Shown: positions 1-64,000 of the stretch, piece by piece
Layout: every line of letters starts with the position of its first letter
Position numbering within the stretch: position 1 is the stretch's first letter
Origin: Massilia violaceinigra
GTDB taxonomy: Bacteria > Pseudomonadota > Gammaproteobacteria > Burkholderiales > Burkholderiaceae_D
Assembly (NCBI RefSeq): GCF_002752675.1
Contig: NZ_CP024608.1
Location: forward strand, 6,820,001-6,884,000
Direction of reading: 5' to 3'
Length of the DNA: 64,000 nt
Translations under genes and position numbers: made by a program
The notes under the pieces: generated by a model
What the model was told of the DNA's origin: nothing
Databases searched by the model: none
The model's input: the letters and a program-made list of their open reading frames with translations, nothing else

Positions 1-376
1 GATCGAGCCCGCACAAGGTGCCGAAATAGCTGCCGTCCGGGCGCTGGATCGGCAGCGAGATATAGCTCTGGAAACCGTACATGCGCGGCGTATGGTGGTC
101 GCGGTAGCGCGCATCCTGGCTGACATTGTCGATGATGACGGGGCGGCCGGTGTCGCGCACTTCTTCGCACAGGGTGGTGGCCACATCGAGGCCGTCGCCG
201 ACCTTGAGGCCGAAACCGAGCCGGTCGAGCACGGCGCAGGTGGTCCACGAATCGGCGCTCACGCGCGCGATGCAGACAAAGCGCAGTCCCGTGATCGCGG
301 CGACCGCTTCGAGGATCGTGGGAACTGAGGAAATCGCCTCAATGGCGGCGATGTCGGCCGCTAGCTCTGTTTGCAT
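1..376 (-). CDS. GAF-domain protein, N-terminal part (cut by window edge)
   Basis: The reading frame starts at the ATG at 376 and runs off the left edge, so only about 125 residues are visible. It opens MQTELAADIAAIEAIS and continues through a GAF-type core: a helix, the strand FVCIARVS, a CxE-like turn (TLCEEVRDTGRP), then IIDNVS and SYISLPI, ending in YFGTLCGLD. This pattern is typical of GAF domains at the front of sensor histidine kinases or cyclases. The output domain is outside the window. It lies 97 bp downstream of the REC/GGDEF/EAL hybrid on the same strand, so the two may act in one signalling pathway. The GAF call is fairly secure; the overall function is unknown. Confidence 0.75.
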   Translation of the reverse strand, partial: MQTELAADIAAIEAISSVPTILEAVAAITGLRFVCIARVSADSWTTCAVLDRLGFGLKVGDGLDVATTLCEEVRDTGRPVIIDNVSQDARYRDHHTPRMYGFQSYISLPIQRPDGSYFGTLCGLD

Positions 377-473
377 CAATCTCTCTTGCGCGAAAACCGC
401 GTTGAACGGACTGCAATCGTATCATGCGTTCCGGGTACGCGAGATTTTCAGGCAGGCTGGCGTGCCGCCCTTG

Positions 474-3400
474 TCACGCGGCCTGGCGCCCGTGCCCGTG
501 CATCTGGTGGTGCAGGCGGAAGCCCTCGCGGATATTCTCGCGCAGCACCGCGCCCTTCCACGGCTTGGTGTAGAAGCGGTCGATCGCGCCATGGTTAATC
601 GCCGCCATGATCGGGGTCAGGTCCGAATACGCCGACAGCATGATGCGGAAGGTATCCGGACACAGGTTCTTGACCCGCTCCATGAATTCGGTCCCGCTCA
701 TGAGCGGCATGCACTGGTCGCACAGGATCACCTGCACCTTGTGGCGCGCCAGGATGTCGAAGCCTTCGGCCGCCGTTTGCGCCGTCAGGATGCGGTAGCC
801 GTCCTGCGCCAGGAAGTCCGACAGCACGTCGAGCATGAAGGCGTCGTCGTCGACGATGAGCAGGGTCTGCTGGTTGAGCAGGGATTCGTCGAGCGGCGGC
901 ATCAGGTACTTGCCGTCGCTGAGCATCTGCTCGAATTCATCTTCCGGCAGCGGGCGGCTGAAGTAATAGCCCTGCATCTCGTCGCAGCCGTGGCGGCGCA
1001 GGTAAGCGAGCTGCGCATCCTTTTCCACGCCCTCGGCGATCACCTGCAGTTTCAGGCTGTGCGCCATGTTGATGATGGCCAGCACGATGGCCGCGTCGTC
1101 CGGGTTGCTGGTCACTTCGCGCACGAACGCGATGTCGATCTTCAGTTTGTCGATCGGGAAGCGCTTCAGGTACGCCAGGCTCGAATAGCCGGTGCCGAAA
1201 TCGTCGATCGAAATCTGGATCCCCAGCGCCTTGAGGTTGCGCAGCACCGTGATGGTGTCTTCCGCGTTCGACATCAGCGAGCTTTCGGTCAGTTCGAGTT
1301 CGAGCAGTTCGGGCGCGATGTCGTGCACCTTGATCGCATTGAGCACTTCCTGTTCCAGGCCGCCGACGAAAAACTGGATGCCCGACACGTTCACCGACAG
1401 GTGCACCGGCCCGGTCTTGGTCTTGCCCCATTCGCTGATCTTGCGGCACGCTTCGTTGAGCACCCAGGTGCCGACCCGCACGATCAGGCCGGTCTCTTCC
1501 AGGATCGGGATGAACAGGCCGGGCGAAACCATGCCGTGGCCCGGCCGCTTCCAGCGGATCAGCGCTTCGGCCCCGCTGATGCGGCCCGACCCGATGTGCA
1601 CCTTGGGCTGGTAGTACAGCACGAATTCGCCATTGTCGATGGCGCGCCGCAGCGCGTTTTCCAGGTCCAGGCGCGCCAGCGACTGCGCGTTCATCTCGGC
1701 CGTGAAGAAACGGAACGCATCGCGTCCGGCTTCCTTGGCGCGGTACATGGCCGTGTCGGCGTATTTGATGAGCGTGTCGGCATCGAGCCCGTCGTCCGGA
1801 TACACGGTGATGCCGATGCTGGCCGTGACCGTCGCTTCGTGCCCTTCCAGGTCGAACGGGCGGCGCAGGCTCTCGCGGATCTTGTCGACCACCGCGATAG
1901 CTGTCTGCGGGCCTTCGGGCAGCATCAGGATGGCGGCGAATTCGTCGCCGCCGAAGCGCCCGATGGTGTCGCGCACGCGCAGCGAATCGACCAGGCGGCT
2001 GGCGAACTGGCGCAGCAGCTCGTCGCCGATCGGGTGGCCGAGCGTGTCGTTGATGGTCTTGAAGCGGTCGATGTCGAGAAACAGCACCCCCACCGCCCAG
2101 CGGTGTTCGCCGGCCTGCTCCAGCGCGCGCGTGAGCGAGGCATAGAACTGGCTGCGGTTCGGCAGTCCGGTCAGGGTGTCGAAGTGGGCCAGTTTCAGCA
2201 GGCGCAGTTCGGATTCCTTGCGCTCGGTGATGTCGCGCGCCACCGCCACCAGGATCCAGCTCGAGCCGGAGCGCAGCGTGCGGCGCTGCACTTCGACCGA
2301 CAGGGTCGAGCCATCCTTGCGCTGCACCAGCATTTCGGTCATGGCGCCCGACTGGTCGCCCGACAGCATGCGGTCGTACAGGTCTTTCAGGCGCAGCTTG
2401 TTGTTCGCGTCCTCGCCCGGCAGGGCCGGCGCCGACAGCGCCAGGAAATCTTCACGCTCGAAGCCGAGCATGCGGCAGGCGGTGGCGTTGACGTCCACAA
2501 AAGCCATGCCGGAGCGGTCGATCAGGAAAATCGCGTCGGCGGTGGCGTCCATCGCGGTGCGAAAGCGCCGCAAGTCTTCATCGAGGCGGATGCGCGCCGT
2601 CATGTCGGCGGTCAGCTGGGCATGGTGGCGCTTGATTTCTTCGTACAGCAGCAGGTTTTCGTAGGCTACCGCGATCTGCGCGCTGACCGTCACCGCCACG
2701 CGTTCGTCGACTTCCGAAAAGCCGTCGGCGCCGAGTTTGTCGACCAGGTACAGCCAGCCGTGCACGCGCTCGCGCGCCGCGATCGGCACACCCAGGAAGG
2801 AGTGCACGGGCGGGTGCCCCTGCGGCAGACCGATCGAGCGCGGATCGCCGTCCACGCCGTCCATGCGCACCGGCACGCACTGGTCGAGCAAGGTGGCCAG
2901 CACCCCGGCGCGCGGGGTGGACGCCACCACCCGCGCCGCGCGGTTTTCGCCGCACGAGGAAAAATAACTCAGTTCGTCGGCGCCTTCATCGAGCACCCCG
3001 ATGCAGGCATATTTGGAGACGCAGATGTTTTGCGCCACGCGGCAGCCGATTCCGAGCAGCGCGGTCGGGTCGCGCTCGGCCCCGAGCTCGATCCCCAGCT
3101 CGATCAGGGCGGTCAGGCGCAGGCTCACCGCTTGCAGGCTCGACAGGGAACTGGAGAGCCGGTCGGTCATCTGCGACAGGTCGTACGAGGGCTCGGGCAT
3201 GCCGTGGCTGGCGATGCGCGACAATACCTGGCTGCTGCTCGACTCGACTTCGACCAGATACTCGGCCATGGTGTTATCGATCAACAGCATGCGGTTCGGT
3301 TCGGCCGGCGGCGCGGAAAACGAGGGCAGCAGGACCGGATCGGTGATGCCGAGCGCTTCGTGCACGGTGCGCAGGATCACGTCCGGGTCCGACGGCTTGG

Positions 3401-4160
3401 GCAGCACCCAGCGCACGCCGCAGGCCAGCGCCATCTTGTTCGCTTCGCGCTCGCGGTAGGTAGCCGTGTAAAAGATCACCGGCAGTCCGGCCACGGCCGG
3501 GTCTTTGCGCAGGTGCATGACGAACTCGTAGCCATCCATGTTCGGCATGAGGATGTCGGAAATGATCAGGTCGGGACGCTCGGCGTACACCATCTTGAGC
3601 CCCTCGACCCCGTCGGCGGCCTCGATCAGGCGGTAGCCGCCGTAGCCCAGCAGGGTCATCAGAAATTCGCGGTTGAGCACATGGTCGTCGACGATCAGGA
3701 TCGTGGCCTGGCCGGCGCCCTGCGGCCTGGCCGGCGCGCCGGCCGGCTCGGCGGGGGCGGCCTCGGGCGTGCTCACCAGTGCGGACGGCGCCTGCAGCGG
3801 CAGAAAGCTTTCCAGCTGGGCGACAAAAGTGTCCGGTTCGATCGGTTTGCCGATGTAGCCGTCGAAGCCGGCGTCGAGCAGGCGTTCGCGGTCGCCCACC
3901 ATGGCCAGCGCGGTGACCGCCAGCACGGGAATGGCGGCCAGCGCCGGGTCGCCCTTGAGCGCCGCGACCACGCCGTAGCCGTCCAGGCGCGGCAGGTGCA
4001 CATCGCAGATGATCAGATCGGGAATCGCCTCGCGCGCGGTATCGACGCCACTCACGCCGTCGTAGGCCGTCAATGGGGTATAGCCGAATGCCTTCAGCAA
4101 ATACACCATCAACTCCATATTGGTGGGGTTGTCTTCGATGATAAGGATGCGTGCGGACAC
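474..4160 (-). CDS. Multidomain c-di-GMP signalling hybrid (REC-REC-GAF-PAS-GGDEF-EAL-REC)
   Basis: A 1228-aa soluble protein. Domains in order: REC1 (residues 1-120, acceptor D53 in ICDVHLP), REC2 (about 152-275, D202 in ISDILMP), GAF (about 340-510), PAS/PAC (about 540-655), GGDEF (about 660-830), EAL (about 850-1095) and a third REC (about 1105-1220, CDQCMP). The cyclase signature RFGGDEF is intact near residue 737 and the phosphodiesterase signature AEALIRW is intact near 864. DDFGTGYSS and AEGVE are also present, so both activities look possible. The third REC resembles the REC type found in 45791-47122. No membrane segment is seen. The protein should integrate phosphorelay and ligand or redox input into c-di-GMP turnover. 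Confidence 0.93.
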   Translation of the reverse strand: MSARILIIEDNPTNMELMVYLLKAFGYTPLTAYDGVSGVDTAREAIPDLIICDVHLPRLDGYGVVAALKGDPALAAIPVLAVTALAMVGDRERLLDAGFDGYIGKPIEPDTFVAQLESFLPLQAPSALVSTPEAAPAEPAGAPARPQGAGQATILIVDDHVLNREFLMTLLGYGGYRLIEAADGVEGLKMVYAERPDLIISDILMPNMDGYEFVMHLRKDPAVAGLPVIFYTATYREREANKMALACGVRWVLPKPSDPDVILRTVHEALGITDPVLLPSFSAPPAEPNRMLLIDNTMAEYLVEVESSSSQVLSRIASHGMPEPSYDLSQMTDRLSSSLSSLQAVSLRLTALIELGIELGAERDPTALLGIGCRVAQNICVSKYACIGVLDEGADELSYFSSCGENRAARVVASTPRAGVLATLLDQCVPVRMDGVDGDPRSIGLPQGHPPVHSFLGVPIAARERVHGWLYLVDKLGADGFSEVDERVAVTVSAQIAVAYENLLLYEEIKRHHAQLTADMTARIRLDEDLRRFRTAMDATADAIFLIDRSGMAFVDVNATACRMLGFEREDFLALSAPALPGEDANNKLRLKDLYDRMLSGDQSGAMTEMLVQRKDGSTLSVEVQRRTLRSGSSWILVAVARDITERKESELRLLKLAHFDTLTGLPNRSQFYASLTRALEQAGEHRWAVGVLFLDIDRFKTINDTLGHPIGDELLRQFASRLVDSLRVRDTIGRFGGDEFAAILMLPEGPQTAIAVVDKIRESLRRPFDLEGHEATVTASIGITVYPDDGLDADTLIKYADTAMYRAKEAGRDAFRFFTAEMNAQSLARLDLENALRRAIDNGEFVLYYQPKVHIGSGRISGAEALIRWKRPGHGMVSPGLFIPILEETGLIVRVGTWVLNEACRKISEWGKTKTGPVHLSVNVSGIQFFVGGLEQEVLNAIKVHDIAPELLELELTESSLMSNAEDTITVLRNLKALGIQISIDDFGTGYSSLAYLKRFPIDKLKIDIAFVREVTSNPDDAAIVLAIINMAHSLKLQVIAEGVEKDAQLAYLRRHGCDEMQGYYFSRPLPEDEFEQMLSDGKYLMPPLDESLLNQQTLLIVDDDAFMLDVLSDFLAQDGYRILTAQTAAEGFDILARHKVQVILCDQCMPLMSGTEFMERVKNLCPDTFRIMLSAYSDLTPIMAAINHGAIDRFYTKPWKGAVLRENIREGFRLHHQMHGHGRQAA

Positions 4161-4438
4161 TGTTGCGCTCCTGGGTTAATACCGGTACTCGTGCAACTGG
4201 TGGAATCGCATTTTGAGCTCGTCTGTTGCATCCTGACACATCCGCACGCCGATAGGCAATTGTGCGCACGTTATCACCGGGACAGCAACGCAAGCAGTCG
4301 CTATTCGGCGACAAAATCCTGTTCAGTAATGCAATGAAAACAAGAATCTCACCAATACTATCGAGCAAGAAATCGGATTGTCCATGACAATCAATTTCAC
4401 AATGACTCTATCACGCCTTTTGCCGGTGTTGCTAAAGA

Positions 4439-5389
4439 TTATGGCGTGGATAGCTTGGCAATTTCATCCATCAGGCGGGCCAGCACGCGCCGGTTGCGGC
4501 ACAGCGCCACGTGGCCCACGCCGCCGAAGGCGATATTGCGCGCGCCTTCGAGCACGCTGGAGGTTTGCGGGGCCACGATATTGTCGTGGTGGGTATAGAA
4601 GGAGGTGATGAGGGCGCGCGTGGCCGCGCTTTCGCTCGCGCCCAGGGCGCGCAGCCAGGCGCTTTCCGGCGCCTCGCCGCTGGCCTGGCGCCGCATCTGG
4701 CTGGCGTTCACGCCCACGCCCTTGCTGGCCAGGCTGGTGCCGTGGTGCGGCGTGCCGAGCGTGAAGACATGGGCCACGCGCGCGCTGCCGTGCTCGCGCA
4801 GATAGGCGCGCGCCACCAGCCCGCCCATGCTGTGCGCCACGATGATGATGCGCTGCGCGCCGCTCGCTTCGCACAAGGCGTCGGCCGCGCGCTGCACCAG
4901 CGGCACGAAGTCGTCTATACCGGCCAGGACCGGCTCCAGGTCAAGCGAGGCGTAGCTGATGCGCGCCGCGTCGAGCTCCCTGGTCAGGTGCGTCCAATAG
5001 CCGCTGTTGCAGCCGTAACCGTGCAGCAGCAGCACCGGCGGGGCCGCGCTGGCGGGGTAAATACGCTGGCGCGCCACCCCGTGCGCCATGAACCACGACG
5101 ATTGCAGCATGGTCGCCATGAATTCTTCGGCGAACAGGCGCAGCATGGCGCCGGGGCTGATCCGGAACGGCGCCGGCGTGGCGCTGGCAAAACGCGCCGT
5201 CAGCACGAAATTGTTGGCCGTGATCAAGAGGCGCACCAGCAGCACGGCGCCCAGCCCGCAGGCCAGCGCCAGCCAGGGCGAGGCCACGCCGCCGTAGCGC
5301 ATCGCCGCCAGCCCGATGGCGCACGCCGCCGCGGCCTGCGCCAGCAGCAGCCAGCGCAGCATGGCGCGCGTGCTCAGCGTCACATTCAT
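4439..5389 (-). CDS. Alpha/beta hydrolase, lipase-like, membrane-anchored
   Basis: A 316-aa protein starting at the ATG at 5389. Its start overlaps the stop of the upstream GMC oxidoreductase by four bases (ATGA). Two hydrophobic N-terminal stretches (about 9-30 and 37-58) suggest a membrane anchor. The hydrolase core follows: the oxyanion strand VLLLHGYG, the nucleophile elbow AHSMGG (catalytic Ser), and TLGTPHHGT, typical of triacylglycerol lipases and PGAP1-like esterases. FGGVGHVAL near the end supplies the likely catalytic His. Substrate is unknown. Its place in a three-gene operon with a GMC oxidoreductase and a Tat-signal protein suggests a role in oxidising and hydrolysing lipid or sterol-like compounds; that part is inference. 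Confidence 0.87.
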   Translation of the reverse strand: MNVTLSTRAMLRWLLLAQAAAACAIGLAAMRYGGVASPWLALACGLGAVLLVRLLITANNFVLTARFASATPAPFRISPGAMLRLFAEEFMATMLQSSWFMAHGVARQRIYPASAAPPVLLLHGYGCNSGYWTHLTRELDAARISYASLDLEPVLAGIDDFVPLVQRAADALCEASGAQRIIIVAHSMGGLVARAYLREHGSARVAHVFTLGTPHHGTSLASKGVGVNASQMRRQASGEAPESAWLRALGASESAATRALITSFYTHHDNIVAPQTSSVLEGARNIAFGGVGHVALCRNRRVLARLMDEIAKLSTP

Positions 5390-7005
5390 GCCACCCGCGG
5401 GGCCGGCTTGCCGGTCAGTTCGCGCGCCAGGTCGCTCGCCAGGCGCGCGGTCACGGCGTAGATCGACAATTGGGGATTGGCCCCGATCGCGGTCGGGAAC
5501 AGCGAGCCGTCGTGCACCGACAGGTTGCGCACGCCGTGGTAGCGGCCGTTCGCGCCCACCACCCCGCGCCGCTCGTCGTCGGACATGGTGCAGCCGCCCA
5601 TCACGTGGGCCGAGACGATGCGCGTGATGTGCTCCCTCATCGGCAGCGCGCCGATGCCTTTTTTGGCGGCGTCCCAGCTGGTATAGCGTTCGGCCAGTTC
5701 GTGCACCGGCTGCACGCTGGCGGCACCGGCGGCGAACTGGATTTCGGCCATCGACAGCATGGCGCGCCGCACGCCGTCCCACAGAAACTCGCTGATCGGA
5801 TAGTCGAGCAGCGCCGCGCCTTCGCGCGTCAGGCCCACGCTGCCGCCCGGCGCGTCGGCATGGAAACCGTCGCGCAGCAGCGCCAGCACGGCCTGCACGT
5901 GCGGGAACTGGCGCATGGTGTCGGTATGCGCTTGGCCGTAGCCGGCCATGGTGGTCGACAGCAGCAGCGGATGCAGGGGCGGCGCTTCGAGCTTGTAGCC
6001 GATCGGCCCGTCGACCGGGCCGGTCTCGAGGAAGTGGTCGGAATAGATGGTTTGCGGCGCGCCCGCATAGCCATCCACGCGCTGGGCGAAGATGCCGGCC
6101 GAGATCACGGTCGGATGCAAAAAGGTGCGCCTGCCGAGCAGCCCGTGGGGATTGGGCGCGCGCGAGCGCAGCAGCAAGGCCGGCGAATTGATCGCCCCGC
6201 CGGCCACGATGAAGTGCTTGGCCCGCAGCGTGAGCACGCGCCCGCTCGCGGCCAGCCCGCTCGCGTCCATCGCTTCGCACAGCAGGCTGTCGACGGCGTC
6301 GCCCTTGAACACCAGGCGCTGGGCGCGCGCATGGGTGACCAGGGTGGCGCCGTGGCTGAGCGCCGACGGGATGGTGGTGACCAGCATGGACTGCTTGGCG
6401 TTGGTCGGGCAGCCCATGCCGCAATAGCCCAGGTTCCAGCAACCCTTGACGTTGCGCCGGATGGCGCCGGTCGCGATGCCCAGGCGGGCGGCGCCGCGCT
6501 TGAGCAAATCGTTGTTTTCGTTGGGCGGGGCCTGCCAGTCGCCCACCGACAGGCGCGCTTCCATCATGTCGAACCAGGGCGCCAGCAGCGCCGGCGTGTA
6601 GCTGGCCAGGCCGAAATTCTTCTGCCAGTAGTCCAGGGTCGGCTTCGGAGTGCGAAAGCTCGACGTCCAGTTGACGGTGGTCGAGCCGCCCACGGTACGG
6701 CCCTGCAGGATGTTGATGGCCTTGTCGCGCGTCTTGCGCGCGGCCGATTCCTGGTACAGCGCCGGATAGGCATCCGCCTCGCGCATCTTGAAGTCCTTCG
6801 AGGACTTGAGCGCGCCCTCCTCCACGATGACGACTTTCAGCCCGGCCAGCGCCAGGATCTCGGCGCTCACGCCGCCCCCGGCGCCGCTGCCGATGATGAC
6901 CACGTCGGCCTCGATGGTGCGGTCGGCGGCGACGCTGGCGCCGTCGATGACGTTCCAGCCGGCCGCGATGCCGGCCGCGATCGGATCGGGGATGGGGCTG
7001 CTCAT
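5386..7005 (-). CDS. GMC-family FAD-dependent oxidoreductase
   Basis: A 539-aa flavoprotein. The N-terminal Rossmann motif VVIIGSGAGGG binds the FAD ADP moiety, followed by the acidic end of strand 2 (VVIVEEG). GGSTTVNWTSSFR matches the GMC signature region, and the C-terminal block GANPQLSIYAVTARLA with an upstream HVMGGCTMS segment is typical of the GMC C-terminal domain. These enzymes oxidise alcohols, sterols or sugars. CWNLGYCGMGCPTNAKQS is the Cys-rich segment seen in long-chain alcohol oxidases and cholesterol-oxidase-like GMC proteins. It overlaps the Tat protein upstream and the hydrolase downstream by four bases each, so the three are translationally coupled. The native substrate cannot be told from sequence. 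Confidence 0.92.
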   Translation of the reverse strand: MSSPIPDPIAAGIAAGWNVIDGASVAADRTIEADVVIIGSGAGGGVSAEILALAGLKVVIVEEGALKSSKDFKMREADAYPALYQESAARKTRDKAINILQGRTVGGSTTVNWTSSFRTPKPTLDYWQKNFGLASYTPALLAPWFDMMEARLSVGDWQAPPNENNDLLKRGAARLGIATGAIRRNVKGCWNLGYCGMGCPTNAKQSMLVTTIPSALSHGATLVTHARAQRLVFKGDAVDSLLCEAMDASGLAASGRVLTLRAKHFIVAGGAINSPALLLRSRAPNPHGLLGRRTFLHPTVISAGIFAQRVDGYAGAPQTIYSDHFLETGPVDGPIGYKLEAPPLHPLLLSTTMAGYGQAHTDTMRQFPHVQAVLALLRDGFHADAPGGSVGLTREGAALLDYPISEFLWDGVRRAMLSMAEIQFAAGAASVQPVHELAERYTSWDAAKKGIGALPMREHITRIVSAHVMGGCTMSDDERRGVVGANGRYHGVRNLSVHDGSLFPTAIGANPQLSIYAVTARLASDLARELTGKPAPRVA

Positions 7006-7523
7006 GCCAGTTCCTTCATCGGACCGGGATAGCCGATGCCGGCCCAGCTGGAGGGATCGGCATACCAGGAACCGATGATCAGGTCATGCAGCGCGTGGTA
7101 GGCGCTTTGCAGCATGCCGAGGCGGTGAAAGCGCCAGTCGTGCAGGAATACGCCGACCTGCTCGACGCTGGCGCCGGCCCAGCCGCCCGACACGCCCGCC
7201 AGCAGGCGCCGCGCGGGCGCCAGCGAGAGCAGCCCGAACAGGTCCTGGACTTCCTTTTGCGCGGCCAGCGGCAGGCCGAGGATGGCCTGGTGCACGCGCG
7301 CGGTGGTGGCCGTCACGGCGGCCAGGCGCGCGCCCGGATCGGCCGGCAGCGCCCCGGCCAGCATGGCCGGCACGATGGCGTCGATGGCCGCCTTGGCTTC
7401 GCCGTCGAGGGCGAAACGGCCCAGCGGCGAGGGATGGGTGTAGCGATAAATGCCGCCGCCTGCCGCCAGGGTCAGCGCGGCCAGCGCGCCAACCTTGAGA
7501 AAGGTTCTGCGTTTGGTCTCCAT
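7002..7523 (-). CDS. Tat-signal protein, probable partner of the GMC oxidoreductase
   Basis: About 173 aa from the ATG at 7523, chosen because a GGAA stretch precedes it and because it places a twin-arginine motif (KRRTFLKVG) at the N-terminus ahead of a hydrophobic helix. In-frame upstream starts at 7538 and 7571 exist but lack a clear ribosome site. The body is helical with Trp-rich segments (GGWAGAS, GSWYADPSSWAG). Small Tat proteins next to GMC or gluconate-dehydrogenase-type flavoproteins usually act as an accessory subunit that co-exports the flavoprotein. Its stop overlaps the GMC start (ATGA). The GMC protein has no export signal of its own, consistent with hitchhiker export. The exact family is not certain. 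Confidence 0.75.
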   Translation of the reverse strand: METKRRTFLKVGALAALTLAAGGGIYRYTHPSPLGRFALDGEAKAAIDAIVPAMLAGALPADPGARLAAVTATTARVHQAILGLPLAAQKEVQDLFGLLSLAPARRLLAGVSGGWAGASVEQVGVFLHDWRFHRLGMLQSAYHALHDLIIGSWYADPSSWAGIGYPGPMKELA

Positions 7524-7627
7524 GTCTTTGTTTTCCATGCTATTTTTGGGGTAGTGTACGCCAAAGGACATGGCATAAAATCCAACAAACTAGAGTGAAC
7601 CGTCTAGACGTTTCTGATACAAAGCGA

Positions 7628-8326
7628 ATGAATAAAGACAAACTGGCCGCCGAACTCGAACAGCACCTGCGCCAGCTGGCGGCCGGGCGCGAGCTGGCAC
7701 GGCGCGATCCGGCCCTGCAGGCGGCGCGCACGGCCGTCAAGCGCTATCAGTCGGCCCGCCTGGCCGCCACCCACCCCGACCTGCTGGCCGCGCCCGACAC
7801 GCGCGACGCCGCCGCTTTTTTCCTCAACGATATCTATGGCGCGCACGACCTGGAGCGGCGCGAGGCCGACCTCGAACGCATCGCCCCCAGCCTGCAGCGG
7901 CTGCTGCCCTACGAATCGCTGCACACGATCACGGGCGCGATCGCGCTCGACGCCCTCACCGAGCAGCTCGATACGGCCATGGCGCGGGTGCTGGGAGCGG
8001 AATTTGACGAAGGCGCCTACCTGCTGGCTTACCGCAGCGCCACCGCGCCCGAAGAACGCAAGCGCCAGCTCGACCTGGTGCAGCAGCTGGGCGACTCGCT
8101 GTGTGCGCTGGTGCGCATTCCCCTGCTCGCGCTGACCTTGTCGGTGATGCGCGGGCCGGCCAAGCTGGCCGGCGTGACCGACCTGCACCAGTTCCTCGAA
8201 CGCGGCTTCACCACGTTCAAGAAGATGAAAAAGCCGGCCCAGTTCGTCGAGACCATCGTCGGGCGCGAACGGCGCGCCATGGGGCATATTTACAGCGGGC
8301 GCAGGGAGCCTTTCGATGTGTTCTAG
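7628..8326 (+). CDS. FFLEELY-family protein of unknown function
   Basis: About 232 aa, soluble and highly charged, mainly helical. It carries the motif AAFFLNDIYGAHD, the FFL-x2-(L/I)Y signature of a proteobacterial family known only by that motif. No catalytic motif is seen. The ATG at 7628 (MNKDKLAAELEQ) was chosen; an in-frame GTG at 7595 would add 11 residues, and neither start has a strong ribosome site. It is divergent from the Tat/GMC/hydrolase operon and converges on the DUF3592 gene 15 bp away. No role can be assigned from context. Confidence 0.75.
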   Translation: MNKDKLAAELEQHLRQLAAGRELARRDPALQAARTAVKRYQSARLAATHPDLLAAPDTRDAAAFFLNDIYGAHDLERREADLERIAPSLQRLLPYESLHTITGAIALDALTEQLDTAMARVLGAEFDEGAYLLAYRSATAPEERKRQLDLVQQLGDSLCALVRIPLLALTLSVMRGPAKLAGVTDLHQFLERGFTTFKKMKKPAQFVETIVGRERRAMGHIYSGRREPFDVF

Positions 8327-8341
8327 GCGTGCAAGGGCGAG

Positions 8342-8770
8342 CTACAATTGGAGCGCCAGGCCGATCCAGAAAACGCCAACAACAACGAGCAGCCAGTACT
8401 GGTGATTCATGCCGCGCTCGAGCGCATGCCTGTGAGGACGCCGCTCGTCGACGAACACGTCGATGGCCTGGCCTGCAATGTACTGCCGCCCGGATGCGAC
8501 AGCACTCGCGCGCATCGACACTTTCTCACCCAGGATGCGCCAACCTCGGTGTATCACGCCGTTGAAGACGTACTTGTAGTGCAGCTTGGGACTATAGAAA
8601 ACCGTAGTCGGGCGGCTGCCAATATCGCCGCCGCGCGTCTCGATCGCGACCTCGACGACCGTGCCGGCCACCCGGCGCCAATGCGAGGTAGCCCGGCTCT
8701 TGAACAGAAGGGCGATACCGGCGCCAGCGATAACAATCCCGACGATGGCGGGCACGATGCCATTGATCAT
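8342..8770 (-). CDS. DUF3592-like membrane protein
   Basis: A 142-aa protein with hydrophobic segments at both ends (about residues 4-22 and 122-141) flanking a beta-rich middle. The strands GTVVEVAIETR and LHYKYVFNG with YSPKLHYKY match the general DUF3592 layout, an OB-like domain between two membrane helices. It lies 8 bp downstream of trmJ on the same strand, so co-transcription is likely, but a functional link to tRNA modification is not implied. No function is known for the family. Confidence 0.7.
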   Translation of the reverse strand: MINGIVPAIVGIVIAGAGIALLFKSRATSHWRRVAGTVVEVAIETRGGDIGSRPTTVFYSPKLHYKYVFNGVIHRGWRILGEKVSMRASAVASGRQYIAGQAIDVFVDERRPHRHALERGMNHQYWLLVVVGVFWIGLALQL

Positions 8771-8778
8771 GGGGGCAG

Positions 8779-9543
8779 CTAGCCGCGCGCCTTGAGTATG
8801 TGGCGCGCGATCCCGCGCAGGATGTTTACTTCCTCGGTTTCCAGCTGGGTGCGCGAAAACAGGCGTTTCAGGCGCGGCATGAGCTTTTTGGGATTGTCGG
8901 CATCGAGAAAATCGATGGCCACCAGCGCCTGCTCCAGGTGCGCATACATGCCCTCGATCTGTTCCAGGCTGGCCGCGTCGCCATGAAAGCCGATCGCGCT
9001 CGGCGCCGCTTCCCCGTTCTCGTTGGCCATGCCGGCCACCCGGCATTCGTAGGCCAGCACCTGGGCCGCCTGGGCCAGGTTGAGCGAGGAATAATCGGGA
9101 TTGGCCGGGATATTGATCAGCACATTGCATTGCTCGACGATCTGGTTGGGCAAACCAAAGCGCTCGTTGCCGAAAATGAGGGCGGCCGACAGCTCGCCCT
9201 GCCCCGCCACATGGCCGGCAACATCGCGCGGGGTCCACACCGGCGGCGAAAATTCGCGCAGCCGGGCCGAGACGGCGGCGGCAAAGTTGCACCCTTCCAG
9301 GGCTTCGCCGATGCTGCCGACGATGCGCGCCCCGACCAAGACATCCTGGGCGCCGCTGGCAAAAGCCACCGCTTCCGGGTCCCGCAGGGCGTCGGGAAAG
9401 CGCGGATTGACCAGGACCAGGTCGCCGAAGCCCATCGTTTTGATGGCGCGCGCGACCGCGCCGATATTGCCGGCGCGGCTGGTCTCGACCAGGACAAATC
9501 GGAGGCGTTTGAAAACAGACGTGTTGATTTCGGGCGTGTTCAT
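8779..9543 (-). CDS. trmJ: tRNA (cytidine/uridine-32-2'-O)-methyltransferase TrmJ
   Basis: A 254-aa SPOUT-class enzyme that uses SAM to 2'-O-methylate position 32 in the anticodon loop of tRNAs. The N-terminus (LVETSRAGNIGAVARAIKTM) is the TrmH/TrmJ motif 1 region with the conserved N-x-G-A-xARA pattern. NERFGLPNQ and the C-terminal knot motif IPANPDYSSLNLAQA are motifs 2 and 3. The roughly 95-residue C-terminal extension matches TrmJ rather than the shorter TrmL. It is divergent from suhB across 169 bp, a common arrangement in beta- and gammaproteobacteria. Confidence 0.93.
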   Translation of the reverse strand: MNTPEINTSVFKRLRFVLVETSRAGNIGAVARAIKTMGFGDLVLVNPRFPDALRDPEAVAFASGAQDVLVGARIVGSIGEALEGCNFAAAVSARLREFSPPVWTPRDVAGHVAGQGELSAALIFGNERFGLPNQIVEQCNVLINIPANPDYSSLNLAQAAQVLAYECRVAGMANENGEAAPSAIGFHGDAASLEQIEGMYAHLEQALVAIDFLDADNPKKLMPRLKRLFSRTQLETEEVNILRGIARHILKARG

Positions 9544-9712
9544 TTAAAATAGCGCTATCGCGCAGTAGCGGATCATTAAAAACAGGGCTGACAAGCCCGC
9601 GATTTTAACCAGTTCGCCGCCGCACCGCTCTTTAATTCATTCTTGTTCACTACCGTTCGCTGCGCCCAAGGGGGCGCCGTGGGCGTTAGCGTTCTTTTAA
9701 CGGAAGCTCTAC

Positions 9713-10501
9713 ATGCACCCAATGCTCAATACGGCGATCAAGGCAGCTCGCCGCGCCGCCACCGTGATCCAGCGCGCGTCCTTCGACGTCGACCGGATCA
9801 GTGTTACTGAAAAACAACACAACGATTTCGTCACCGATGTCGACCAGGCGGCCGAACAGGCGATCATCGAAACCTTGCTCAAAGCCTATCCCGACCATGC
9901 GATCCTGGCCGAGGAATCGGGTGCATCCGCCAACCTGAACGACGAGAGCGAATTCGCCTGGATCATCGACCCGATCGATGGCACCACCAATTTCATGCAC
10001 GGCTACCCCAACTATTGCGTCTCGATCGCGCTGGCCCAGCGCGGCATCGTCACGCAGGCGGTCATCTACGATCCGGTGCGCAATGACCTGTACACCGCCA
10101 GCAAGGGCGCCGGCGCCTACCTGAACGACAAGCGTATCCGCGTCACCAAGCACGACCGCCTGGCCAACACCCTGCTGTGCTCCGGTCACGGCGCCGGTCC
10201 GCGCGCCCTGGCTGAATACATGAAGATGTACGGCGTCGTCGCCGAACGTTGCCAGGCCGTGCGCAGCGCCGGTTCGGCCGCGCTGGAACTGGCCAACGTG
10301 GCCGCCGGGCGCAGCGACGGCTTCTACGAAAAGGGCTTGAAAGCCTGGGATATCGCCGCCGGCTCGCTGCTGGTGACGGAAGCGGGCGGCATCGTCGGCG
10401 AGTTCAACGGCGAATCGGCCTACCTGCACAAGGGCGACATCATCGCCGCCAGCCCCAAGGTCTTCGGCCAGATGGTCACGCTGTTGGCGCCTTTCGCGTA
10501 A
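9713..10501 (+). CDS. suhB: Inositol-1-monophosphatase SuhB
   Basis: A 262-aa Mg-dependent phosphatase of the IMPase family. Visible motifs are AEESG (metal ligand Glu), DPIDGTTNF (metal-binding signature 1) and [15 protein letters not shown] (signature 2). In Enterobacteria SuhB also joins the rRNA antitermination complex with NusA/B/E/G, and the gene is retained beside trmJ in many proteobacteria. Length and motifs are complete. A GC-rich hairpin 22 bp after the stop may end transcription. Confidence 0.95.
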
Positions 10502-10522
10502 AATACTGTAGTACGCTGTACT

Positions 10523-10542
10523 GGAGGCCTTGTCCGGCCTCC
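10523..10542 (+). terminator. Possible hairpin terminator after suhB
   Basis: A perfect 7-bp stem GGAGGCC/GGCCTCC with a 6-nt loop lies 22 bp past the suhB stop. The following tail (GCTTTCCC) is only weakly T-rich, so intrinsic termination is possible rather than sure. Confidence 0.4.
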
Positions 10543-10747
10543 GCTTTCCCTCCGCCAGGCTTAACAAGCCGCACGTGAAATTTCCACAGCGAAACTGATT
10601 TCTGTTAAATTTAGCATCGCTGTGTATGCTGCAATGTCGGGTGGCTCCGTTTCCAGTGCCTTTGCCACCACGATTTTCTAATATTGATTGCCTGCGACTG
10701 GCGCTTTCTGCAATGAGCGACGGGCCGATCTCCACCATAAAGTTATC

Positions 10748-12118
10748 ATGTCATTTTCTAAACTCGGCCTGTCCGATGCTATCGTTCGTGCCGTAACCGA
10801 ACACGGTTACACCGTCCCGACCCCGATCCAGACCCAGGCGATTCCCGCCGTGCTGTACGGCGGCGACCTGCTGGCGGGCGCACAGACGGGCACCGGCAAG
10901 ACCGCCGGTTTTACCCTGCCGATTTTGAACCGTCTCTCGACCGACGCCATCGGCGCGGCCTTGAGCAGCAAAACCTCGACCCGCTCGGTGCGCGCGCTGA
11001 TCCTGACCCCGACCCGCGAACTGGCGGCCCAGGTTGAGGAAAGCGTGCGCGTGTACGGCAAGTACACCCAGCTCAATTCGGCCGTCATCTTCGGTGGCGT
11101 CGGCATCAATCCGCAGATCAAGCAGCTCAAGCACGGCGTCGACATCCTGGTGGCCACCCCGGGCCGCCTGCTGGACCACATGGAACAGCGCACGGTCGAC
11201 CTGTCGAAAGTCGAAATCCTGATCCTGGACGAAGCCGACCGCATGCTCGACATGGGTTTCATCCGCGACATCAAGAAAGTGCTGGCGGCCCTGCCGGCCA
11301 AGCGCCAGAACCTGCTGTTCTCGGCCACCTTCTCGGAAGAGATCAAGGCACTGGCCGATGGCTTGCTGAACAAGCCGGCCATGATCGAAGTGGCGCGCCG
11401 CAATTCGACGGTGGAAGTGATTGCCCAGAAGATTCACCCGGTCGACCGCGACAAGAAGCATCCGATGCTTTCGCACCTGATCAAATCGAACAAATGGACC
11501 CAGGTGCTGGTATTTACCCGCACCAAGCACGGCGCCAACAAGCTGGTCGAACAGCTCGGCGCCGACGGCATCGGCGCGATGGCGATCCACGGCAACAAGA
11601 GCCAGTCGGCGCGCACCAAGGCGCTGTCGGAATTCAAGGATGGCGCCCTGCAGGTGCTGGTTGCGACCGATATCGCCGCGCGCGGCATCGATATCGACCA
11701 GTTGCCGCACGTGGTCAACTACGACCTGCCGAACATTCCTGAAGACTATGTGCACCGCATCGGCCGTACCGGCCGCGCCGGCGCCACCGGCGAAGCCGTG
11801 TCGCTGGTCTGCGTGGACGAGCACGACATGCTCAAGGATATCGAGAAGCTGATCAAGCAGACCCTGCCACGTCAGATCATCGCCGGTTTCGAGCCGGACC
11901 CGACCGCACGCGCACAGCCTGTGCAACTGCGTAGCGGTGCGCCAGGCCATGGCGGCCGCGGTGGCCGCTCCGGCGGCGGCCAGGTGGTCAAGGTCGGCGG
12001 CGGCGGTGGCCGTGCTCCGGCCAAGCCACGCAGCGCCAGTGGCGGCGGTGGCGGCACTGCCGGCGCGCGCGGTCCGCGTCCTGCCGCACCGCACCGTTCG
12101 GGCGGCCGCGGCCGCTAA
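10748..12118 (+). CDS. rhlE: DEAD-box ATP-dependent RNA helicase RhlE
   Basis: A 456-aa RNA helicase. All core motifs are visible: Q motif [10 protein letters not shown], Walker [47 protein letters not shown] and [10 protein letters not shown]. The C-terminus is a low-complexity Gly/Arg-rich tail (about residues 400-456) typical of RhlE and thought to bind RNA. RhlE acts in ribosome maturation and RNA decay, often at low temperature. The start is the ATG at 10748 (MSFSKLGLS); an upstream in-frame ATG at 10688 does not fit the family. About 246 bp without a gene precede it, long enough for a structured leader. Confidence 0.95.
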
Positions 12119-12273
12119 GCAGTCCGGCTCACACGCAACCGGCTCGCGCCGGCGCGCGTGGCCACAGATTGGCCCATCCGCAACGATGGGCGCAAATTTG
12201 TGCCCACGCGTTTTTTAAACCGTATATACTTGCGCACTCAAACATCTATACCGCATTTATAAAGGATGACGCA

Positions 12274-12720
12274 ATGAACGAATTGAATTCCCACGCCGAA
12301 CTCTGTCTGCGCATGGCACGCGCCAATGCGGCCCTGCTGCGCCGTTTCGACAACTCGCTGGGCGGGCATCACGGCATCAGCTTTTCCGATTTCCAGATCC
12401 TCAATCACCTGAGCCGGGCGCCGGGCGGCCGCCTGCGCCGGGTCGACCTGGCCGAGCGCCTGGGACTGACCGCGTCCGGCATCACGCGCAGCTTGCTGCC
12501 GCTGGAGAAAATCGGCCTGATCACGCGCGAAGCCGATCCGCGCGACGCCCGCGTGGGCTTTGCCGTCATCACCGCCAGCGGCAAGGAACTGGCGCTCAAT
12601 GCCAGCGATGTCGTCGACCTGATCAGCCGGGAAGCGCTGCGCCCGTTCGCGCCGGACCAGCTCGAAGCGATGTCGGCCATCCTGGGCCAGATCGCCGGCA
12701 TTAACCTGAGCAACAGCTAG
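12274..12720 (+). CDS. MarR-family transcriptional regulator
   Basis: A 148-aa winged-helix regulator. LRRVDLAERLGLTASGITRSLLPLE is the recognition helix-turn-helix region, followed by the wing (READPRDARVGFAVIT) with the D-x-R-D-x-R pattern conserved in MarR proteins. It is read five bases ahead of an MFS exporter, so the pair looks like a regulator with its target transporter. An AAAGGA ribosome site precedes the ATG at 12274. The AT-rich leader (12200-12260) includes the palindrome GTATATAC, a candidate operator or -10 region. The ligand is unknown. Confidence 0.88.
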   Translation: MNELNSHAELCLRMARANAALLRRFDNSLGGHHGISFSDFQILNHLSRAPGGRLRRVDLAERLGLTASGITRSLLPLEKIGLITREADPRDARVGFAVITASGKELALNASDVVDLISREALRPFAPDQLEAMSAILGQIAGINLSNS

Positions 12721-12725
12721 CCTGT

Positions 12726-14018
12726 ATGAACGATCGACAAAGCGCCCGCGCCGCCCTGCTGCGCGAACCGAACTTCCGCTGGACCATGGGCGGCGCCATC
12801 ATCACCTCGCTGGGCGACCAGTTCACCCTGATCGCCCTGCCCTGGCTGGTGCTGGTGAGCACCGGCGATCCGCTCAAGATGGGCCTGGTGATCGCGATGA
12901 TGAGCATACCGCGCGCCATATTCATCCTGCTGGGCGGCGCGCTGGTGGACCGCTACTCGCCCAGGTCGGTGCTGATGATCACCAGGTTCGTCAACGCCGC
13001 CCTGCTGGCGCTGCTGGCGACGATGGTCTTCGCCAACCGGATCAGCTTGCCGATGGTGTGCACGCTGGGTGTGCTGATCGGCTTCGCCTCGGCCTTCAGC
13101 ATTCCGGCCGGCACCTCGATGCTGCCCACCGTGGTGACGCCGGCCCAGCTGCCGATGGCCAACGCCATCATGATGGGCGTGCGCCAGCTGACCATGCTGG
13201 CCGGGCCGCTGCTGGCGGGCCTGCTGTTCGCGCTGTTCGGCGATGGCAGCGCCAACACCCGCGCCCCGGGCGCGGTCGGCGGCATCGGGGCCGCGTTCGC
13301 CCTGGATGCGCTCAGCTTCCTGGTGGCGACCTGGACTTTGTCGAAGGTGCGCGCCTTGCATGTCGCGCCGGCAGCATCGCCCGAACCGGTGCTGCGCGCG
13401 GTCGGCGCCGGCATAGCCATGGTCTGGAACGACACGGCGCTGCGCACCTGCATGCTGTACTGGGGCCTGTGCGCGTTCGTGGTGGGCGGCACCATGCAGG
13501 TGGCGCTGCCGGTGCTGGCCGGCAGCGTGCTGCACGGTGCGTCCGCGCTGGGGCTGATCATGGGCGTGCACGGGGCCGGCAGCCTGGCCGGGATGGCGCT
13601 CAGCGGCATGCTGGGCAAGTTCCGGGTGCGCAATTTCGGCACCACCGTGCTGCTGGCCGACGTGCTGGTCGGGCTGCTGCTCATCCCGCTGGGGCTGGTG
13701 GCGGCGACCTGGCAGGCGGCCGCTCTGATGCTGGTGATCGGCGTGCTGGGGGGCTACATGCAGGTGGCCGTGTTCAGCTGGCTGCAGCAGCGCGTGCCGC
13801 GCGCCATGCTGGGGCGGGCGATGAGCATCTTCATGTTCATCTTCATGGGCGTGGCGCCGCTGTCGGCGGCACTGACGGGGTGGCTGCTGCAACACATGTC
13901 GCTGGCGCAATTGTTTGGTGGAGCGGGACTTTTCCTGATGGGAACGGCGCTGCTGGCCTGGCTGCTCACACCGATGAGCACGGTGTCCGACAAACCGTCA
14001 CCGCCGGCACAAGCCTGA
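12726..14018 (+). CDS. MFS transporter (probable drug or metabolite exporter)
   Basis: A 430-aa integral membrane protein with about 11-12 hydrophobic segments. The first cytoplasmic-loop motif G-x3-DRYSPR (GGALVDRYSPRSVL) is the MFS motif A. It resembles the MFS_3/enterobactin-exporter-like group of 12-TM single-component exporters. It follows the MarR gene by 5 bp in the same direction, suggesting substrate-induced expression. Substrate unknown. Confidence 0.9.
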   Translation: MNDRQSARAALLREPNFRWTMGGAIITSLGDQFTLIALPWLVLVSTGDPLKMGLVIAMMSIPRAIFILLGGALVDRYSPRSVLMITRFVNAALLALLATMVFANRISLPMVCTLGVLIGFASAFSIPAGTSMLPTVVTPAQLPMANAIMMGVRQLTMLAGPLLAGLLFALFGDGSANTRAPGAVGGIGAAFALDALSFLVATWTLSKVRALHVAPAASPEPVLRAVGAGIAMVWNDTALRTCMLYWGLCAFVVGGTMQVALPVLAGSVLHGASALGLIMGVHGAGSLAGMALSGMLGKFRVRNFGTTVLLADVLVGLLLIPLGLVAATWQAAALMLVIGVLGGYMQVAVFSWLQQRVPRAMLGRAMSIFMFIFMGVAPLSAALTGWLLQHMSLAQLFGGAGLFLMGTALLAWLLTPMSTVSDKPSPPAQA

Positions 14019-14162
14019 AGCAAGCGACCTTAGCATGACCTCCACTTTTACAACACTATGAATTAAAAGAGGCCGACTCAATCGCGCATACATGCCTTTG
14101 CGTTATAGTTTTCAGACACGAAACTTAACCGTATTATTATTTTTGTGTCTGGTACCTGCTCA

Positions 14163-15071
14163 ATGGAAATTACCGGCTCCACCGTCACACTCCAGCCTGG
14201 CATGTATATCCTGCGCCATCCGACCGGGAACAAGGCCGCGCTGAGCATCGCGCGCGCGCCCGGCGACGGCGCCACGCAGGGGAAGATGGAAATACTCAGC
14301 ACAGCGGGCACCCACGGCAGCGTGCTGCGCGACGGCGCCGACTGCATCGTGCTGCACATCAGCGAAGCGCCGGTCACCTTACTGGTCAGCGCCTTTCTGG
14401 AAAACAAAAACGCCCCCGTTCCGGCTCTGCGTGTCGACCAGATCGCGCTCGAGCGTGGGCCGGTGCCGCCATCCATGCGCGCAGCCGCCGGCGCAGCCCT
14501 GTCCACCCCAGCGCACGCGCACGCCGCGCCGATCGCCATCAGCCCCCAGGGCATGACCCTCATCGGTCACATCGAGCGCAACGGCGACGTCATGGCCGCC
14601 CCCGGCGCCGTGCTCGGCGACCCGGACAGCCTGCTGCGACTGGAAGGCTTCCAGGTCATGTGGCCCGACCGTCCGCACGGCGTCGACCTCGCGTACAGCA
14701 TCGCGGTTGAAGGCGGCGGCGTGCTGCCAATGGTCAAGAGCGGCAAATTCTGCGGCACCCGCAACGAGGCCAGACGCATCATCGAAGTGAGCTTCGCCCT
14801 GATCGGACCGGCCGCCAGCCAGTGGCGCCTGGAAGGAACGGCGTACTTCAGCGGTGGCTACCAGGCGCCGGTGCACTCGGCCGTGCCGCTCAGCGGCCCC
14901 TCGGGGCTCGAACACCTGACCGCGATCACCCTGCACGCGCACCCCGGCCAGGCCGCCGCCAGCGAACCGAACCCATGGCTGGAATCGGCCACCACCAAAG
15001 TATTCAAGGCAACAGCCGCGCAAGCCGAGCAGGTCCAATCGGCTGACAGAGCTGAAGAGCTTGCTTCATGA
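14163..15071 (+). CDS. Protein of unknown function at the head of the glycan cluster
   Basis: About 302 aa from the ATG at 14163; a GTG at 14145 is an alternative and no clear ribosome site decides between them. I do not recognise a family. It has no signal peptide or membrane segment and looks like a beta-rich two-domain protein. The N-terminal part (about 1-95, MEITGSTVTLQPGMYI) is separated by an Ala/Pro linker from a C-terminal part (about 125-290, SPQGMTLIGHIERNGD...). The second half ends in regular strands (WRLEGTAYFSGGYQAP, LTAITLHA) that would fit a beta-sandwich or carbohydrate-binding fold. It lies 63 bp ahead of the DUF4214 gene in the same direction and is the first gene of the block. 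Confidence 0.6.
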   Translation: MEITGSTVTLQPGMYILRHPTGNKAALSIARAPGDGATQGKMEILSTAGTHGSVLRDGADCIVLHISEAPVTLLVSAFLENKNAPVPALRVDQIALERGPVPPSMRAAAGAALSTPAHAHAAPIAISPQGMTLIGHIERNGDVMAAPGAVLGDPDSLLRLEGFQVMWPDRPHGVDLAYSIAVEGGGVLPMVKSGKFCGTRNEARRIIEVSFALIGPAASQWRLEGTAYFSGGYQAPVHSAVPLSGPSGLEHLTAITLHAHPGQAAASEPNPWLESATTKVFKATAAQAEQVQSADRAEELAS

Positions 15072-15134
15072 ACCACGTCTCGTAGCCACTTACGATCGCG
15101 GCGGCACGTCTTAACGACCAGAGGAGAATATTCG

Positions 15135-16178
15135 ATGTATCAACTATCAAACAGTGCGACTACCACGACCCTGATGAATCTGAATTCGACGCTATTTACG
15201 CAGGGAACGATCGACCGCATCCTGGCATTGACGGCCTCGGCCGACAAATTGGTGTCCTTCGATACGGTGACGCCCAATTCGGGCGGCAAGCTTCCCGTTA
15301 GCGCGACCAGCGAAGTGCTGCTGGTGGCCACTTCCGACACCGCCCAGACCACCATTGTCGGCGGCGACAGCGCGCCGGTCACGATTTTCCAGGGCAAGGG
15401 CGGGGTCAATGTGCGCTTCGAAGATGCGCGTCCGACCGACCTGCCCAACACGGTTCCCGAACGCATCGTGGTCGGCACCAACGGCACCGACAAGTTCGTC
15501 ATCGCCGATGACCGCAACACCCAGCTGACCCTGGGCAGCGGCAACAGCGTCGCGTCGAGCATCGGCACCAGCTACGATACCATCGTCGCCGGTCTGGGCA
15601 ACAGCACCATCGTCGGCGGCAATTCCGGCAATGCGATCGTGCAACTGAAGGGCAATGCGTCCGACTACAAGGTCACGGTCCAGGATGGCCATGCCATCGT
15701 CACCAACCTCGCCACGCTCAAGACCACCGACGTCAGCAAGCTCCAGTTCGTCCAGCTCGACGGCGGCCAGGCGCTGGTATTCGCCAGCGACGCCAAGGAA
15801 GCCAGCGTGAGTACCCTGTACTCGGCCGCGCTGGGCCGCTCGCCCGACGCCAAGGGCCTCGAATTCTGGATGGATGCGGTGCGCTCCGGCGTTTCCCTGG
15901 AAAGCATCGCGCAAAGCTTCCTCGATTCGAGCGAGTACAAGGCCAAGCCGCAGCTCAGCGATCAGCAATTCCTCGACGGCCTGTACCTGCGCACCTTCAA
16001 CCGCGCGCCCGATGCCGAGGGCCTGGCCTACTGGAACAACGTGCTCGACAGCGGCGTCTCGCGCGCCTCGGTGCTGGCCGGCTTCATTTCCGTGGCCGGT
16101 AACAGCCTCGATGGCACCGGCAACTATATCGAGCCGGTCGTGGTCGGTTCGGTGACCATCGTTCATAATATTGTTTGA
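15135..16178 (+). CDS. DUF4214-domain protein, probable secreted surface protein
   Basis: A 347-aa protein with a strong GAGGAGAAT ribosome site. The first 220 residues are Thr/Ser/Gly/Asp-rich and beta-like, with hemolysin-type-like stretches (VVGTNGTDKFVIAD, TIVAGLGNSTIVGGNSGNAI). The C-terminal part carries two DUF4214 units (about 225-325) with the repeated pattern LYSAALGRSPDAKGLEFW and LYLRTFNRAPDAEGLAYW. DUF4214 occurs in S-layer and RTX-like exoproteins and in glycosyltransferase-linked proteins. There is no Sec signal, so a type I-like export route is possible. Its stop overlaps the start of a giant glycosyltransferase operon, which makes it a good candidate acceptor; that is inference. 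Confidence 0.82.
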   Translation: MYQLSNSATTTTLMNLNSTLFTQGTIDRILALTASADKLVSFDTVTPNSGGKLPVSATSEVLLVATSDTAQTTIVGGDSAPVTIFQGKGGVNVRFEDARPTDLPNTVPERIVVGTNGTDKFVIADDRNTQLTLGSGNSVASSIGTSYDTIVAGLGNSTIVGGNSGNAIVQLKGNASDYKVTVQDGHAIVTNLATLKTTDVSKLQFVQLDGGQALVFASDAKEASVSTLYSAALGRSPDAKGLEFWMDAVRSGVSLESIAQSFLDSSEYKAKPQLSDQQFLDGLYLRTFNRAPDAEGLAYWNNVLDSGVSRASVLAGFISVAGNSLDGTGNYIEPVVVGSVTIVHNIV

Positions 16179-18184
16179 ACGCGAACGCTGCCGTCCAGGG
16201 CACGCCAGCCGCGGCAGTCTGGAGCGCGTCGCGCCTGCGCGAGGATTTCCTGCTCGCGCAGGCGGTCGACGCCCTCCAGGAAGGCTGGCCGGCCGACGCC
16301 CTGCTGGCCGCCGAAGCGGCGTGCCGCCGCCATGCGGAGGCGGCCATTCCGGCGCTGCTGCGCGCCACCATCCTGCAAGCGTCCCGCTCCGCCTTCAGTA
16401 GTGCGGCGTGGTGCCACGCCTGGCGCCGCGATCCGCAAGATGCACGGCTCCAGGATTTGCTGATCAACGATTGGCTCGCCCACGGCGAGCGCGCCCGCAT
16501 CGCCGCACTGGCGCCGGCGCTGTTGCCGGCCCGCTGCCGCGCCGCCAGCGACGCCGACTTGCTGCCCAGCTTGCGCGAAGCCGCCTGCCTGCCCGCCGGG
16601 GCTTGCTGGCGCGCCGGCGCCGCCATCGAAGGCATGCTGTTCGAGGCCCACGCGGGCGCGTCGGTCCAGCTGTGCCTGCGCGACGAACTCACCCAGGAAA
16701 ACCATGACGTGCGCCTGCCGCCCGGCGCGGCCGGGGCGCGCTTTTCCTTGGTGCCGCCGCATCCGGACGGGGTCTGGTCGCTGGCCCTGGCCGGCGCCAC
16801 CGCCGCCCTGCCCGGCTCGCCCCTGGTCTTTGCCGTCCCGCGCGCCTTGTCCGCCGCGCAGTCCAGCACCGCGCCCGCGCCCACGCCCGCGCCGCTGAGC
16901 GTACTCATCCCGGTCCACAGCGGCTTGGCGCAAGTGCAGGCCTGCATCGCCAGCGTCCTGGCCAGCCTGCCCGCCAACCACGGGCTCGCCGGCGTACTGG
17001 TGATCGATGACGCCAGTCCCGAGCCGGCGCTGGCGGCCTGGCTTGACGCCGAACACGCCGCCGGCCGGATCGGCCTGCTGCGCAACCGCTACAACCTGGG
17101 CTTCGTCGAAAGCGTCAACCGCGGCCTGCGCCAGTTGCCGGGCCACGACGTGCTCCTGCTCAATGCCGACACCCTGGTCCACGGCGACTGGCTGGACCGC
17201 CTGCGCGCCGCCCTCTACCGGGCCGACGATATCGCAGCCGTGGCCCCATGGTCGAACAATGGCGAAATCAGCAGTTTTCCCAGCATCGCCAGGGCCGCCC
17301 CGGCACCGGACGCGGCCGGCCTGGCCCGCCTCGACGGGCAGGCCAGCGCCCTGCACCGCGCTGGCGCCTGCGCCGACGTCGACGTGCCGGCCTGCTGCGG
17401 CTTCGCCATGCTGATGCGCGCCAGCGCGCTCGCCGCGATCGGCGGGCTCGACGGCAACGCCATCGAGCGCGGCTATGGCGAGGAAGTCGACTGGTGCCTG
17501 CGCGCGGCCGCCGCCGGCTACCGCCACCGGATCGCCACCGGCGTGTATGTGGCCCATGCCGGCGGGGTCTCGTTCGGCGACGAAAAACACCTGCGGGTAC
17601 GCCAGAACCGCGCCGTGCTGATGGCGCGCTATCCGCACTACTACAGCGCCTACCAGCGCTTCCTGCAAGACGATCCGCTGGCCGCCGCGCGCGCCTGCCT
17701 GGCCGCAGCGCTGCCGCCCGCGGCGCCCGCCGGCGATGCGCCGCCCGCGCCGCTGCCGGCGCCGCTGGCGTCCTCGTGCACCCGCATCGCGGTCCTCGCC
17801 CATTGCGCCGCGGGAGCGCTGGCGGCCGCCGTGCTGGCGCTGGCGCGCCTGGTCGCCGCGCGCACCGACCTGGCCCTGCGCCTGCTGGTGATCGGCGAGG
17901 TCAGCGAAACGCTGTGGCGCACCGGCGTGGTCGACGTGGTCCCGCCCGCCAGCGGGGCAAGCTTGCTCAGCGACAGCGACCTGATCGGCCTGAGCGGCTG
18001 CATCGTGCTGCTCGCGGCCGACCCGGCGCAGGCCCGCGTCGCCATCGACACGGTGCGCCTGGACCCCGGCTTCGATGCCGGCAGCTGGTTTTCGGCCTTG
18101 CTGGCCAGGGCCCACGTGGCCCCGCGCCCGGCCCTGGCGCCTCTTCATTTTGCCAACCCGGGCAGCACGGGGGCGCGATCATAG
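16175..18184 (+). CDS. Family 2 glycosyltransferase with extra N- and C-terminal domains
   Basis: A 669-aa protein starting at the TTG at 16175, overlapping the DUF4214 stop (TTGA). Residues 1-230 are an Ala/Arg-rich helical part followed by a small beta region. The GT2 (GT-A) catalytic domain spans about 243-490: LSVLIPVHSG, VIDDASPEP, the nucleotide/metal motif LLNADTL and GYGEEVDWCLRAAAAG. The C-terminal 150 residues look like a degenerate Rossmann or second transferase-like domain. It is cytoplasmic, and the sugar and acceptor are unknown. It starts the tightly packed set of glycan genes. Confidence 0.87.
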   Translation: MNANAAVQGTPAAAVWSASRLREDFLLAQAVDALQEGWPADALLAAEAACRRHAEAAIPALLRATILQASRSAFSSAAWCHAWRRDPQDARLQDLLINDWLAHGERARIAALAPALLPARCRAASDADLLPSLREAACLPAGACWRAGAAIEGMLFEAHAGASVQLCLRDELTQENHDVRLPPGAAGARFSLVPPHPDGVWSLALAGATAALPGSPLVFAVPRALSAAQSSTAPAPTPAPLSVLIPVHSGLAQVQACIASVLASLPANHGLAGVLVIDDASPEPALAAWLDAEHAAGRIGLLRNRYNLGFVESVNRGLRQLPGHDVLLLNADTLVHGDWLDRLRAALYRADDIAAVAPWSNNGEISSFPSIARAAPAPDAAGLARLDGQASALHRAGACADVDVPACCGFAMLMRASALAAIGGLDGNAIERGYGEEVDWCLRAAAAGYRHRIATGVYVAHAGGVSFGDEKHLRVRQNRAVLMARYPHYYSAYQRFLQDDPLAAARACLAAALPPAAPAGDAPPAPLPAPLASSCTRIAVLAHCAAGALAAAVLALARLVAARTDLALRLLVIGEVSETLWRTGVVDVVPPASGASLLSDSDLIGLSGCIVLLAADPAQARVAIDTVRLDPGFDAGSWFSALLARAHVAPRPALAPLHFANPGSTGARS

Positions 18185-18834
18185 CGCAGCCGGGCGAGGC
18201 CGGCGTAGCGCGCCGCCTGTCCGACGACTGCGCCGCCGCGCGCCCGCGCCAGCTGCTGCACGTCGGCTGCGGCGCGCGCGGCAACCGCGACTTGCCGGCT
18301 TGCCTGCGCGGCCCCGCATGGCGCGAAATACGGCTCGATATCGACCCCGCCGTCGAACCGGACATCGTGGCCAGCATCAGCGACCTGCACATGGTGGCCG
18401 ACGCCAGCATCGATGCCATTTTCTCCTCGCACAACCTGGAGCACCTCGATGCCTTCGCGGTGCCGCGCGCCCTGGCCGAATTCCACCGCGTGCTGCGCGC
18501 CGACGGCTACGCCCTGATCACCCTGCCCGACCTGCGCGCCATCGCCCTGCACATTGCCGCCGACCAGCTCGACGCGCCGCTGTACCAGTCGCCCGCCGGT
18601 CCGATCAGGCCGTTGGACATGCTGTTCGGCCACCAAGCCGCGCTGGCCGCCGGCCACCGGCACATGGCGCACCGCAGCGGCTTTACCGCCACGACCCTGG
18701 GGCGCAGCCTGCTGGCGGCGGGCTTTCACGAAGTGCGCGTGCACGAAGGCGGGCACTGGGACCTGTGGGCCGTGGCCAGCATGCCCGCCACCGGCGCCGC
18801 CGTGTGGGACGAGCTGGCGCGGGTGATGCAATGA
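18178..18834 (+). CDS. SAM-dependent methyltransferase (start uncertain)
   Basis: About 215 aa of clear class I methyltransferase: motif I LLHVGCGARGNRDLP, the acidic strand end RLDIDPAVEPDIV, AIFSSHNLEHLD and FHRVLRADGYALITLPD. The frame is open well upstream, inside the previous gene. No ATG, GTG or TTG lies between that gene's stop (18184) and motif I. Candidate starts are ATC 18178 or ATA 18181, four to seven bases after a GGGGG tract, or CTG 18217. The 3' end overlaps the next gene by four bases. The coding call is strong; the exact 5' end is not. Confidence 0.8.
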   Translation: MIAQPGEAGVARRLSDDCAAARPRQLLHVGCGARGNRDLPACLRGPAWREIRLDIDPAVEPDIVASISDLHMVADASIDAIFSSHNLEHLDAFAVPRALAEFHRVLRADGYALITLPDLRAIALHIAADQLDAPLYQSPAGPIRPLDMLFGHQAALAAGHRHMAHRSGFTATTLGRSLLAAGFHEVRVHEGGHWDLWAVASMPATGAAVWDELARVMQ

Positions 18835-20033
18835 AGATCCTGTTCATCCATCAGAATTTCCCGGCCCAGTTCCTGCACCTGGCGGGCGACCTGGCGCAGC
18901 GCGGGCATCAGGTCGTTGCGCTGTGCCGCAACGCGCGTGCGGCGCCGCACGGGGTCGCGCTGCGCCCTTACCAGTTGCTGCGCCCGGCGATGCCCGAGAT
19001 CCATCCGCTGCTGGCCGAACAGGAAAGCCAGGTGCGCCACGCCGAAGCCTGCGCCGCCGCCGCCATGCAGCTGCAGCGCGAAGGCTTCGCGCCCGACATC
19101 GTGCTGGCCCATCCGGGCTGGGGCGAAGCGCTGTTCATCAAGGATGTGTTCCCGCACGCCAAACTGCTGCTCTATTGTGAATACTATTACGCGCTCGAAG
19201 GCCAGGATGTCGGCTTCGATCCCGGGCTGCCTCCGCTCAGCATGCCCGAACGCTGGCGCTTGCGCCTGCGCAACAGCACCAATCTGCTGAGCATGGAACT
19301 GGCCGACGCCGCCATCGCGCCCACCCGCTGGCAGCGCGACACCTATCCGGCCTGGGCGCGCGACAAGATCAGCGTCATCCATGACGGCATCGACAGCGAG
19401 CGGCTGCGCTTCAACCCGCAGGCAAGCCTGGCCTTGCCGGGCCTGGCCGCGCCGTTCGCGCCGGGCGATGAAGTGATCAGCTTTGTGGCGCGCAACCTGG
19501 AACCGATGCGCGGCTTCGATGTGTTCATGCGCGCGCTGCCGGACGTGCTGCGCCGCCGCCCGCACGCGCACGCGATCGTGGTCGGCGGGGACGAGGTCGG
19601 CTACGGCTATCCCGCTCCGGGCGGGCGCAGCTGGAAAGAGCACATGCTGGCCGAGGTCGGCGCGCGGCTGGACCTGTCGCGCGTGCATTTCGCCGGCCAG
19701 CTGACGCCGCGCGCATACCTCGACCTGCTCAGCATCAGCCGCGTGCACGCCTACTGGAGCGCGCCCTTCGTGCTGTCCTGGTCGTTCCTGGAGGCGGCCC
19801 TGAGCGGCGTGCCGGTGCTGGCCTCGGCCACCGCGCCGGTGCTCGAATTCGCCGCCGCCCTGGGCGTGCGCTGCGTGCCGTTTTTCGATGCCGCCGCCTG
19901 GGCCGATGCCATCGTCCTGCGCTGCGCGGGCGGCGCGCAGCCGCGCCAGGCGCCGCCGCCCTTGCCGGAACTGGTGCTGGAGAACTGCCTGGCGCGCCAG
20001 CGCCAGTGGCTGGCCACGGCGCTGGCAACATGA
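18831..20033 (+). CDS. Family 4 glycosyltransferase (GT-B fold)
   Basis: A 400-aa protein. The N-terminus MKILFIHQNFPAQFLHLAG is typical of GT4 enzymes with a GT4 N-terminal domain of the FPAQF type. The C-terminal Rossmann domain includes SVIHDGIDSERL, FVARNLEPMRGFDVF, VHFAGQLTPRAYLDLLS and the donor-binding region SWSFLEAALSGVPVLAS. These enzymes transfer sugars from NDP donors, often in capsule or exopolysaccharide synthesis. It overlaps the methyltransferase upstream (ATGA) and ends 33 bp before the next giant gene. Confidence 0.9.
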   Translation: MKILFIHQNFPAQFLHLAGDLAQRGHQVVALCRNARAAPHGVALRPYQLLRPAMPEIHPLLAEQESQVRHAEACAAAAMQLQREGFAPDIVLAHPGWGEALFIKDVFPHAKLLLYCEYYYALEGQDVGFDPGLPPLSMPERWRLRLRNSTNLLSMELADAAIAPTRWQRDTYPAWARDKISVIHDGIDSERLRFNPQASLALPGLAAPFAPGDEVISFVARNLEPMRGFDVFMRALPDVLRRRPHAHAIVVGGDEVGYGYPAPGGRSWKEHMLAEVGARLDLSRVHFAGQLTPRAYLDLLSISRVHAYWSAPFVLSWSFLEAALSGVPVLASATAPVLEFAAALGVRCVPFFDAAAWADAIVLRCAGGAQPRQAPPPLPELVLENCLARQRQWLATALAT

Positions 20034-20066
20034 AACCCCGTTTTTCTTACCGCACCTGGAGAACGC

Positions 20067-23000
20067 ATGGACCTGCATGACAATGCCCCTGAGGGCCACG
20101 CCGACGCCACGCTCGACGCTGCGCACGAGGCACAGGACGGGGCACCCCGGCGCCTGATTCGCGGGCGCATCGAGCGCGTCGACGCCGCCGGCGTGAGCGG
20201 CTGGTGCGTGGACCTCAATTGCCCGCAAGAGCAGCTGGCGCTCGAGTTTCGCGCCGGTGGCAGGCCGGTCGGGTTTACCACCTGCGGCGCGTGGCGCGAC
20301 GACTTGGGCGCCGAGGGTATCGACCCGGGGCGCATCGGCTTTCACTGGCCGCTGCCGCGCCACCTGCCGCAACTGGCGCTCGACACGCTCGAAGCCTGGG
20401 TCTTTGAAACCCCGGTGCGGCTCGAGCGCGCGCCGGCGCACGGGGCACACCTGGCGCGCGCCGCGCGCCAGGCGGGCGCCATCGTCATCGAACGGGTCGA
20501 GTCGTGCGGCATCGCAGGGATGCTGCGCGGGGCCGATCCGGCGCGCGCGCTGACGCTCGAACTGCATGCCGACGGGGTGCTGGCGGCCACCTGCTCGGCC
20601 GGCGCGCCCACCCATGCCTTCGTGCTGGCGCTACCGGATATCCTGTTCGACGGCCAGCCGCACCGGCTGCTGGTGCGCGCGCCCGAACTCGATGCCGAAC
20701 TGGCCCTGACGCCGGCGCAAAGCCTGTTCCAGGCCTACCAGGGCGGCAGCTGGCACATCCGCAACGGCATCCTGTACGGCTGGATCGATCCGCAGCGCTT
20801 GCCCGGCGGCGCGGCCGAACTGCGGGTCGACGACGGCGCCCGCAGCCTGGGCAAGATGCCGGTCGACGCCGCGACACTGGTCAACGGCGCCTTCAGCTTC
20901 AAGTTCGAGATGCCGTTCAGCGTCTACGATGGCGCCCGCCACGCGATCGCCATCAACCTGCAAGGCACGCGCTACCGCCTGTGCGCCCAGGGCGGCGCGC
21001 TCTCGCTGGCCTGGTGCAACAGCGTGATCGGCCGGGTCGACCTGATCGACGCCAACGGCATCTGCGGCTGGGCGCTCGATACCGCCGACAGCGGCGCGGT
21101 CCTGACGGTCGGCCTGTACCAGGACGAGCAATTGCTGGCCCAGGCCACGACCCGGATGGTGCGCAGCGATGTCAACGAGCTGTTCAGGAGCGAAGGCCGG
21201 CATGGCTTCGAGCTGCTGTTCCCGGCGGCCCTGTATGACCGCCAGGCGCGCCGGATCGCGGTGCGCGTGAACGGCGTGCCGCTTAATTTTCGCATCGAAC
21301 ACGACGTGCCGCTGCTGCTCAGCGAGCAGCAACTGGCCCAGATCGCGCCCGCCGAGCGCTACCAGGGCTATGTCGAGCAGCTCACCACCGGCGCCATCAT
21401 GGGCTGGGCCTGGGACCGCAAGAACCCCGCGCTGCCGGTGCACGTGGCGATCCATGTGGACGACCAGTTGCTGGACGTGGTACAGGCCAACCGCTTCAAC
21501 GCCCGCCTGCGCGGCGAGAACCGCCACGGCCATCATGTGTTCCTGCTCAAGTTCCCCACGCGCCTGATGAATGGCAGCAAGCGCCGCATCCGCGCCGTGA
21601 TCGTCGAAGGCAATCTCGAGATCAAGCAAAACGACGATACCTTGCTGTTCCCCCTGGTCGACCATGGCGCACGCCAGATCCGGCCCCTGCCGGACGGCCA
21701 CTATACCCACAGCGTGCCGCCCCGGCTGTGGCAAGGAGGGCGCCCGCGCGCCCCGGCCGTCGCCGCCGAATCGGCCACGCCGCTGATTTCCATCATCGTG
21801 CTGAACTGGAACGGCGCCACCATCCTGCGCGACTACCTCGACTCGATGCTGCGCATCGACTGGTTGCATTCCTACGAACTGCTGCTGGTCGACCATGGCT
21901 CGAGCGACGCCAGCCTGGAGGTGGCGGCCGAATACGCCGCGCGCCTGCCCTTGCGGGTGCTGGCGCGCGGCGTGAATTTTTCATTTTCGGCATCGAACAA
22001 CCATGCCGCGGCGCAGGCGCGCGGACGCTACCTGGTGTTCGCCAACAACGACCTGGTCATGCTGCACGACTGCTTCGCGCCCATGCGCGCCCACCTCGAC
22101 GACGAGCGGGTCGGCGCGGTCGGCCTGAAACTGCTCGAACCGCTCCCCAACGGCGCCGACGCGTGGCGCTTCATCACCCATCACCAGGGCGTGCAGTTCA
22201 AGACCGACAACCTGCCCGGCAAGGGCGGGCGCTACTACGCACCGATGGAAGTGGGCGAGCAGCCGCACGCCGACCTGGCCGGCTGCTACGACCTGCCGGT
22301 GGCCACCGGCGCACTGCTGATGTGCCGCAACGAGGATTTCCGCGCCGTCGGCGGTTTCCACGAAGGCTATGTGTACGGCATGGAAGACGTGGATCTGTGC
22401 CTGGCGCTGCGCCTCAAGCTCGGCAAGACGATCTTGTGCGATACCGCCGCGGTGGCGCTGCACAACCGCAGCGCCACGCGCGACGCCAAGATCCTGGCCG
22501 GCAGCGAGCAGAAAGTGTACTCGGCCAAGGTGCACGCCAACAACCGCAGGCTGTATATCGAGCGCTACGGGCGCGACCTGACGCGCACCATCCTGCGCGC
22601 GCTGGTCGAGGGCGACAGCATGTGGCGGCCGGCGCCGCTGCGCGTGACCATCGCCGTCACCGCCACCGACATCGGCACCGCGGCCGGCGACTTTTTCACC
22701 GCGCTCGAATTCGGCGAAGCCCTGCAGCGCCTGTACGGCTGGGAGGTGATGTTCGTCAACAACCAGGTGCACCAGCTGCCCGGCACCGACGTGGTCGTCG
22801 CCATGCGCCACGATTACGCCATCGACAAGATCAGCGAAGCCAATCCCGGCCTGGTGACGGTGGCCTGGGTGCGCAACCGGGTCGACCAATGGCTGGACGC
22901 GCCGCAATTGCAGGCTTACCAGCTGATCTTCGCCTCCTCGCACAAGGCGATCGAGCACATCAAGGCCGCCACCGGCATCGATGCCACCCTGCTGCCGATC

Positions 23001-24521
23001 GCCGCCAACGCGGCGCGCTTCCGGCCCATGCCCCCCGCCGCCGAACACGCCAGCGACGTCACCTTCACCGGCAGCTACTGGGGCGCCGAGCGCGAAGCGA
23101 TCGGCTTGCAGGACCTGGCGCGCGAGCCCTACCGCTTCGCCATCTACGGCCACGGCTGGCAAGACCGGCCCGACTGGAAAGCGAACTGGCGCGGCGCCGT
23201 GCCCTACGCCGCCCTGCCGCAGATCTACAACTCGGCCAAGATCGTGCTCGACGATTCGCACCCGGTCACGCGCGACTGGAACTCGCTCAATTCGCGCGTG
23301 TTCGACGCCATCGCCAGCGGCAAGCTGGTGCTGACCAATTGCAGCGGCGGCGCGGCCGAACTGTTTCCGGACCTGCTGCCCAGTTTCGATACCGACCAGC
23401 AATTGCAAGCCTTGCTGCGCCACTTCCTGCGCCACGACGACGAGCGCGAAGCGCTGGCCGCCAGGCTGCAGCGCGACGTGCTCGACAAGCATACCTACGA
23501 CCAGCGCGCCGCCACCTTCCGCCAGCGCCTGCGCGGCTTGCTCGAGCAGTCGCTGCGCTTTGCCATCAAGATCGGGGTGCCGTCCATGAAGGAGCGCGAA
23601 CAATGGGGCGACTACCATTTCGCGCTCGGCATCAAGCGCGCCCTGGAACGGCGCGGCCACGTGGCGCGCATCGATATCCTGCCCGACTGGTACGGCGGCC
23701 TGTGCGCGTCCGACGACGTGGTGATCGTGCTGCGCGGCCTGTCCCAGTACCAGCCGCAGCCGACCACGATCAACCTGGCCTGGCTGATCAGCCATCCGGA
23801 CGAGGTGACGGTGACCGAGCTGCAGCAGTATCACCACGTGTTCGTGGCCTCGGACAGCTTCGCGGCCTGGCTGGGCGAGCGCATGGGCGACCAGGTCAGC
23901 CCGCTGCTGCAATGCACCGATCCGGACCTGTTCTACCCGGAGCGCGATGCCGGACTGGACGTGCCGGAAGTGATTTTCGTCGGCAATTCGCGCGGGCAGT
24001 TGCGTGAAGTGGTGCAGTACGCGCTGGCCGGCGGGGTCGACTTCAAGGTCTATGGCGGCATGTGGGAAGGCATCCTGCCGCCGCACCAGGTGCCCCGGAC
24101 CTATATCGCCAACGCGCGCCTGCGGCATTATTATTCGGCGGCCAGGGTGGTGCTCAACGACCACTGGGGCGACATGCGCAGCCAGGGCTTTTTGTCGAAC
24201 CGCCTGTTCGATGCCGGCGCCTGCGGCGCCACCATCGTCACCGACGAGATGCAAGCGTGCCGCGCCCTGTTCGGCGATGCGCTACATTACTACAGCACGC
24301 CGCACAACCTGGCCAGCGAAGTAGCCAAAGCGCGGCGCGCCAGGTCCAGGCCGGACAAGGCGGGCCAGCGCTTGCGCGAACTGATCGTCAACCATCATAC
24401 CTTCCAGCACCGGGTCGACGCCATCCTGCAAGTGCTCGCGCGCCTGTCGCCACAGATGGCGGCCGGCGCGCAGGCGGGCGCCGCCGCGGCGGTCCATCCA
24501 TCCACCGGAGTTCAAGCATGA
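20067..24521 (+). CDS. Giant three-transferase glycosyltransferase with GW-repeat N-terminus
   Basis: A 1484-aa cytoplasmic protein. Residues about 30-540 hold five imperfect units spaced roughly 90-110 residues apart, each with a pattern like G-x-V-x-G-W-x-x-D (examples SGWCVDL near 44, LYGWID near 236, ICGWALD near 332, IMGWAWD near 444). They look like beta-sandwich modules. A GT2 domain follows (about 572-830: SIIVLNWNGA, VDHGSSD, FANNDLVM, GMEDVDLCLALR). The last 600 residues contain two tandem CgeB-like GT-B domains, one around YNSAKIVLDDSH (about 1060) and one around YYSAARVVLNDHWGD (about 1380), each followed by a family-typical R-x-FDA motif. It could add several sugars in sequence. 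Its stop overlaps the next gene (ATGA). Confidence 0.88.
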   Translation: MDLHDNAPEGHADATLDAAHEAQDGAPRRLIRGRIERVDAAGVSGWCVDLNCPQEQLALEFRAGGRPVGFTTCGAWRDDLGAEGIDPGRIGFHWPLPRHLPQLALDTLEAWVFETPVRLERAPAHGAHLARAARQAGAIVIERVESCGIAGMLRGADPARALTLELHADGVLAATCSAGAPTHAFVLALPDILFDGQPHRLLVRAPELDAELALTPAQSLFQAYQGGSWHIRNGILYGWIDPQRLPGGAAELRVDDGARSLGKMPVDAATLVNGAFSFKFEMPFSVYDGARHAIAINLQGTRYRLCAQGGALSLAWCNSVIGRVDLIDANGICGWALDTADSGAVLTVGLYQDEQLLAQATTRMVRSDVNELFRSEGRHGFELLFPAALYDRQARRIAVRVNGVPLNFRIEHDVPLLLSEQQLAQIAPAERYQGYVEQLTTGAIMGWAWDRKNPALPVHVAIHVDDQLLDVVQANRFNARLRGENRHGHHVFLLKFPTRLMNGSKRRIRAVIVEGNLEIKQNDDTLLFPLVDHGARQIRPLPDGHYTHSVPPRLWQGGRPRAPAVAAESATPLISIIVLNWNGATILRDYLDSMLRIDWLHSYELLLVDHGSSDASLEVAAEYAARLPLRVLARGVNFSFSASNNHAAAQARGRYLVFANNDLVMLHDCFAPMRAHLDDERVGAVGLKLLEPLPNGADAWRFITHHQGVQFKTDNLPGKGGRYYAPMEVGEQPHADLAGCYDLPVATGALLMCRNEDFRAVGGFHEGYVYGMEDVDLCLALRLKLGKTILCDTAAVALHNRSATRDAKILAGSEQKVYSAKVHANNRRLYIERYGRDLTRTILRALVEGDSMWRPAPLRVTIAVTATDIGTAAGDFFTALEFGEALQRLYGWEVMFVNNQVHQLPGTDVVVAMRHDYAIDKISEANPGLVTVAWVRNRVDQWLDAPQLQAYQLIFASSHKAIEHIKAATGIDATLLPIAANAARFRPMPPAAEHASDVTFTGSYWGAEREAIGLQDLAREPYRFAIYGHGWQDRPDWKANWRGAVPYAALPQIYNSAKIVLDDSHPVTRDWNSLNSRVFDAIASGKLVLTNCSGGAAELFPDLLPSFDTDQQLQALLRHFLRHDDEREALAARLQRDVLDKHTYDQRAATFRQRLRGLLEQSLRFAIKIGVPSMKEREQWGDYHFALGIKRALERRGHVARIDILPDWYGGLCASDDVVIVLRGLSQYQPQPTTINLAWLISHPDEVTVTELQQYHHVFVASDSFAAWLGERMGDQVSPLLQCTDPDLFYPERDAGLDVPEVIFVGNSRGQLREVVQYALAGGVDFKVYGGMWEGILPPHQVPRTYIANARLRHYYSAARVVLNDHWGDMRSQGFLSNRLFDAGACGATIVTDEMQACRALFGDALHYYSTPHNLASEVAKARRARSRPDKAGQRLRELIVNHHTFQHRVDAILQVLARLSPQMAAGAQAGAAAAVHPSTGVQA

Positions 24522-25987
24522 GCGCAGTCCTTTCCCAGATCCCCCCACCGCGCTTGCGCTTCATGGGCGAGAGCGACACCAGCTTCATGCCGGTGGCCGA
24601 GCAATTGAGCGCCACCGTGCTGGAACAGGTGGGCGGGCGCGATGTCGACCTGCTCGACATCGGCTGCGGCTACGGGCGCCTGGCGTACGGGCTGCGCCAG
24701 GCCGGTTTTGGCGGCAGCTACCGCGGCCTGGACATCCTGCGCGAGCATATCGCGTGGCTCAAGGAACACTTCGCCGCGCCCGACGATGGCGCGCGCTTCG
24801 GCTTCGACTTTATCAACGTCCACAATTCCCGCTACAATCCGGGCGGCCTGCCCCTGGCCGACGTCGCGCTGCCCTACGCCGAGAACAGCTTCGATTGCGT
24901 GACCGCGTTTTCCGTGTTCACCCACATGGAGGAGGATGACGTGCGCACCTACCTGCGCCGCATTCGTCCGCTGGTGCGCGAGAACGGCATCTGGATCGCC
25001 ACCTTTTTCTCGCTGCCCGACGGCTTTTCGCTGGCCACGCAAAACCCGCAGATGCGCTACCGCCTCAGGGAGCAGGTGTCCGAGCACGCCTTCGTCCACG
25101 ATCCGGCCGAACCGCTGCACGTGATCGCCTACCGGGAAGCGTTCCTGCGCACCCTGTTCGCGCAGGAAGGCTGGGAGCCGGTGGCGCACAAGGGCGGCAG
25201 CTGGCTGGGCGACCCGGCCAAGGGCGAGTTCCAGGACCGCTTCGCGCTGCGCAAGCGCGAAGCGCCAGTGGCGCTGGCGGTGGCGGCGCCGCAGCCGGAA
25301 CCCGCAGCGGCGCCACCGAGCTGCAATATCTGCGGCAACCAGGCCTTCGTGCCCGGCCCGTCCGGCCGCATGGCCGGCAGCGGCGCCGCCCCGTGCTGCG
25401 CGCGCTGCGGGGCGCTGGAACGCCATCGCGTGGTGCGCCAGATCTTTTTGGGCATGCCGATCGGCTATCTCGACTGGCGCCGCGGCCTGCAGTTCAGCCC
25501 CGACCCGGCCCAGCACACGGCCTGGTACCGCAGCTACGAAGTGTCGGTGTATGGCGGCTCCGGCAGCCTCGACATCCAGGCCATCGACCGGCCCGACGAC
25601 AGCTACGACTTCATCACGCTCAGTCACGTGCTCGAATGCATTCCGGACGACCTGACCGCGTTCGACGAGCTGCAGCGCGTGCTGGCCCCGCGCGGCCTGC
25701 TGCATATCGGCTTCGGCGGCGCCCAGGGGCGGGCGCTGAGCGAGGACTTCGAGGCCGATATCGACCAGTACGGCAACCGGCACCGCTACGGGCGCGATGT
25801 GTACCAGCGCTTCGGCTGCGCCGCCAAGGGCATGGGCATGCTGGCGGTGCAAGGGACCGATCCCGCCACCGGCGTGCGCGACGTGGCCTGGCTGTTCGTC
25901 AACCATGCGCCCGACGTGGCCTTGCTGCGCGGCTTCCTGCTGGCCTGGGATCCCACGCTGACCATCCTGGAGCAGGCCCTGCCATGA
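24518..25987 (+). CDS. Double methyltransferase with internal zinc ribbon
   Basis: 489 aa. The first SAM methyltransferase (about 40-245) has motif I LLDIGCGYGRLAYGLR (45-60) and the acidic GLDILREH. A four-cysteine ribbon follows (C269, C272, C294, C297: CNICG...CARCGALER). A second methyltransferase-like domain (about 330-465) has SYDFITLSHVLECIPDD and the tail RYGRDVYQRFG but lacks a clear glycine-rich motif I. The ribbon plus second domain recurs in the product of 30088-31785 and, decayed, in the product of 25984-27369. It is likely to methylate sugars of the glycan made by the neighbouring transferases. Start and stop overlap both neighbours by four bases. Confidence 0.86.
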   Translation: MSAVLSQIPPPRLRFMGESDTSFMPVAEQLSATVLEQVGGRDVDLLDIGCGYGRLAYGLRQAGFGGSYRGLDILREHIAWLKEHFAAPDDGARFGFDFINVHNSRYNPGGLPLADVALPYAENSFDCVTAFSVFTHMEEDDVRTYLRRIRPLVRENGIWIATFFSLPDGFSLATQNPQMRYRLREQVSEHAFVHDPAEPLHVIAYREAFLRTLFAQEGWEPVAHKGGSWLGDPAKGEFQDRFALRKREAPVALAVAAPQPEPAAAPPSCNICGNQAFVPGPSGRMAGSGAAPCCARCGALERHRVVRQIFLGMPIGYLDWRRGLQFSPDPAQHTAWYRSYEVSVYGGSGSLDIQAIDRPDDSYDFITLSHVLECIPDDLTAFDELQRVLAPRGLLHIGFGGAQGRALSEDFEADIDQYGNRHRYGRDVYQRFGCAAKGMGMLAVQGTDPATGVRDVAWLFVNHAPDVALLRGFLLAWDPTLTILEQALP

Positions 25988-27369
25988 ACCGCGACGCCAC
26001 GCCGGTGCGCCGCGAGCACGGCGCGCAGTGCAATCTGTGCGGCGCCGCCATGCCCGACCCGGCCGACGCCGGCGCCGGCGTGGCGCCGCCGGCCTGCCCC
26101 GCCTGCGCCAGCAGCGCGCCCCAGCGCGTGATGCGGCGGGTGTTCCAGGCGCTGCCGGCCGGCTTGCTGGCCTGGCGCAGGCACGCGCTGGAAGCGGGCC
26201 GGCACGGGGTCGATCCGGCCTGGTTCGGCGCGCCGGCGGCGGACGATGCCATGGCCGACTTCATGGCCGTCGAGCTCGACGCCCAGGGCGAGGCCATCGC
26301 CGCGGCGCTGGGGCGCCTGACGGCGCGCGGCGTGCTGTATGTGAGCGGCGCCGCGCCGGGCGCCATCGGCAGCGCCCTGGACATGCTGGCATCGATGACG
26401 GCGCTGCTGGCCAACCAGGGCTTGCCGTGCGCGGTGATCGCCATCGACGCCGCCGACCCCGGCAGCGGCGCGCGCCTGCCCGTCTGGCTGCTGCTGCGCG
26501 ACGCGGCGCAGGCCGAACGCTGGCACCACCACCTGGCGGCCTGGCCCGGGGCCGCGCCGATGGCGGCCGGGCCGGTGCCGGACCGCTTCGCGCCGCTGCG
26601 GGAAGAGCTCGCATACTGGCAGGCCGCGCGCTCCGAGTGTGCCTTCTGGTGGCGCGACGACGACCTGGTCGAAGACAGCGCCGCGCTGCGCCGCCTGGCC
26701 GCGCTGTCGCAGCGCCACCAGGCGCCGGTGCTGATGGCGGTGATCCCGGCCCAGGCCGATGCCGCGCTGGCGCAGGCGACGGCCGATGGCATGCCGACCC
26801 TGGTCTATTGCCAGCACGGCTGGGACCATGTCAACCATGAAGCGCCCGGCCAGCCCAGCAGCGAATTTGGCCCCGGGCGCGATCCGCAGGCGGCCGAGGC
26901 CGACCTGGAGCGGGGAGCGGAGCGCCTGCGCGCCCTGTTCGGCGAGCGCTTCCTGCCGGTCATGGTGCCGCCCTGGAACACGCTGGCGCCGGCGCTGGCG
27001 GCGCGCCTGCCGGCGCTCGGCCTGCATGGCTTGTCGCAGTATCTGTTCCAGCCGCGCGGCGCCGCGCCCGCCGGGCTGGTGCGGGTCGACACCCATCTCG
27101 ACATCGTCGACTGGAGCGCCGGCGCCGGCGTGCGCGATCCCGGGATGCTGGTCGAGCGCCTGGTATCGATCCTGCAATTGCGCCGCGCCGGCCAGCTGGA
27201 CGAGCCGCTCGGCATCCTCACCCACCACCGCGTCATGGCCGGCGGCACCTGGCGCTTCCTGGAGCAGCTGCTCGCGCTGACGGCCGAATTTCCCTGCGTG
27301 CGCTGGCTGCACCCGCGCGCCGTGTTCGGCGCCGCGCCGGCCAGCGAAGGAGCGCCATGCGCTGCCTGA
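25984..27369 (+). CDS. Polysaccharide deacetylase-like protein with N-terminal zinc ribbon
   Basis: 461 aa. The N-terminus repeats the ribbon seen upstream (C16, C19, C38, C41) and the segment after it (VMRRVFQALPAGLLAWRR), but the methyltransferase that should follow is reduced to a short, unrecognisable stretch (about 75-200). From about 215 on there is a NodB-type deacetylase: FWWRDDDLVED (D225-D227, metal ligands), VYCQHGWDHVNH (His ligands near 278-285) and VMVPPWN. LGILTHHRV supplies a late His. It probably removes acetyl groups from an amino sugar. Its stop lies 13 bases inside the next gene. Confidence 0.83.
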   Translation: MNRDATPVRREHGAQCNLCGAAMPDPADAGAGVAPPACPACASSAPQRVMRRVFQALPAGLLAWRRHALEAGRHGVDPAWFGAPAADDAMADFMAVELDAQGEAIAAALGRLTARGVLYVSGAAPGAIGSALDMLASMTALLANQGLPCAVIAIDAADPGSGARLPVWLLLRDAAQAERWHHHLAAWPGAAPMAAGPVPDRFAPLREELAYWQAARSECAFWWRDDDLVEDSAALRRLAALSQRHQAPVLMAVIPAQADAALAQATADGMPTLVYCQHGWDHVNHEAPGQPSSEFGPGRDPQAAEADLERGAERLRALFGERFLPVMVPPWNTLAPALAARLPALGLHGLSQYLFQPRGAAPAGLVRVDTHLDIVDWSAGAGVRDPGMLVERLVSILQLRRAGQLDEPLGILTHHRVMAGGTWRFLEQLLALTAEFPCVRWLHPRAVFGAAPASEGAPCAA

Positions 27370-29390
27370 TCGTCGGCACGGCCAAGACCGGCACCACGGC
27401 GCTGCTGTACGCGGTGGCCCAGGCGATGGGCGGCCAGCCCGTGGTGCACATGGAAGACCGCATCGGCGACCTGCAGGTCTTGCCCGAACACACGGCCGTC
27501 AAACTGATCTTCGAGCACGAAAGCGGCGCCGCCATCGCCGCCTTCGGCGCCGGCTTCGACAAGCGCATCCTGCTGGTGCGCGATCCGCGCGATAACCTGG
27601 TCAGCCGGCTGCTGTACATGGTGGCCGACAATCCGGCCATGCTGGGCGACCCCGCCTGCCTGCGCGTGTTCCACAAGCTCTTGCAGCGCAAGCAGCAGAT
27701 GCCGGGCTCGGTATCGCTGCAGCAATTTCCCCCCATGGGCAAGCCCTCGGATTTCCTGGCCTCGTCCTGCGCCCACATCCAGGCCCTGGCCGCGTTCGCC
27801 GCCGACGCCGGCCCCGGCTGGCATATCCTGCGCTACGAAGACCTGGTGGCGGGCCGCCTCGACGCCCTCGCGGCCTACCTGGGGCTGGCCGTGCAGGCCG
27901 GCGCCAAGGTCGACCCGCAGTACCAGCGGGTGGCGCGCACCAAGGGCGCGGGCGACTGGCGCCACTGGTTCAGCGGCGCCGACGTGGTGCTGCTCAGGCC
28001 GCTGCTGGCGCCCATGATGGCGGCGCTCGGCTACGCCGACGACTGGCAGCTCGCACCCGAGCAGCACATCACGCCCGAGCACAGCTGGCTCTATTTCGAG
28101 CGCCTGGTGCGCGAACGGCGCCAGCACGTCGGCCTGGCGCCGCTGGCCCTGCCCGCGCCGGAGCCATACCAGAGCGGCGCCGTGGTGCGCCTGTCCAAGG
28201 CCGACATCATCAACCGCCTGATCCGCCAGTTCGGCTTCAAGACCTTTTTGGAGTACAACAAGTTCGACGGCAGCAGCTTTTACGGCGACATCGTGTGCGA
28301 CAGCAAGTGCATCGCGTACCAGCCGGAAAACCTGCACCTCGATGCGGCGCGCGCGCGCCACCTGCTGCGGGTCACGGCCGCGGTCGACCTGGGCCAGCTG
28401 CTGCCACTGCCAGCGCTGCTGGAGCGCCATGCCGGCCAGCGCTTCGACATCATCTTCCTCGATCCGACCCACGAACGGCCCGACGTCGACCTGGCGCTGC
28501 GCGCGCTGCCGGCGCTGCTCAATCCCGGCGGCGTGCTGGTGGTGCACGACTGCAATCCGGAACGCGAGGAACTGACCGTGGTCAAGCGCCGCCCCGGCGC
28601 CTGGGTCGGCGAAACCTACAAGGCCTTCGCCCTGCTGCGCCAGTACAACCGCGCCAGCACGGTCACCGTGTCCGAGGATTACGGCGTCGGCCTGGTGTGG
28701 AACAAGGACCTGCTGCTCGATTATCCGATCGGGGCCGATATTACCTACGCCCAGTTCGCGGCGCGGCGCCAAGCCTACAACGGCTTGATCAGTTACCAGC
28801 AATTCCTGGAACGAAGCGAGCGCGGCGATATCGCCACCCTGTTCGCCCAGCCGCCGGCGCCGGCGCCGCTGCGCTTCCAGCCCAGGCCGGCGCCGCCGGC
28901 CGGCCTGGAATGCCAGTTGTTCTGGCGCAAGCCGGGTGCCGATTTCGCGGAGGCCGACGCGCTCACCCTGCCCCTGCCCGCCGACGGCAGCGTGCAGGCG
29001 CTGCACTTCACTTTGCCGCCCGGCGCCGGGCCCATCGAGCGCCTGCGCTTCGACATGGCCGACGCCGTCGTGGCGGTGCGGATCGAAGCCATCGAGCTGC
29101 GCAATCCGGCCGATGCGCTGATGTGGACCTGGGACGCGGCCGCGCACGCGGGCCAGGACTGGCGCAACGTGCGCTTCCACGACGCCGGCGCCGAAGGCCT
29201 GTTCCAGCTCGCCACCAGTGCCGATCCGCAGTTTTATCCGGCCCTGCCGGCGACCATCCTGGGCCAGCTCGGGCCCGGCTGGCAAGTGCTGGTGGTGATG
29301 GCCGCGCAGCCGCCCCTGGTCAGTTCGCTGCTGGCGGCGCTGGCCGGCGCGCCGCCGCGCCAGCGCGATTCAAGCCAGGCCTGCGCATGA
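27357..29390 (+). CDS. Sulfotransferase-methyltransferase fusion
   Basis: 677 aa. The N-terminal domain (1-250) looks like a PAPS-dependent sulfotransferase: the 5'-phosphosulfate loop GTAKTGTT (7-14) and a 3'-phosphate-binding region LLVRDPRDNLVSRLLY (about 72-87). A SAM methyltransferase of the Methyltransf_24 type follows (about 280-480: GFKTFLEYNKFDG, FDIIFLDPTHERPDVD, GVLVVHDCNPE). The last 170 residues form a beta-rich accessory domain (LFWRKPGADF, LHFTLPPGAGPIERL). I know of no standard family with this full order. It suggests sulfated and methylated residues on the product. It overlaps both neighbours. Confidence 0.8.
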   Translation: MRCLIVGTAKTGTTALLYAVAQAMGGQPVVHMEDRIGDLQVLPEHTAVKLIFEHESGAAIAAFGAGFDKRILLVRDPRDNLVSRLLYMVADNPAMLGDPACLRVFHKLLQRKQQMPGSVSLQQFPPMGKPSDFLASSCAHIQALAAFAADAGPGWHILRYEDLVAGRLDALAAYLGLAVQAGAKVDPQYQRVARTKGAGDWRHWFSGADVVLLRPLLAPMMAALGYADDWQLAPEQHITPEHSWLYFERLVRERRQHVGLAPLALPAPEPYQSGAVVRLSKADIINRLIRQFGFKTFLEYNKFDGSSFYGDIVCDSKCIAYQPENLHLDAARARHLLRVTAAVDLGQLLPLPALLERHAGQRFDIIFLDPTHERPDVDLALRALPALLNPGGVLVVHDCNPEREELTVVKRRPGAWVGETYKAFALLRQYNRASTVTVSEDYGVGLVWNKDLLLDYPIGADITYAQFAARRQAYNGLISYQQFLERSERGDIATLFAQPPAPAPLRFQPRPAPPAGLECQLFWRKPGADFAEADALTLPLPADGSVQALHFTLPPGAGPIERLRFDMADAVVAVRIEAIELRNPADALMWTWDAAAHAGQDWRNVRFHDAGAEGLFQLATSADPQFYPALPATILGQLGPGWQVLVVMAAQPPLVSSLLAALAGAPPRQRDSSQACA

Positions 29391-30091
29391 AAGCCATCCT
29401 CGTGATCGGCCACAGCCACATGAATGCCCTGCGCGCCGTGCCGGACGCGCTGCAGACCTGCGACTTCATGCCCTTTACCGAAGCCGGGGGCGCCTACCAG
29501 ACGCGCGCTCCGGCCGAGTTCGCGGCCCTGGCGGCGGGTCCGGCCGACACGGTCGTGTTCATGATGGGTGGCAAGACCCATATCACCCTGGGCATGCTCA
29601 ATCCGCCCGAGCCCTTCGATTTCTATCTTCCCGAACATACCGATCTGCCGATCAACCCGGCGGCGCGCCTGCTGCCGGTGGACCTGGTACGCCTGCTCCT
29701 GACGCGCCACCTCAAGCACGACCTCGACTATATGGGCCAGCTGAGCGCCGTGTTCAAGGGCCGCCGCCAGCTGCACATCGAGCCGCCGCCGCCGCTGCCA
29801 AGCGCGTATATCGCGCAGCATCCGTCCGGATTCGCCGAGCGGGTGCGCGAACGCGGCGTGGCCCCGGCCGCCTTTCGCCACAAGTTCTGGCTCCTGCATT
29901 CGGCCATCCTGCGCGACCATTGCGCCGCGCTGGGGATCGACTTCGTCGCGCGCCCGGCGGGCGCCCAGGACGCCGATGGCTGCCTGGCCGCGCCTTACCT
30001 GCGCCAAGACCCCACCCATGCGAACGCGGCCTATGGCGCCCTGCTGCTCGATCAAATCCTCAGCCTGCGCCAAGGCGCGCCCTGTCCATGA
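29387..30091 (+). CDS. SGNH-like esterase/acyltransferase-fold protein
   Basis: A 234-aa protein. ILVIGHSHMNAL at residues 5-15 is an SGNH block I variant (G-H-S-H), with Ser10 the likely nucleophile. DPTHANAAYG near the C-terminus supplies the Asp-x-x-His of block V. VFMMGGKTHI may be block III. There is no signal peptide, so it acts in the cytoplasm on a glycan intermediate or a carrier. It sits immediately before a GSCFA protein that has the same catalytic fold, in an overlapping arrangement (ATGA at both ends). Acylation or deacylation of sugars is the likely role. Confidence 0.75.
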   Translation: MKAILVIGHSHMNALRAVPDALQTCDFMPFTEAGGAYQTRAPAEFAALAAGPADTVVFMMGGKTHITLGMLNPPEPFDFYLPEHTDLPINPAARLLPVDLVRLLLTRHLKHDLDYMGQLSAVFKGRRQLHIEPPPPLPSAYIAQHPSGFAERVRERGVAPAAFRHKFWLLHSAILRDHCAALGIDFVARPAGAQDADGCLAAPYLRQDPTHANAAYGALLLDQILSLRQGAPCP

Positions 30092-31785
30092 AAAACACGC
30101 CCTACCAAGCCCTGCCCGAACACTGCTTCTGGCAACGCGCCGTGGCCGGCGTGGCGCGCGAGCAGGTCGATGCGCTGGTGACGGCGCCGTTCATGATCGC
30201 GCCGGGCGAGCGCATCGTCACCGCCGGCAGCTGTTTCGCGCAACACGTCGGACGCCACCTGCGCGCCGCCGGCCTGTCGGTCCTGCAAACCGAACCGGCC
30301 CACGACTGGCTGCACGACAGCGAGGCGGCCAGCTATGGCTACGGCATCTACAGCGCGCGCTACGGCAATATCTATACCGCGCGTCAATTGTTGCAACTAT
30401 TCCAGCGCGCCCACGGACAGTTCCAGCCCGCCGAGCGGCTGTGGGAGCACGGCGCGCGCTGCATCGATCCGTTCCGCCCGCGCATCCAGCCCGACGGTTT
30501 CGCCACGCGCGAGGAATTCGAGGCGGACCAGCGCCAGCACTTTGGCGCCGTGCGCAGCGCCTTCGCGCAGCTGGACGTGCTCATTTTCACCCTCGGCCTG
30601 ACCCAGGCGTGGGAAGCGCTCGACGACGGCGCCGTGTTCCCGCTCTGCCCCGGCGTGGCCGGCGGCAGCTTCGATGCGCTGCGCCACCGGGTCCACAATT
30701 TCAGCGTGGCCGAGGTGACCGGCGACATGCTGGCCTTGATCGACCTGCTGCGCGCCGTCAATCCCGCCGCGCGCCTGATCCTGACGGTGTCGCCGGTGCC
30801 GCTGGCGGCCGGCGCCGCCGCGCACGAGCACGTGTTAACTGCCAACACCTGGTCGAAATCGGTCTTGCGGGTCGCGTGCGCCGACATCGTGGCCAGGCGC
30901 GAGCGGGTCGCCTACATGCCGTCGTACGAACTGATCACCGGTGCGCATGCGCGCGGCGCCTATGTCGCGGACGATCTGCGCAGCGTGACTGAAGCCGGCG
31001 TGAGCCATGTCATGCGGGTGTTTTTGCGCCATTTCATCGGGAGCGCCGGCACCGTCGTGGCGCCGGGCGTGGCGGCCGCGGGCGGCGGCCTGGAACAGAT
31101 GGCGCAGCTGGTGGCGGTCAATTGCGACGACGATGCGCTCAAGCTGGCGCCCGCGGCGCCCTTGCTCGCGCCGCTATGCAACCTGTGCGGCGGCGAGGCG
31201 TTCGGGCCGGGGCCGGGCGGGCGTCTCGGCAAGGACCAGCTTGGCCCGCACTGCCTGGCCTGCGGTTCGCTGGAGCGGCAGCGGGTCGCCGCGCAGGTAC
31301 TGCTGGAACTGGGCCGCGAGCAGCTGGCCGGACGCCGCGCCCTGCTGGTGGGGGCGGAACGGGGCGCCGACGTGCGCTGGTTCCGCCACTGCGATGCGGT
31401 GCAGGCGAGCGCGCCCGGGGTGCTGCCGGCGGCCCTGGCCGACTATGCCGACGCCAGCTACGACCTGATCGTGCTGGTGCATGTGCTGGAATACCTCGAC
31501 GACGACCGCGCCGGCTTCGACCAGCTGCGGCGCCTGCTCTCGCCCACCGGCCTGCTGCTGGCGTGCTTCGTCGATCCGCGCGTGCGCCCGTGGACCAGCC
31601 TGCATGTGGGCCCAGCCGGCAGCGCGCGCCGCTGGTACGGGCGCGATCTGGCCCAGCACTTTCGCTGCAAGCCGGAAAAACTCGGCGTGACCATGCACGA
31701 AGTCGCCGACCCCGGCACCGGCGCGGTGCTGCCGGTACACCTGTTTGCCGCCGCAACGTCCCCGAAAGCGCCACCCCCATGCTGA
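30088..31785 (+). CDS. GSCFA-domain protein fused to zinc ribbon and methyltransferase-like domain
   Basis: 565 aa. The N-terminal GSCFA domain (about 30-315) has its name motif at 47-51 (ITAGSCFAQHVG-like context) and FTLGLTQAWE and SPVPL further on. GSCFA proteins are SGNH-related and predicted to act on glycan O-acyl groups. From 364 on comes a ribbon (C364, C367, C389, C392: CNLCG...CLACGSLERQR) and a methyltransferase-like domain (YDLIVLVHVLEYLDDD, RRWYGRDLAQHFR) lacking a canonical SAM loop. It matches the second half of the product of 24518-25987. It overlaps the next gene by seven bases. Confidence 0.84.
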   Translation: MKNTPYQALPEHCFWQRAVAGVAREQVDALVTAPFMIAPGERIVTAGSCFAQHVGRHLRAAGLSVLQTEPAHDWLHDSEAASYGYGIYSARYGNIYTARQLLQLFQRAHGQFQPAERLWEHGARCIDPFRPRIQPDGFATREEFEADQRQHFGAVRSAFAQLDVLIFTLGLTQAWEALDDGAVFPLCPGVAGGSFDALRHRVHNFSVAEVTGDMLALIDLLRAVNPAARLILTVSPVPLAAGAAAHEHVLTANTWSKSVLRVACADIVARRERVAYMPSYELITGAHARGAYVADDLRSVTEAGVSHVMRVFLRHFIGSAGTVVAPGVAAAGGGLEQMAQLVAVNCDDDALKLAPAAPLLAPLCNLCGGEAFGPGPGGRLGKDQLGPHCLACGSLERQRVAAQVLLELGREQLAGRRALLVGAERGADVRWFRHCDAVQASAPGVLPAALADYADASYDLIVLVHVLEYLDDDRAGFDQLRRLLSPTGLLLACFVDPRVRPWTSLHVGPAGSARRWYGRDLAQHFRCKPEKLGVTMHEVADPGTGAVLPVHLFAAATSPKAPPPC

Positions 31786-32522
31786 CACCGGAAGAACTGG
31801 CCACCACCAAAGACTACATCCTGCGGCGGACCAAGAGCCTGGACCAGGCCCTGCTGCCGCTGGGCGACCCGGCCGGCAAGGACGTGCTGGTATTCGGCTG
31901 CGGCTTGGGCAACGAAATCCTGTGGTGCGCGCGGCGCCAGGCGCGCTCGGCGCTCGGCATCGATCTCGGCACTCCCCGGCAGGAAGCGCTGAACGCCGTC
32001 ATGGCCGACGAGGGGTACGCCGGGTTCCCATACGCCATCCATGAGTGCAATGTGCATGACCTGGCGCTCGACCATCCGGGCCGCTACGACCTGATCGTTT
32101 CGAACGGCGTGTTCGAACATGTATCGGACCTCAAGGGCGTGCTCAACGCCATGCGCGCCCTGCTGCGCCCGGGCGGGCGGATCGCCATCTATGCCGACGG
32201 ACTGTGGTTCTCGGCGATCGGCGGGCATCTGGGCAAATACAACTGGGAGCATTTGTGGATGACGCCCCAGGCCATCAAGGAACAGTTCCCCGAGCGCTGG
32301 CACGCCTACATGAATAACCTGAACCGCATGACGGCGGCCGATTTCCTGCAGGCGCTGCGCGATGTCGGCGCCCTGGTGCTGCAATTTCATGTGCGCAGCG
32401 ATCCGTATTTGCCCAAGCTGGCGCCGCTGATGGCGCAGATCCAGGCGCGCCAGCAAGTCTCGCCGACCGATCTGTCGATCACCTCGATCGGCTGCGAGCT
32501 GTGCTTCCTGGAGCATCTGTGA
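31779..32522 (+). CDS. SAM-dependent methyltransferase
   Basis: A 247-aa class I methyltransferase. Motif I is VLVFGCGLGNEILW, followed by LGIDLGTP, YDLIVSNGVFEHVSD and LLRPGGRIAIYADGLWF. The C-terminal half (YNWEHLWMTPQAI...) is typical of sugar or natural-product methyltransferases. It is the last of the strictly overlapping set; a 70-bp gap separates it from rmlB. It likely methylates a sugar, but the acceptor is unknown. Confidence 0.88.
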   Translation: MLTPEELATTKDYILRRTKSLDQALLPLGDPAGKDVLVFGCGLGNEILWCARRQARSALGIDLGTPRQEALNAVMADEGYAGFPYAIHECNVHDLALDHPGRYDLIVSNGVFEHVSDLKGVLNAMRALLRPGGRIAIYADGLWFSAIGGHLGKYNWEHLWMTPQAIKEQFPERWHAYMNNLNRMTAADFLQALRDVGALVLQFHVRSDPYLPKLAPLMAQIQARQQVSPTDLSITSIGCELCFLEHL

Positions 32523-32592
32523 CAAGCGGCTTGCCTGACGGGCGGCTTACCCATCACATCGTGATGCCATGTCCACGCGCGACGGACACGCC

Positions 32593-33648
32593 ATGATTCT
32601 AGTGACCGGTGGTGCCGGATTTATCGGATCGAATTTCATTCTCGACTGGCTGGCGCACAGCGACGAGGGCATCGTCAATCTCGACCAGCTCACGTATGCG
32701 GGCAATCTGAACAACCTGGCCGCGCTCAGGGGCGATGCGCGCCACCTGTTCGTGCGCGGCGATATGGGCGAGCAGTCCCTGGTGGCGGCCTTGCTGGCCC
32801 GGCACCGCCCGCGCGCGCTGGTCCATTTTGCCGCCGAAAGCCATGTCGACCGCTCGATCGCGGCGCCGGGCCAGTTCATCGCCACCAATATCGGCGGCAC
32901 CTTCGCGCTGCTGGAAGCGGCGCGCGCCTGGTGGCAGTGCCTGCCGGAGCCGGAGCGCGCCGATTTCCGCTTCCTGCATGTGTCCACCGATGAAGTGTAT
33001 GGCTCGCTCGGCGCGGACCAACCGGCATTCACCGAGCGTTCGGCGTATGCGCCGAACAGCCCGTATGCCGCCTCCAAGGCCGCGTCCGACCATCTGGTGC
33101 GGGCCAGCTTTCACACCTATGGCTTGCCGACCCTGACCAGCAATTGCTCGAATAATTACGGCCCCTACCAATTCCCCGAAAAGCTCATCCCGCTGATGAT
33201 CGCCACGGCCCTGGCCGGGCACGCGCTGCCGGTGTACGGCGACGGCATGCAGGTGCGCGACTGGCTGTACGTGGGCGACCATTGCGCGGCGCTGCGGTGC
33301 ATACTGGCGGCAGGCCATCCTGGAGAGGTGTATAACGTGGGAGGAGAAAACGACATGACCAATATCGACGTGGTGCGCACCCTGTGCGACTTGCTCGACG
33401 CGGCGGCGCCGGCACGCGCCAGTTATCGCCGGCAGATCACCCATGTGGCCGACCGCGCCGGCCACGACCGCCGCTACGCGGTCGACGCCGGCAAGCTGCG
33501 GCGCGAACTGGGCTGGACGCCGGCCGAGCATTTCGCCAGCGGCATCGCGCGCACCGTGCACTGGTATCTGGCGCAGCGCGCCTGGGCCGACGAGATCGCC
33601 TCGGGCGCCTACCGCGACGCCCGCTGGCCCAGCGGCGGTGCCGCATGA
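32593..33648 (+). CDS. rmlB: dTDP-glucose 4,6-dehydratase RmlB
   Basis: A 351-aa extended SDR enzyme that converts dTDP-glucose to dTDP-4-keto-6-deoxyglucose. TGGAGFIG is the NAD-binding loop, HVSTDEVYG is the catalytic Asp-Glu region, and [12 protein letters not shown] gives the YxxxK pair; [15 protein letters not shown] is highly characteristic. The ATG at 32593 matches the family start; an in-frame ATG at 32569 would add eight residues. It overlaps rmlA by four bases. Confidence 0.95.
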
Positions 33649-34538
33649 TGGCCGCGCTGGCGCGCAAGGGAATCATCCTGGCGGGCGGCTCCGGCTCGCG
33701 CCTGTATCCGGTCACCACCAGCACCTCCAAGCAGCTGCTGCCGGTGTACGACAAGCCGATGATCTATTATCCGCTCACCACCCTGATGCTGGCGGGGATC
33801 CGCGATATCCTGTTGATCTCGACCCCGCAGGACACGCCGCGTTTTCACGACCTGCTGGGCGATGGCAGTAAATGGGGCATCAATCTGCGCTACGCGGTGC
33901 AGCCGTCGCCGGACGGCCTGGCGCAAGCCTTCCTCATCGGGCGCGCGTTTGTCGGGCAACACCCGTCGGCGCTGATCCTGGGCGACAATATCTACTATGG
34001 CCACGAACTCGATGCCAAACTGGGCAAGGCGCATGCCCACGGCGACGGCGCCACCGTGTTCGCGTATCACGTGCTCGACCCGGAACGCTATGGCGTGGTC
34101 GAATTCGGCCCGGACCAGAACGCGCTGTCGATCGAGGAAAAGCCAGCGCGGCCGAAATCGCATTACGCCGTCACCGGCCTGTATTTTTACGACAACCAGG
34201 TGTGCGACATTGCCGCCGCGATCACGCCATCGGCGCGCGGCGAGCTGGAAATCACCGATGTCAACCGCGCCTACCTGGCGGCGGGCCAGTTGCGCGTGGA
34301 AGTGATGGGGCGCGGCATGGCATGGCTCGACACGGGTACCCATGAATCCTTGCTGGAAGCCTCGCAATTCATCGCCACCATCGAAAAACGCCAGGGCCTG
34401 AAGGTCGCCGTGCCGGAAGAAGTGGCCTATCGCAAGGGATATATCGATGCCGATGCGCTCGCGGCGCTGGCCCGGCCGATCAAGGACAATGCCTACGGCC
34501 GCTATTTGTTGCACGTCTTGCATGAGCAGGTATTCTGA
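33645..34538 (+). CDS. rmlA: Glucose-1-phosphate thymidylyltransferase RmlA
   Basis: A 297-aa nucleotidyltransferase making dTDP-glucose from dTTP and glucose-1-phosphate. The signature [14 protein letters not shown] binds the nucleotide, with [27 protein letters not shown] and [20 protein letters not shown] all diagnostic. It feeds RmlB in the same operon. rmlC and rmlD are not in the window, so the 4-keto-6-deoxy sugar may go to rhamnose elsewhere or to another deoxysugar. Confidence 0.95.
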
Positions 34539-34559
34539 GGGCGCAGCCGGGCAAAGCGG

Positions 34560-34581
34560 GTTAGCATAAGGCCTTGCTAAC
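34560..34581. repeat. Palindrome between rmlA and hyi
   Basis: GTTAGCATAAGG and CCTTGCTAAC form an almost perfect inverted repeat of 22 bp with a two-base bulge, 14 bp ahead of the hyi start. It could be an operator or a short hairpin. Confidence 0.4.
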
Positions 34582-34595
34582 TCGCCGTTCCCGCA

Positions 34596-35372
34596 ATGCC
34601 AAAATTCTGCGCCAACCTCAGCCTGATGTTCACCGAAGTGAGCTTCCTCGACCGCTTCGCCGCCGCCCGCGCCAACGGCTTCGACGCTGTCGAATTCCTC
34701 TTCCCCTACGCGTATGAAGCGGACCAGATCGCCGAGCGCCTGGCGCGCTACGACCTGCAACTGGTGCTGCACAACCTGCCCGCGGGCGACTGGAGCGCGG
34801 GCGAGCGCGGCATGGCGTGCGATCCGCAGCGCGTCACCCAATTCCAGGACAGCGTGGCGCTGGCCCTCGACTACGCCGTCGCGCTCGGCGTGGGCCGCCT
34901 GCACTGCCTGGCCGGCAAGCTGCCGCCCGGCGTCGCACCCGAACGCGCCCACGAGACCTACGTCGCCAACCTGCGCTTCGCCGCCGCCGCAGTGGCCAGG
35001 CACGGCATCGACCTGTTGATCGAGCCGATCAACAGCTACGATATTCCCGGCTACTTCCTCACCGGCAGCGCCCAGGCCGCCGCCGTGATCGCCGAGTGCG
35101 GCGCGCCGAATCTGTTCATGCAGTACGACATCTATCACATGCAGCGCATGGAAGGCGAGCTGGCCAACACGATCCGCGCCCACCTGCCGCTGATCCGCCA
35201 CATGCAGGTTGCCGACAATCCCGGCCGCCATGAACCGGGCACGGGCGAAATCAATTACCGCTATCTGTTCGCCCTGCTCGACGAACTCGGTTATGACGGC
35301 TGGGTCGGCTGCGAGTATCATCCACGCGGCGACACCGTCGCCGGCCTTCATTGGCGTAGCGCATCGAGTTAA
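34596..35372 (+). CDS. hyi: Hydroxypyruvate isomerase-type TIM-barrel enzyme
   Basis: A 258-aa xylose-isomerase-like TIM barrel matching hydroxypyruvate isomerase, which interconverts hydroxypyruvate and tartronate semialdehyde in glyoxylate metabolism. Visible are the N-terminal FCANLSLMFTE, GFDAVEFLFPY, LLIEPINSYDIPGYFL (metal-binding Glu), MQYDIYHMQRMEG and GCEYHPRGDT. It lies 57 bp past rmlA in the same direction but has no evident tie to the glycan genes. No gcl or glxR is nearby. Confidence 0.88.
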   Translation: MPKFCANLSLMFTEVSFLDRFAAARANGFDAVEFLFPYAYEADQIAERLARYDLQLVLHNLPAGDWSAGERGMACDPQRVTQFQDSVALALDYAVALGVGRLHCLAGKLPPGVAPERAHETYVANLRFAAAAVARHGIDLLIEPINSYDIPGYFLTGSAQAAAVIAECGAPNLFMQYDIYHMQRMEGELANTIRAHLPLIRHMQVADNPGRHEPGTGEINYRYLFALLDELGYDGWVGCEYHPRGDTVAGLHWRSASS

Positions 35373-35519
35373 TCCATGGCAAAATAGACAACTTGATCGA
35401 AGGCATATTTCGCGAATGAAAACATCAGTGAAGTTTGACCTATAGCAAACTGCATTCAAATCATCGGCGCAAGAATGGGAACTTCTGGCAAGCCCTTCCG
35501 CGCGCGCCTGAAAGGATTT

Positions 35520-36374
35520 ATGAACCCGCTTCGCACCCTCGCCACCTCCGCCCTTCTCGCCGCCAGCCTGTTGCTGGGCGGCTGCGTCAGCAACCAGGTC
35601 AATCTGGAAGAGGTGCGCGAATTCGCCAACGCCTCGGCCCGCCTGGGCGGCTACGCCGAACTGTCCACGCGCTACCGCGACACCTATTTGCGCGAGCAGC
35701 CCTACCTGCCGGCCGCGGCCGACAAAGTGGCCAGGGAAAACGATGCCAAGCGGCATGCCGCCTACAACGATTTCGTGACGATCCAGAAAGCCGTGGTGCT
35801 GTACATGCAAACCCTGAGCGCACTGGCCGGCGAGGGGCGCTACGATTTCACGCCCCAGATCGACAACATGGGCGCGGGCCTGACCGGGCTGGCTGAAACC
35901 ACCCTTGGCCAGAAACAGGTGAGCGCCTACACCGGCCTGGCGCGCCTGCTGACGCGCGCGGTCACCTCGCACTATCAGAGGGAAAGCGTCGAGACCATGG
36001 TGCGCGAAGGCGACGCCGACGTGCGCGTGCTGCTCGAAGCGATGATCACCCTGACCGATGTGTACGCGGCGGCCAACGAAAACGAAAAGAAAACCGTGCT
36101 CGGCTTTTTCGAGGTGGCCCTGCCGCTGGCCGACCGGCCCCAGGACCGCCTGCTGTACACCCTGGCGCGCGCGCATGTGCAGGGCAAGACCAGCGAGTAC
36201 CGCATGATCGACAAGCGCTTCGAGCTGGCGCGCCAGGGACTGACCAAGGTCGCGCAGGGGCACCAGAAGCTGCGCGAGAACCTCGCCACGATGTCCTCGT
36301 CCGAGATGCGCAAGATGCTGACCGCTTACGTGCGCGACCTGCGCATGATCCGTGCCGGCCTGGCCGCCGACTAA
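35520..36374 (+). CDS. Lipoprotein of unknown function, helical
   Basis: A 284-aa protein from the ATG at 35520, chosen over an in-frame ATG at 35475 because AAAGGA precedes it. The signal peptide ends in a lipobox (LLLGGC, Cys at about 22), so it is a predicted lipoprotein. The rest is charged and helical (for example KVARENDAKRHAAYNDF and QGLTKVAQGHQKLRENLA) with no family recognised. It is followed 18 bp later by a small protein with a hydrophobic C-terminal stretch, and the pair may work together at the envelope. Confidence 0.78.
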   Translation: MNPLRTLATSALLAASLLLGGCVSNQVNLEEVREFANASARLGGYAELSTRYRDTYLREQPYLPAAADKVARENDAKRHAAYNDFVTIQKAVVLYMQTLSALAGEGRYDFTPQIDNMGAGLTGLAETTLGQKQVSAYTGLARLLTRAVTSHYQRESVETMVREGDADVRVLLEAMITLTDVYAAANENEKKTVLGFFEVALPLADRPQDRLLYTLARAHVQGKTSEYRMIDKRFELARQGLTKVAQGHQKLRENLATMSSSEMRKMLTAYVRDLRMIRAGLAAD

Positions 36375-36392
36375 ACCGACCCGAGGTGTGCT

Positions 36393-36836
36393 ATGAAAAC
36401 AGATCAAGACGGACTGGCCAGTGTGGCGGACATCATGGCGCTGGCCGCGCAATTGTCGGCCTGCGCCGCCGCCATGCATGAGCGCGCGCTGGTTGCCATC
36501 CGCACGCCCCCCGACGCCAAGCTGAGCCAGGAGGAACGCGACCATGCCTTCGCCCTGCTCGACGAGGAACTGGTGCTGCGCCAGCACGTGCATGCGCTGT
36601 ACCTGGACGCCGCCCGCGCCGTGCTCAAGGGCCTGGGCCAGCCGCAGCAGCATGTGATGGCGCTGACCGCCGACGCGACCGAAAAAATCCGCAAGATCAC
36701 CGCGATCGCCAATGTCACCGGGCTGGTCGCGTCCGTGGTGGCACTGGCCGGCGCGGCGGCCAGCGGCGTGCCCGGCACGGTCTCGCTCGCGCTCAAGAAT
36801 GTGCAAGACCATATCAAGGCGGTCAAGGGGCAGTAG
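36393..36836 (+). CDS. Small hypothetical protein with C-terminal hydrophobic stretch
   Basis: 147 aa, helical. It has a hydrophobic Ala/Val/Gly stretch at about 108-130 (ANVTGLVASVVALAGAAASG), the only likely membrane or hydrophobic hairpin. No family was recognised. It is 18 bp downstream of the lipoprotein gene in the same direction, a probable two-gene operon. A long GC-rich imperfect inverted repeat about 40-80 bp downstream (36880-36925) may end it. Confidence 0.7.
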   Translation: MKTDQDGLASVADIMALAAQLSACAAAMHERALVAIRTPPDAKLSQEERDHAFALLDEELVLRQHVHALYLDAARAVLKGLGQPQQHVMALTADATEKIRKITAIANVTGLVASVVALAGAAASGVPGTVSLALKNVQDHIKAVKGQ

Positions 36837-37015
36837 GGTGACCCGTGTAACAGATGCGTGCAACGGACGCGTGCAACGCACGCGCGAAGGCGGCACGCTT
36901 CGTGCGCGTGCGCGGGTATTCAGCGCCGCGCGAACGCGCTACACTCGATATCAGCACGCGCGCGTCCCGGTGCGGTGACGCGGCCGTGCCAACATTCACT
37001 TTCCCGAGCGTCATC

Positions 37016-37378
37016 ATGAATGGACTGGAACCAGGGCAGCTTGCGCTCCTCAAAGCCGTCCTCGAACAGCGGCTGGCCGATCTGGCGCGCCACGATGGGG
37101 CCGAGGTGCTGTCCGGCCCGCGCGACCTGGCGGTGCAGGAGGTCGAAACCTCGCCCGCCGACAAGGCTACCGTGCGCCTGCTCAACGACCTGGCGCTGGA
37201 AGCGGCCGGCCACCACGTGGCGCAACTGCGCACGCTGCGCCAGGCGCTGGCGCGCATCGACGATGGCAGCTATGGCGAGTGCGAGGAATGCGGCAATCCG
37301 ATCGGCTTTTCGCGCCTGCAGGCGCGCCCGGAAGCGCGGCTCTGCATTGCCTGCCAGACCCGCGCCGAGAAGCGCTGA
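37016..37378 (+). CDS. DksA/TraR-type zinc-finger protein
   Basis: A 120-aa protein with an N-terminal coiled-coil (about 8-85) and a C-terminal C4-type zinc finger: C-E-E-C at about 91-94 and C-I-A-C at about 112-115. The segment GSYGECEECGNPIGFSRLQARPEARLC contains it and matches the DksA/TraR family. It is shorter than DksA itself, and DksA's coiled-coil-tip Asp residues cannot be located with certainty, so it may not mediate the ppGpp response. It probably binds RNA polymerase. It converges on phaB 42 bp downstream. Confidence 0.88.
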   Translation: MNGLEPGQLALLKAVLEQRLADLARHDGAEVLSGPRDLAVQEVETSPADKATVRLLNDLALEAAGHHVAQLRTLRQALARIDDGSYGECEECGNPIGFSRLQARPEARLCIACQTRAEKR

Positions 37379-37420
37379 CGCGCGCTCGTCGCGCCAGCGG
37401 GGATGCGTGCGCTGACGCGC

Positions 37421-38170
37421 TCAGACCATGTGCTGCCCGCCATTGATGGCGATATTGGCGCCCGTCACGAAGGCCGCCTCTTCCGACGACAGATAGGCGA
37501 CCAGGCCCGCCACTTCCTCCGGTTCGCCCAGCCGCCCCACGGGAATTTGCGGCAGGATACGGCTCGTCATCACCTCGTCCGGCACCCCGGTCACCATCTT
37601 GGTGCGCAGGTAGCCGGGCGAGATGGTGTTGACGGTGACGTTATGGCGCGCCATTTCCAGCGCCAGCGCCTTGGTGAAACCGTGCATCGCGGCCTTGGCC
37701 GCGGAATAGTTGGTCTGGCCGAAGGCGCCCTTTTGCCCGTTAACCGAGGAAATATTGATGATGCGGCCCCAGCCTTGGGCGGTCATCGGCTCGATCGCCT
37801 GCTTGGACAGGTTGAACACGCTGTCGAGATTGGTGCGCATGACCTCGAGCCAGTCGTCATGATGCATCTTGGCAAGCGTGCGGTCGCGCGTGATGCCGGC
37901 ATTATTGACCAGCACGTCCAGGCGCCCCTGTTCGGACAAGAGTTTTTGCACCATCCATTCACTGTCGGCAAAGTCGCCCACGTCGGCCTTGTAGGCCGTG
38001 AAGCGATAGCCTTCATCGCGCTGCGCCGCCAGCCAGCCCTCGGGCGAACTGTTGTTTGGCGAATAGGTCGCCGCCACGCTGAAGCCGGCCCGGTGCAGGC
38101 GCTGGCAAATTGCTGTTCCCAAACCTCCCATGCCCCCGGTTACGAGAGCCACTCTTTTGATTTCCATCAT
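37421..38170 (-). CDS. phaB: Acetoacetyl-CoA reductase PhaB
   Basis: A 249-aa short-chain dehydrogenase that reduces acetoacetyl-CoA to (R)-3-hydroxybutyryl-CoA with NADPH, the second step of PHB synthesis. TGGMGGLGTAI binds the cofactor, NNAGITRD and the catalytic triad SVNG...YSAAK (Ser, Tyr, Lys) are present, and GYLRTKMV is typical of PhaB. No phaA or phaC lies nearby, so it is an orphan copy. An AGGAAAG ribosome site precedes the paired ATGs at 38170 and 38167. The divergent stress protein and an Anr/FNR-like box upstream suggest oxygen-responsive expression. Confidence 0.93.
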   Translation of the reverse strand: MMEIKRVALVTGGMGGLGTAICQRLHRAGFSVAATYSPNNSSPEGWLAAQRDEGYRFTAYKADVGDFADSEWMVQKLLSEQGRLDVLVNNAGITRDRTLAKMHHDDWLEVMRTNLDSVFNLSKQAIEPMTAQGWGRIINISSVNGQKGAFGQTNYSAAKAAMHGFTKALALEMARHNVTVNTISPGYLRTKMVTGVPDEVMTSRILPQIPVGRLGEPEEVAGLVAYLSSEEAAFVTGANIAINGGQHMV

Positions 38171-38230
38171 GCTTTCCTGTCATCGTGGTGAAGTCCGAGC
38201 CCAAGTCTAGGGCGCTTACCGTGCGCAACA

Positions 38231-38244
38231 TTGAGCAATATCAA
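38231..38244. promoter_or_regulatory. Anr/FNR-like binding site
   Basis: TTGAGCAATATCAA matches the FNR/Anr consensus TTGAT-N4-ATCAA at 9 of 10 defined bases. Its centre lies about 66 bp ahead of the universal stress protein start. A TAAGAT sequence at 38264-38269 is a plausible -10, close to the spacing of a class II FNR promoter. Anr control of universal stress proteins and PHB genes is known in related bacteria; control here is inferred. Confidence 0.6.
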
Positions 38245-38303
38245 AGCTTGGGGAAAGATGGTTTAAGATGATGGATATCAAGTCCATCGAGACAGGAGCA
38301 TTC

Positions 38304-39152
38304 ATGGGGTATCAGACCATCCTCGTCCACGTTGACGACAGTCCGTCCGCGTACGCGCGCATCGGCGTGGCGATCACGCTGGCCAACAGTGGCGGCGGCC
38401 ATCTCATCGGCATGGCCCCGACCGGGGTCGCGCGCACCCTTCTTCCCAGCCTGCCGCCCGGCCAGAGCGACCCCACGCTGTCGCTGCACCTGGGTTTCCT
38501 GCGCGAGCAGGCGCAGGAAGCGCTGGCCGCCTTCAGCCAGCGCTGCGAGGCGGCCGCGGTGGCCTCGCACGAGGCGCGCGTCATAGACGACGACGCCGGC
38601 GGCGGCCTGTGCCTGCATGGACGGGTGGCCGACGTGGTCGTATTGAGCCAGTCCGATCCGGACCAGGGCGGACCGGGCCTGCTGGCCGACCTGCCCGCCT
38701 ATGTGGTACTGCACTCCGGCAAGCCGGTGCTGATGGTGCCGTTCACCGGCGAGCGCGCCAGTGTCGGGCAGCGCGTGCTGGTGTCGTGGGATGCCAGCCG
38801 CGAGGCGGCCTGCGCGCTGCAACTGGCGCTGCCGCTGCTGCGCCACGCGGTCGCGGTCGACCTGGCGGTGTTCGATACCGGTCCCGGCAGCCACACGGCG
38901 GCCGACGCGCGCGCGGCCGATCCGCGCCCCTGGCTGGCGCGGCATGGCGTGCACGCCAATTTCGCGGTGCACGCGCTGGCGCACAAGCGCCAGCAAGTGG
39001 GCGAAGCGCTGCTGGCGCTGGCCGCCCAGAAAAATGCCGACCTGCTGGTGATGGGCGCCTATGGCCACTCGCGCGTGCGCGAAACCATCCTGGGCGGGGT
39101 CACGCGGACCTTGTTCGAGTCGATGAGCGTGCCGGTGCTGATGGCGCACTGA
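38304..39152 (+). CDS. Universal stress protein (two-domain UspA family)
   Basis: A 282-aa protein from the ATG at 38304, chosen because ACAGGAG precedes it at good spacing. It has the UspA fold twice. The N-terminal half starts YQTILVHVDDSPSA but lacks the usual nucleotide motif. The C-terminal half ends with LLVMGAYGHSRVRETILGG, which carries the ATP-binding G-x2-G-x9-G(S/T)-like loop, and MSVPVLMAH. Such proteins accumulate under oxygen limitation or growth arrest. It diverges from phaB with the Anr/FNR-like site between them. Confidence 0.9.
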   Translation: MGYQTILVHVDDSPSAYARIGVAITLANSGGGHLIGMAPTGVARTLLPSLPPGQSDPTLSLHLGFLREQAQEALAAFSQRCEAAAVASHEARVIDDDAGGGLCLHGRVADVVVLSQSDPDQGGPGLLADLPAYVVLHSGKPVLMVPFTGERASVGQRVLVSWDASREAACALQLALPLLRHAVAVDLAVFDTGPGSHTAADARAADPRPWLARHGVHANFAVHALAHKRQQVGEALLALAAQKNADLLVMGAYGHSRVRETILGGVTRTLFESMSVPVLMAH

Positions 39153-39158
39153 GCCGTT

Positions 39159-39548
39159 TCAGTGCCAGTCGAGTTCGCGGATGCGCGACACCTGGCGCCG
39201 CGCCATGAGCGACCATAGCTGCTGCGCCAGGGTCAGGTCGGCGCTCATGCGGCGCGGCGGCGCCAGCGCCAGTTCGCAGTCGCGGTCGGACCATTCCTCG
39301 AAGCGGATGGCGCCCCCGCGGCTCACTTCGATCACATACATCAAACCGTCGTCGTATCCGAAGCGCAAGGCCGCGCTGGCCGGTTCAGCCGCAGGCGCGG
39401 GCGCGCCGTTCCCCTTGGCCTCGGCCTTGGACCGGGTCTTGCGCGGCGCTGCGTACAGCTCGGCCAGAACAGCCGTCAGCTGGGCCTCGGTGGGCGCGGC
39501 GATGTCGCGTCCGTCCATGCTCGTCAGGGTGAGCCAGGCTTGGTTCAT
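39159..39548 (-). CDS. Hypothetical protein
   Basis: 129 aa from the ATG at 39548; a strong GGGAGGA ribosome site sets this start. It is not recognised as a family. The N-terminal MNQAWLTLTSMDGRDIAAP is followed by a Lys/Ala-rich linker and then a beta-like C-terminal half (LRFGYDDGLMYVIEVSRGG, IRFEEWSDRDCEL). It converges on the stress protein gene 6 bp away. Confidence 0.65.
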   Translation of the reverse strand: MNQAWLTLTSMDGRDIAAPTEAQLTAVLAELYAAPRKTRSKAEAKGNGAPAPAAEPASAALRFGYDDGLMYVIEVSRGGAIRFEEWSDRDCELALAPPRRMSADLTLAQQLWSLMARRQVSRIRELDWH

Positions 39549-39688
39549 GGTCGCGTCCTCCCGTCGGCACGCAGCCACCGGCGCGGATGCGCTGGCTGGA
39601 CTGGTACATGGATGCACTATGTAAAGAGCATAATACCGAAAAACCCCGCGTTGGGAAGCGCTATCTGAACGCTGTTGCAGGCAGCATG

Positions 39689-39718
39689 AAATGTAAACAA
39701 ATGCCAACAAATGCAAAC
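39689..39718. repeat. Three 10-bp tandem repeats
   Basis: AAATGTAAAC, AAATGCCAAC and AAATGCAAAC follow each other without gaps between 39689 and 39718. They lie in the gap between two minus-strand genes. Confidence 0.7.
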
Positions 39719-39760
39719 GCGCCGCCGGGCACGAAGGCCGGGCGGCGCGCGCTTTCCGCC
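39719..39760 (-). terminator. GC-rich hairpin after the stress-type gene
   Basis: CGCGCCGCC and GGCGGCGCG pair around a short loop (39719-39758 region). On the minus strand the hairpin is followed by TTTGCATTTG. It lies 30-75 bp past the stop of the gene at 39793-40350 and could end its transcript. Confidence 0.5.
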
Positions 39761-39792
39761 GGCGCTGAACCGGCAGAGGCGTCAGGTGCGGC

Positions 39793-40350
39793 TTACTGCA
39801 CCAGCACCGGCAAGCTGAGCGGATCGAAATCGGTCCAGTCGCCACCTTCGATGGTGCCCTTGGCACGCTCGATATGGTGCGAGCCGAGCCCGCGCAGCAC
39901 GTCGATGGCGCGCGCTTCCTGGTCCGGCTGGTCGGCCGCCACGGCGATCAGCATGCCGGACTGGCGCGGTTCGTAGCGGTTGGCATTGCTGCCCTCTTCC
40001 TTCTCGCCGGCATCCTTCATTTTAGATAGGCTGAACAGCGAGCCGACGTGCGCGCCCACCAGGCCGCCCACGATCGGACCGGCCGGACCGGTGACAAAGG
40101 CGGTCGCCGCGCCCACGGCCACGCCGAGCGCGCCACCGGTGGCCGCGCCTTGCAGCACGCCTTCCGGGGTTTCCTTGGCGCCCGGAGACTGCATGTTGTC
40201 GCCGCCGATCGGGGTCTGGTCATGCTGGCCCGGCTGGTTCAGGAAAAAGGCGGAAATACGATCTTCGGAAAATCCGGCGCGCACCAGCTCGCGGCGCGCG
40301 TGATCGATCTCGTCCTGAAGTTGAAAATGACCTGCAACGATGGTAGACAT
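39793..40350 (-). CDS. Glycine-zipper general-stress-like protein
   Basis: A 185-aa protein. It has a strong AGGAGGAA ribosome site before the ATG at 40350. The N-terminus (VAGHFQLQDEIDHARRELVRAGFSEDRISAFF) is the YflT/general-stress pattern. A Gly/Ala-rich zipper (about 75-115: GAATGGALGVAVGAATAF...GGLVGAHVG) may insert in a membrane. The C-terminal RQSGMLIAVAADQPDQEARAIDVL repeats the N-terminal fold type. Function in stress is inferred from similarity in layout. Confidence 0.78.
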   Translation of the reverse strand: MSTIVAGHFQLQDEIDHARRELVRAGFSEDRISAFFLNQPGQHDQTPIGGDNMQSPGAKETPEGVLQGAATGGALGVAVGAATAFVTGPAGPIVGGLVGAHVGSLFSLSKMKDAGEKEEGSNANRYEPRQSGMLIAVAADQPDQEARAIDVLRGLGSHHIERAKGTIEGGDWTDFDPLSLPVLVQ

Positions 40351-40482
40351 GCTGTATTCCTCCTGCATTAATGATGGGGCCAGCATGCGCCAACACGCCC
40401 GTTTCCTCTGTACGCAAACGCACCTAAGGCCAGGGCGCAACAAAAAGAAATCTTTCCCTCCCGCTCGGTAAATATTTCTCCG

Positions 40483-40488
40483 TATAAT
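40483..40488 (+). promoter_or_regulatory. Possible -10 element of the c-di-GMP operon
   Basis: A perfect TATAAT lies 79 bp ahead of the start at 40567, inside an AT-rich stretch. No convincing -35 hexamer is visible 16-18 bp upstream. Confidence 0.35.
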
Positions 40489-40566
40489 ATAAATCGACGG
40501 TAAGACGGCTTGTTTCGTCTGCCCGGCAAGGCCCAGCAAGCTCGCAATCTTTATTGAAAGACGCTG

Positions 40567-43122
40567 ATGGAATTGGACACCGCGCATCCCTTACGATCGA
40601 GTCCCGCCGCCGCCGCGGTGCTGTCCGCGTGTAGCAACGGTGTGCTGCTGGTCGATGCCAGCGTCGCCGCCTTTCCCATCCTCGATGTCAACCCCGCCTT
40701 TTGCCAGCTCAGCGGCCGCACGCCGGAGCAGCTGATCGGCACCAGCGCCATCCTGCTTGGGGGCGCCGAAGGCGCCGTTCCCGGCGGGCCGTTCGGCGCG
40801 GCGCTGGCGGACGTGGCGGCCGGCGGCGCCAGCGCCTCGCTGCTGCTGCGCGTGGGCGGCGCCGGCGGCAGCGCCCCGTGGTGCCAGTGGACCATCAGCG
40901 CGGTGCCGCACGAAGGCGAAGGCGACGGCATTACCCCGCGCCAGCTGGTCTGCATTGCCGAGAACGTCAGCGAGCTGCACGAACAGCAAGCCCTGCTGGC
41001 GCACCTGTCGACCCACGACGCCCTCACCGGCCTGGCCAACCGCAGCCTCTTCAACGAGCGCCTGCAGGCGGCCATGGCGCGCGCCCGGCAGCGCGCGGAC
41101 GGCTTGGCGGTACTGTGCCTGGCGCTGGACGGCTTTAACCTGGTCAACGAAAGCCTCGGCTACGTGGCCGGCGACCAGTTGCTGATCAGCGTGGCCATGC
41201 GCATCCAGGGCTGCATGCGCCCGCAGGACACCTTGTCTCGCCACGGCGGCAACGAATTCGTGCTGGTGCTCGACGAGGTCGACAGCACCGCGCAGGTGCA
41301 GGCCGTGTGCGAGCACATCGTGCGCGTGATCGGCGCGCCCTTCCCCGTCATCGGCCAGAGCCTGCACGCCGGCTGCAGCATCGGTATTGCGCGCTTTCCG
41401 CAGGATGCGGACGATGGCGTGACCCTGCTGCGCTACGCCGACATGGCACTGTCGCATGCGCTCGGCCTGGGCGGCAACCAGCTGCAGTTTTTCACCCCCG
41501 AAATGAACCAGCGCACCGCCGAGCGGGCCCAGATGGAGGCGGCGCTGCGCATCGCCCTCATCGAAGGCCAGCTGCAGCTGCAATACCAGCCGGTGGCCGA
41601 CCTGCAGCAGGGCGCCATCTGCGCGCTCGAGGCGCTGGTGCGCTGGCAGCACCCGGTGATGGGCCTCATTCCCGCCGGGCGCTTCATCCCGCTGGCCGAG
41701 GCGGCCGGCCTGACCACCGCGCTCGGCTACTGGAGCCTGCGCCGCGCGGTCGAGGACATGGTGGCCTGGCGCACGGCCGGCCTGCCGACGGTGCGGGTGG
41801 CGATCAATATCTCGCCCAAGCAGTTCCGCGACGCCGCACTGCCCCAGGTGGTGGCCGACGCGCTGGCGCAGTCGGGCATCGCGCCCTCCCAGCTGTCGCT
41901 GGAAATCACCGAAGCGGCCCTGATGCAGGACCTGCCCAGCAGCGACGCCACCCTGGCCCAGCTGAAAGCGCTGGGAATCGGCCTGACCCTGGACGACTTC
42001 GGCACCGGCTACTCCTCGCTCAACCACCTCAAGCGCTTCCCGCTCGACCTGGTCAAGATCGACTGCGGGCTGACCGGCAATATCGTCACCGGCGCCGACG
42101 ATGCCGCCCTGGTCAAGACCATCATTTCGATGGCGCACCACCTGGGCATCGAAGTGGCGGCCGAGGGGGTGGAAACCGAAGCCCAGTGCGACTTCTTGCG
42201 GCGCAATATGTGCGACCAGATCCAGGGCTATTTCTTCGGCAAGCCCTGCGACCGCGACGAGGTGGCCGGGATGCTGGCCGCGCGCCATGCGGTGCCGCCG
42301 CATCTGCTGCGCATCCAGAAGCAGCCGCGCACCCTGCTGCTGGTGGACGACGAGCAAAACATCGTCTCGGCCCTGAAGCGCCTGCTGCGGCGCGACGGTT
42401 ACCAGATCCTGTCGGCCAACAGCGGCCAGGAAGGGCTCGACGTGCTGGCCGCCAATGCGGTCGACGTGATCGTGTCGGACCAGCGCATGCCGGGCATGAT
42501 CGGCGCCGACTTCCTGCGCGCGGCCAAGGGCTTGTATCCGGACACGATCCGCATCATGCTGTCGGGCTACACCGAATTGCAATCGGTGACCGACGCCGTC
42601 AACGAGGGCGCGATCTTCAAGTTCCTCACCAAGCCCTGGGACGACGAGCAGCTGCGCACCCACATCGCCGAAGCGTTCCGGCTCAAGGAAATCGCCGACG
42701 ACAATGAACGCCTGAACCTGGAGCTGCGCACCGCCAACCACGAACTGGCCGCGGCCAACCGGCGCATGGAAGACGTGCTGCGCCAGAAGCAGCAGCAGAT
42801 CACGCGCGACGAGATCAGCCTGAACGTGGCACGCGAATTGCTGCAGTTCGTACCGCTGGCGGTGATCGGGCTCGACGACGATGGCATGGTGGCGTTTGTG
42901 AACGGCGCAGCCGAGCGCATGTTCCGCCAGAATGGTGCCATACTCGGCAATGAGGCGGAGATCGTCCTGCCCGAACTGTTTCCCGACGGCCTGGCCCCCA
43001 GCGGCAGCCACCAGGTCCATATCAACGAGCGCTGCTATCAGGTGGTAGCGCATCCCATGGGCGCGAATTCGCAGTCGCGCGGCAGCCTGATCATCATTAG
43101 CGTGTGCGAGGAAACCGAATGA
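40567..43122 (+). CDS. PAS-GGDEF(degenerate)-EAL-REC-PAS c-di-GMP protein
   Basis: An 851-aa soluble protein. Domains: PAS (about 12-140), GGDEF-like (about 145-315), EAL (about 325-575), REC (about 590-705, VSDQRMPGM), a coiled coil and a C-terminal PAS (about 765-845). The cyclase signature is GGNEF (227-231) and the usual first metal Asp is Ala187 (CLALDGF), so it should not make c-di-GMP. The EAL domain is complete (EALVRW 355-360, DDFGTGYSS, AEGVE), so it is likely a phosphodiesterase tuned by PAS/REC input. The REC type is the same as in 45791-47122. It overlaps the next gene (ATGA). Confidence 0.92.
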   Translation: MELDTAHPLRSSPAAAAVLSACSNGVLLVDASVAAFPILDVNPAFCQLSGRTPEQLIGTSAILLGGAEGAVPGGPFGAALADVAAGGASASLLLRVGGAGGSAPWCQWTISAVPHEGEGDGITPRQLVCIAENVSELHEQQALLAHLSTHDALTGLANRSLFNERLQAAMARARQRADGLAVLCLALDGFNLVNESLGYVAGDQLLISVAMRIQGCMRPQDTLSRHGGNEFVLVLDEVDSTAQVQAVCEHIVRVIGAPFPVIGQSLHAGCSIGIARFPQDADDGVTLLRYADMALSHALGLGGNQLQFFTPEMNQRTAERAQMEAALRIALIEGQLQLQYQPVADLQQGAICALEALVRWQHPVMGLIPAGRFIPLAEAAGLTTALGYWSLRRAVEDMVAWRTAGLPTVRVAINISPKQFRDAALPQVVADALAQSGIAPSQLSLEITEAALMQDLPSSDATLAQLKALGIGLTLDDFGTGYSSLNHLKRFPLDLVKIDCGLTGNIVTGADDAALVKTIISMAHHLGIEVAAEGVETEAQCDFLRRNMCDQIQGYFFGKPCDRDEVAGMLAARHAVPPHLLRIQKQPRTLLLVDDEQNIVSALKRLLRRDGYQILSANSGQEGLDVLAANAVDVIVSDQRMPGMIGADFLRAAKGLYPDTIRIMLSGYTELQSVTDAVNEGAIFKFLTKPWDDEQLRTHIAEAFRLKEIADDNERLNLELRTANHELAAANRRMEDVLRQKQQQITRDEISLNVARELLQFVPLAVIGLDDDGMVAFVNGAAERMFRQNGAILGNEAEIVLPELFPDGLAPSGSHQVHINERCYQVVAHPMGANSQSRGSLIIISVCEETE

Positions 43123-43448
43123 CGCCTGCCGAAGACACCATCGATATCGACGACGCCAGCGAAGGCATGGTGCTGGCCCAGGATTTGCGCGACGCCGGCG
43201 GCGGCGTGCTGCTGCCGGCCGGCGCCACCCTCAGCGCCTCCTCGCTGGCCTCGCTGCGCCGGCGCGGCATCGAGCAGATACAGGTGGTGGGCGCCGCGCC
43301 CCCGGTCGACGAGGCGGCCGTGCGCGCCGAACGCGAGCGCCAGTGCGCGCGCCTGGAACACCTGTTCCGGCGCTCCCTCTCCGGCGCGCCCGCCAGCGCC
43401 AGCGCGGTGCTCTACGAGCGCCTGCTGGCCTACCGCAGGAGCTGCTGA
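43119..43448 (+). CDS. Small protein similar to the tail domain of the HD-GYP protein
   Basis: 109 aa. The segment GMVLAQDLRDAGGGVLLPAGATLSA resembles GMTLSRDLVTPDGVMLLSA at the C-terminus of the HD-GYP protein three genes downstream, so it is a free-standing copy of that domain. A charged helical tail follows. It overlaps the upstream stop by four bases and the next start by one base. It probably serves as an accessory or partner of the HDOD or HD-GYP protein; that is inference. Confidence 0.72.
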   Translation: MTPAEDTIDIDDASEGMVLAQDLRDAGGGVLLPAGATLSASSLASLRRRGIEQIQVVGAAPPVDEAAVRAERERQCARLEHLFRRSLSGAPASASAVLYERLLAYRRSC

Positions 43449-44287
43449 TGGCCACCTCGCTCGACGACCTCGTCAAACGCATCCGCGACCTGCCCTCGCT
43501 GTCGACGGTGGTGGTGGAACTGCTCTCGACCATGGAGCAGGAAGATATCGATGTGCACGTCCTGGGCGACAAGATCGCGCTCGACCAGTCGCTCACGGCC
43601 AAGACGCTGCGCCTGGCCAACTCCTCGTTCTACGGCATGTCATCCAAGGTGACCACCATCCACCAGGCCATTTCGGTGCTGGGCTTTCACAGCATCCGCA
43701 CCTTGGTGACGGCGTGCGCGGTGACCGGCAGCTTTCCCGCCAGCACCAGCGGCGGCGTCAATTTCCAGGCTTTCTGGCGCCATTCGGTGGCCACGGCGGT
43801 GTGCGCCAAGCTGCTGGCGGTGCACCTGAAACTCAATCCCGACACCGCATTCACGGCCGGCCTGCTGCACGATATCGGCACCCTGGTGCTGGCCACGCGC
43901 TTTCCCACCGAGTACGCGGCCATGCTGGCTTACCGCAAGGAACACGATTGCTACGTCATCGAGGCCGAGCGCGCCGTGATCGGGATCGACCACGCGATGG
44001 CCGGCGCCGCCCTGGCGGCCTACTGGAAGTTCCCGGCCGCCATGCAGGAAGCGGTGGCCAACCACCACCAGCTCGACAGCGCCGGTACCCCGACCCTGCC
44101 GCTGCTGATCAACGCCGCCAACGTCTTTGCGCACGCGCTCGACCTGTCCGGCGAGGAAGACGACCTGGTGCCGCCGCTGTCGCAGGCGCTGTGGGTGAGC
44201 CTGGCGCTGAGCGAGGCCGACTGCGCCAAACTGTTCCGCGATTCCGAGTCGACCTTTGTCGATATGTGCCAGATTCTCGTCAGCTAG
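43448..44287 (+). CDS. HDOD-domain signalling protein
   Basis: A 279-aa protein that is almost entirely an HDOD domain (about 8-210): LPSLSTVVVELLSTM, VLGDKIALDQSLTAKTLRLANS, SVLGFHSIRTLV, AGLLHDIGTLVLA and ANHHQ. An HD-like pair is retained (LHDIG), but HDOD proteins generally act as scaffolds rather than hydrolases. Genes of this family often sit with c-di-GMP or chemosensory proteins, as here. It starts one base inside the previous stop codon. Confidence 0.9.
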   Translation: MATSLDDLVKRIRDLPSLSTVVVELLSTMEQEDIDVHVLGDKIALDQSLTAKTLRLANSSFYGMSSKVTTIHQAISVLGFHSIRTLVTACAVTGSFPASTSGGVNFQAFWRHSVATAVCAKLLAVHLKLNPDTAFTAGLLHDIGTLVLATRFPTEYAAMLAYRKEHDCYVIEAERAVIGIDHAMAGAALAAYWKFPAAMQEAVANHHQLDSAGTPTLPLLINAANVFAHALDLSGEEDDLVPPLSQALWVSLALSEADCAKLFRDSESTFVDMCQILVS

Positions 44288-44315
44288 CGCGACGCGTGCC
44301 ATAAAGGCCATCAAC

Positions 44316-45794
44316 ATGCCCAACCGCGAACACCCGTTTCATACCAGCCTGCCCGCCGCCGATGGCGGCGGCGGCCGGATTGCCCTGTCCGAACTGCTCG
44401 ACGGCCACCCGGTGGCCACCTTCGTGATCGACCACGAGCACACCATCACGCACTGGAACAAGGCCTGCGAACACCTGCTCGGCTGGAGCACCGAAGCGAT
44501 GATCGGCACGCGCAACCATGGCGTGGCGTTTTATGCGCACGAGCGGCAGATGCTGTCGGACATGATCGTCTCGGGCGACGGCACCGGCCTGGCCGCGCAC
44601 CGCCAGTCGGCCCTGATTCCCGGCGCCTACGAAACCGAAGGCTTTTTCGAGAACCTGGGCGTGGGCGGGCACTGGCTGCACTTTACCGCCGCGCCCCTGC
44701 GCGACGCCTCCGGCCAGGTGGTCGGCGCGATCGAAACCATGCGCGACGTGACCGAGCGGCGGGTGGCCGAAAACGCCCTGCGGCGCGCCCACGACAACCT
44801 CGAACACCTGATCGAGAAACGCACCGCCCAACTGGCCGAGGCCAACGAACGGCTGGAAGACGACCTGCGCCAGCGCCAGATCGCCGACGCCGAACTGCGC
44901 GCCAAGCACCTCGCCCTGACCGAACTGAACGCCAAGCTGTCGATGGCCCAGGAGCAGCTGGTGCAGTCCGAAAAGCTGGCCTCGATCGGGCAGCTGGCGG
45001 CCGGCGTGGCGCACGAGATCAACAATCCGATCGGCTACATCTTTTCCAATTTCGGCACCCTGCAAAGCTACCTCGACCAGCTGTTCGACATGCTGCATGT
45101 GTACCAGGAGGCGGAAACCGAAGCCAGCCCCGAAACAGCGGCGCGGCTGGCGGCGATGCGCAAGACGCTCGACCTCGATTTCCTGCGCGAAGATATTCCC
45201 GTCCTGATGAGCGAGTCGAAGGAAGGCATCGTGCGCGTGCGCCACATCGTGCAAGACCTGAAGGATTTCTCGCGCGTGGACGCCAACCAGGACTGGGTCT
45301 GGGCGAACGTACACGGCGGCATCGATTCGACCCTGAACATCGTTTCCAACGAGGTCAAGTACAAGGCCGACGTGGTCAAGCAGTACGGCGCCATTCCCGA
45401 CATCGAATGCCTGCCTTCGCAGGTGAACCAGGTGATCATGAACCTGGTGGTCAACGCGGCCCATGCGATGAGCGAGCGGCGCGGCACGATCACGGTGCGC
45501 ACCGGCACCAGCCAGGGCCTTGAAGCCGGGCCCGAGGGCGAACAGGTATGGATCGAGGTGGCCGACAACGGCGGCGGGATCGCGCGCGAAAACCTGTCGC
45601 GCATCTTCGATCCCTTCTTCACCACCAAGCCGGTGGGCAAGGGAACCGGCCTGGGCCTGTCCCTGGCCTACGGCATCATTCAAAAACACCGTGGCAGCAT
45701 CGACGTCGACAGCGAGGTGGGACGTGGCACCACGTTCCGCATCGTCCTGCCGGTGCGCCAGACCACCGTAGCAAGCGAGGAGCCCAGCCCATGA
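44316..45794 (+). CDS. PAS sensor histidine kinase
   Basis: A 492-aa soluble kinase. PAS domain about 25-150 ([25 protein letters not shown]), a coiled coil about 155-220, the phospho-acceptor box [14 protein letters not shown] (His in HEINN) and a HATPase domain with [20 protein letters not shown] and [11 protein letters not shown]. No REC or membrane segment. It overlaps the next gene (ATGA), whose REC domain is a likely partner. It is paralogous to the kinase at 47690-49048. Confidence 0.94.
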
Positions 45795-47122
45795 CAGACA
45801 GCCTGACCGACGATCTTGCCCCACCTCCGGCCACCGTGCTGTGCGTCGACGACGAACCGAACATCCTGTCGGCGCTGCGCCGCCTGTTCCGCCCGGAGGG
45901 CTACCGGGTGCTGGTGGCCGAAAGCGGCGCGGCCGGCCTGGCCATCCTGGAACAGGAAAAAGTGGACCTGGTCATTTCCGACATGCGCATGCCGGAAATG
46001 GACGGCGCCAAATTCCTCGAACATGTGCGCCAGCGCTGGCCCGACACCGTGCGCCTGCTGCTGACCGGCTACTCGGACGTATCCTCGATCCTGGCGGCGA
46101 TCAACCGCGGCGAAATCTACCGCTACATCACCAAACCGTGGGACGACAACGATATCCTGCTGGTGGTGCGCCACGGGCTCGAACGCCACGCGCTGGAGCG
46201 GGAAAAAGCGCGCCTGGAAGCCTTGACCCTGCGCCAGAACGATGAACTCAAGACGCTCAACCAGAGCCTGGAAGCGAAGGTCGAGATCCGCACCGAAGAG
46301 CTGCGCAGTTCGCGCGACACCATCCTTGAGACCAACAAAAAACTCAAGGGCAATTTCATCACGACCATCAAGATCCTGTCCAGCATGATCGAGATGCGCG
46401 GTGGAAATTTGGCGGGTCATTCGCGCCGGGTCGCCGATCTGGCGCGGCGCATCGCCGTCAAGCTCGGGCTCGATGCGAACGCGACCCAGGAAGTGTTCAT
46501 TGCCGCGCTGCTGCACGACATCGGCAAGATCGGTTTCCCGGACGACTTGCTGGCGATGCCGGTCAACCTGCTGGCCGGCGACATGCTGGGCGTGTTCCGC
46601 AAGCACCCGCTGCGCGCCGAGCAACTGCTGATGCCGCTGGACGACTTGCGCGGGGTGGCGGCCCTGCTGCGTGCCCACATGGAACGCTTCGACGGCGGCG
46701 GCTTTCCGGACGGCATAGCCGGCCCTTTGATTCCCCTGGGTGCGCGCATCCTGGCGCTGGCGTCGGACTACGACAACCTGCAGATCGGCGCGCTGCTGCA
46801 GCGCAAGGTGCTCGCGCCCGACGCCAAGCAGATCATCTACGACGCGGTGGGCAAGCGCTACGACCCCAAGGTGGTGGCCGCGTTCCGCGCGCTGATGGAT
46901 GGCGAACCGGTGGAAAAACTGCGCGACCTGGCCACGGTGGCCAAGTACCTGACGCCGGGCATGACACTTTCGCGCGACCTGGTCACGCCGGACGGCGTCA
47001 TGCTGCTCTCGGCCGACCATGTGCTCGACGAGCGCCTGATCCAGCAAGTCCAGGATTTTGAAGCCAAGAACGAGGTCCGCCTGAATATCTGGGTGTGGCC
47101 TGCACCACCGAAAGGGGACTGA
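45791..47122 (+). CDS. Response regulator with HD-GYP output
   Basis: 443 aa. REC domain (about 14-130; acceptor D64 in VISDMRMPEMDG), a coiled coil (about 135-195) and an HD-GYP domain (about 200-360): GHSRRVADLARRIA, LLHDIGKIGFPDD and AHMERFDGGGFPDG. The GYP tripeptide reads GFP, a variant found in some family members. The HD metal ligands look intact, so c-di-GMP hydrolysis is plausible. A C-terminal domain (about 385-440) resembles the small protein at 43119. It overlaps the kinase upstream. Confidence 0.92.
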   Translation: MTDSLTDDLAPPPATVLCVDDEPNILSALRRLFRPEGYRVLVAESGAAGLAILEQEKVDLVISDMRMPEMDGAKFLEHVRQRWPDTVRLLLTGYSDVSSILAAINRGEIYRYITKPWDDNDILLVVRHGLERHALEREKARLEALTLRQNDELKTLNQSLEAKVEIRTEELRSSRDTILETNKKLKGNFITTIKILSSMIEMRGGNLAGHSRRVADLARRIAVKLGLDANATQEVFIAALLHDIGKIGFPDDLLAMPVNLLAGDMLGVFRKHPLRAEQLLMPLDDLRGVAALLRAHMERFDGGGFPDGIAGPLIPLGARILALASDYDNLQIGALLQRKVLAPDAKQIIYDAVGKRYDPKVVAAFRALMDGEPVEKLRDLATVAKYLTPGMTLSRDLVTPDGVMLLSADHVLDERLIQQVQDFEAKNEVRLNIWVWPAPPKGD

Positions 47123-47123
47123 C

Positions 47124-47651
47124 ATGCGACGAATTCTTTTGGTCGATGATGAAATCAACGTCCTGAACGCACTGGTACGGGCCATGCGCCAGCACCTGGA
47201 GATTGAGGACCTGCATATTGAAACGTTTACCGATCCGTTCGATGCGCTGACCCGCTGCGCCGAATGCACCTTCGATCTGGTGATTTCCGATTTCCGGATG
47301 CCCCAGATGACGGGCGTGGAATTTTTGCACGCGATCAAGGAAGTGGCGCCGGACACGGTGCGCATGATTTTATCGGCCTCGACCGAGTTCGAGACGGTGA
47401 CCAGTGCGATCAACGACGCCCAGGTGTTCCGCTTTATTCCCAAGCCGTGGCAGGTGGGCGATTTACGGGAAAACATCCGCCTGGCGTTCGAATACCGCGA
47501 TTCGCTGCGCAAGGAGCACCTGCTGGCCGACCGCCAGCGCGTGCAGGAGGGCACCCTGAGCAAAGAGGAACTCGCGTTGCGCAAGATGGAGGAAGAGGAA
47601 CCGGGGCTGCTGAAGGTGAAGTGGGGGCCGAACGGAGAAATTATCATGTAG
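47124..47651 (+). CDS. Stand-alone response regulator
   Basis: 175 aa: one REC domain (1-125) with D56 in LVISDFRMPQM and the acidic pocket LLVDDE. A helical charged tail (about 130-175) replaces any DNA-binding output. The REC resembles those in the two upstream proteins. It follows the HD-GYP gene by one base and ends the operon, 38 bp before an opposing kinase gene. It may shuttle phosphate between the kinases. Confidence 0.9.
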   Translation: MRRILLVDDEINVLNALVRAMRQHLEIEDLHIETFTDPFDALTRCAECTFDLVISDFRMPQMTGVEFLHAIKEVAPDTVRMILSASTEFETVTSAINDAQVFRFIPKPWQVGDLRENIRLAFEYRDSLRKEHLLADRQRVQEGTLSKEELALRKMEEEEPGLLKVKWGPNGEIIM

Positions 47652-47689
47652 CCCCAGCCCGCTCGGGTCCGGGACGCGCGATAGCGGGC

Positions 47690-49048
47690 CTATGCCGCGG
47701 CGCCAGCCGTCCCCGGCTCCGACCCCGGCGACACCGCCGCCGGCGGCACCACCGGCAAGCGCACCGTGAACGTGGTTCCCTCCCCCGGCGTGGAGGCCAC
47801 ATCGATCCGTCCGCCATGCTTGTTCACAATCCCATACGACAGCGACAAGCCCAGGCCGGTGCCGCTGCCCACCGGCTTGGTGGTAAAAAACGGCTCGAAA
47901 ATCCGGTTCAGATGCTCCTGCGCGATGCCGCAGCCGGTGTCGCTCACCGCTACCCACACCCAACCCTCTTCGGCGCCGGTGCGGATCGTGATCACGCCCT
48001 TGTCCTTGATCGCATGACCGGCGTTGACCAGCAAATTCATGAACACCTGATTGAGCTGCGACGCCAGGCAGGTGACCGGCGGCAGCTGCCCGTACTGCTT
48101 GTCGACCGTGGCCTTGTACTTGATCTCGTTGGAAACGATGTTCAGCGTGCTGTCGAGCCCATGGTGCAAATCGGCCACCTGCCATTCAGTCTCGCCCACA
48201 TGCGAAAAATCCTTGAGCGCCTGCACGATATCCTTGACCCGCTTGAGGCCATCCATCGACTCGCGCACCAGGTCGGTCGCATCATCCTGCAAGAATGCCA
48301 GGTCGGCGCGCTTGCCGATCTGCGCGATGGCGCTGGCCAGCGCCGGCGGCGGGCTGTGGGCGGCAATCGCGGCATCGTACTCGCGCACCACGCCGAACAG
48401 GGTGGCCACGTACTTTTGCAAGGTGCTCATATTGGAATTGACGAAACCGACCGGATTGTTGATTTCGTGCGCGATGCCGGCGGCCAGCTGGCCGATCGAC
48501 GCCATCTTTTCCGACTGCAGCAACTGGTTCTGCGCTTCCTGCAAACGGCCGATCAGCAATTGCTGTTCCTGGCCCTTGCTGTAGAGCGCCTCTTCCATGG
48601 TCTTGCGGATCGTGATGTCGGTGAGCGCGCCGATCACTTCGAGCGGCGCGCCCTGCTCGTCGCGGATCAGGCGCAGGGTGTCGTGCATCCACAGGTAGCC
48701 GCCGTCGGCGGCGCGGAAGCGGTACTCGTAGGCGCGCTGCCCTTCCACGAACACCAGCGCCAAGCTGGAAAAAATCGCCGGCGCGTCGTCCGGATGAATA
48801 TGGTCGAACCAGAAATTGGGATCGGCCACCATGTCTTCGGGCCGGTAGCCCAGCACATTGTAGGCATTGTTGCTCACGAATGTCATCTTGAAGTCGCCGC
48901 TGGGCACGGTGCAATAGATGATGGCCGGGGTATTGTCGATCAGGTATTGCAGCCGCACCAGGGGCGAGGCGGCGTCCGCGCCCGGCGCGCGCGCCGCGGG
49001 CGGCGTGTCGGACGTGAAGGATTCAAATTCCTCGAACTGCATCGCCAT
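47690..49048 (-). CDS. PAS sensor histidine kinase
   Basis: 452 aa, similar in layout to the kinase at 44316. PAS with PAC (about 28-155: IIYCTVPSGDFKMTFVSNNAYNVLGY is part), a coiled coil, phospho-acceptor AAGIAHEINNPVGF, and a HATPase domain with VFMNLLVNAGHAI, VSDTGCGI and [11 protein letters not shown]. There is no membrane segment, so it senses an internal signal. It converges on the response regulator and lies 62 bp after mtfA. Confidence 0.94.
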   Translation of the reverse strand: MAMQFEEFESFTSDTPPAARAPGADAASPLVRLQYLIDNTPAIIYCTVPSGDFKMTFVSNNAYNVLGYRPEDMVADPNFWFDHIHPDDAPAIFSSLALVFVEGQRAYEYRFRAADGGYLWMHDTLRLIRDEQGAPLEVIGALTDITIRKTMEEALYSKGQEQQLLIGRLQEAQNQLLQSEKMASIGQLAAGIAHEINNPVGFVNSNMSTLQKYVATLFGVVREYDAAIAAHSPPPALASAIAQIGKRADLAFLQDDATDLVRESMDGLKRVKDIVQALKDFSHVGETEWQVADLHHGLDSTLNIVSNEIKYKATVDKQYGQLPPVTCLASQLNQVFMNLLVNAGHAIKDKGVITIRTGAEEGWVWVAVSDTGCGIAQEHLNRIFEPFFTTKPVGSGTGLGLSLSYGIVNKHGGRIDVASTPGEGTTFTVRLPVVPPAAVSPGSEPGTAGAAA

Positions 49049-49110
49049 GATCGATCCCGTGGGAAAGTGCTTCAGGCAATTATGAACGAGTATTCAGGAC
49101 AGCGCCACTC

Positions 49111-50001
49111 TCATTGCCATTGCCCGTACACGGTGCCGTAGGACGGCGGCTCCGGTTCGTGCCCGGCGTCCGGTTCCGGGGCGGGCGGCGCCAGCCAGGC
49201 GCGCGGGTCGACCCGGTAGTATTGAAGGAACTGGTCGAACAGGTCGGCATGGCGTTCGGCCATCTGCCAGGGCTTCTCGAAAAACGTTTCCGTGGCAACG
49301 GCAAAAAATTCGGCGGGACTGACCGCGCCGTAGTGGTCGAGCACGCTTTGACGGTGAAACATGGCTTCGTGGCGCAGGTTGTTGAAATCGCGCGAAAGCA
49401 CCTCGGACCAGTTGCGGTAACTGCCCGGATGGCCGAGGAAGGGCGCGCCATTGTTGCTGCCCGATTCACTGTCGAGCTGGTGCGCGAATTCGTGCAGCAC
49501 CACATTCTGGCCATCGGTCCAGTCGCCCGCGCCGCGCTGGACGTGGTCCCACGACAACACCACGCGGCCATCGCCCCACGATTCGCCCAGCAGCTCCTGG
49601 CGCACCGGGTTGACGATGCCGGCTTCGTCGGCATGGTTGCGCGGCACCAGGAAGGCGCTCGGGTACACCAGGATGGTGTGCAGCTTGCGGTACACGCGGG
49701 TGAAGCGGTTAAGCAGCAGCAGGCAAGCCTGGCCGGCGATGGTGACGCGGATTTCGTCGTCCACTTCCAGCCCTTCGCAGCCGACGAATTTTTTCTGGAA
49801 CAGGAATTGCTGCACCAGCCGCTGCAGCTGCGCCTGCAGCTCGGGCTGCATGCGCCGATAAATCGGGATATTGCGTTCGAGTATATTTAGCCACGCCGGC
49901 GGAAAAGGCTGGGCCAGAGCGCGCTTGAGGCGCCAGCCGGGATAGCTCATGCCGAGCGCGATTGCCACCACGATGGCGGTGGTCCAGAGCAGCGCTTCCA
50001 T
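49111..50001 (-). CDS. mtfA: MtfA family metallopeptidase
   Basis: 296 aa with one N-terminal membrane helix (about 4-20). Peptidase family M90 signature VVLHEFAHQLDSESG (HExxH) is present, with AVATETFFEKP providing the third ligand region. In E. coli MtfA binds the glucose repressor Mlc and affects ptsG expression; here it is longer by the membrane anchor. Start ATG 50001 has AGGAAC before it. Confidence 0.93.
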   Translation of the reverse strand: MEALLWTTAIVVAIALGMSYPGWRLKRALAQPFPPAWLNILERNIPIYRRMQPELQAQLQRLVQQFLFQKKFVGCEGLEVDDEIRVTIAGQACLLLLNRFTRVYRKLHTILVYPSAFLVPRNHADEAGIVNPVRQELLGESWGDGRVVLSWDHVQRGAGDWTDGQNVVLHEFAHQLDSESGSNNGAPFLGHPGSYRNWSEVLSRDFNNLRHEAMFHRQSVLDHYGAVSPAEFFAVATETFFEKPWQMAERHADLFDQFLQYYRVDPRAWLAPPAPEPDAGHEPEPPSYGTVYGQWQ

Positions 50002-50084
50002 CTTGTTCCTTGTCGGGGTGGGGTACGAAAACGAGGCCCGGCGCAGCCATGGCGCTGCGCGGGACCGGGTGGCGCGGCCGGGGC

Positions 50085-50837
50085 TTACGCCGCCTTGGGA
50101 GCGCCGAACCAGGCGTCGACCGCGTCGGCATTGCCGATCAGCTTGCCGCCGATGAAGACTTGCGGCCAGGTCGACTGGCCCGACACCGCGCGCAGCACGC
50201 TGGCATTGATCTTCTGGTCCTGCACGATCTCGGTGAACGTGAGGCCATGCGCCTTGAGCGTGGCCTTGGCGCGCGCGCAATGCGGGCAGCCGGGCTTGGA
50301 AAACACCACCACCGGTTCCGGGATCTGCACGTTCGGGTTAATGTAACGCAGCATGGTTTCGGCGTCCGACACCTCGAACGGGTCGCCTTCCTTGTCCGGC
50401 TCGATGAACACCTTCTGAATAAGGCCATCCTTGACCAGCATGGAATAGCGCCACGAGCGCATGCCGAAACCCAGGTTGCGCTTGTCGACCAGCATGCCCA
50501 TGCCCTGGCTGAAGTCGCCATTGCCATCCGGGATCACGGTGATATTTTCCGCATCCTGCCCGACTTTCCACTCGTTCATCACGAAGGCATCGTTGACCGA
50601 GATGCAAATGATGTCGTCGACCCCGTTTTGCCGGAACACGGGCGCCAGTTCGTTATAGCGCGGCAAATGGGTGGAAGAACAGGTCGGCGTGTACGCCCCG
50701 GGCAGCGAAAACAGGACCACCGTCTTGCCCTTGAACAGCTCGTCGGTGGTGAGATCTTTCCACTGGTCGTTGGGCCTGGCCTTGAACGTCACATTCGGCA
50801 CGGGCTTGCTTTCCAGCGATTCTGGCGTCGGTAACAT
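50085..50837 (-). CDS. Peroxiredoxin-glutaredoxin fusion (hybrid Prx5)
   Basis: 250 aa. The peroxiredoxin-5 domain (1-160) has the peroxidatic Cys in SLPGAYTPTCSS; the C-terminal glutaredoxin (about 170-245) has GCPHCARAK and STWPQVFIGG. These hybrids reduce hydrogen peroxide and alkyl hydroperoxides with glutathione. An AAGGAA ribosome site fixes the ATG at 50837. Single gene, well separated from the winged-helix gene upstream. Confidence 0.95.
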   Translation of the reverse strand: MLPTPESLESKPVPNVTFKARPNDQWKDLTTDELFKGKTVVLFSLPGAYTPTCSSTHLPRYNELAPVFRQNGVDDIICISVNDAFVMNEWKVGQDAENITVIPDGNGDFSQGMGMLVDKRNLGFGMRSWRYSMLVKDGLIQKVFIEPDKEGDPFEVSDAETMLRYINPNVQIPEPVVVFSKPGCPHCARAKATLKAHGLTFTEIVQDQKINASVLRAVSGQSTWPQVFIGGKLIGNADAVDAWFGAPKAA

Positions 50838-51150
50838 GGGTGTTCCTTCTGGTGAGTGATCGGGACGGCAAAGCATCCCCGCACCGCCACAAGTGGGGCT
50901 GGTTCAGGGGTTTTCAATTGGTGGGGATGACAGAAAAACAGCAGACGTGCCTGTACCCGCACTGCCGCGAAGGGGAAGCGCTCAGATGGACACAAGAAAA
51001 GTGACGCGAAGGTCACGCACAAAAACGGGGGCCGGACTGCGCCGGCCCTGTCTGGACGATACGAGAGGTGAACGGACCCTGCCCTGCAACCGAACCGGGA
51101 GGTGGCGGCAGGCGCGGTGCCAGGCGCCGCGGGGACCGCTCAGCGCGGCA
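50838..51150. other. 313-bp stretch without a gene
   Basis: It lies between the peroxiredoxin start and the winged-helix gene stop, both on the minus strand. It should hold the promoter of the peroxiredoxin gene. No gene, terminator with a T-run or repeat was recognised. Confidence 0.5.
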
Positions 51151-51762
51151 TCAAGCCTGTTCTTTGGCCGACGGTGCCGCGCCGAACAGGGCGGCGACGA
51201 GGGGGTCGCGCGCCACCGGGCTGCGATTGACGCGGATGGCATAGTGGGTGTCATCGGCCAGGATATGGAAGTGACGGCCCGTGCCTGCCATGCTTTGCTC
51301 GCGCAGGCCTGGACGCTCCTTGCGCGGTGCGGCGCCTTCGCGTTTCGGCTGCACGATCGCGGCCAGGAAAGCCTTGACCCGTTCCGGATCGGGCGAGATC
51401 TGGTACACGGCCTTGCCCAGGTAGGTGGCGGTGCCTTCGATATAGCGCGCCAGTTCGATCACGCCCGCTTCGCGCAGGTCGCGGATGTATTTACGCGCGC
51501 CGGACGGCGAAAACTTCAGGAACCAGGCGATTTCATCGGCCAGCATTTCGTGCGTCGACAATTCACCGATCAGTTTTTGCATATTCTCGATGCGGCGCTG
51601 GGTGGCCGATGTCGAACGCACGCGTTCGATCGGGGCCATCGAGATCGGGGCGCGCTCGGCTGGCTGGGGCGCGACGCGCTCGATCAGGGTGGAGTTGGCG
51701 GAGGTGTGCAATGTGGTCATGTCGCCTTGGGCCGCATTGTGGTGCTGTGTCGTTGCATGCAT
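51151..51762 (-). CDS. Winged-helix DNA-binding protein
   Basis: 203 aa from the ATG at 51762, chosen for the upstream TTGGAG ribosome site; in-frame ATGs at 51792 and 51720 exist. A helix-turn-helix occupies about 60-130 (MLADEIAWFLKFSPSGARKYIRDLREAGVIEL is its core), with RYIEGTATYLGKAVYQIS as the wing. The first 45 residues are disordered and Thr/Pro-rich, and the last 70 are basic. No ligand domain is seen. It diverges from the collagen-like lipoprotein gene and could regulate it. Confidence 0.7.
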   Translation of the reverse strand: MHATTQHHNAAQGDMTTLHTSANSTLIERVAPQPAERAPISMAPIERVRSTSATQRRIENMQKLIGELSTHEMLADEIAWFLKFSPSGARKYIRDLREAGVIELARYIEGTATYLGKAVYQISPDPERVKAFLAAIVQPKREGAAPRKERPGLREQSMAGTGRHFHILADDTHYAIRVNRSPVARDPLVAALFGAAPSAKEQA

Positions 51763-52103
51763 GTTGAGTACTCCAAGAGAAGAGATAGTCATGTCGTCCG
51801 GACCCGGTACATGTCGTTTGACAGCCTGACAATAATTCGGTTCCGCACATCTGGGTACAAGATTGCCTGCGTGGACATCGATGGTCTGTGCGCCATCGAA
51901 CATTTCGCACAATTTACTTCCTATGATCATCTTTTCATCGTTGCAATTGTGATGACGGGCCCGGCTGTGTGCGTTGGCGTACAGATTCCATCAATACAAC
52001 ACCGTATTCTGGCCCCGTTCGCACAACATTGTGTGTGCAATGACTTCATTGACGTTCAGTCTGCCTGCCGCCCGGCACCAGACACTTATAAAAGGAAACC
52101 ACC
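51763..52103. promoter_or_regulatory. 341-bp divergent intergenic region with two inverted repeats
   Basis: It separates the winged-helix gene from the collagen-like gene and must hold both promoters. Two short inverted repeats, CACAA-CA-TTGTG (52022-52033) and CAATGA-CT-TCATTG (52036-52049), sit side by side about 55-80 bp ahead of the lipoprotein start, a plausible operator pair. No gene is visible. Confidence 0.45.
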
Positions 52104-52412
52104 ATGAAAACGACACTTCTGGCAGCACTGTTGGCAATCGCCGGTCTGACCGCATGCGAAAAAACCACTGTTAACCCACCTGCAACGGTTGTTACCCCAA
52201 CCGTTGAAGTTCCGGTTGCCGTACCTGGCCCTGCCGGCGCGCCTGGCGCTCCTGGCGCACCTGGCGCCGCCGGTACTGACGGTACGTCGGGCGCCACCGG
52301 CACCCCCGGTGCTGCAGGCACCCCGGGCGCACCAGGCATGGACGGTTCCAAGGGCGACACCGGCAAGACCGGCGGCGACACCGTGATCGTCGTGCCGGAA
52401 AAAACGAACTAA
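52104..52412 (+). CDS. Collagen-like lipoprotein
   Basis: 102 aa. A short signal peptide ends in a lipobox (AGLTAC, Cys18), then a Thr/Val/Pro spacer and 17 uninterrupted Gly-X-Y triplets (about 42-92), many GAP, GAA or GTP. The sequence ends DTVIVVPEKTN. Bacterial collagen-like repeats form triple helices on the cell surface. An AAAGGA ribosome site is present, and two terminators follow. Function unknown; a surface fibre or spacer is likely. Confidence 0.88.
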   Translation: MKTTLLAALLAIAGLTACEKTTVNPPATVVTPTVEVPVAVPGPAGAPGAPGAPGAAGTDGTSGATGTPGAAGTPGAPGMDGSKGDTGKTGGDTVIVVPEKTN

Positions 52413-52482
52413 TAGCCTCGGCTATTTTTCGCGCGACAATATCGCGCCGGACCAGGTTTGCGCCTGGTCCGGCGCGATTTTT
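52411..52482 (+). terminator. Two consecutive intrinsic terminators
   Basis: First AATAGC-CTCG-GCTATT followed by TTT (52411-52429), then a 16-bp perfect stem ATCGCGCCGGACCAGG/CCTGGTCCGGCGCGAT with a 6-nt loop (52441-52478) and a T-run. The second is among the strongest in the window. Confidence 0.9.
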
Positions 52483-52643
52483 GTTGGCACTCGCACAAAT
52501 CGTTGTATTAAAAAGACAAGTCCAACATCACGGTGCGCTATCGAACGGTTGCATTGAACTCCCCCGCTTAATCTCAAGTCGAACGTCACACTGCCTCGCA
52601 TCAGTGATGACATATCTACTGACCCATCGAATAGGAGTTCCCT

Positions 52644-53669
52644 GTGAACAGAATGAAAAAGACGGCCCTAGCGGCGGCGCTGTTGTGCAGCGCCGGACTG
52701 GCCTTTGCGCAAGACCTCAACCCCTCGTGGTACATCCAGCCCAGCGCCAACGCGTTCAAGCCCGACCAGGATTTCGGCGTGAGCGAGCGCGACTACGGCG
52801 GCGGGCTCAAAATCGGCAAACCGCTTTCCGAAATGTGGGACGTGCAGATCGGCGCCACCCACGCCCGCGCCGAAGAAGGCCGCTACAACTATCGCCAGAC
52901 CCTGCTGGGCGCCGACGCGCTGCTGATGCTGTCGCGCCAGAACTTCCGGCCCTTCCTGCTGATCGGCGTCGGCGCCCAGCGCGACCGGGTCGACAATCCG
53001 CTGCGCCGGGTCAGCAAAACGTCTCCCTACGCGACCGCCGGCATCGGCTTTCAGCTCGGCATGACGGACCAGTGGTCGATGCAGGCCGACCTGCGCACCG
53101 TGCGCGGGCGCCTGCGCGACGACGCTGCGTTCGGCTTCGGCCGCAACAACAACAAATACCTGACGATCGGCTTGAACTACGCCTTCAGCAAGCCGACCCC
53201 GCCGGCTCCGCCGCCAGCGCCGACGCCGCCACCGGCCGTCACGCCGCCGCCGGAGCCGGTCGCGCCGCCACCGCCAGCGCCGGCCCGTTTCGAGAAAATC
53301 ACGCTGACCGCCACCGAGCTGTTCGCCTTCAACAGCGCCACGCTCAACGTGACGCAGACGCGGCTGGACGAGATCGCCGCCGCGCTGCAGGCCGATCCGA
53401 GCATCACCGACGTCGACATTACCGGCTACGCCGACCGCCTCGGTTCGGAGCAATACAACCTCAAGCTGTCGGAGCGGCGCGCCAACGCGGTACGCGACTA
53501 CCTGGTCGCCAAGGGCATCGACGGCGCCCGTCTGAAAGCCTACGGCAAGGGCGAAGCCAACCCGCTCGTCACCTGTACCGACAAGCGGCGCGCCGACCTG
53601 ATCAAGTGCCTGGAACCGAACCGCCGCGTCGAAGTCGAACAGATCACCATCGAACGCCGCGTTCAATAA
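52644..53669 (+). CDS. OmpA-family outer membrane protein
   Basis: 341 aa starting at the GTG at 52644, set by TAGGAG at good spacing. Signal peptide (about 1-22, ending AFA), an eight-stranded-barrel-type domain (about 23-180: GGGLKIGKPLSEMWDVQIGAT, LTIGLNYAFSK), a Pro/Ala linker (about 183-215) and an OmpA C-terminal peptidoglycan-binding domain (about 218-335: FAFNSATLNVTQTRLDEIA, GYADRLGSEQYNLKLSERRAN). It ties the outer membrane to the cell wall. It follows the double terminator, so it has its own promoter. Confidence 0.93.
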   Translation: MNRMKKTALAAALLCSAGLAFAQDLNPSWYIQPSANAFKPDQDFGVSERDYGGGLKIGKPLSEMWDVQIGATHARAEEGRYNYRQTLLGADALLMLSRQNFRPFLLIGVGAQRDRVDNPLRRVSKTSPYATAGIGFQLGMTDQWSMQADLRTVRGRLRDDAAFGFGRNNNKYLTIGLNYAFSKPTPPAPPPAPTPPPAVTPPPEPVAPPPPAPARFEKITLTATELFAFNSATLNVTQTRLDEIAAALQADPSITDVDITGYADRLGSEQYNLKLSERRANAVRDYLVAKGIDGARLKAYGKGEANPLVTCTDKRRADLIKCLEPNRRVEVEQITIERRVQ

Positions 53670-53731
53670 GCAAGGGCCGCGGCCTGTTTTGCGGGGGGCG
53701 CGCGCCCCTCGCGCAAATTTTAGGAAGACAT

Positions 53732-54664
53732 ATGATCGAAATCAAAGAATGGGTGCCGTACTCCAAACAACTGGCACGCGTGATGCGCTGCGCGGTCACC
53801 GAATGGTTCGCCCACCGCGCCGCCAGCAAGGGCGCGGCATTGGCGTTCTACACCCTGTTTTCGATGGCGCCGATCCTGGTGCTGGTGATTGCCATCGCCG
53901 GCTTTTTCTACGGAGCCGAAGCGGCCCAGGGTCAACTGCTCAACGAGCTCAGGGGACTGGTCGGCAAGCAGGGCGCGGAAGCGATCCAGCTGGTCCTCGC
54001 CGGCGCGCAAAACAAGGAAAGCGGGATCTGGGCCACCGTCATCGCCACCGCCCTGCTGCTGTTCGGCGCGACCACCGTGTTTTCCGAGCTCAAGGATAGC
54101 CTGGATGAAATCTGGGCGGTGCCGGCCTCGACCGACGCCACGTGGTGGGACATCCTGCGCACGCGCCTGCTGTCGTTCGGGCTCATTCTGGTGCTGGGCT
54201 TTTTGCTGATGGTCTCGCTGGTGGTCAGCGCCGCGCTGGCCGTGCTGGAAAAGTACATGAACGGCTTGTGGAAAGATGCGGCGGTGTTGCTGTCGTGGGT
54301 ATCGTGGGGGATCAGCTTCCTGGTGATCGCCACCCTGTTCGGCGTGATCTACAAAATGCTTCCGCGCATCAAGCTGTCATGGCGCGACGTGACCATCGGC
54401 GCGCTGGGGACGGCGGCCTTGTTCACCTTGGGGAAATTTGTCATAGGGCTTTATATCGGTAACAGCGGCGTGGCCAACAGCTTCGGCGCGGCCGGGTCGA
54501 TGATCGCCCTGCTGCTGTGGGTGTATTACTCGGCGCAGATTTTCTTTTTGGGTGCGGAGTTCGCCCGCCAGTATGCGCTGCAATTGGGCAGTCTCAAGCA
54601 CAAGCCGGATGAAGTGACCGGTGGCGGGCAGACGGCGGCGGCGAAGGTGACGCGGATTCGCTGA
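53732..54664 (+). CDS. YihY/virulence factor BrkB family inner membrane protein
   Basis: 310 aa with about six membrane helices. The N-terminal ASKGAALAFYTLFSMAPILVLV and the C-terminal FGAAGSMIALLLWVYYSAQIFFLGAEFA are hallmark segments of the YihY/BrkB family, often annotated ribonuclease BN in error. TAGGAAGA precedes the start. It lies 62 bp after the OmpA gene in the same direction. Transport role is proposed for the family but not proven. Confidence 0.93.
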   Translation: MIEIKEWVPYSKQLARVMRCAVTEWFAHRAASKGAALAFYTLFSMAPILVLVIAIAGFFYGAEAAQGQLLNELRGLVGKQGAEAIQLVLAGAQNKESGIWATVIATALLLFGATTVFSELKDSLDEIWAVPASTDATWWDILRTRLLSFGLILVLGFLLMVSLVVSAALAVLEKYMNGLWKDAAVLLSWVSWGISFLVIATLFGVIYKMLPRIKLSWRDVTIGALGTAALFTLGKFVIGLYIGNSGVANSFGAAGSMIALLLWVYYSAQIFFLGAEFARQYALQLGSLKHKPDEVTGGGQTAAAKVTRIR

Positions 54665-54792
54665 GCGAGATGACCGTTTGAACAGACTCGTGGTCGACAA
54701 TGAGGATGGGGGAAAAGCGGTATCGGAGGTCAGGAACATTCAGGAAAAGGTGACCGCATCTCTGCGCACGCAGTGATCTGGCCTGGATTTTG

Positions 54793-54824
54793 CATAAAAA
54801 GGGACAAGAATGCCCCTTTTTATG
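54793..54824. terminator. Perfect inverted repeat, possible bidirectional terminator
   Basis: CATAAAAAGGG and CCCTTTTTATG pair perfectly (11 bp) around a 10-nt loop, 128 bp past the BrkB stop. The stem itself gives A- and T-rich flanks, as in bidirectional intrinsic terminators. Confidence 0.55.
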
Positions 54825-54849
54825 AAATAACCAAGCTAATATCACGTCC

Positions 54850-55183
54850 ATGATCAAAAAAACACTTTCTTGTGCCGGCGCTATGGCCCTTGTTTTCCCT
54901 GGCGGACGAGCCGAGTTGATCAGCGTGCAGCGCGACGCTGTGGCGCAAGAACTGCACGGTCATCACGTTTGTGTACGACGCTTCGATGCAGGCGCCCGGT
55001 GTCATGTTTCGCGACATGGCCGGTGCCGCTCCACTCACCATCCCCGTCACCGACGGACTCGCATTCAAGGACCAGACTATGGGTATCTACAAGGTTGCCA
55101 TCTACCGTTTTGCCGATTGGCCACGCGACGGCGTCGTGCGTACGCCCGTGAAACCGGCCGCGATCGGAACCATCCATGAATAG
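54850..55183 (+). pseudogene. Possible frameshifted small secreted-protein gene
   Basis: An ATG at 54850 opens MIKKTLSCAGAMALVFP, signal-peptide-like, but that frame becomes Arg/His-rich and looks non-coding after about 30 codons. From about 54920 to 55183 another frame reads well (TVITFVYDASMQAPGVMF, IPVTDGLAFKDQTMGIYKVAIYRFADWP) and ends overlapping the serine hydrolase start by eight bases. It has only a GTG start at 54971. Either an upstream indel split one gene, or the second frame is a 70-aa protein on its own. No family recognised. Confidence 0.35.
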
Positions 55184-56366
55184 GCGCGCCCTGTTCATCG
55201 CGGCGCTGGCCACGAGCCTGTTGGCCGCCTGCGGCGGCGGCGGCGGCGGCGGCGGGGGTGGTGCTGCGCCGCCAGCCGGCGATGTCGTGCTGGCGCCGGT
55301 GACCACGCTGGCGGCGGGCGTCACGCAAACGGCGCAGCCCGAAGTGGACCAGTACATGCAGGGGCAACTGGTCGAGCAGCGCATTCCCGGCATGACGCTG
55401 GTGGTGGTCCGGGACGGCACCGTTGTCTACAGCAAGGGCTATGGCTACGCCGACCGGGAGACGGCGCGCCCGGTGAAACCGGAGGACCGCTTCGAAATCG
55501 GCTCGATCAGCAAGTCGTTCGCCGCCACCGCCATCATGCTGCTCGTAGAGGAGGGCAAGATAGCGCTCGACGACAAGCTCGACAAATTCATCGGGGCGGT
55601 GCCGCCGCAATGGAGCGGCATCACCATTCGGCACCTGCTGAACCACTCTTCCGGCCTGCCCGAATACCCGGACGATGCGACCTTTGCGGACATTTTTGCC
55701 AACAGGATCCTGGGAGAAGACGACATGCTGGCCAGGTTCAGGGCGTATTCCCCGAGCTGGGAGCCGGGCACCAAGTACCGGTACTGCAATGTCGGCTACG
55801 ATATTCTCGGCATCGTCGTGCGCAGGGTCAGCGGCAAGGGCTATTTCGATTTCTTGAAAGAGCGGGTGTTCACGCCGCTGGGCATGCACAGCGCGCGACT
55901 CGTCGCGCCGAAACCGGCGCGCGCGGACAGCGCCATCGGGTACGAGCTCAAAGACGGCAAACACGTCCCGTTTGTCACCACCGACGCGATGTCGGTCTAC
56001 CTGGGCATGGCGGCGAGCGGGATCGAGCTCAGTGCCATGGACATGGCGAAGTGGGATGCTGCGCTGTACACCGACAAGATCCTCAAGCAATCGACCCTGG
56101 CCCTGATGTGGACCAATAACGTGCTGGTGCAGGCGGCCAATGCCGACAATACCGGCATCTACTACGGCTTGGGCTGGCAGCTGCGGACCCAGAACGGGAA
56201 GCGCTGGGTGTACCACTCCGGCGGCATGCCCGGATACGTCACCGACTTCATGCGCTACCCGGATCAGAAGCTGACCATCATCGTGTTTACCAACCTGAGT
56301 GACCAGCATGCGAATGCCCGCAACATCGTGCGCGCGGTCGCGCCCATGTTCGGCCAAACGCTCTAG
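55176..56366 (+). CDS. Serine hydrolase, class C beta-lactamase-like, lipoprotein
   Basis: 396 aa. Signal peptide with lipobox LLAAC followed at once by ten glycines. The beta-lactamase/PBP-like domain (about 55-390) has the nucleophile motif SISK, the YxN motif YCN and the third motif HSGG. RPVKPEDRFEIGSISKSF and LLNHSSGLPEYPDD are typical of class C serine hydrolases and D-aminopeptidases. It should be a surface or periplasmic peptidase or esterase; drug resistance is not implied. The 3' end abuts IS66 debris. Confidence 0.92.
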   Translation: MNRRALFIAALATSLLAACGGGGGGGGGGAAPPAGDVVLAPVTTLAAGVTQTAQPEVDQYMQGQLVEQRIPGMTLVVVRDGTVVYSKGYGYADRETARPVKPEDRFEIGSISKSFAATAIMLLVEEGKIALDDKLDKFIGAVPPQWSGITIRHLLNHSSGLPEYPDDATFADIFANRILGEDDMLARFRAYSPSWEPGTKYRYCNVGYDILGIVVRRVSGKGYFDFLKERVFTPLGMHSARLVAPKPARADSAIGYELKDGKHVPFVTTDAMSVYLGMAASGIELSAMDMAKWDAALYTDKILKQSTLALMWTNNVLVQAANADNTGIYYGLGWQLRTQNGKRWVYHSGGMPGYVTDFMRYPDQKLTIIVFTNLSDQHANARNIVRAVAPMFGQTL

Positions 56367-56618
56367 TTGTCGCATGTGCTGGCCAACGCGCCGCAGCACG
56401 TCGACGACGTAGTCATACGGATGGATGTAATGCAGCCGACAGGTGGGCCGGCAAGCTTTGCACAATACCGACGTGCTTGGCGCCCGGCTCGGTCCAGCTG
56501 AACCGCCAATTCCTTTTACCGATCGGGATGACCCGTAGCGCGCTCGAGATGATGCATGTCGATCGATACGTCAGGGGGATCCAGGCAGACCGGCAGGCCG
56601 GCCCGGCGCTCGCGGAGA
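56367..56618 (-). mobile_element. IS66-family transposase, C-terminal remnant with frameshifts
   Basis: On the minus strand three frames in turn read the IS66 TnpC C-terminus: LPVCLDPPDVSIDMHHLERA (56537-56600), then ALRVIPIGKRNWRF and WTEPGAKHVGIVQSL (56455-56545), then CRLHYIHPYDYVVDVLRRVGQH (56375-56450). The order and motifs match functional IS66 transposases (ALRVIP-x-G, WTE-x-GA-x-H-x-G-x-x-QSL, PYDYLVDVL). At least two frameshifts separate them, and the N-terminal and catalytic parts are gone. It directly follows the serine hydrolase stop. Confidence 0.82.
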
Positions 56619-56732
56619 ATAAGCGGTTCCTGAGCGGCGTTGTATCTTTCGGTTTCAGAAGCCGACACAATCCGGTCCGAGTTCAACAACACGGAGCCGC
56701 GAAAGATGCAACGCCGCTCAGGAGCCGCTTAC
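56619..56732. repeat. IS66-type inverted-repeat pair (114-bp MITE-like unit)
   Basis: Positions 56619-56651 and 56700-56732 are inverted copies, identical at 30 of 33 bases, pointing inwards. The right one reads GTAAGCGG inwards, the start typical of IS66-family ends; the left one reads ATAAGCGG. About 48 bp lie between them. No 8-bp target duplication is seen at the edges. Confidence 0.75.
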
Positions 56733-57043
56733 CACGACAGGCTGGAGTCCTTGGCGATGGCAGCCCGAACGCGGCCTGCGGATCGGGCGGCCCTGTTGCA
56801 TGAGGTGGCCCGACTCCATTTCTGTCCGTGTCGCTCGATCTCCGCCACAGAAATTGTTCCAAGCTTCGACGCCGCGCCTTTCGGCGTGGCTCGGTCAACT
56901 GCAAACGCTTCGGGAAAAATCCGTTTGATGGACAGTGCAATGCCTTTGCCCATCTGGCACCGGCAATTACAGCCATGGACGATCACATCAAAGGTGCCGT
57001 CGAGAGCAAGTTGAAGAAGGTCCCTGTGCGTGTTTTCATGAGT
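56729..57043 (-). pseudogene. Truncated macro-domain protein
   Basis: A minus-strand frame without an ATG reads DLLQLALDGTFDVIVHGCN, then QMGKGIALSIKRIFPEAFA, then KLGTISVAEIERHG, the N-terminal half of an ADP-ribose-binding macro-domain protein. Only a GTG at 56986 could start it, inside the conserved core. After the KLGTISVAEI strand the similarity ends and the frame stops at the TAA inside the IS66-type repeat. The rest of the roughly 150-residue family length is missing, so it looks dead. Confidence 0.72.
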
Positions 57044-57070
57044 TTATTGATCGGAACTTTCAGTGATGTT

Positions 57071-58330
57071 CTACTCGTACCGCAAGGACTCCGCCGGATT
57101 AATCCGCGCCGCGCCGTAACTCGGATACAAGGTCGCCAGGAACGCCAGCGCCACCGAAACCCCGCCGATCATGACCACATCCTGCCATTGCGGGTCCGAC
57201 GGCACCGAGCTCAGGAAGTAGATCTCTTTTGACAGCAGCTTGCTGCCCAGCAGCTTCTCCACCACCGGCATGATCACATCGATATTGAGCGCAAAGAGCA
57301 CGCCCGCAGCGACCCCGGCCACAGTCCCGATCACGCCCACCAGAGCGCCCTGCATCATGAACACCGCCATGATCGAGCGCGGCGACGCACCCAGGGTGCG
57401 CAGGATCGCGATATCGGCCTGCTTGTCGTTGACCTTCATCACCAGGGTCGACACCAGATTGAACGCCGCCACCGCAATAATGAGCACCAGAATCAAAAAC
57501 ATCATGCGCTTTTGCGATTGCAGGGCCGCAAACCACACCTCGTTCTGGCGCGTCCAGTCGCGAAACATCAGATGCTCGGGCATGCTCACCATTAATTCCT
57601 GCGCCACCTTCGGCGCCTGGTGCAAATCGTGCAAGCTCAGGCGCAGTCCGGAAGGCAGCTCCAGCTGTTCAACAGCGCGCGCATCGTCGATATGCACCAG
57701 GGCCACGCCGGAATCGAAATCGTTATGTCCCACATTGAACAATCCCGTCACCGTGAACACCTGCCGGCGCGGCGTCCACGACGTCGCGTTGCCACCCTGC
57801 GGCGCCACCAGCAGCGACAATTTGTCGCCTGCCTTCACGCTCAGCTTGTTTGCCAACTCATAACCGAGCACGATATTGAAGCGGCCCGGCTGCAAATCGT
57901 CCAGTTTTCCGCCCTTCATGCGCTCGGCGATGGCGGACACGGTCTTTTCGGCCGACGGCAAAATGCCTTGCACCGCCACCGGCCGCATGGTTTCGTCGTA
58001 CAGCAACATGCCCTGCAGGGTGACGAACGGCGCACCGCCGGACACGGCCGGATTGCTGCGCGCCTGCGCCAGGGTCTGCTCCCAGTTCGGCAAGCCGCCA
58101 CGCTCGTCGATGACTTCGATGTGCGGAATCATCGACAGCATGCGGGCCGCCACTTCCTTCTGGAAGCCATTCATCACCGACAGCACGACGATGAGCGCGG
58201 CGACGCCCAGCGCAATGCCGCTCACCGAAATGAGGGAAATGACCGACAGCATGGGATTGCGTTCGCTGCGGCGTTGCGCGCTGGTGTAACGCAGCGCGAT
58301 CTGTAATTCGTAAGGAAAATTGGCGAGCAT
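57071..58330 (-). CDS. lolC: Lipoprotein-releasing ABC transporter permease (LolC/LolE)
   Basis: A 419-aa inner membrane protein with four membrane helices (near 28-50, 275-300, 320-345 and 380-400) and a large periplasmic domain between the first and second. The N-terminus ELQIALRYTSAQRR and SGIALGVAALIVVLSVMNGFQKEV are diagnostic of LolC/E, as is the end RINPAESLRYE. It extracts lipoproteins from the inner membrane with LolD for LolA. No lolD follows at its 3' side; only IS and macro-domain debris is there. Confidence 0.93.
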   Translation of the reverse strand: MLANFPYELQIALRYTSAQRRSERNPMLSVISLISVSGIALGVAALIVVLSVMNGFQKEVAARMLSMIPHIEVIDERGGLPNWEQTLAQARSNPAVSGGAPFVTLQGMLLYDETMRPVAVQGILPSAEKTVSAIAERMKGGKLDDLQPGRFNIVLGYELANKLSVKAGDKLSLLVAPQGGNATSWTPRRQVFTVTGLFNVGHNDFDSGVALVHIDDARAVEQLELPSGLRLSLHDLHQAPKVAQELMVSMPEHLMFRDWTRQNEVWFAALQSQKRMMFLILVLIIAVAAFNLVSTLVMKVNDKQADIAILRTLGASPRSIMAVFMMQGALVGVIGTVAGVAAGVLFALNIDVIMPVVEKLLGSKLLSKEIYFLSSVPSDPQWQDVVMIGGVSVALAFLATLYPSYGAARINPAESLRYE

Positions 58331-58336
58331 GTGTTC

Positions 58337-59260
58337 TTAGTATCCTTGTGCTTTCAGGCTGGCGATATCGGCATCGCCATCGTCGACCAGTCGTTCCCAG
58401 CCATCAAATTGGTCCACCCCGAGGCTGCGCGACATCGACAACAGCAAACTCTGCCCAGGTGCGGCACGTTGCGGCGCGAGTTGATACACCAGGTCCTCGA
58501 AGGCCTTGGCCGGCGACACGATGGTCCAGCCCATGTCCTTGAACATGCCGATCACGTCATCGAGAAACAGTGCGTTGATCAGGTTGTGATGCATCAGCAT
58601 GACCTGGGCGATGTCGCGGCCCTGCAGGCGCTGCGACAAGGCGCGGTAAGCCAGGGCCCGCTGGCGCACATGCGCCAGATAGACTTTTTTCAACGGCGCC
58701 AGATCGGCCTTGCTGTTCTTGGCGAGCAGTTCGGTCAGGTGATCGTCGAGGCGCCAGTCGCTGGTATCGAGGCTCACATACGCGTTGCGGTAACCCTGCG
58801 CGGCGAGAAAGGCGCGCATGCCGTCGCGCTTCTCGGGCGTGTTGCCTTCGCGCAGATACGTGTAGCGGAACCATTTCTGGTAACCAGGCAAGGTGGCGAT
58901 GATCTTGTCGCAGTCCATCACTTCCTGCTGGTATTGCGCCAGGGTGAGCTTGGCGCTGTCGAGGTCGGGATGGGTCATCGTATGGTTGCCGATGGCGTGG
59001 CCGGCCTCGCCCCAGGCGCGTGCCAGCGCGTGGCCGGCGCTCTTGTCGGCGCCATTGCCGGCGGTAACGAACAGCGCCGCCTTCACCTTGTGTTTGGCGA
59101 GCGCGTCGAGCATGGCCTGGTTGCGCTGCTGCGGCGACAGGCGCGGCGTTTCGGCGAGTGACGGTCCGTCATCGAAGCTGAAGGCCACCGATTGCGCACC
59201 GGCGGCGCCGGACAGCAGGCCGGCGCACAGGACGGCAGCGGCAACGCTGGAGAGCTTCAT
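58337..59260 (-). CDS. Secreted polysaccharide deacetylase
   Basis: 307 aa from the ATG at 59260 with a clear signal peptide (MKLSSVAAAVLCAG, cleavage after AGA). The NodB domain shows FSFDDGPS (catalytic and metal Asp), GNHTMTHPDL (His ligands) and FRYTYLREG (motif 3 region), with LMHHN late. It would act in the periplasm on a GlcNAc-type glycan or peptidoglycan. No strong ribosome site is visible; the start lies in a tandem repeat. It is 6 bp from lolC on the same strand. Confidence 0.88.
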   Translation of the reverse strand: MKLSSVAAAVLCAGLLSGAAGAQSVAFSFDDGPSLAETPRLSPQQRNQAMLDALAKHKVKAALFVTAGNGADKSAGHALARAWGEAGHAIGNHTMTHPDLDSAKLTLAQYQQEVMDCDKIIATLPGYQKWFRYTYLREGNTPEKRDGMRAFLAAQGYRNAYVSLDTSDWRLDDHLTELLAKNSKADLAPLKKVYLAHVRQRALAYRALSQRLQGRDIAQVMLMHHNLINALFLDDVIGMFKDMGWTIVSPAKAFEDLVYQLAPQRAAPGQSLLLSMSRSLGVDQFDGWERLVDDGDADIASLKAQGY

Positions 59261-59289
59261 CGCGAAATCTTTAATCGCGAAATTTTTAA
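59260..59289. repeat. 15-bp tandem duplication at the deacetylase start
   Basis: TCGCGAAATCTTTAA and TCGCGAAATTTTTAA lie head to tail (one mismatch). On the minus strand the first copy ends in the deacetylase ATG. Confidence 0.75.
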
Positions 59290-59413
59290 ACTGGAGCATG
59301 GACGAAGCGCACTTCTGAATTGACGATCTGCAAGCCTAACATACGGCGAGGCGGGCGCAAAGGCACGCGCCCTGCCCCGCCGTCGTCATAGTCGCCCAAC
59401 CGGCTGGCCGAAC

Positions 59414-60658
59414 TTACTCGCCCAGCAGCTCGGCCAGCACTTCCATGCCTTCGACCCGTTCGGCCACGACCTTGATCATCACCACCACCGGCACGCCCAG
59501 CAGCAAGCCCCACATGCCCCACAGCCAGCCCCAGAACAGCAGGCTGACGAAGACGGCGGCCGGGTTCATCTTGGCGATCTTGCCAGTCATCCAGGTGGCG
59601 ATGACGGTGCCGACCAGGGTCGCGATGGCAAGCGAGGCGCCGCTGACCAGCAGCACCATTTCCAGCGATTCGAACTGCATGAAGGCAACCAGCCCTGTCA
59701 ACGCGGTGATCAGCAGCGGACCGAAGTACGGCATGATGTGCATCAGCCCGGCGAAAATGGCCCAGGCGCCGGCATTTTCCAGCCCGAGCGCGCGCAGGGC
59801 GACCCACATCATCAGCGCCAGCAAGGTATTGGTAACGAGCAGCATGAACATATAGTTCTGGATCGAGCTGTTGATGTCGTCCAGGATGTGCACGGTGACC
59901 TTCTTGCGGCTCAATGACGGCCCGGTCAGCTTGACCAGCTTGCGCTTGAAGGTATCGCCCGCAAGCAGCAGGAAGAACACCAGGAACACCACCATCGTGG
60001 CCTGGGTGATGAAGCCGATGAAGCCCATCGAGCCGGCCAGCACCCAGTCCATGATCTTGAACGTGCCGCCGGCCGCGGCGGCCGCCGGCACCGCCTTGCG
60101 CGCCGACGGGCGCTGCCCGCCCACGCTGGAGGTGGCCTGTTCGATCTGGGAGGCGGCTGCCTGCATCTGCTGGATCGTGCTCGGCTGCCCGCCGCTGGCG
60201 TTGGTCAGCAGGCGCGTGACTTTCTGCGTGATTGTCGGTAATTCATCGATGATGTTGAAAAACTCGCCCTGCACCCGGTTCAGCACGCCGCCCATCAAGA
60301 CCAGGATGGCGACCGTGACGATGGTGGCGCCGATGGCGCGCTTGATGCGCAGGCGCCGTTCGAGCCACAGGACCACGGGATTGAGGGTGTAGGCGATGAA
60401 GATCCCGAGCAAGAGCGGGACCAGGAATTTTTGCGACCACTGCAGCGCATAGACAAAGGCAATCGTCGCGATGATGCCCAGCGCCAGCCCGCGCGCGTTG
60501 ACATGGATCGGGATGCGCAAGGTGTGCGCGGCGCTTGAAATCAGGGGATCGTGCTGCTCCGCGCCGGGATCGGCGGGGGGTGCCTTGACGGCGGCGCTCT
60601 CTACGGAAGGAGCGGGATGTTCATTGGCGGGGGCCGGAATCGGATCTGCAAGCTGCAT
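59414..60658 (-). CDS. AI-2E family transporter (PerM type)
   Basis: A 414-aa membrane protein with about eight helices. GIIATIAFVYALQWSQKFLVPLLLGIFIAYTLNPVVLWLER contains the family's first segment, and AIFAGLMHIMPYFGPLL is its most conserved stretch. The N-terminal 60 residues are hydrophilic and Pro/Ala-rich. Family members export autoinducer-2 or act in pH and salt tolerance; the substrate here is unknown. Confidence 0.92.
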   Translation of the reverse strand: MQLADPIPAPANEHPAPSVESAAVKAPPADPGAEQHDPLISSAAHTLRIPIHVNARGLALGIIATIAFVYALQWSQKFLVPLLLGIFIAYTLNPVVLWLERRLRIKRAIGATIVTVAILVLMGGVLNRVQGEFFNIIDELPTITQKVTRLLTNASGGQPSTIQQMQAAASQIEQATSSVGGQRPSARKAVPAAAAAGGTFKIMDWVLAGSMGFIGFITQATMVVFLVFFLLLAGDTFKRKLVKLTGPSLSRKKVTVHILDDINSSIQNYMFMLLVTNTLLALMMWVALRALGLENAGAWAIFAGLMHIMPYFGPLLITALTGLVAFMQFESLEMVLLVSGASLAIATLVGTVIATWMTGKIAKMNPAAVFVSLLFWGWLWGMWGLLLGVPVVVMIKVVAERVEGMEVLAELLGE

Positions 60659-60724
60659 AAAATCTTCACATTATAGAGCCGGCGCCACAGGCCGGCCACT
60701 GCGGGCCAGCCTGAAGAGCTCAGC

Positions 60725-61039
60725 TTACTTCACACGTACGTCGTTCTTTACCGATACTACACCCTTCACGCCGCGTGCCACATCGGCAGCTTTGGTGGCA
60801 TCGGCTGGATCAGCCACGAAACCGGACAGTTGCACGTCGCCCTTGAAGGTTTCAACGTTGATTTCCGACGCCTTGAGCGTTGGGTCGTTGAAGATCGAAG
60901 CTTTGACCTTGGCGGTGATCACGGTGTCATCGATAAATTCGCCGGTGCCTTCTTTGGTGGCAGTCGAAGCGCAACCTGCCATGGTGGCAACGAGGGTAGC
61001 GGCAAACAGCATGGACGACAGACGTTTTGCGATTTTCAT
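60725..61039 (-). CDS. BON-domain lipoprotein
   Basis: 104 aa from the ATG at 61039, with AAGGAG before it. Signal peptide with lipobox MAGC (Cys23), then a single BON domain (about 35-104): DDTVITAKVKASIFND, INVETFKGDVQLSGFV and GVVSVKNDVRVK. BON proteins bind phospholipid and are induced by osmotic or envelope stress (OsmY-like). It is one of several small envelope proteins here. Confidence 0.9.
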   Translation of the reverse strand: MKIAKRLSSMLFAATLVATMAGCASTATKEGTGEFIDDTVITAKVKASIFNDPTLKASEINVETFKGDVQLSGFVADPADATKAADVARGVKGVVSVKNDVRVK

Positions 61040-61100
61040 GGTGGACTCCTTGGTGGGTGGTTCAAAAAAGATGCTCGATGTGAGCTGTTGCAGGACGGCT

Positions 61101-61649
61101 CTACTTCCCGTACTGCGATTTTGCGGCTGAGACACAAGTGTCCTTGGCCGCTCCGGCGAACGCGTCGCACTTTTCGAGCGCGACTTTGTACTCGGCCGTT
61201 CGTTTATCGTCGCGCGCATCGGTGCGCGCTTCGATCGCTTTCTTGTCGGCCCTGGCGTCGGCCTGGGCCGCGATCAGGGTCGCTTTTGCCTGTTGGATGC
61301 AGACATCCTTGTCGTTGCCCGTCAATGCCTTGCACTTGACCCTGTCGAGGTCGTAGTTGGCGGCGGCAATCTGCAGGCGCGACTGGGTGTAAGCCTTGAG
61401 CGTGTTCTTGTAAATGGCGGTGGCTTCTTCCACGCTGCGCACGCGCGCCACCTTGGCTTCTTCCACGCAGACCTCTTTCGGGTTGCCGGTAATGGTGTCG
61501 CAGCGCGCGCGTGCCACCTTGTAAGCGGCGCTCGCCGCATCCCTGGCCTGGCTGTACGCCGCTTTCGCTTCCGGCGTGGCCGCGCTGGCGGCCAGTGAGG
61601 CCGACATCAGGAAGGCGCCGATCAGGGCTGGGGTAACTGCTCGCTTCAT
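61101..61649 (-). CDS. Periplasmic protein with three Cys-pair repeats
   Basis: 182 aa, with GGAG before the ATG at 61649. Signal peptide ends ASAATP. The mature part is about three units of roughly 50 residues: YKVARARCDTITGN-x-KEVC, YDLDRVKCKALTGN-x-KDVC and YKVALEKCDAFAGA-x-KDTC. Each has a Cys pair 11 residues apart, likely disulfides. The rest is a charged helix rich in Ala, Lys and Asp. Family name unknown. The protein at 62631 has a similar unit. Confidence 0.75.
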   Translation of the reverse strand: MKRAVTPALIGAFLMSASLAASAATPEAKAAYSQARDAASAAYKVARARCDTITGNPKEVCVEEAKVARVRSVEEATAIYKNTLKAYTQSRLQIAAANYDLDRVKCKALTGNDKDVCIQQAKATLIAAQADARADKKAIEARTDARDDKRTAEYKVALEKCDAFAGAAKDTCVSAAKSQYGK

Positions 61650-61857
61650 CTTGCTTTTCTCCGGTGACAATACATCGCTGAGCTATGTTTTACGGGAAGT
61701 GCAACAACACATCTGTACGCTGGCGAACACAGCGCGATTAGTGGCAAAAACCCAACAGGTTGATGCAAACCCAGCCCCAGCAGACTGGGTGCGGCAGCGC
61801 ACAGACCCGGGGTTTGTTGCTGATTATGCTGGCTCTACACTTTGTCAGGAGAACAAC

Positions 61858-62319
61858 ATGAAATCGACTCAGACTATCGCAGCACTCGTGGTCGCCGCGT
61901 CTGCCGTCCTCGGCGGCTGCGCCAGCACCAGCTCGACCCCGGCCAACAATGGCAGCTACGACAACCCGGCATCGTCCTCGGCCGGATACGGCACCATCGA
62001 ATCGATCCAGGTCACCCGCAGCGAAGGCCAGACCAACGGTACCGGCGCGGTTGTCGGCGGCATCGTCGGCGCGCTGGTCGGTAACCAGGTCGGCAGCGGT
62101 AGCGGCCGTACCGCGGCCACGGTCGCCGGTGCGGTCGGCGGCGCCGTCGTCGGCAACAAGGTCGAAGCGAACCGCAATGCGGGCAGCGGCCAGGACCTGT
62201 ACCAGATTCATGTTCGCCTCGAAAATGGCGAAACCCGCACGATCGTGCAGGACAGCGTGTACGACCTGCGCGTGGGCAACCGCGTGCGTCTGGTCGATGG
62301 CCGCGTCTACCGTTACTAA
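61858..62319 (+). CDS. Glycine-zipper lipoprotein (SlyB/17-kDa antigen-like)
   Basis: 153 aa. Strong AGGAG ribosome site. Lipobox VLGGC (Cys21), Ser/Asn spacer, then a glycine zipper (about 62-100: GAVVGGIVGALVGNQVGSG, AATVAGAVGGAVVGNKVE) and a beta-rich C-terminal part (YQIHVRLENGETRTIVQ, RVRLVDGRVYRY). It is an outer-membrane stress lipoprotein by family likeness. Confidence 0.9.
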   Translation: MKSTQTIAALVVAASAVLGGCASTSSTPANNGSYDNPASSSAGYGTIESIQVTRSEGQTNGTGAVVGGIVGALVGNQVGSGSGRTAATVAGAVGGAVVGNKVEANRNAGSGQDLYQIHVRLENGETRTIVQDSVYDLRVGNRVRLVDGRVYRY

Positions 62320-62394
62320 TTTCACCGTACTACCCACCCACTTACAATAAAACACGAACTGCCCGCCAGCTCGACCACCTTTAAGGAGCCCACC

Positions 62395-62547
62395 ATGGGT
62401 ACCATTCTTCTCGTTATTCTCATTCTTGCGCTGATCGGCGTCCTTCCTACCTGGAACCACAGCCGCAGTTGGGGATACGGTCCAACCGGCATCACCGGCC
62501 TGATCGTCATCGTGCTGATCGTGCTGCTCATCACCGGGCGCCTGTAA
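62395..62547 (+). CDS. DUF3309-type small membrane protein
   Basis: A 50-aa protein, read from the ATG at 62395 (AAGGAG upstream) to the TAA at 62547. Two hydrophobic helices (about 3-18 and 33-47) flank the polar turn TWNHSRSWGYGPTG. This short layout with LLVILILALIGVLPTW is the DUF3309 family, common beside stress genes in proteobacteria. Function unknown. It sits 75 bp after the glycine-zipper gene. Confidence 0.85.
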   Translation: MGTILLVILILALIGVLPTWNHSRSWGYGPTGITGLIVIVLIVLLITGRL

Positions 62548-62557
62548 GAAGTCGACA

Positions 62558-62586
62558 AACCGGCGCCGCGTGCGCCGGTTTTTTTT
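62558..62586 (+). terminator. Intrinsic terminator after the DUF3309 gene
   Basis: A perfect 9-bp stem AACCGGCGC/GCGCCGGTT with a 5-nt loop and eight T's begins 11 bp after the stop. Confidence 0.93.
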
Positions 62587-62630
62587 GCCCCACCGCCCCA
62601 CCATATCGCACGATAAGAAAAGGAGCTGCC

Positions 62631-63038
62631 ATGAGCCAGCCTGTTAAGAACGCGCTGCCAAGCGCATCGCGCAACACCACCACCCAATTTTCCCGCGCGC
62701 TGCGCGCCGCCCTGGCCTCGGCCTGTTTGATGGGCATGAGCCTGTCGCACGCCCAGATGGCGCAGACATCGACCGACCGGAATGTGCCGGCCGCCACCGC
62801 GCGCCAGCAAGCGGCCGAGATCGCCCGCGGCGACCCGGCGCGCTGGTCGCGCGAGGATACGACCCCCGACGCGCGCCTGCGCACCCTGCGCAAGGAAATG
62901 GGCGCGGCCCTGCAGGAAGCCAAAGGCGCTTGCCGCGCCCTGCCCGCCGCCGAACGCAGCGCCTGCAACAAGGAAGCGCAAGCGAACTATCAGAAAGATA
63001 TGGCCGGCGCGCGCGCCCAGGCAGCCGCCGGCGGCTGA
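62631..63038 (+). CDS. Secreted protein with one Cys-pair repeat
   Basis: 135 aa. AAAAGGAG ribosome site. A hydrophobic segment near 24-42 ends at SHAQ and looks like a signal peptide with a longer N-region. The C-terminal 45 residues (LQEAKGACRALPAAERSACNKEA) copy the Cys-pair unit found three times in the product of 61101-61649. Function unknown; probably periplasmic. Confidence 0.72.
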   Translation: MSQPVKNALPSASRNTTTQFSRALRAALASACLMGMSLSHAQMAQTSTDRNVPAATARQQAAEIARGDPARWSREDTTPDARLRTLRKEMGAALQEAKGACRALPAAERSACNKEAQANYQKDMAGARAQAAAGG

Positions 63039-63058
63039 GGCCGCCCCCGTCATTGTCC

Positions 63059-64000
63059 TTACGCCGCGACAGCGACCCAGTCGTCCTGCTCCGGCGGCAA
63101 TTCGTGCACCACCACGGCCGTCTCTTCGGCCACCATCGCCAGCCACCCGGCATGCTTGAGCGCGCGCAATGCATCGCGATAGCCCTGCTCCCAGCGCCAC
63201 TCGATCGATCCCTTGGAAAAATTGACGTCTTTCGACGCCATATGCCAGTCGTGGCCCGCGTAGGGAATCCGCACGATGTGCAAGGTGGCGTCGCAGCCCA
63301 GCGCCGCCAGTTCGCGCCGGTCGTCGTCGCTGCGCTCGGCCTCCGGCAAGCGCGCGTACAGCTGGCGCAGCTTGTGCTGCAGCGCGTGGGTCGCGCTGTA
63401 ATCTTCGATATGGCGTTTCGAGCGCGAGGCGTACGTCACATCCTTCTGGCGCGTGCTCACTTCATCCATCGTCACCGGCACCTCCCCTTCGGCGCTCCAC
63501 AAATCGACCATGAAGCAGATCGTATCGCCGCCGGGCAGCTCGCGCAGCACCGATTCGAGCGGGGTATTCGAGTACAGGCCGCCGTCCCAGTACAGTTCCT
63601 CGCCGATGCGCACCGGGGCGAACGCCGGCGGCAGGCTGCCGCTGGCGCGCACATGGTCGGCGCACAGCTGCCCGCTCTCGCTGTCGAAATGCGCCAGTTC
63701 GCCGGTGCGCACATTGACGGCGTTGACGGTCAGGCGCATGCCGCCCTCGGCGTTGAGGTAGTCGAAGTCGACCAGTTCCCTGAGCGTGTCGCGCAGCGGC
63801 AGGGTGTCGTAGAAAGACGCTTCTTCGGGCGCCACCGTCATCCCGTAGGGAAATCCGCTGAACGGGCGCGGCGAGAAAAAGCCCGGCACCCCGCGCATGA
63901 CGGTGTCGAAGGTGTTGAGCCAGATATTCGAGCGCCGCTGGCGGTCGTCGACCCGGGCCATGTCCAGCATATCGGGATGCGACACCCGGTCCCAGAAAGC
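63059..64000 (-). CDS. Patatin-like phospholipase, C-terminal part (DUF3734), cut by window edge
   Basis: The frame enters from the right edge and ends at 63059, giving 313 visible residues. The catalytic Asp motif is present (LYWDGGLYSNTPLE: DGG), with PPAFAPVRIG before it. The serine hydrolase elbow GxSxG lies beyond the window. The C-terminal part (SKRHIEDYSATHALQHKLRQL, FSKGSIEWRWEQGYRDA) is the DUF3734 tail found on one class of patatin proteins. It likely hydrolyses membrane lipid acyl chains. Confidence 0.88.
   Translation of the reverse strand, partial: AFWDRVSHPDMLDMARVDDRQRRSNIWLNTFDTVMRGVPGFFSPRPFSGFPYGMTVAPEEASFYDTLPLRDTLRELVDFDYLNAEGGMRLTVNAVNVRTGELAHFDSESGQLCADHVRASGSLPPAFAPVRIGEELYWDGGLYSNTPLESVLRELPGGDTICFMVDLWSAEGEVPVTMDEVSTRQKDVTYASRSKRHIEDYSATHALQHKLRQLYARLPEAERSDDDRRELAALGCDATLHIVRIPYAGHDWHMASKDVNFSKGSIEWRWEQGYRDALRALKHAGWLAMVAEETAVVVHELPPEQDDWVAVAA

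Follow-up and report, generated by a model that had tools for sequence, protein, structure and literature searches.

The window analysed here is a 64,000-nucleotide stretch of DNA, of which positions 14163..34538 hold a block of 14 genes, all on the plus strand and covering ~20 kb from the ATG of the gene for protein U (14163) to the end of rmlA (34538). With the start codons chosen in this analysis, the genes overlap at 10 of the 13 joints, confirming the earlier note's description of a mostly overlapping, same-strand block at these coordinates. The note's view of the 20 kb as a single conserved set did not hold. The conserved core is the first five genes (14163-20033), and the remainder is a variable decoration tail.

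The core begins with protein U (14163..15071; 302 aa), which falls in no Pfam or NCBIfam family, and a DUF4214 protein (15135..16178; 347 aa; Pfam, 90.6 bits). These are followed by a family-2 glycosyltransferase identified by Pfam (GT2; 16175..18184), whose 669 aa include a long N-terminal region peculiar to it, and by a SAM methyltransferase gene (~18172-18834) that the earlier note had overlooked and whose start codon is ambiguous in this lineage. The fifth gene (18828..20033) encodes a protein with PF12000 (Glyco_trans_4_3) and group-1 glycosyltransferase domains in Pfam; its PF12000 domain scores 199.6 bits against a curated cut-off of 25.

The tail starts with a giant transferase of 1484 aa (20067..24521), in which Pfam finds a GT2 domain and two Glyco_trans_1_2 stretches and in which N-terminal beta repeats are visible by eye. 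The best PDB sequence match of its GT2 domain is GalT1 (5hea; E 1e-5), a weak and generic match. Pfam also identifies a protein with two methyltransferase domains (24518..25987), a GSCFA domain fused to a methyltransferase (30088..31785), a further SAM methyltransferase (31776..32522), an rmlB-like nucleotide-sugar dehydratase (32569..33648), and the rmlA glucose-1-phosphate thymidylyltransferase (33648..34538), which also exceeds its NCBIfam cut-off. Thus, most of the gene content claimed earlier, including the DUF4214, GT2, and 1484-aa proteins, lies above Pfam cut-offs, but three of the calls are weak. The protein at 25984..27369 is possibly polysaccharide deacetylase-like ("NodB-type"), with PF10096 below the cut-off (E 0.062). 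The one at 27357..29390 is a possible sulfotransferase-methyltransferase-like fusion, both halves of which are below the cut-off (PF00685, E 0.019; methyltransferase, 25.4 bits versus 26.3). The 234-aa protein at 29387..30091, previously labeled SGNH, has no significant family.

Pfam was run on 60 open reading frames of the window, from a mechanical list of 213 with at least 100 aa. Among these 60, no gene was found for an initiating phosphoglycosyl transferase, flippase, polymerase, or polysaccharide exporter, so that the absence of Wzx, Wzy, and their companions reported in the earlier note is upheld for the block and for the scanned flanking genes alike. The lack of these hallmark genes in the cluster also supports the statement that it is unlike an ordinary O-antigen or capsule locus. 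In our search of the whole genome, the nearest of four PF02397 sites lies ~443 kb from the block, and the nearest PF01943 match, which is below the cut-off, is ~433 kb away.

Across 116 Oxalobacteraceae genomes, U, DUF4214 matched over the whole core profile, and GT2 matched beyond its catalytic domain occur in the same six genomes (Fisher 3e-10, kinship ignored). U itself was matched in nine genomes, six of which were kept as full length; G042 and G066 gave weak partial matches. G044, which is 68% complete, has only the first 33 residues of U, genuine-looking and at a contig end, with no match to the core DUF4214 or GT2; when it is counted in, the set is present in six of seven U genomes. One of the six, G060, has neither PF12000 nor the core methyltransferase within 45 kb. 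Of the 16 named loci that carry U, 15 have DUF4214 and GT2, and 13 have the core methyltransferase and PF12000 transferase. Massilia, Pseudoduganella, and Rugamonas are among the taxa whose named loci repeat the core order, which indicates that the block is not a chance arrangement. The tail (20067-34538) differs between genera, and the 1484-aa transferase is present at full length in 5 of the 16 loci, whereas in others the methyltransferase is preceded by a GT2 protein of ~820 aa (cluster c4). The DUF4214 and U genes therefore travel with the transferases, as anticipated; together with the dissimilarity to O-antigen and capsule loci noted above, this means that neither refuting result named in the earlier note (polysaccharide-export genes just outside the block or most relatives lacking DUF4214) was found.

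At the level of the order, U was matched in 2 of 399 genomes, namely, this genome and G386, where the match is weak and in two pieces. A wider profile (A3) matched 9 of 398 genomes in the phylum, from which G580 and G602 were dropped as weak and containing stop codons. Six U genomes were kept outside the family; since four of them (G539, G777, G755, and G779) had already been met through PF12000, the independent ones are just G821 and G837, the latter being almost the same as G777.

The DUF4214 protein consists of an N-terminal cap, an RTX-like beta-roll (approximately residues 106 to 215), the DUF4214 helical bundle, and a conserved C-terminal end. Its profile matches and its modeled fold lean to RTX domains, but Pfam lists no RTX repeat (PF00353) in it. 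In a Foldseek search with the model, no match reached E 0.001; the best was 9cse (E 2.2e-3, probability 1.0), with TM-scores of only 0.20 to 0.24. Serine and threonine make up 20.5% of the protein, versus 5.4 to 12.9% in ten other proteins of the window, and an N-x-S/T sequon occupies one alignment column in 14 of 16 homologues. These features are compatible with N- or O-glycosylation alike and decide nothing. The C-terminal end is conserved across the 16 aligned homologues, which may hint at an uncleaved C-terminal secretion signal. DUF4214 was also considered as the defining element of the system and was rejected, because matches are common (24 in this genome; the core profile is found in 45 of 116 family genomes) and because no relatives of the core transferases lie around five other DUF4214 genes of the same genome (L047 to L051). 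The AlphaFold model of U has two beta domains. No signal peptide was seen by eye, and many homologues have a basic C-terminal tail, again by eye.

A clue to function comes from PF12000 transferases elsewhere. An HlyD and/or RTX gene was observed within ~10 kb of the PF12000 transferase in 14 of 28 genomes, versus 1 of 24 sites for a different GT4 family, PF13439, and none of 16 arbitrary places; the remaining 14 PF12000 loci have neither in range. These 28 loci represent one per genome, with this genome excluded, from the 29 of 299 genomes matched at an E value of ≤1e-20. Of the 28 genomes, 24 have a PF13439 site, and the top one of each served as a control (in G663 the top site, lying ~3 kb from the PF12000 site, was passed over), as did the arbitrary places, which came from 16 of the genomes; in the PF12000 and control sets alike, some stretches fall short of 20 kb. 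The search for HlyD used a single tblastn query (E ≤ 1e-12), and that for RTX used a simple pattern. Type I secretion system (T1SS) or RTX genes were found in 11 of the 16 family labels of the survey. U is present in 4 of the 28 loci and in 0 of 40 controls (Fisher 0.025), and the core model finds no DUF4214 gene in these loci.

In four genomes from two genera, the genes form a six-gene operon encoding a T1SS ABC protein, HlyD, a Sel1-repeat protein, GT2, U, and PF12000. G821 was picked up by U alone and then matched this predicted arrangement. No recognizable RTX gene was found in the six-gene operons or in the upstream DNA read for two of them. Elsewhere in the genome studied here, genes for a T1SS ABC protein, HlyD (over the TIGR01843 cut-off), and a second PF12000 transferase stand in a row. 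An Oxalobacteraceae metagenome-assembled genome (L042) has a row comprising an exoprotein with N-terminal DUF4214, T1SS ABC, HlyD, TolC, and U, named from PDB sequence matches and from models built in this analysis; it gave no GT2 or PF12000 match, and its contig ends soon after U. It is the only one of the 16 named U loci with an HlyD match, the other 15 having none within the available DNA. Near the window's own copy there is no T1SS gene, and the four HlyD genes over the cut-off are megabases away. The T1SS family tested is present in five of six U genomes, yet also in 16 of 110 others. The match of an L115 RTX protein to the core DUF4214 profile (E 9e-17) was not used, as its bias term is as large as its score.

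The occurrence of U, GT2, and PF12000 relatives beside T1SS genes in distantly related bacteria points to an undescribed route to secreted glycoproteins. The earlier note had proposed a protein acceptor in the cytoplasm, and this is the best reading because those relatives share operons with T1SS genes elsewhere; L042 favors it as well, and direct glycosylation is the part that we infer. We therefore regard the block, with a probability of roughly 60%, as a protein-glycosylation locus linked to T1SS, in which an exported RTX-like protein would be glycosylated in the cytoplasm independently of a lipid carrier. The RTX-like DUF4214 polypeptide, likely the exported acceptor of the glycan, would be made in the cytoplasm, where the soluble GT2, PF12000, and multidomain 1484-aa transferases may add sugars singly from nucleotide sugars, both the covalent linkage and the order of the sugars being presumed. 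RmlB and RmlA would supply dTDP-deoxy sugars, and the methyltransferases, probably together with the sulfotransferase and deacetylase, would complete the glycan. The glycoprotein could then exit via a T1SS (ABC, HlyD, and a TolC-type channel) encoded elsewhere in the genome. U is best read as a dedicated partner, serving either the transferases or the acceptor.

A different arrangement is also conceivable, in which the transferases would synthesize or modify a polysaccharide of the cell surface (a lipopolysaccharide O-chain or an exopolysaccharide) that is exported by machinery encoded elsewhere in the genome and to which the T1SS-exported DUF4214 protein binds. The S-layer protein RsaA of Caulobacter offers a precedent, being secreted by a T1SS and attached to O-antigen through its N-terminal domain, according to PMC8828063; PMC11970703 reports that a Halomonas DUF4214 protein partly aligned to the Caulobacter S-layer protein. 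The four PF02397 sites and the PF01943 gene elsewhere in the genome could serve such a polysaccharide, and in L042 the N-terminal-DUF4214 exoprotein adjoins T1SS genes in a layout that resembles rsaA-rsaDEF. Since the L042 genes favor this arrangement and cytoplasmic glycosylation alike, they leave the odds as before. The locus, however, has no lipid-carrier gene, and both L097 and the second operon of this genome pair a single PF12000 transferase with T1SS genes, no further transferase being noticed with Pfam run on some of the neighbors. Polysaccharide binding also leaves U unexplained, and no RsaA entry appears among the 50 Foldseek matches listed, although this excludes nothing. We consider this arrangement rather unlikely.

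Of the 18 gene sets compared, 4 have the locus next to an flhB cluster, and in L036 Pfam confirms flhB, flhA, and an SRP54-type GTPase (FlhF-like), which would suit a flagellin-glycosylation island with DUF4214 and U as passengers. However, other sets are placed elsewhere (beside an MFS gene in the window and, by eye, beside phosphate-uptake genes in G001), no flagellin was found among the scanned open reading frames of the window, which does not contain the flhB cluster, and U and GT2 relatives lie in T1SS operons of other bacteria; a flagellin target is thus quite improbable. Still less probable is a chance neighborhood of decoration enzymes with no single product. The variation of the tail by genus would fit it, but the core is coinherited and syntenic, and parts of it are repeated in other taxa.

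Returning to cytoplasmic glycosylation before T1SS export, we see an even chance that it represents a system that is widespread in Pseudomonadota and so far undescribed. T1SS substrates would be modified in the cytoplasm by PF12000 transferases, GT2, and U, which would then pass them on to the ABC/HlyD exporter; the locus of the Massilia type would be a branch that has diversified, with a DUF4214 protein as acceptor and a tail of exchangeable decoration genes. If so, glycosylated polypeptides would be established as T1SS cargo, the uncharacterized PF12000 family would gain a class of substrates, and U would become a marker for locating such systems. The six-gene operons offer a direct way to test the idea. 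Glycosylation of proteins in the cytoplasm before export is known for more than one export route. Two-partner secretion is one example (PMC2877744). In the literature searched (titles and abstract openings, with subscription journals and preprints thinly covered), nothing ties PF12000, DUF4214, or T1SS substrates to cytoplasmic glycosylation, and the T1SS linkage of PF12000 transferases and U is the new element of this analysis.

Among known systems, the serine-rich repeat adhesins of streptococci, such as Fap1, receive a glycan built in the cytoplasm by several soluble transferases and leave by accessory Sec export. The system proposed here would resemble them in using several soluble transferases on a secreted protein, and its link is to T1SS. 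The Haemophilus HMW1C system, in which an exported adhesin is glycosylated in the cytoplasm before export and with no lipid donor (PMC2877744), is similar to the order of events proposed here. HMW1C, however, is a single hexose-adding enzyme tied to two-partner secretion, whereas here there are several unrelated transferases, methylation, and a T1SS link, and no GT41-type Pfam domain is listed in the block. Caulobacter RsaA, a calcium-binding surface protein exported by a T1SS (RsaDEF; PMC8828063), resembles the proposed system in its mode of export, the L042 gene row being comparable, but RsaA binds O-antigen noncovalently. Finally, the surface protein SwmA of Synechococcus is given as a glycoprotein on the basis of staining (PMC2943079), and its gene lies on a genomic island that also holds a glycosyltransferase gene (PMC7522525), in both respects resembling the proposed system.

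The block consists of 14 genes on the plus strand (14163 to 34538 of a window that covers positions 6820001 to 6884000 of contig C1, in a 7.5-Mb genome), as judged by ORF inspection and Pfam. Family searches found the gene list of the earlier note again, although its sulfotransferase and deacetylase labels were weakly supported and its SGNH label was unsupported, and a further methyltransferase gene absent from that list lies in a different frame at ~18172 to 18834. The usual start of this core methyltransferase is an ATG within an ATGA overlap, as in loci L032 and L033; in L031 as well as the window, ATC replaces the ATG, and this lineage may use a rare start codon. Inspected by eye, the 1484-amino-acid (aa) transferase (20067 to 24521) has about four tandem beta repeats without a Pfam family ahead of its family 2 glycosyltransferase (GT2) domain, and the large GT2 proteins of relatives seem to have similar N-terminal repeats. 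A PF01522 polysaccharide deacetylase gene is found on the opposite strand at 58337 to 59299, 24 kb from the block.

The first five genes (14163 to 20033) are treated here as a core: U, a 302-aa protein without a family (14163 to 15071), the 347-aa DUF4214 protein (15135 to 16178), a 669-aa GT2 (16175 to 18184), the methyltransferase, and a PF12000 transferase. U has 261 relatives in the protein database at E ≤ 0.001, itself counted, and among the best 120 of these the closest with species names belong to Massilia, including M. antarctica and M. frigida. Full-length U is encoded in 6 of 116 Oxalobacteraceae genomes (G000, G111, G075, G001, G009, and G060), and fragments are present in three more, of which the piece in G044 resembles a true U start at a contig end. 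Matches to the core DUF4214 profile occur in 45 of the 116 genomes; in all but one of the six with U the match spans the whole profile (420 to 549 bits), and in the remaining one, G060, it is in two pieces (17 to 167 and 131 to 346, the second with 140.6 bits). Beyond these six genomes, none of the matches listed extends to either end of the profile, and the best has 121.8 bits over 127 to 322. GT2 matches 40 of the 116 genomes, starting at residue 1 to 19 in the six genomes with U (the contig of G009 ends within the gene); elsewhere the match is confined to the catalytic part, with starts at 198 or later.

Among 16 named U loci, 15 each have the DUF4214 protein and GT2, and 13 each have the core methyltransferase and the PF12000 transferase; the three loci without the latter two are L037 and L040, both short contigs, and L042. 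Neither of these two genes was found in 45 kb in G060. U comes first in most loci, last in L039, and is convergent in L045. The genes past the core differ between loci: 5 of the 16 (L031 to L034 and L044) encode the 1484-aa transferase at full length, a GT2 protein of mostly ~820 aa (cluster c4) is found in 9 of 18 gene sets, and the tails include a pyruvyl transferase (L021), a phytanoyl-CoA dioxygenase with a weak GT61 (L041), and an RgpF-like protein with a DUF4214-sulfotransferase fusion (L035). The fusion, in Massilia sp. Root351 (L035, 19954 to 20850), scores 23.5 bits against a cutoff of 23.2. G111 shares seven of the window tail genes, with the GSCFA gene present only as its methyltransferase half; the 234-aa tail gene of the window was not found there. 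Flagellar export genes flhB-flhA-flhF adjoin the locus in 4 of 18 gene sets (L036, 1589 to 6425; L035, L038, and L041 by clustering), and this neighborhood is perhaps an insertion hot spot.

The absence of an initiating transferase, wzx, wzy, and an exporter, as claimed from the sequence alone, was borne out: among 60 window ORFs, Pfam detected neither a phosphoglycosyl transferase nor Wzx, Wzy, or a polysaccharide exporter. The transport-type proteins that it did detect were an MFS protein (12726 to 14018), a permease of the MacB/FtsX type, and a transporter of the AI-2E type. The genome has PF02397 sites at 0.63, 5.41, 6.38, and 7.30 Mb, and PF01943 over its cutoff at 0.60 Mb and weakly at 6.37 and 7.29 Mb, versus 6.83 to 6.85 Mb for the block.

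Sixteen DUF4214 homologues can be aligned along their entire length; all begin with MY, and the C-terminal end is conserved. The predicted structure (mean pLDDT, 79.3) combines a cap at the N terminus with a beta-roll and a helical bundle. Foldseek matched it best to RTX domains (9cse, E of 2.2e-3, probability of 1.0, TM of 0.20 to 0.24; 5cxl, TM of 0.63 by target length) and, in the helical bundle, to phycobilisome linker domains (3nph, probability of 0.99, E of 0.14). A profile search of PDB sequences likewise returned RTX-type proteins (E of 9e-4 to 0.4), the top rank going to a phage coat protein (5e-4, single stretches below threshold). Serine and threonine make up 20.5% of the protein, versus 5.4 to 12.9% in ten other window proteins. 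Elsewhere on contig C1, near 1601893 to 1611198 and 5716330, ORFs of 7156 and 7814 aa contain DUF4214 domains, many copies in the first, and probably encode giant secreted proteins.

PF12000, present in 29 of 299 phylum genomes, is associated with type I secretion system (T1SS) genes. Within about 10 kb of PF12000, 9 of the 28 genomes other than the source have HlyD, 12 have an RTX-pattern ORF, 14 have at least one of the two, and 7 have both; the corresponding counts were 0, 1, 1, and 0 at sites of a different GT4 family (PF13439), taken from 24 of these genomes, and all 0 at 16 arbitrary places (Fisher for at least one, 2.2e-4 and 3.5e-4, respectively, kinship ignored). In L097, a PF12000 transferase, an ABC protein (over the TIGR01846 cutoff), HlyD (over the TIGR01843 cutoff), and a 1722-aa RTX protein are encoded in a single direction. 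U-profile relatives occur in 4 of the 28 loci (L101, L114, L115, and L117; E of 1e-33 to 4e-16), and nothing exceeded the threshold in 40 control stretches. L101 groups U and a 655-aa RTX protein (PF00353) with a PF12000 transferase, a core methyltransferase relative, and two large GT2 proteins. None of the 28 loci gave a match to the core DUF4214 domain model, and thus DUF4214 would be the acceptor in one branch only.

The gene order in G539 and G777 is T1SS ABC, HlyD, repeat protein, GT2, U, and PF12000. A wider U profile run against 398 phylum genomes added two sound cases with the same six genes: G837, nearly identical to and of the same genus as G777, and G821, of a different genus with the same family label and 38 to 66% identical to G777. 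In G837, Pfam identifies the ABC, HlyD, Sel1 repeats, GT2, and PF12000, and HlyD exceeds the NCBIfam cutoff. The operon GT2 relatives have ~258 residues, the catalytic part, in common with the window GT2 at the threshold used. The PF12000 transferase lies within ~3 kb of U in all six genomes kept outside Oxalobacteraceae, four of which had been found via PF12000.

Within the family, L042 (Oxalobacteraceae MAG UBA7693, 1006 to 10861) encodes in one direction a 1155-aa DUF4214 protein (N-terminal domain, E of 4e-20 with a custom model against this single sequence), an ABC protein (matched best among PDB sequences by 5l22, which is named HlyB subfamily), relatives of HlyD and TolC (the latter matching 7ng8, E of 4e-30), and U; the contig stops ~0.8 kb past U. 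This is an S-layer-like export locus with U. The other 15 named U loci had no HlyD match within the sequence examined. In the source genome, a second PF12000 transferase (2076732 to 2077991) follows ABC and HlyD genes (L094/L095, 2072884 to 2077991); this HlyD is over the type I cutoff, the best NCBIfam match of the ABC protein is the HlyB subfamily, below cutoff, and no RTX-like substrate was noticed beside the row. The same HlyD family is found in five of the six genomes with U (all except G075) versus 16 of 110 others (Fisher, 7e-4, kinship ignored), indicating an exporter that is at hand but neither linked to the block nor specific.

A polysaccharide can hardly account for a single transferase, or for U together with GT2 and PF12000, within a T1SS operon, whereas glycosylation of the exported protein in the cytoplasm readily does. 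For the window, the DUF4214 protein would be the natural candidate acceptor, GT2, the PF12000 transferase, and the large 1484-aa enzyme would build the glycan, and the tail gene products would decorate it. We found no description of such glycosylation at the title and abstract level, in a search thin on subscription journals and preprints. The main rival is that the DUF4214 protein is instead anchored noncovalently to a glycan, the model for which is RsaA (PMC8828063). Cytoplasmic glycosylation of an exported protein has its precedent in HMW1 (PMC2877744).
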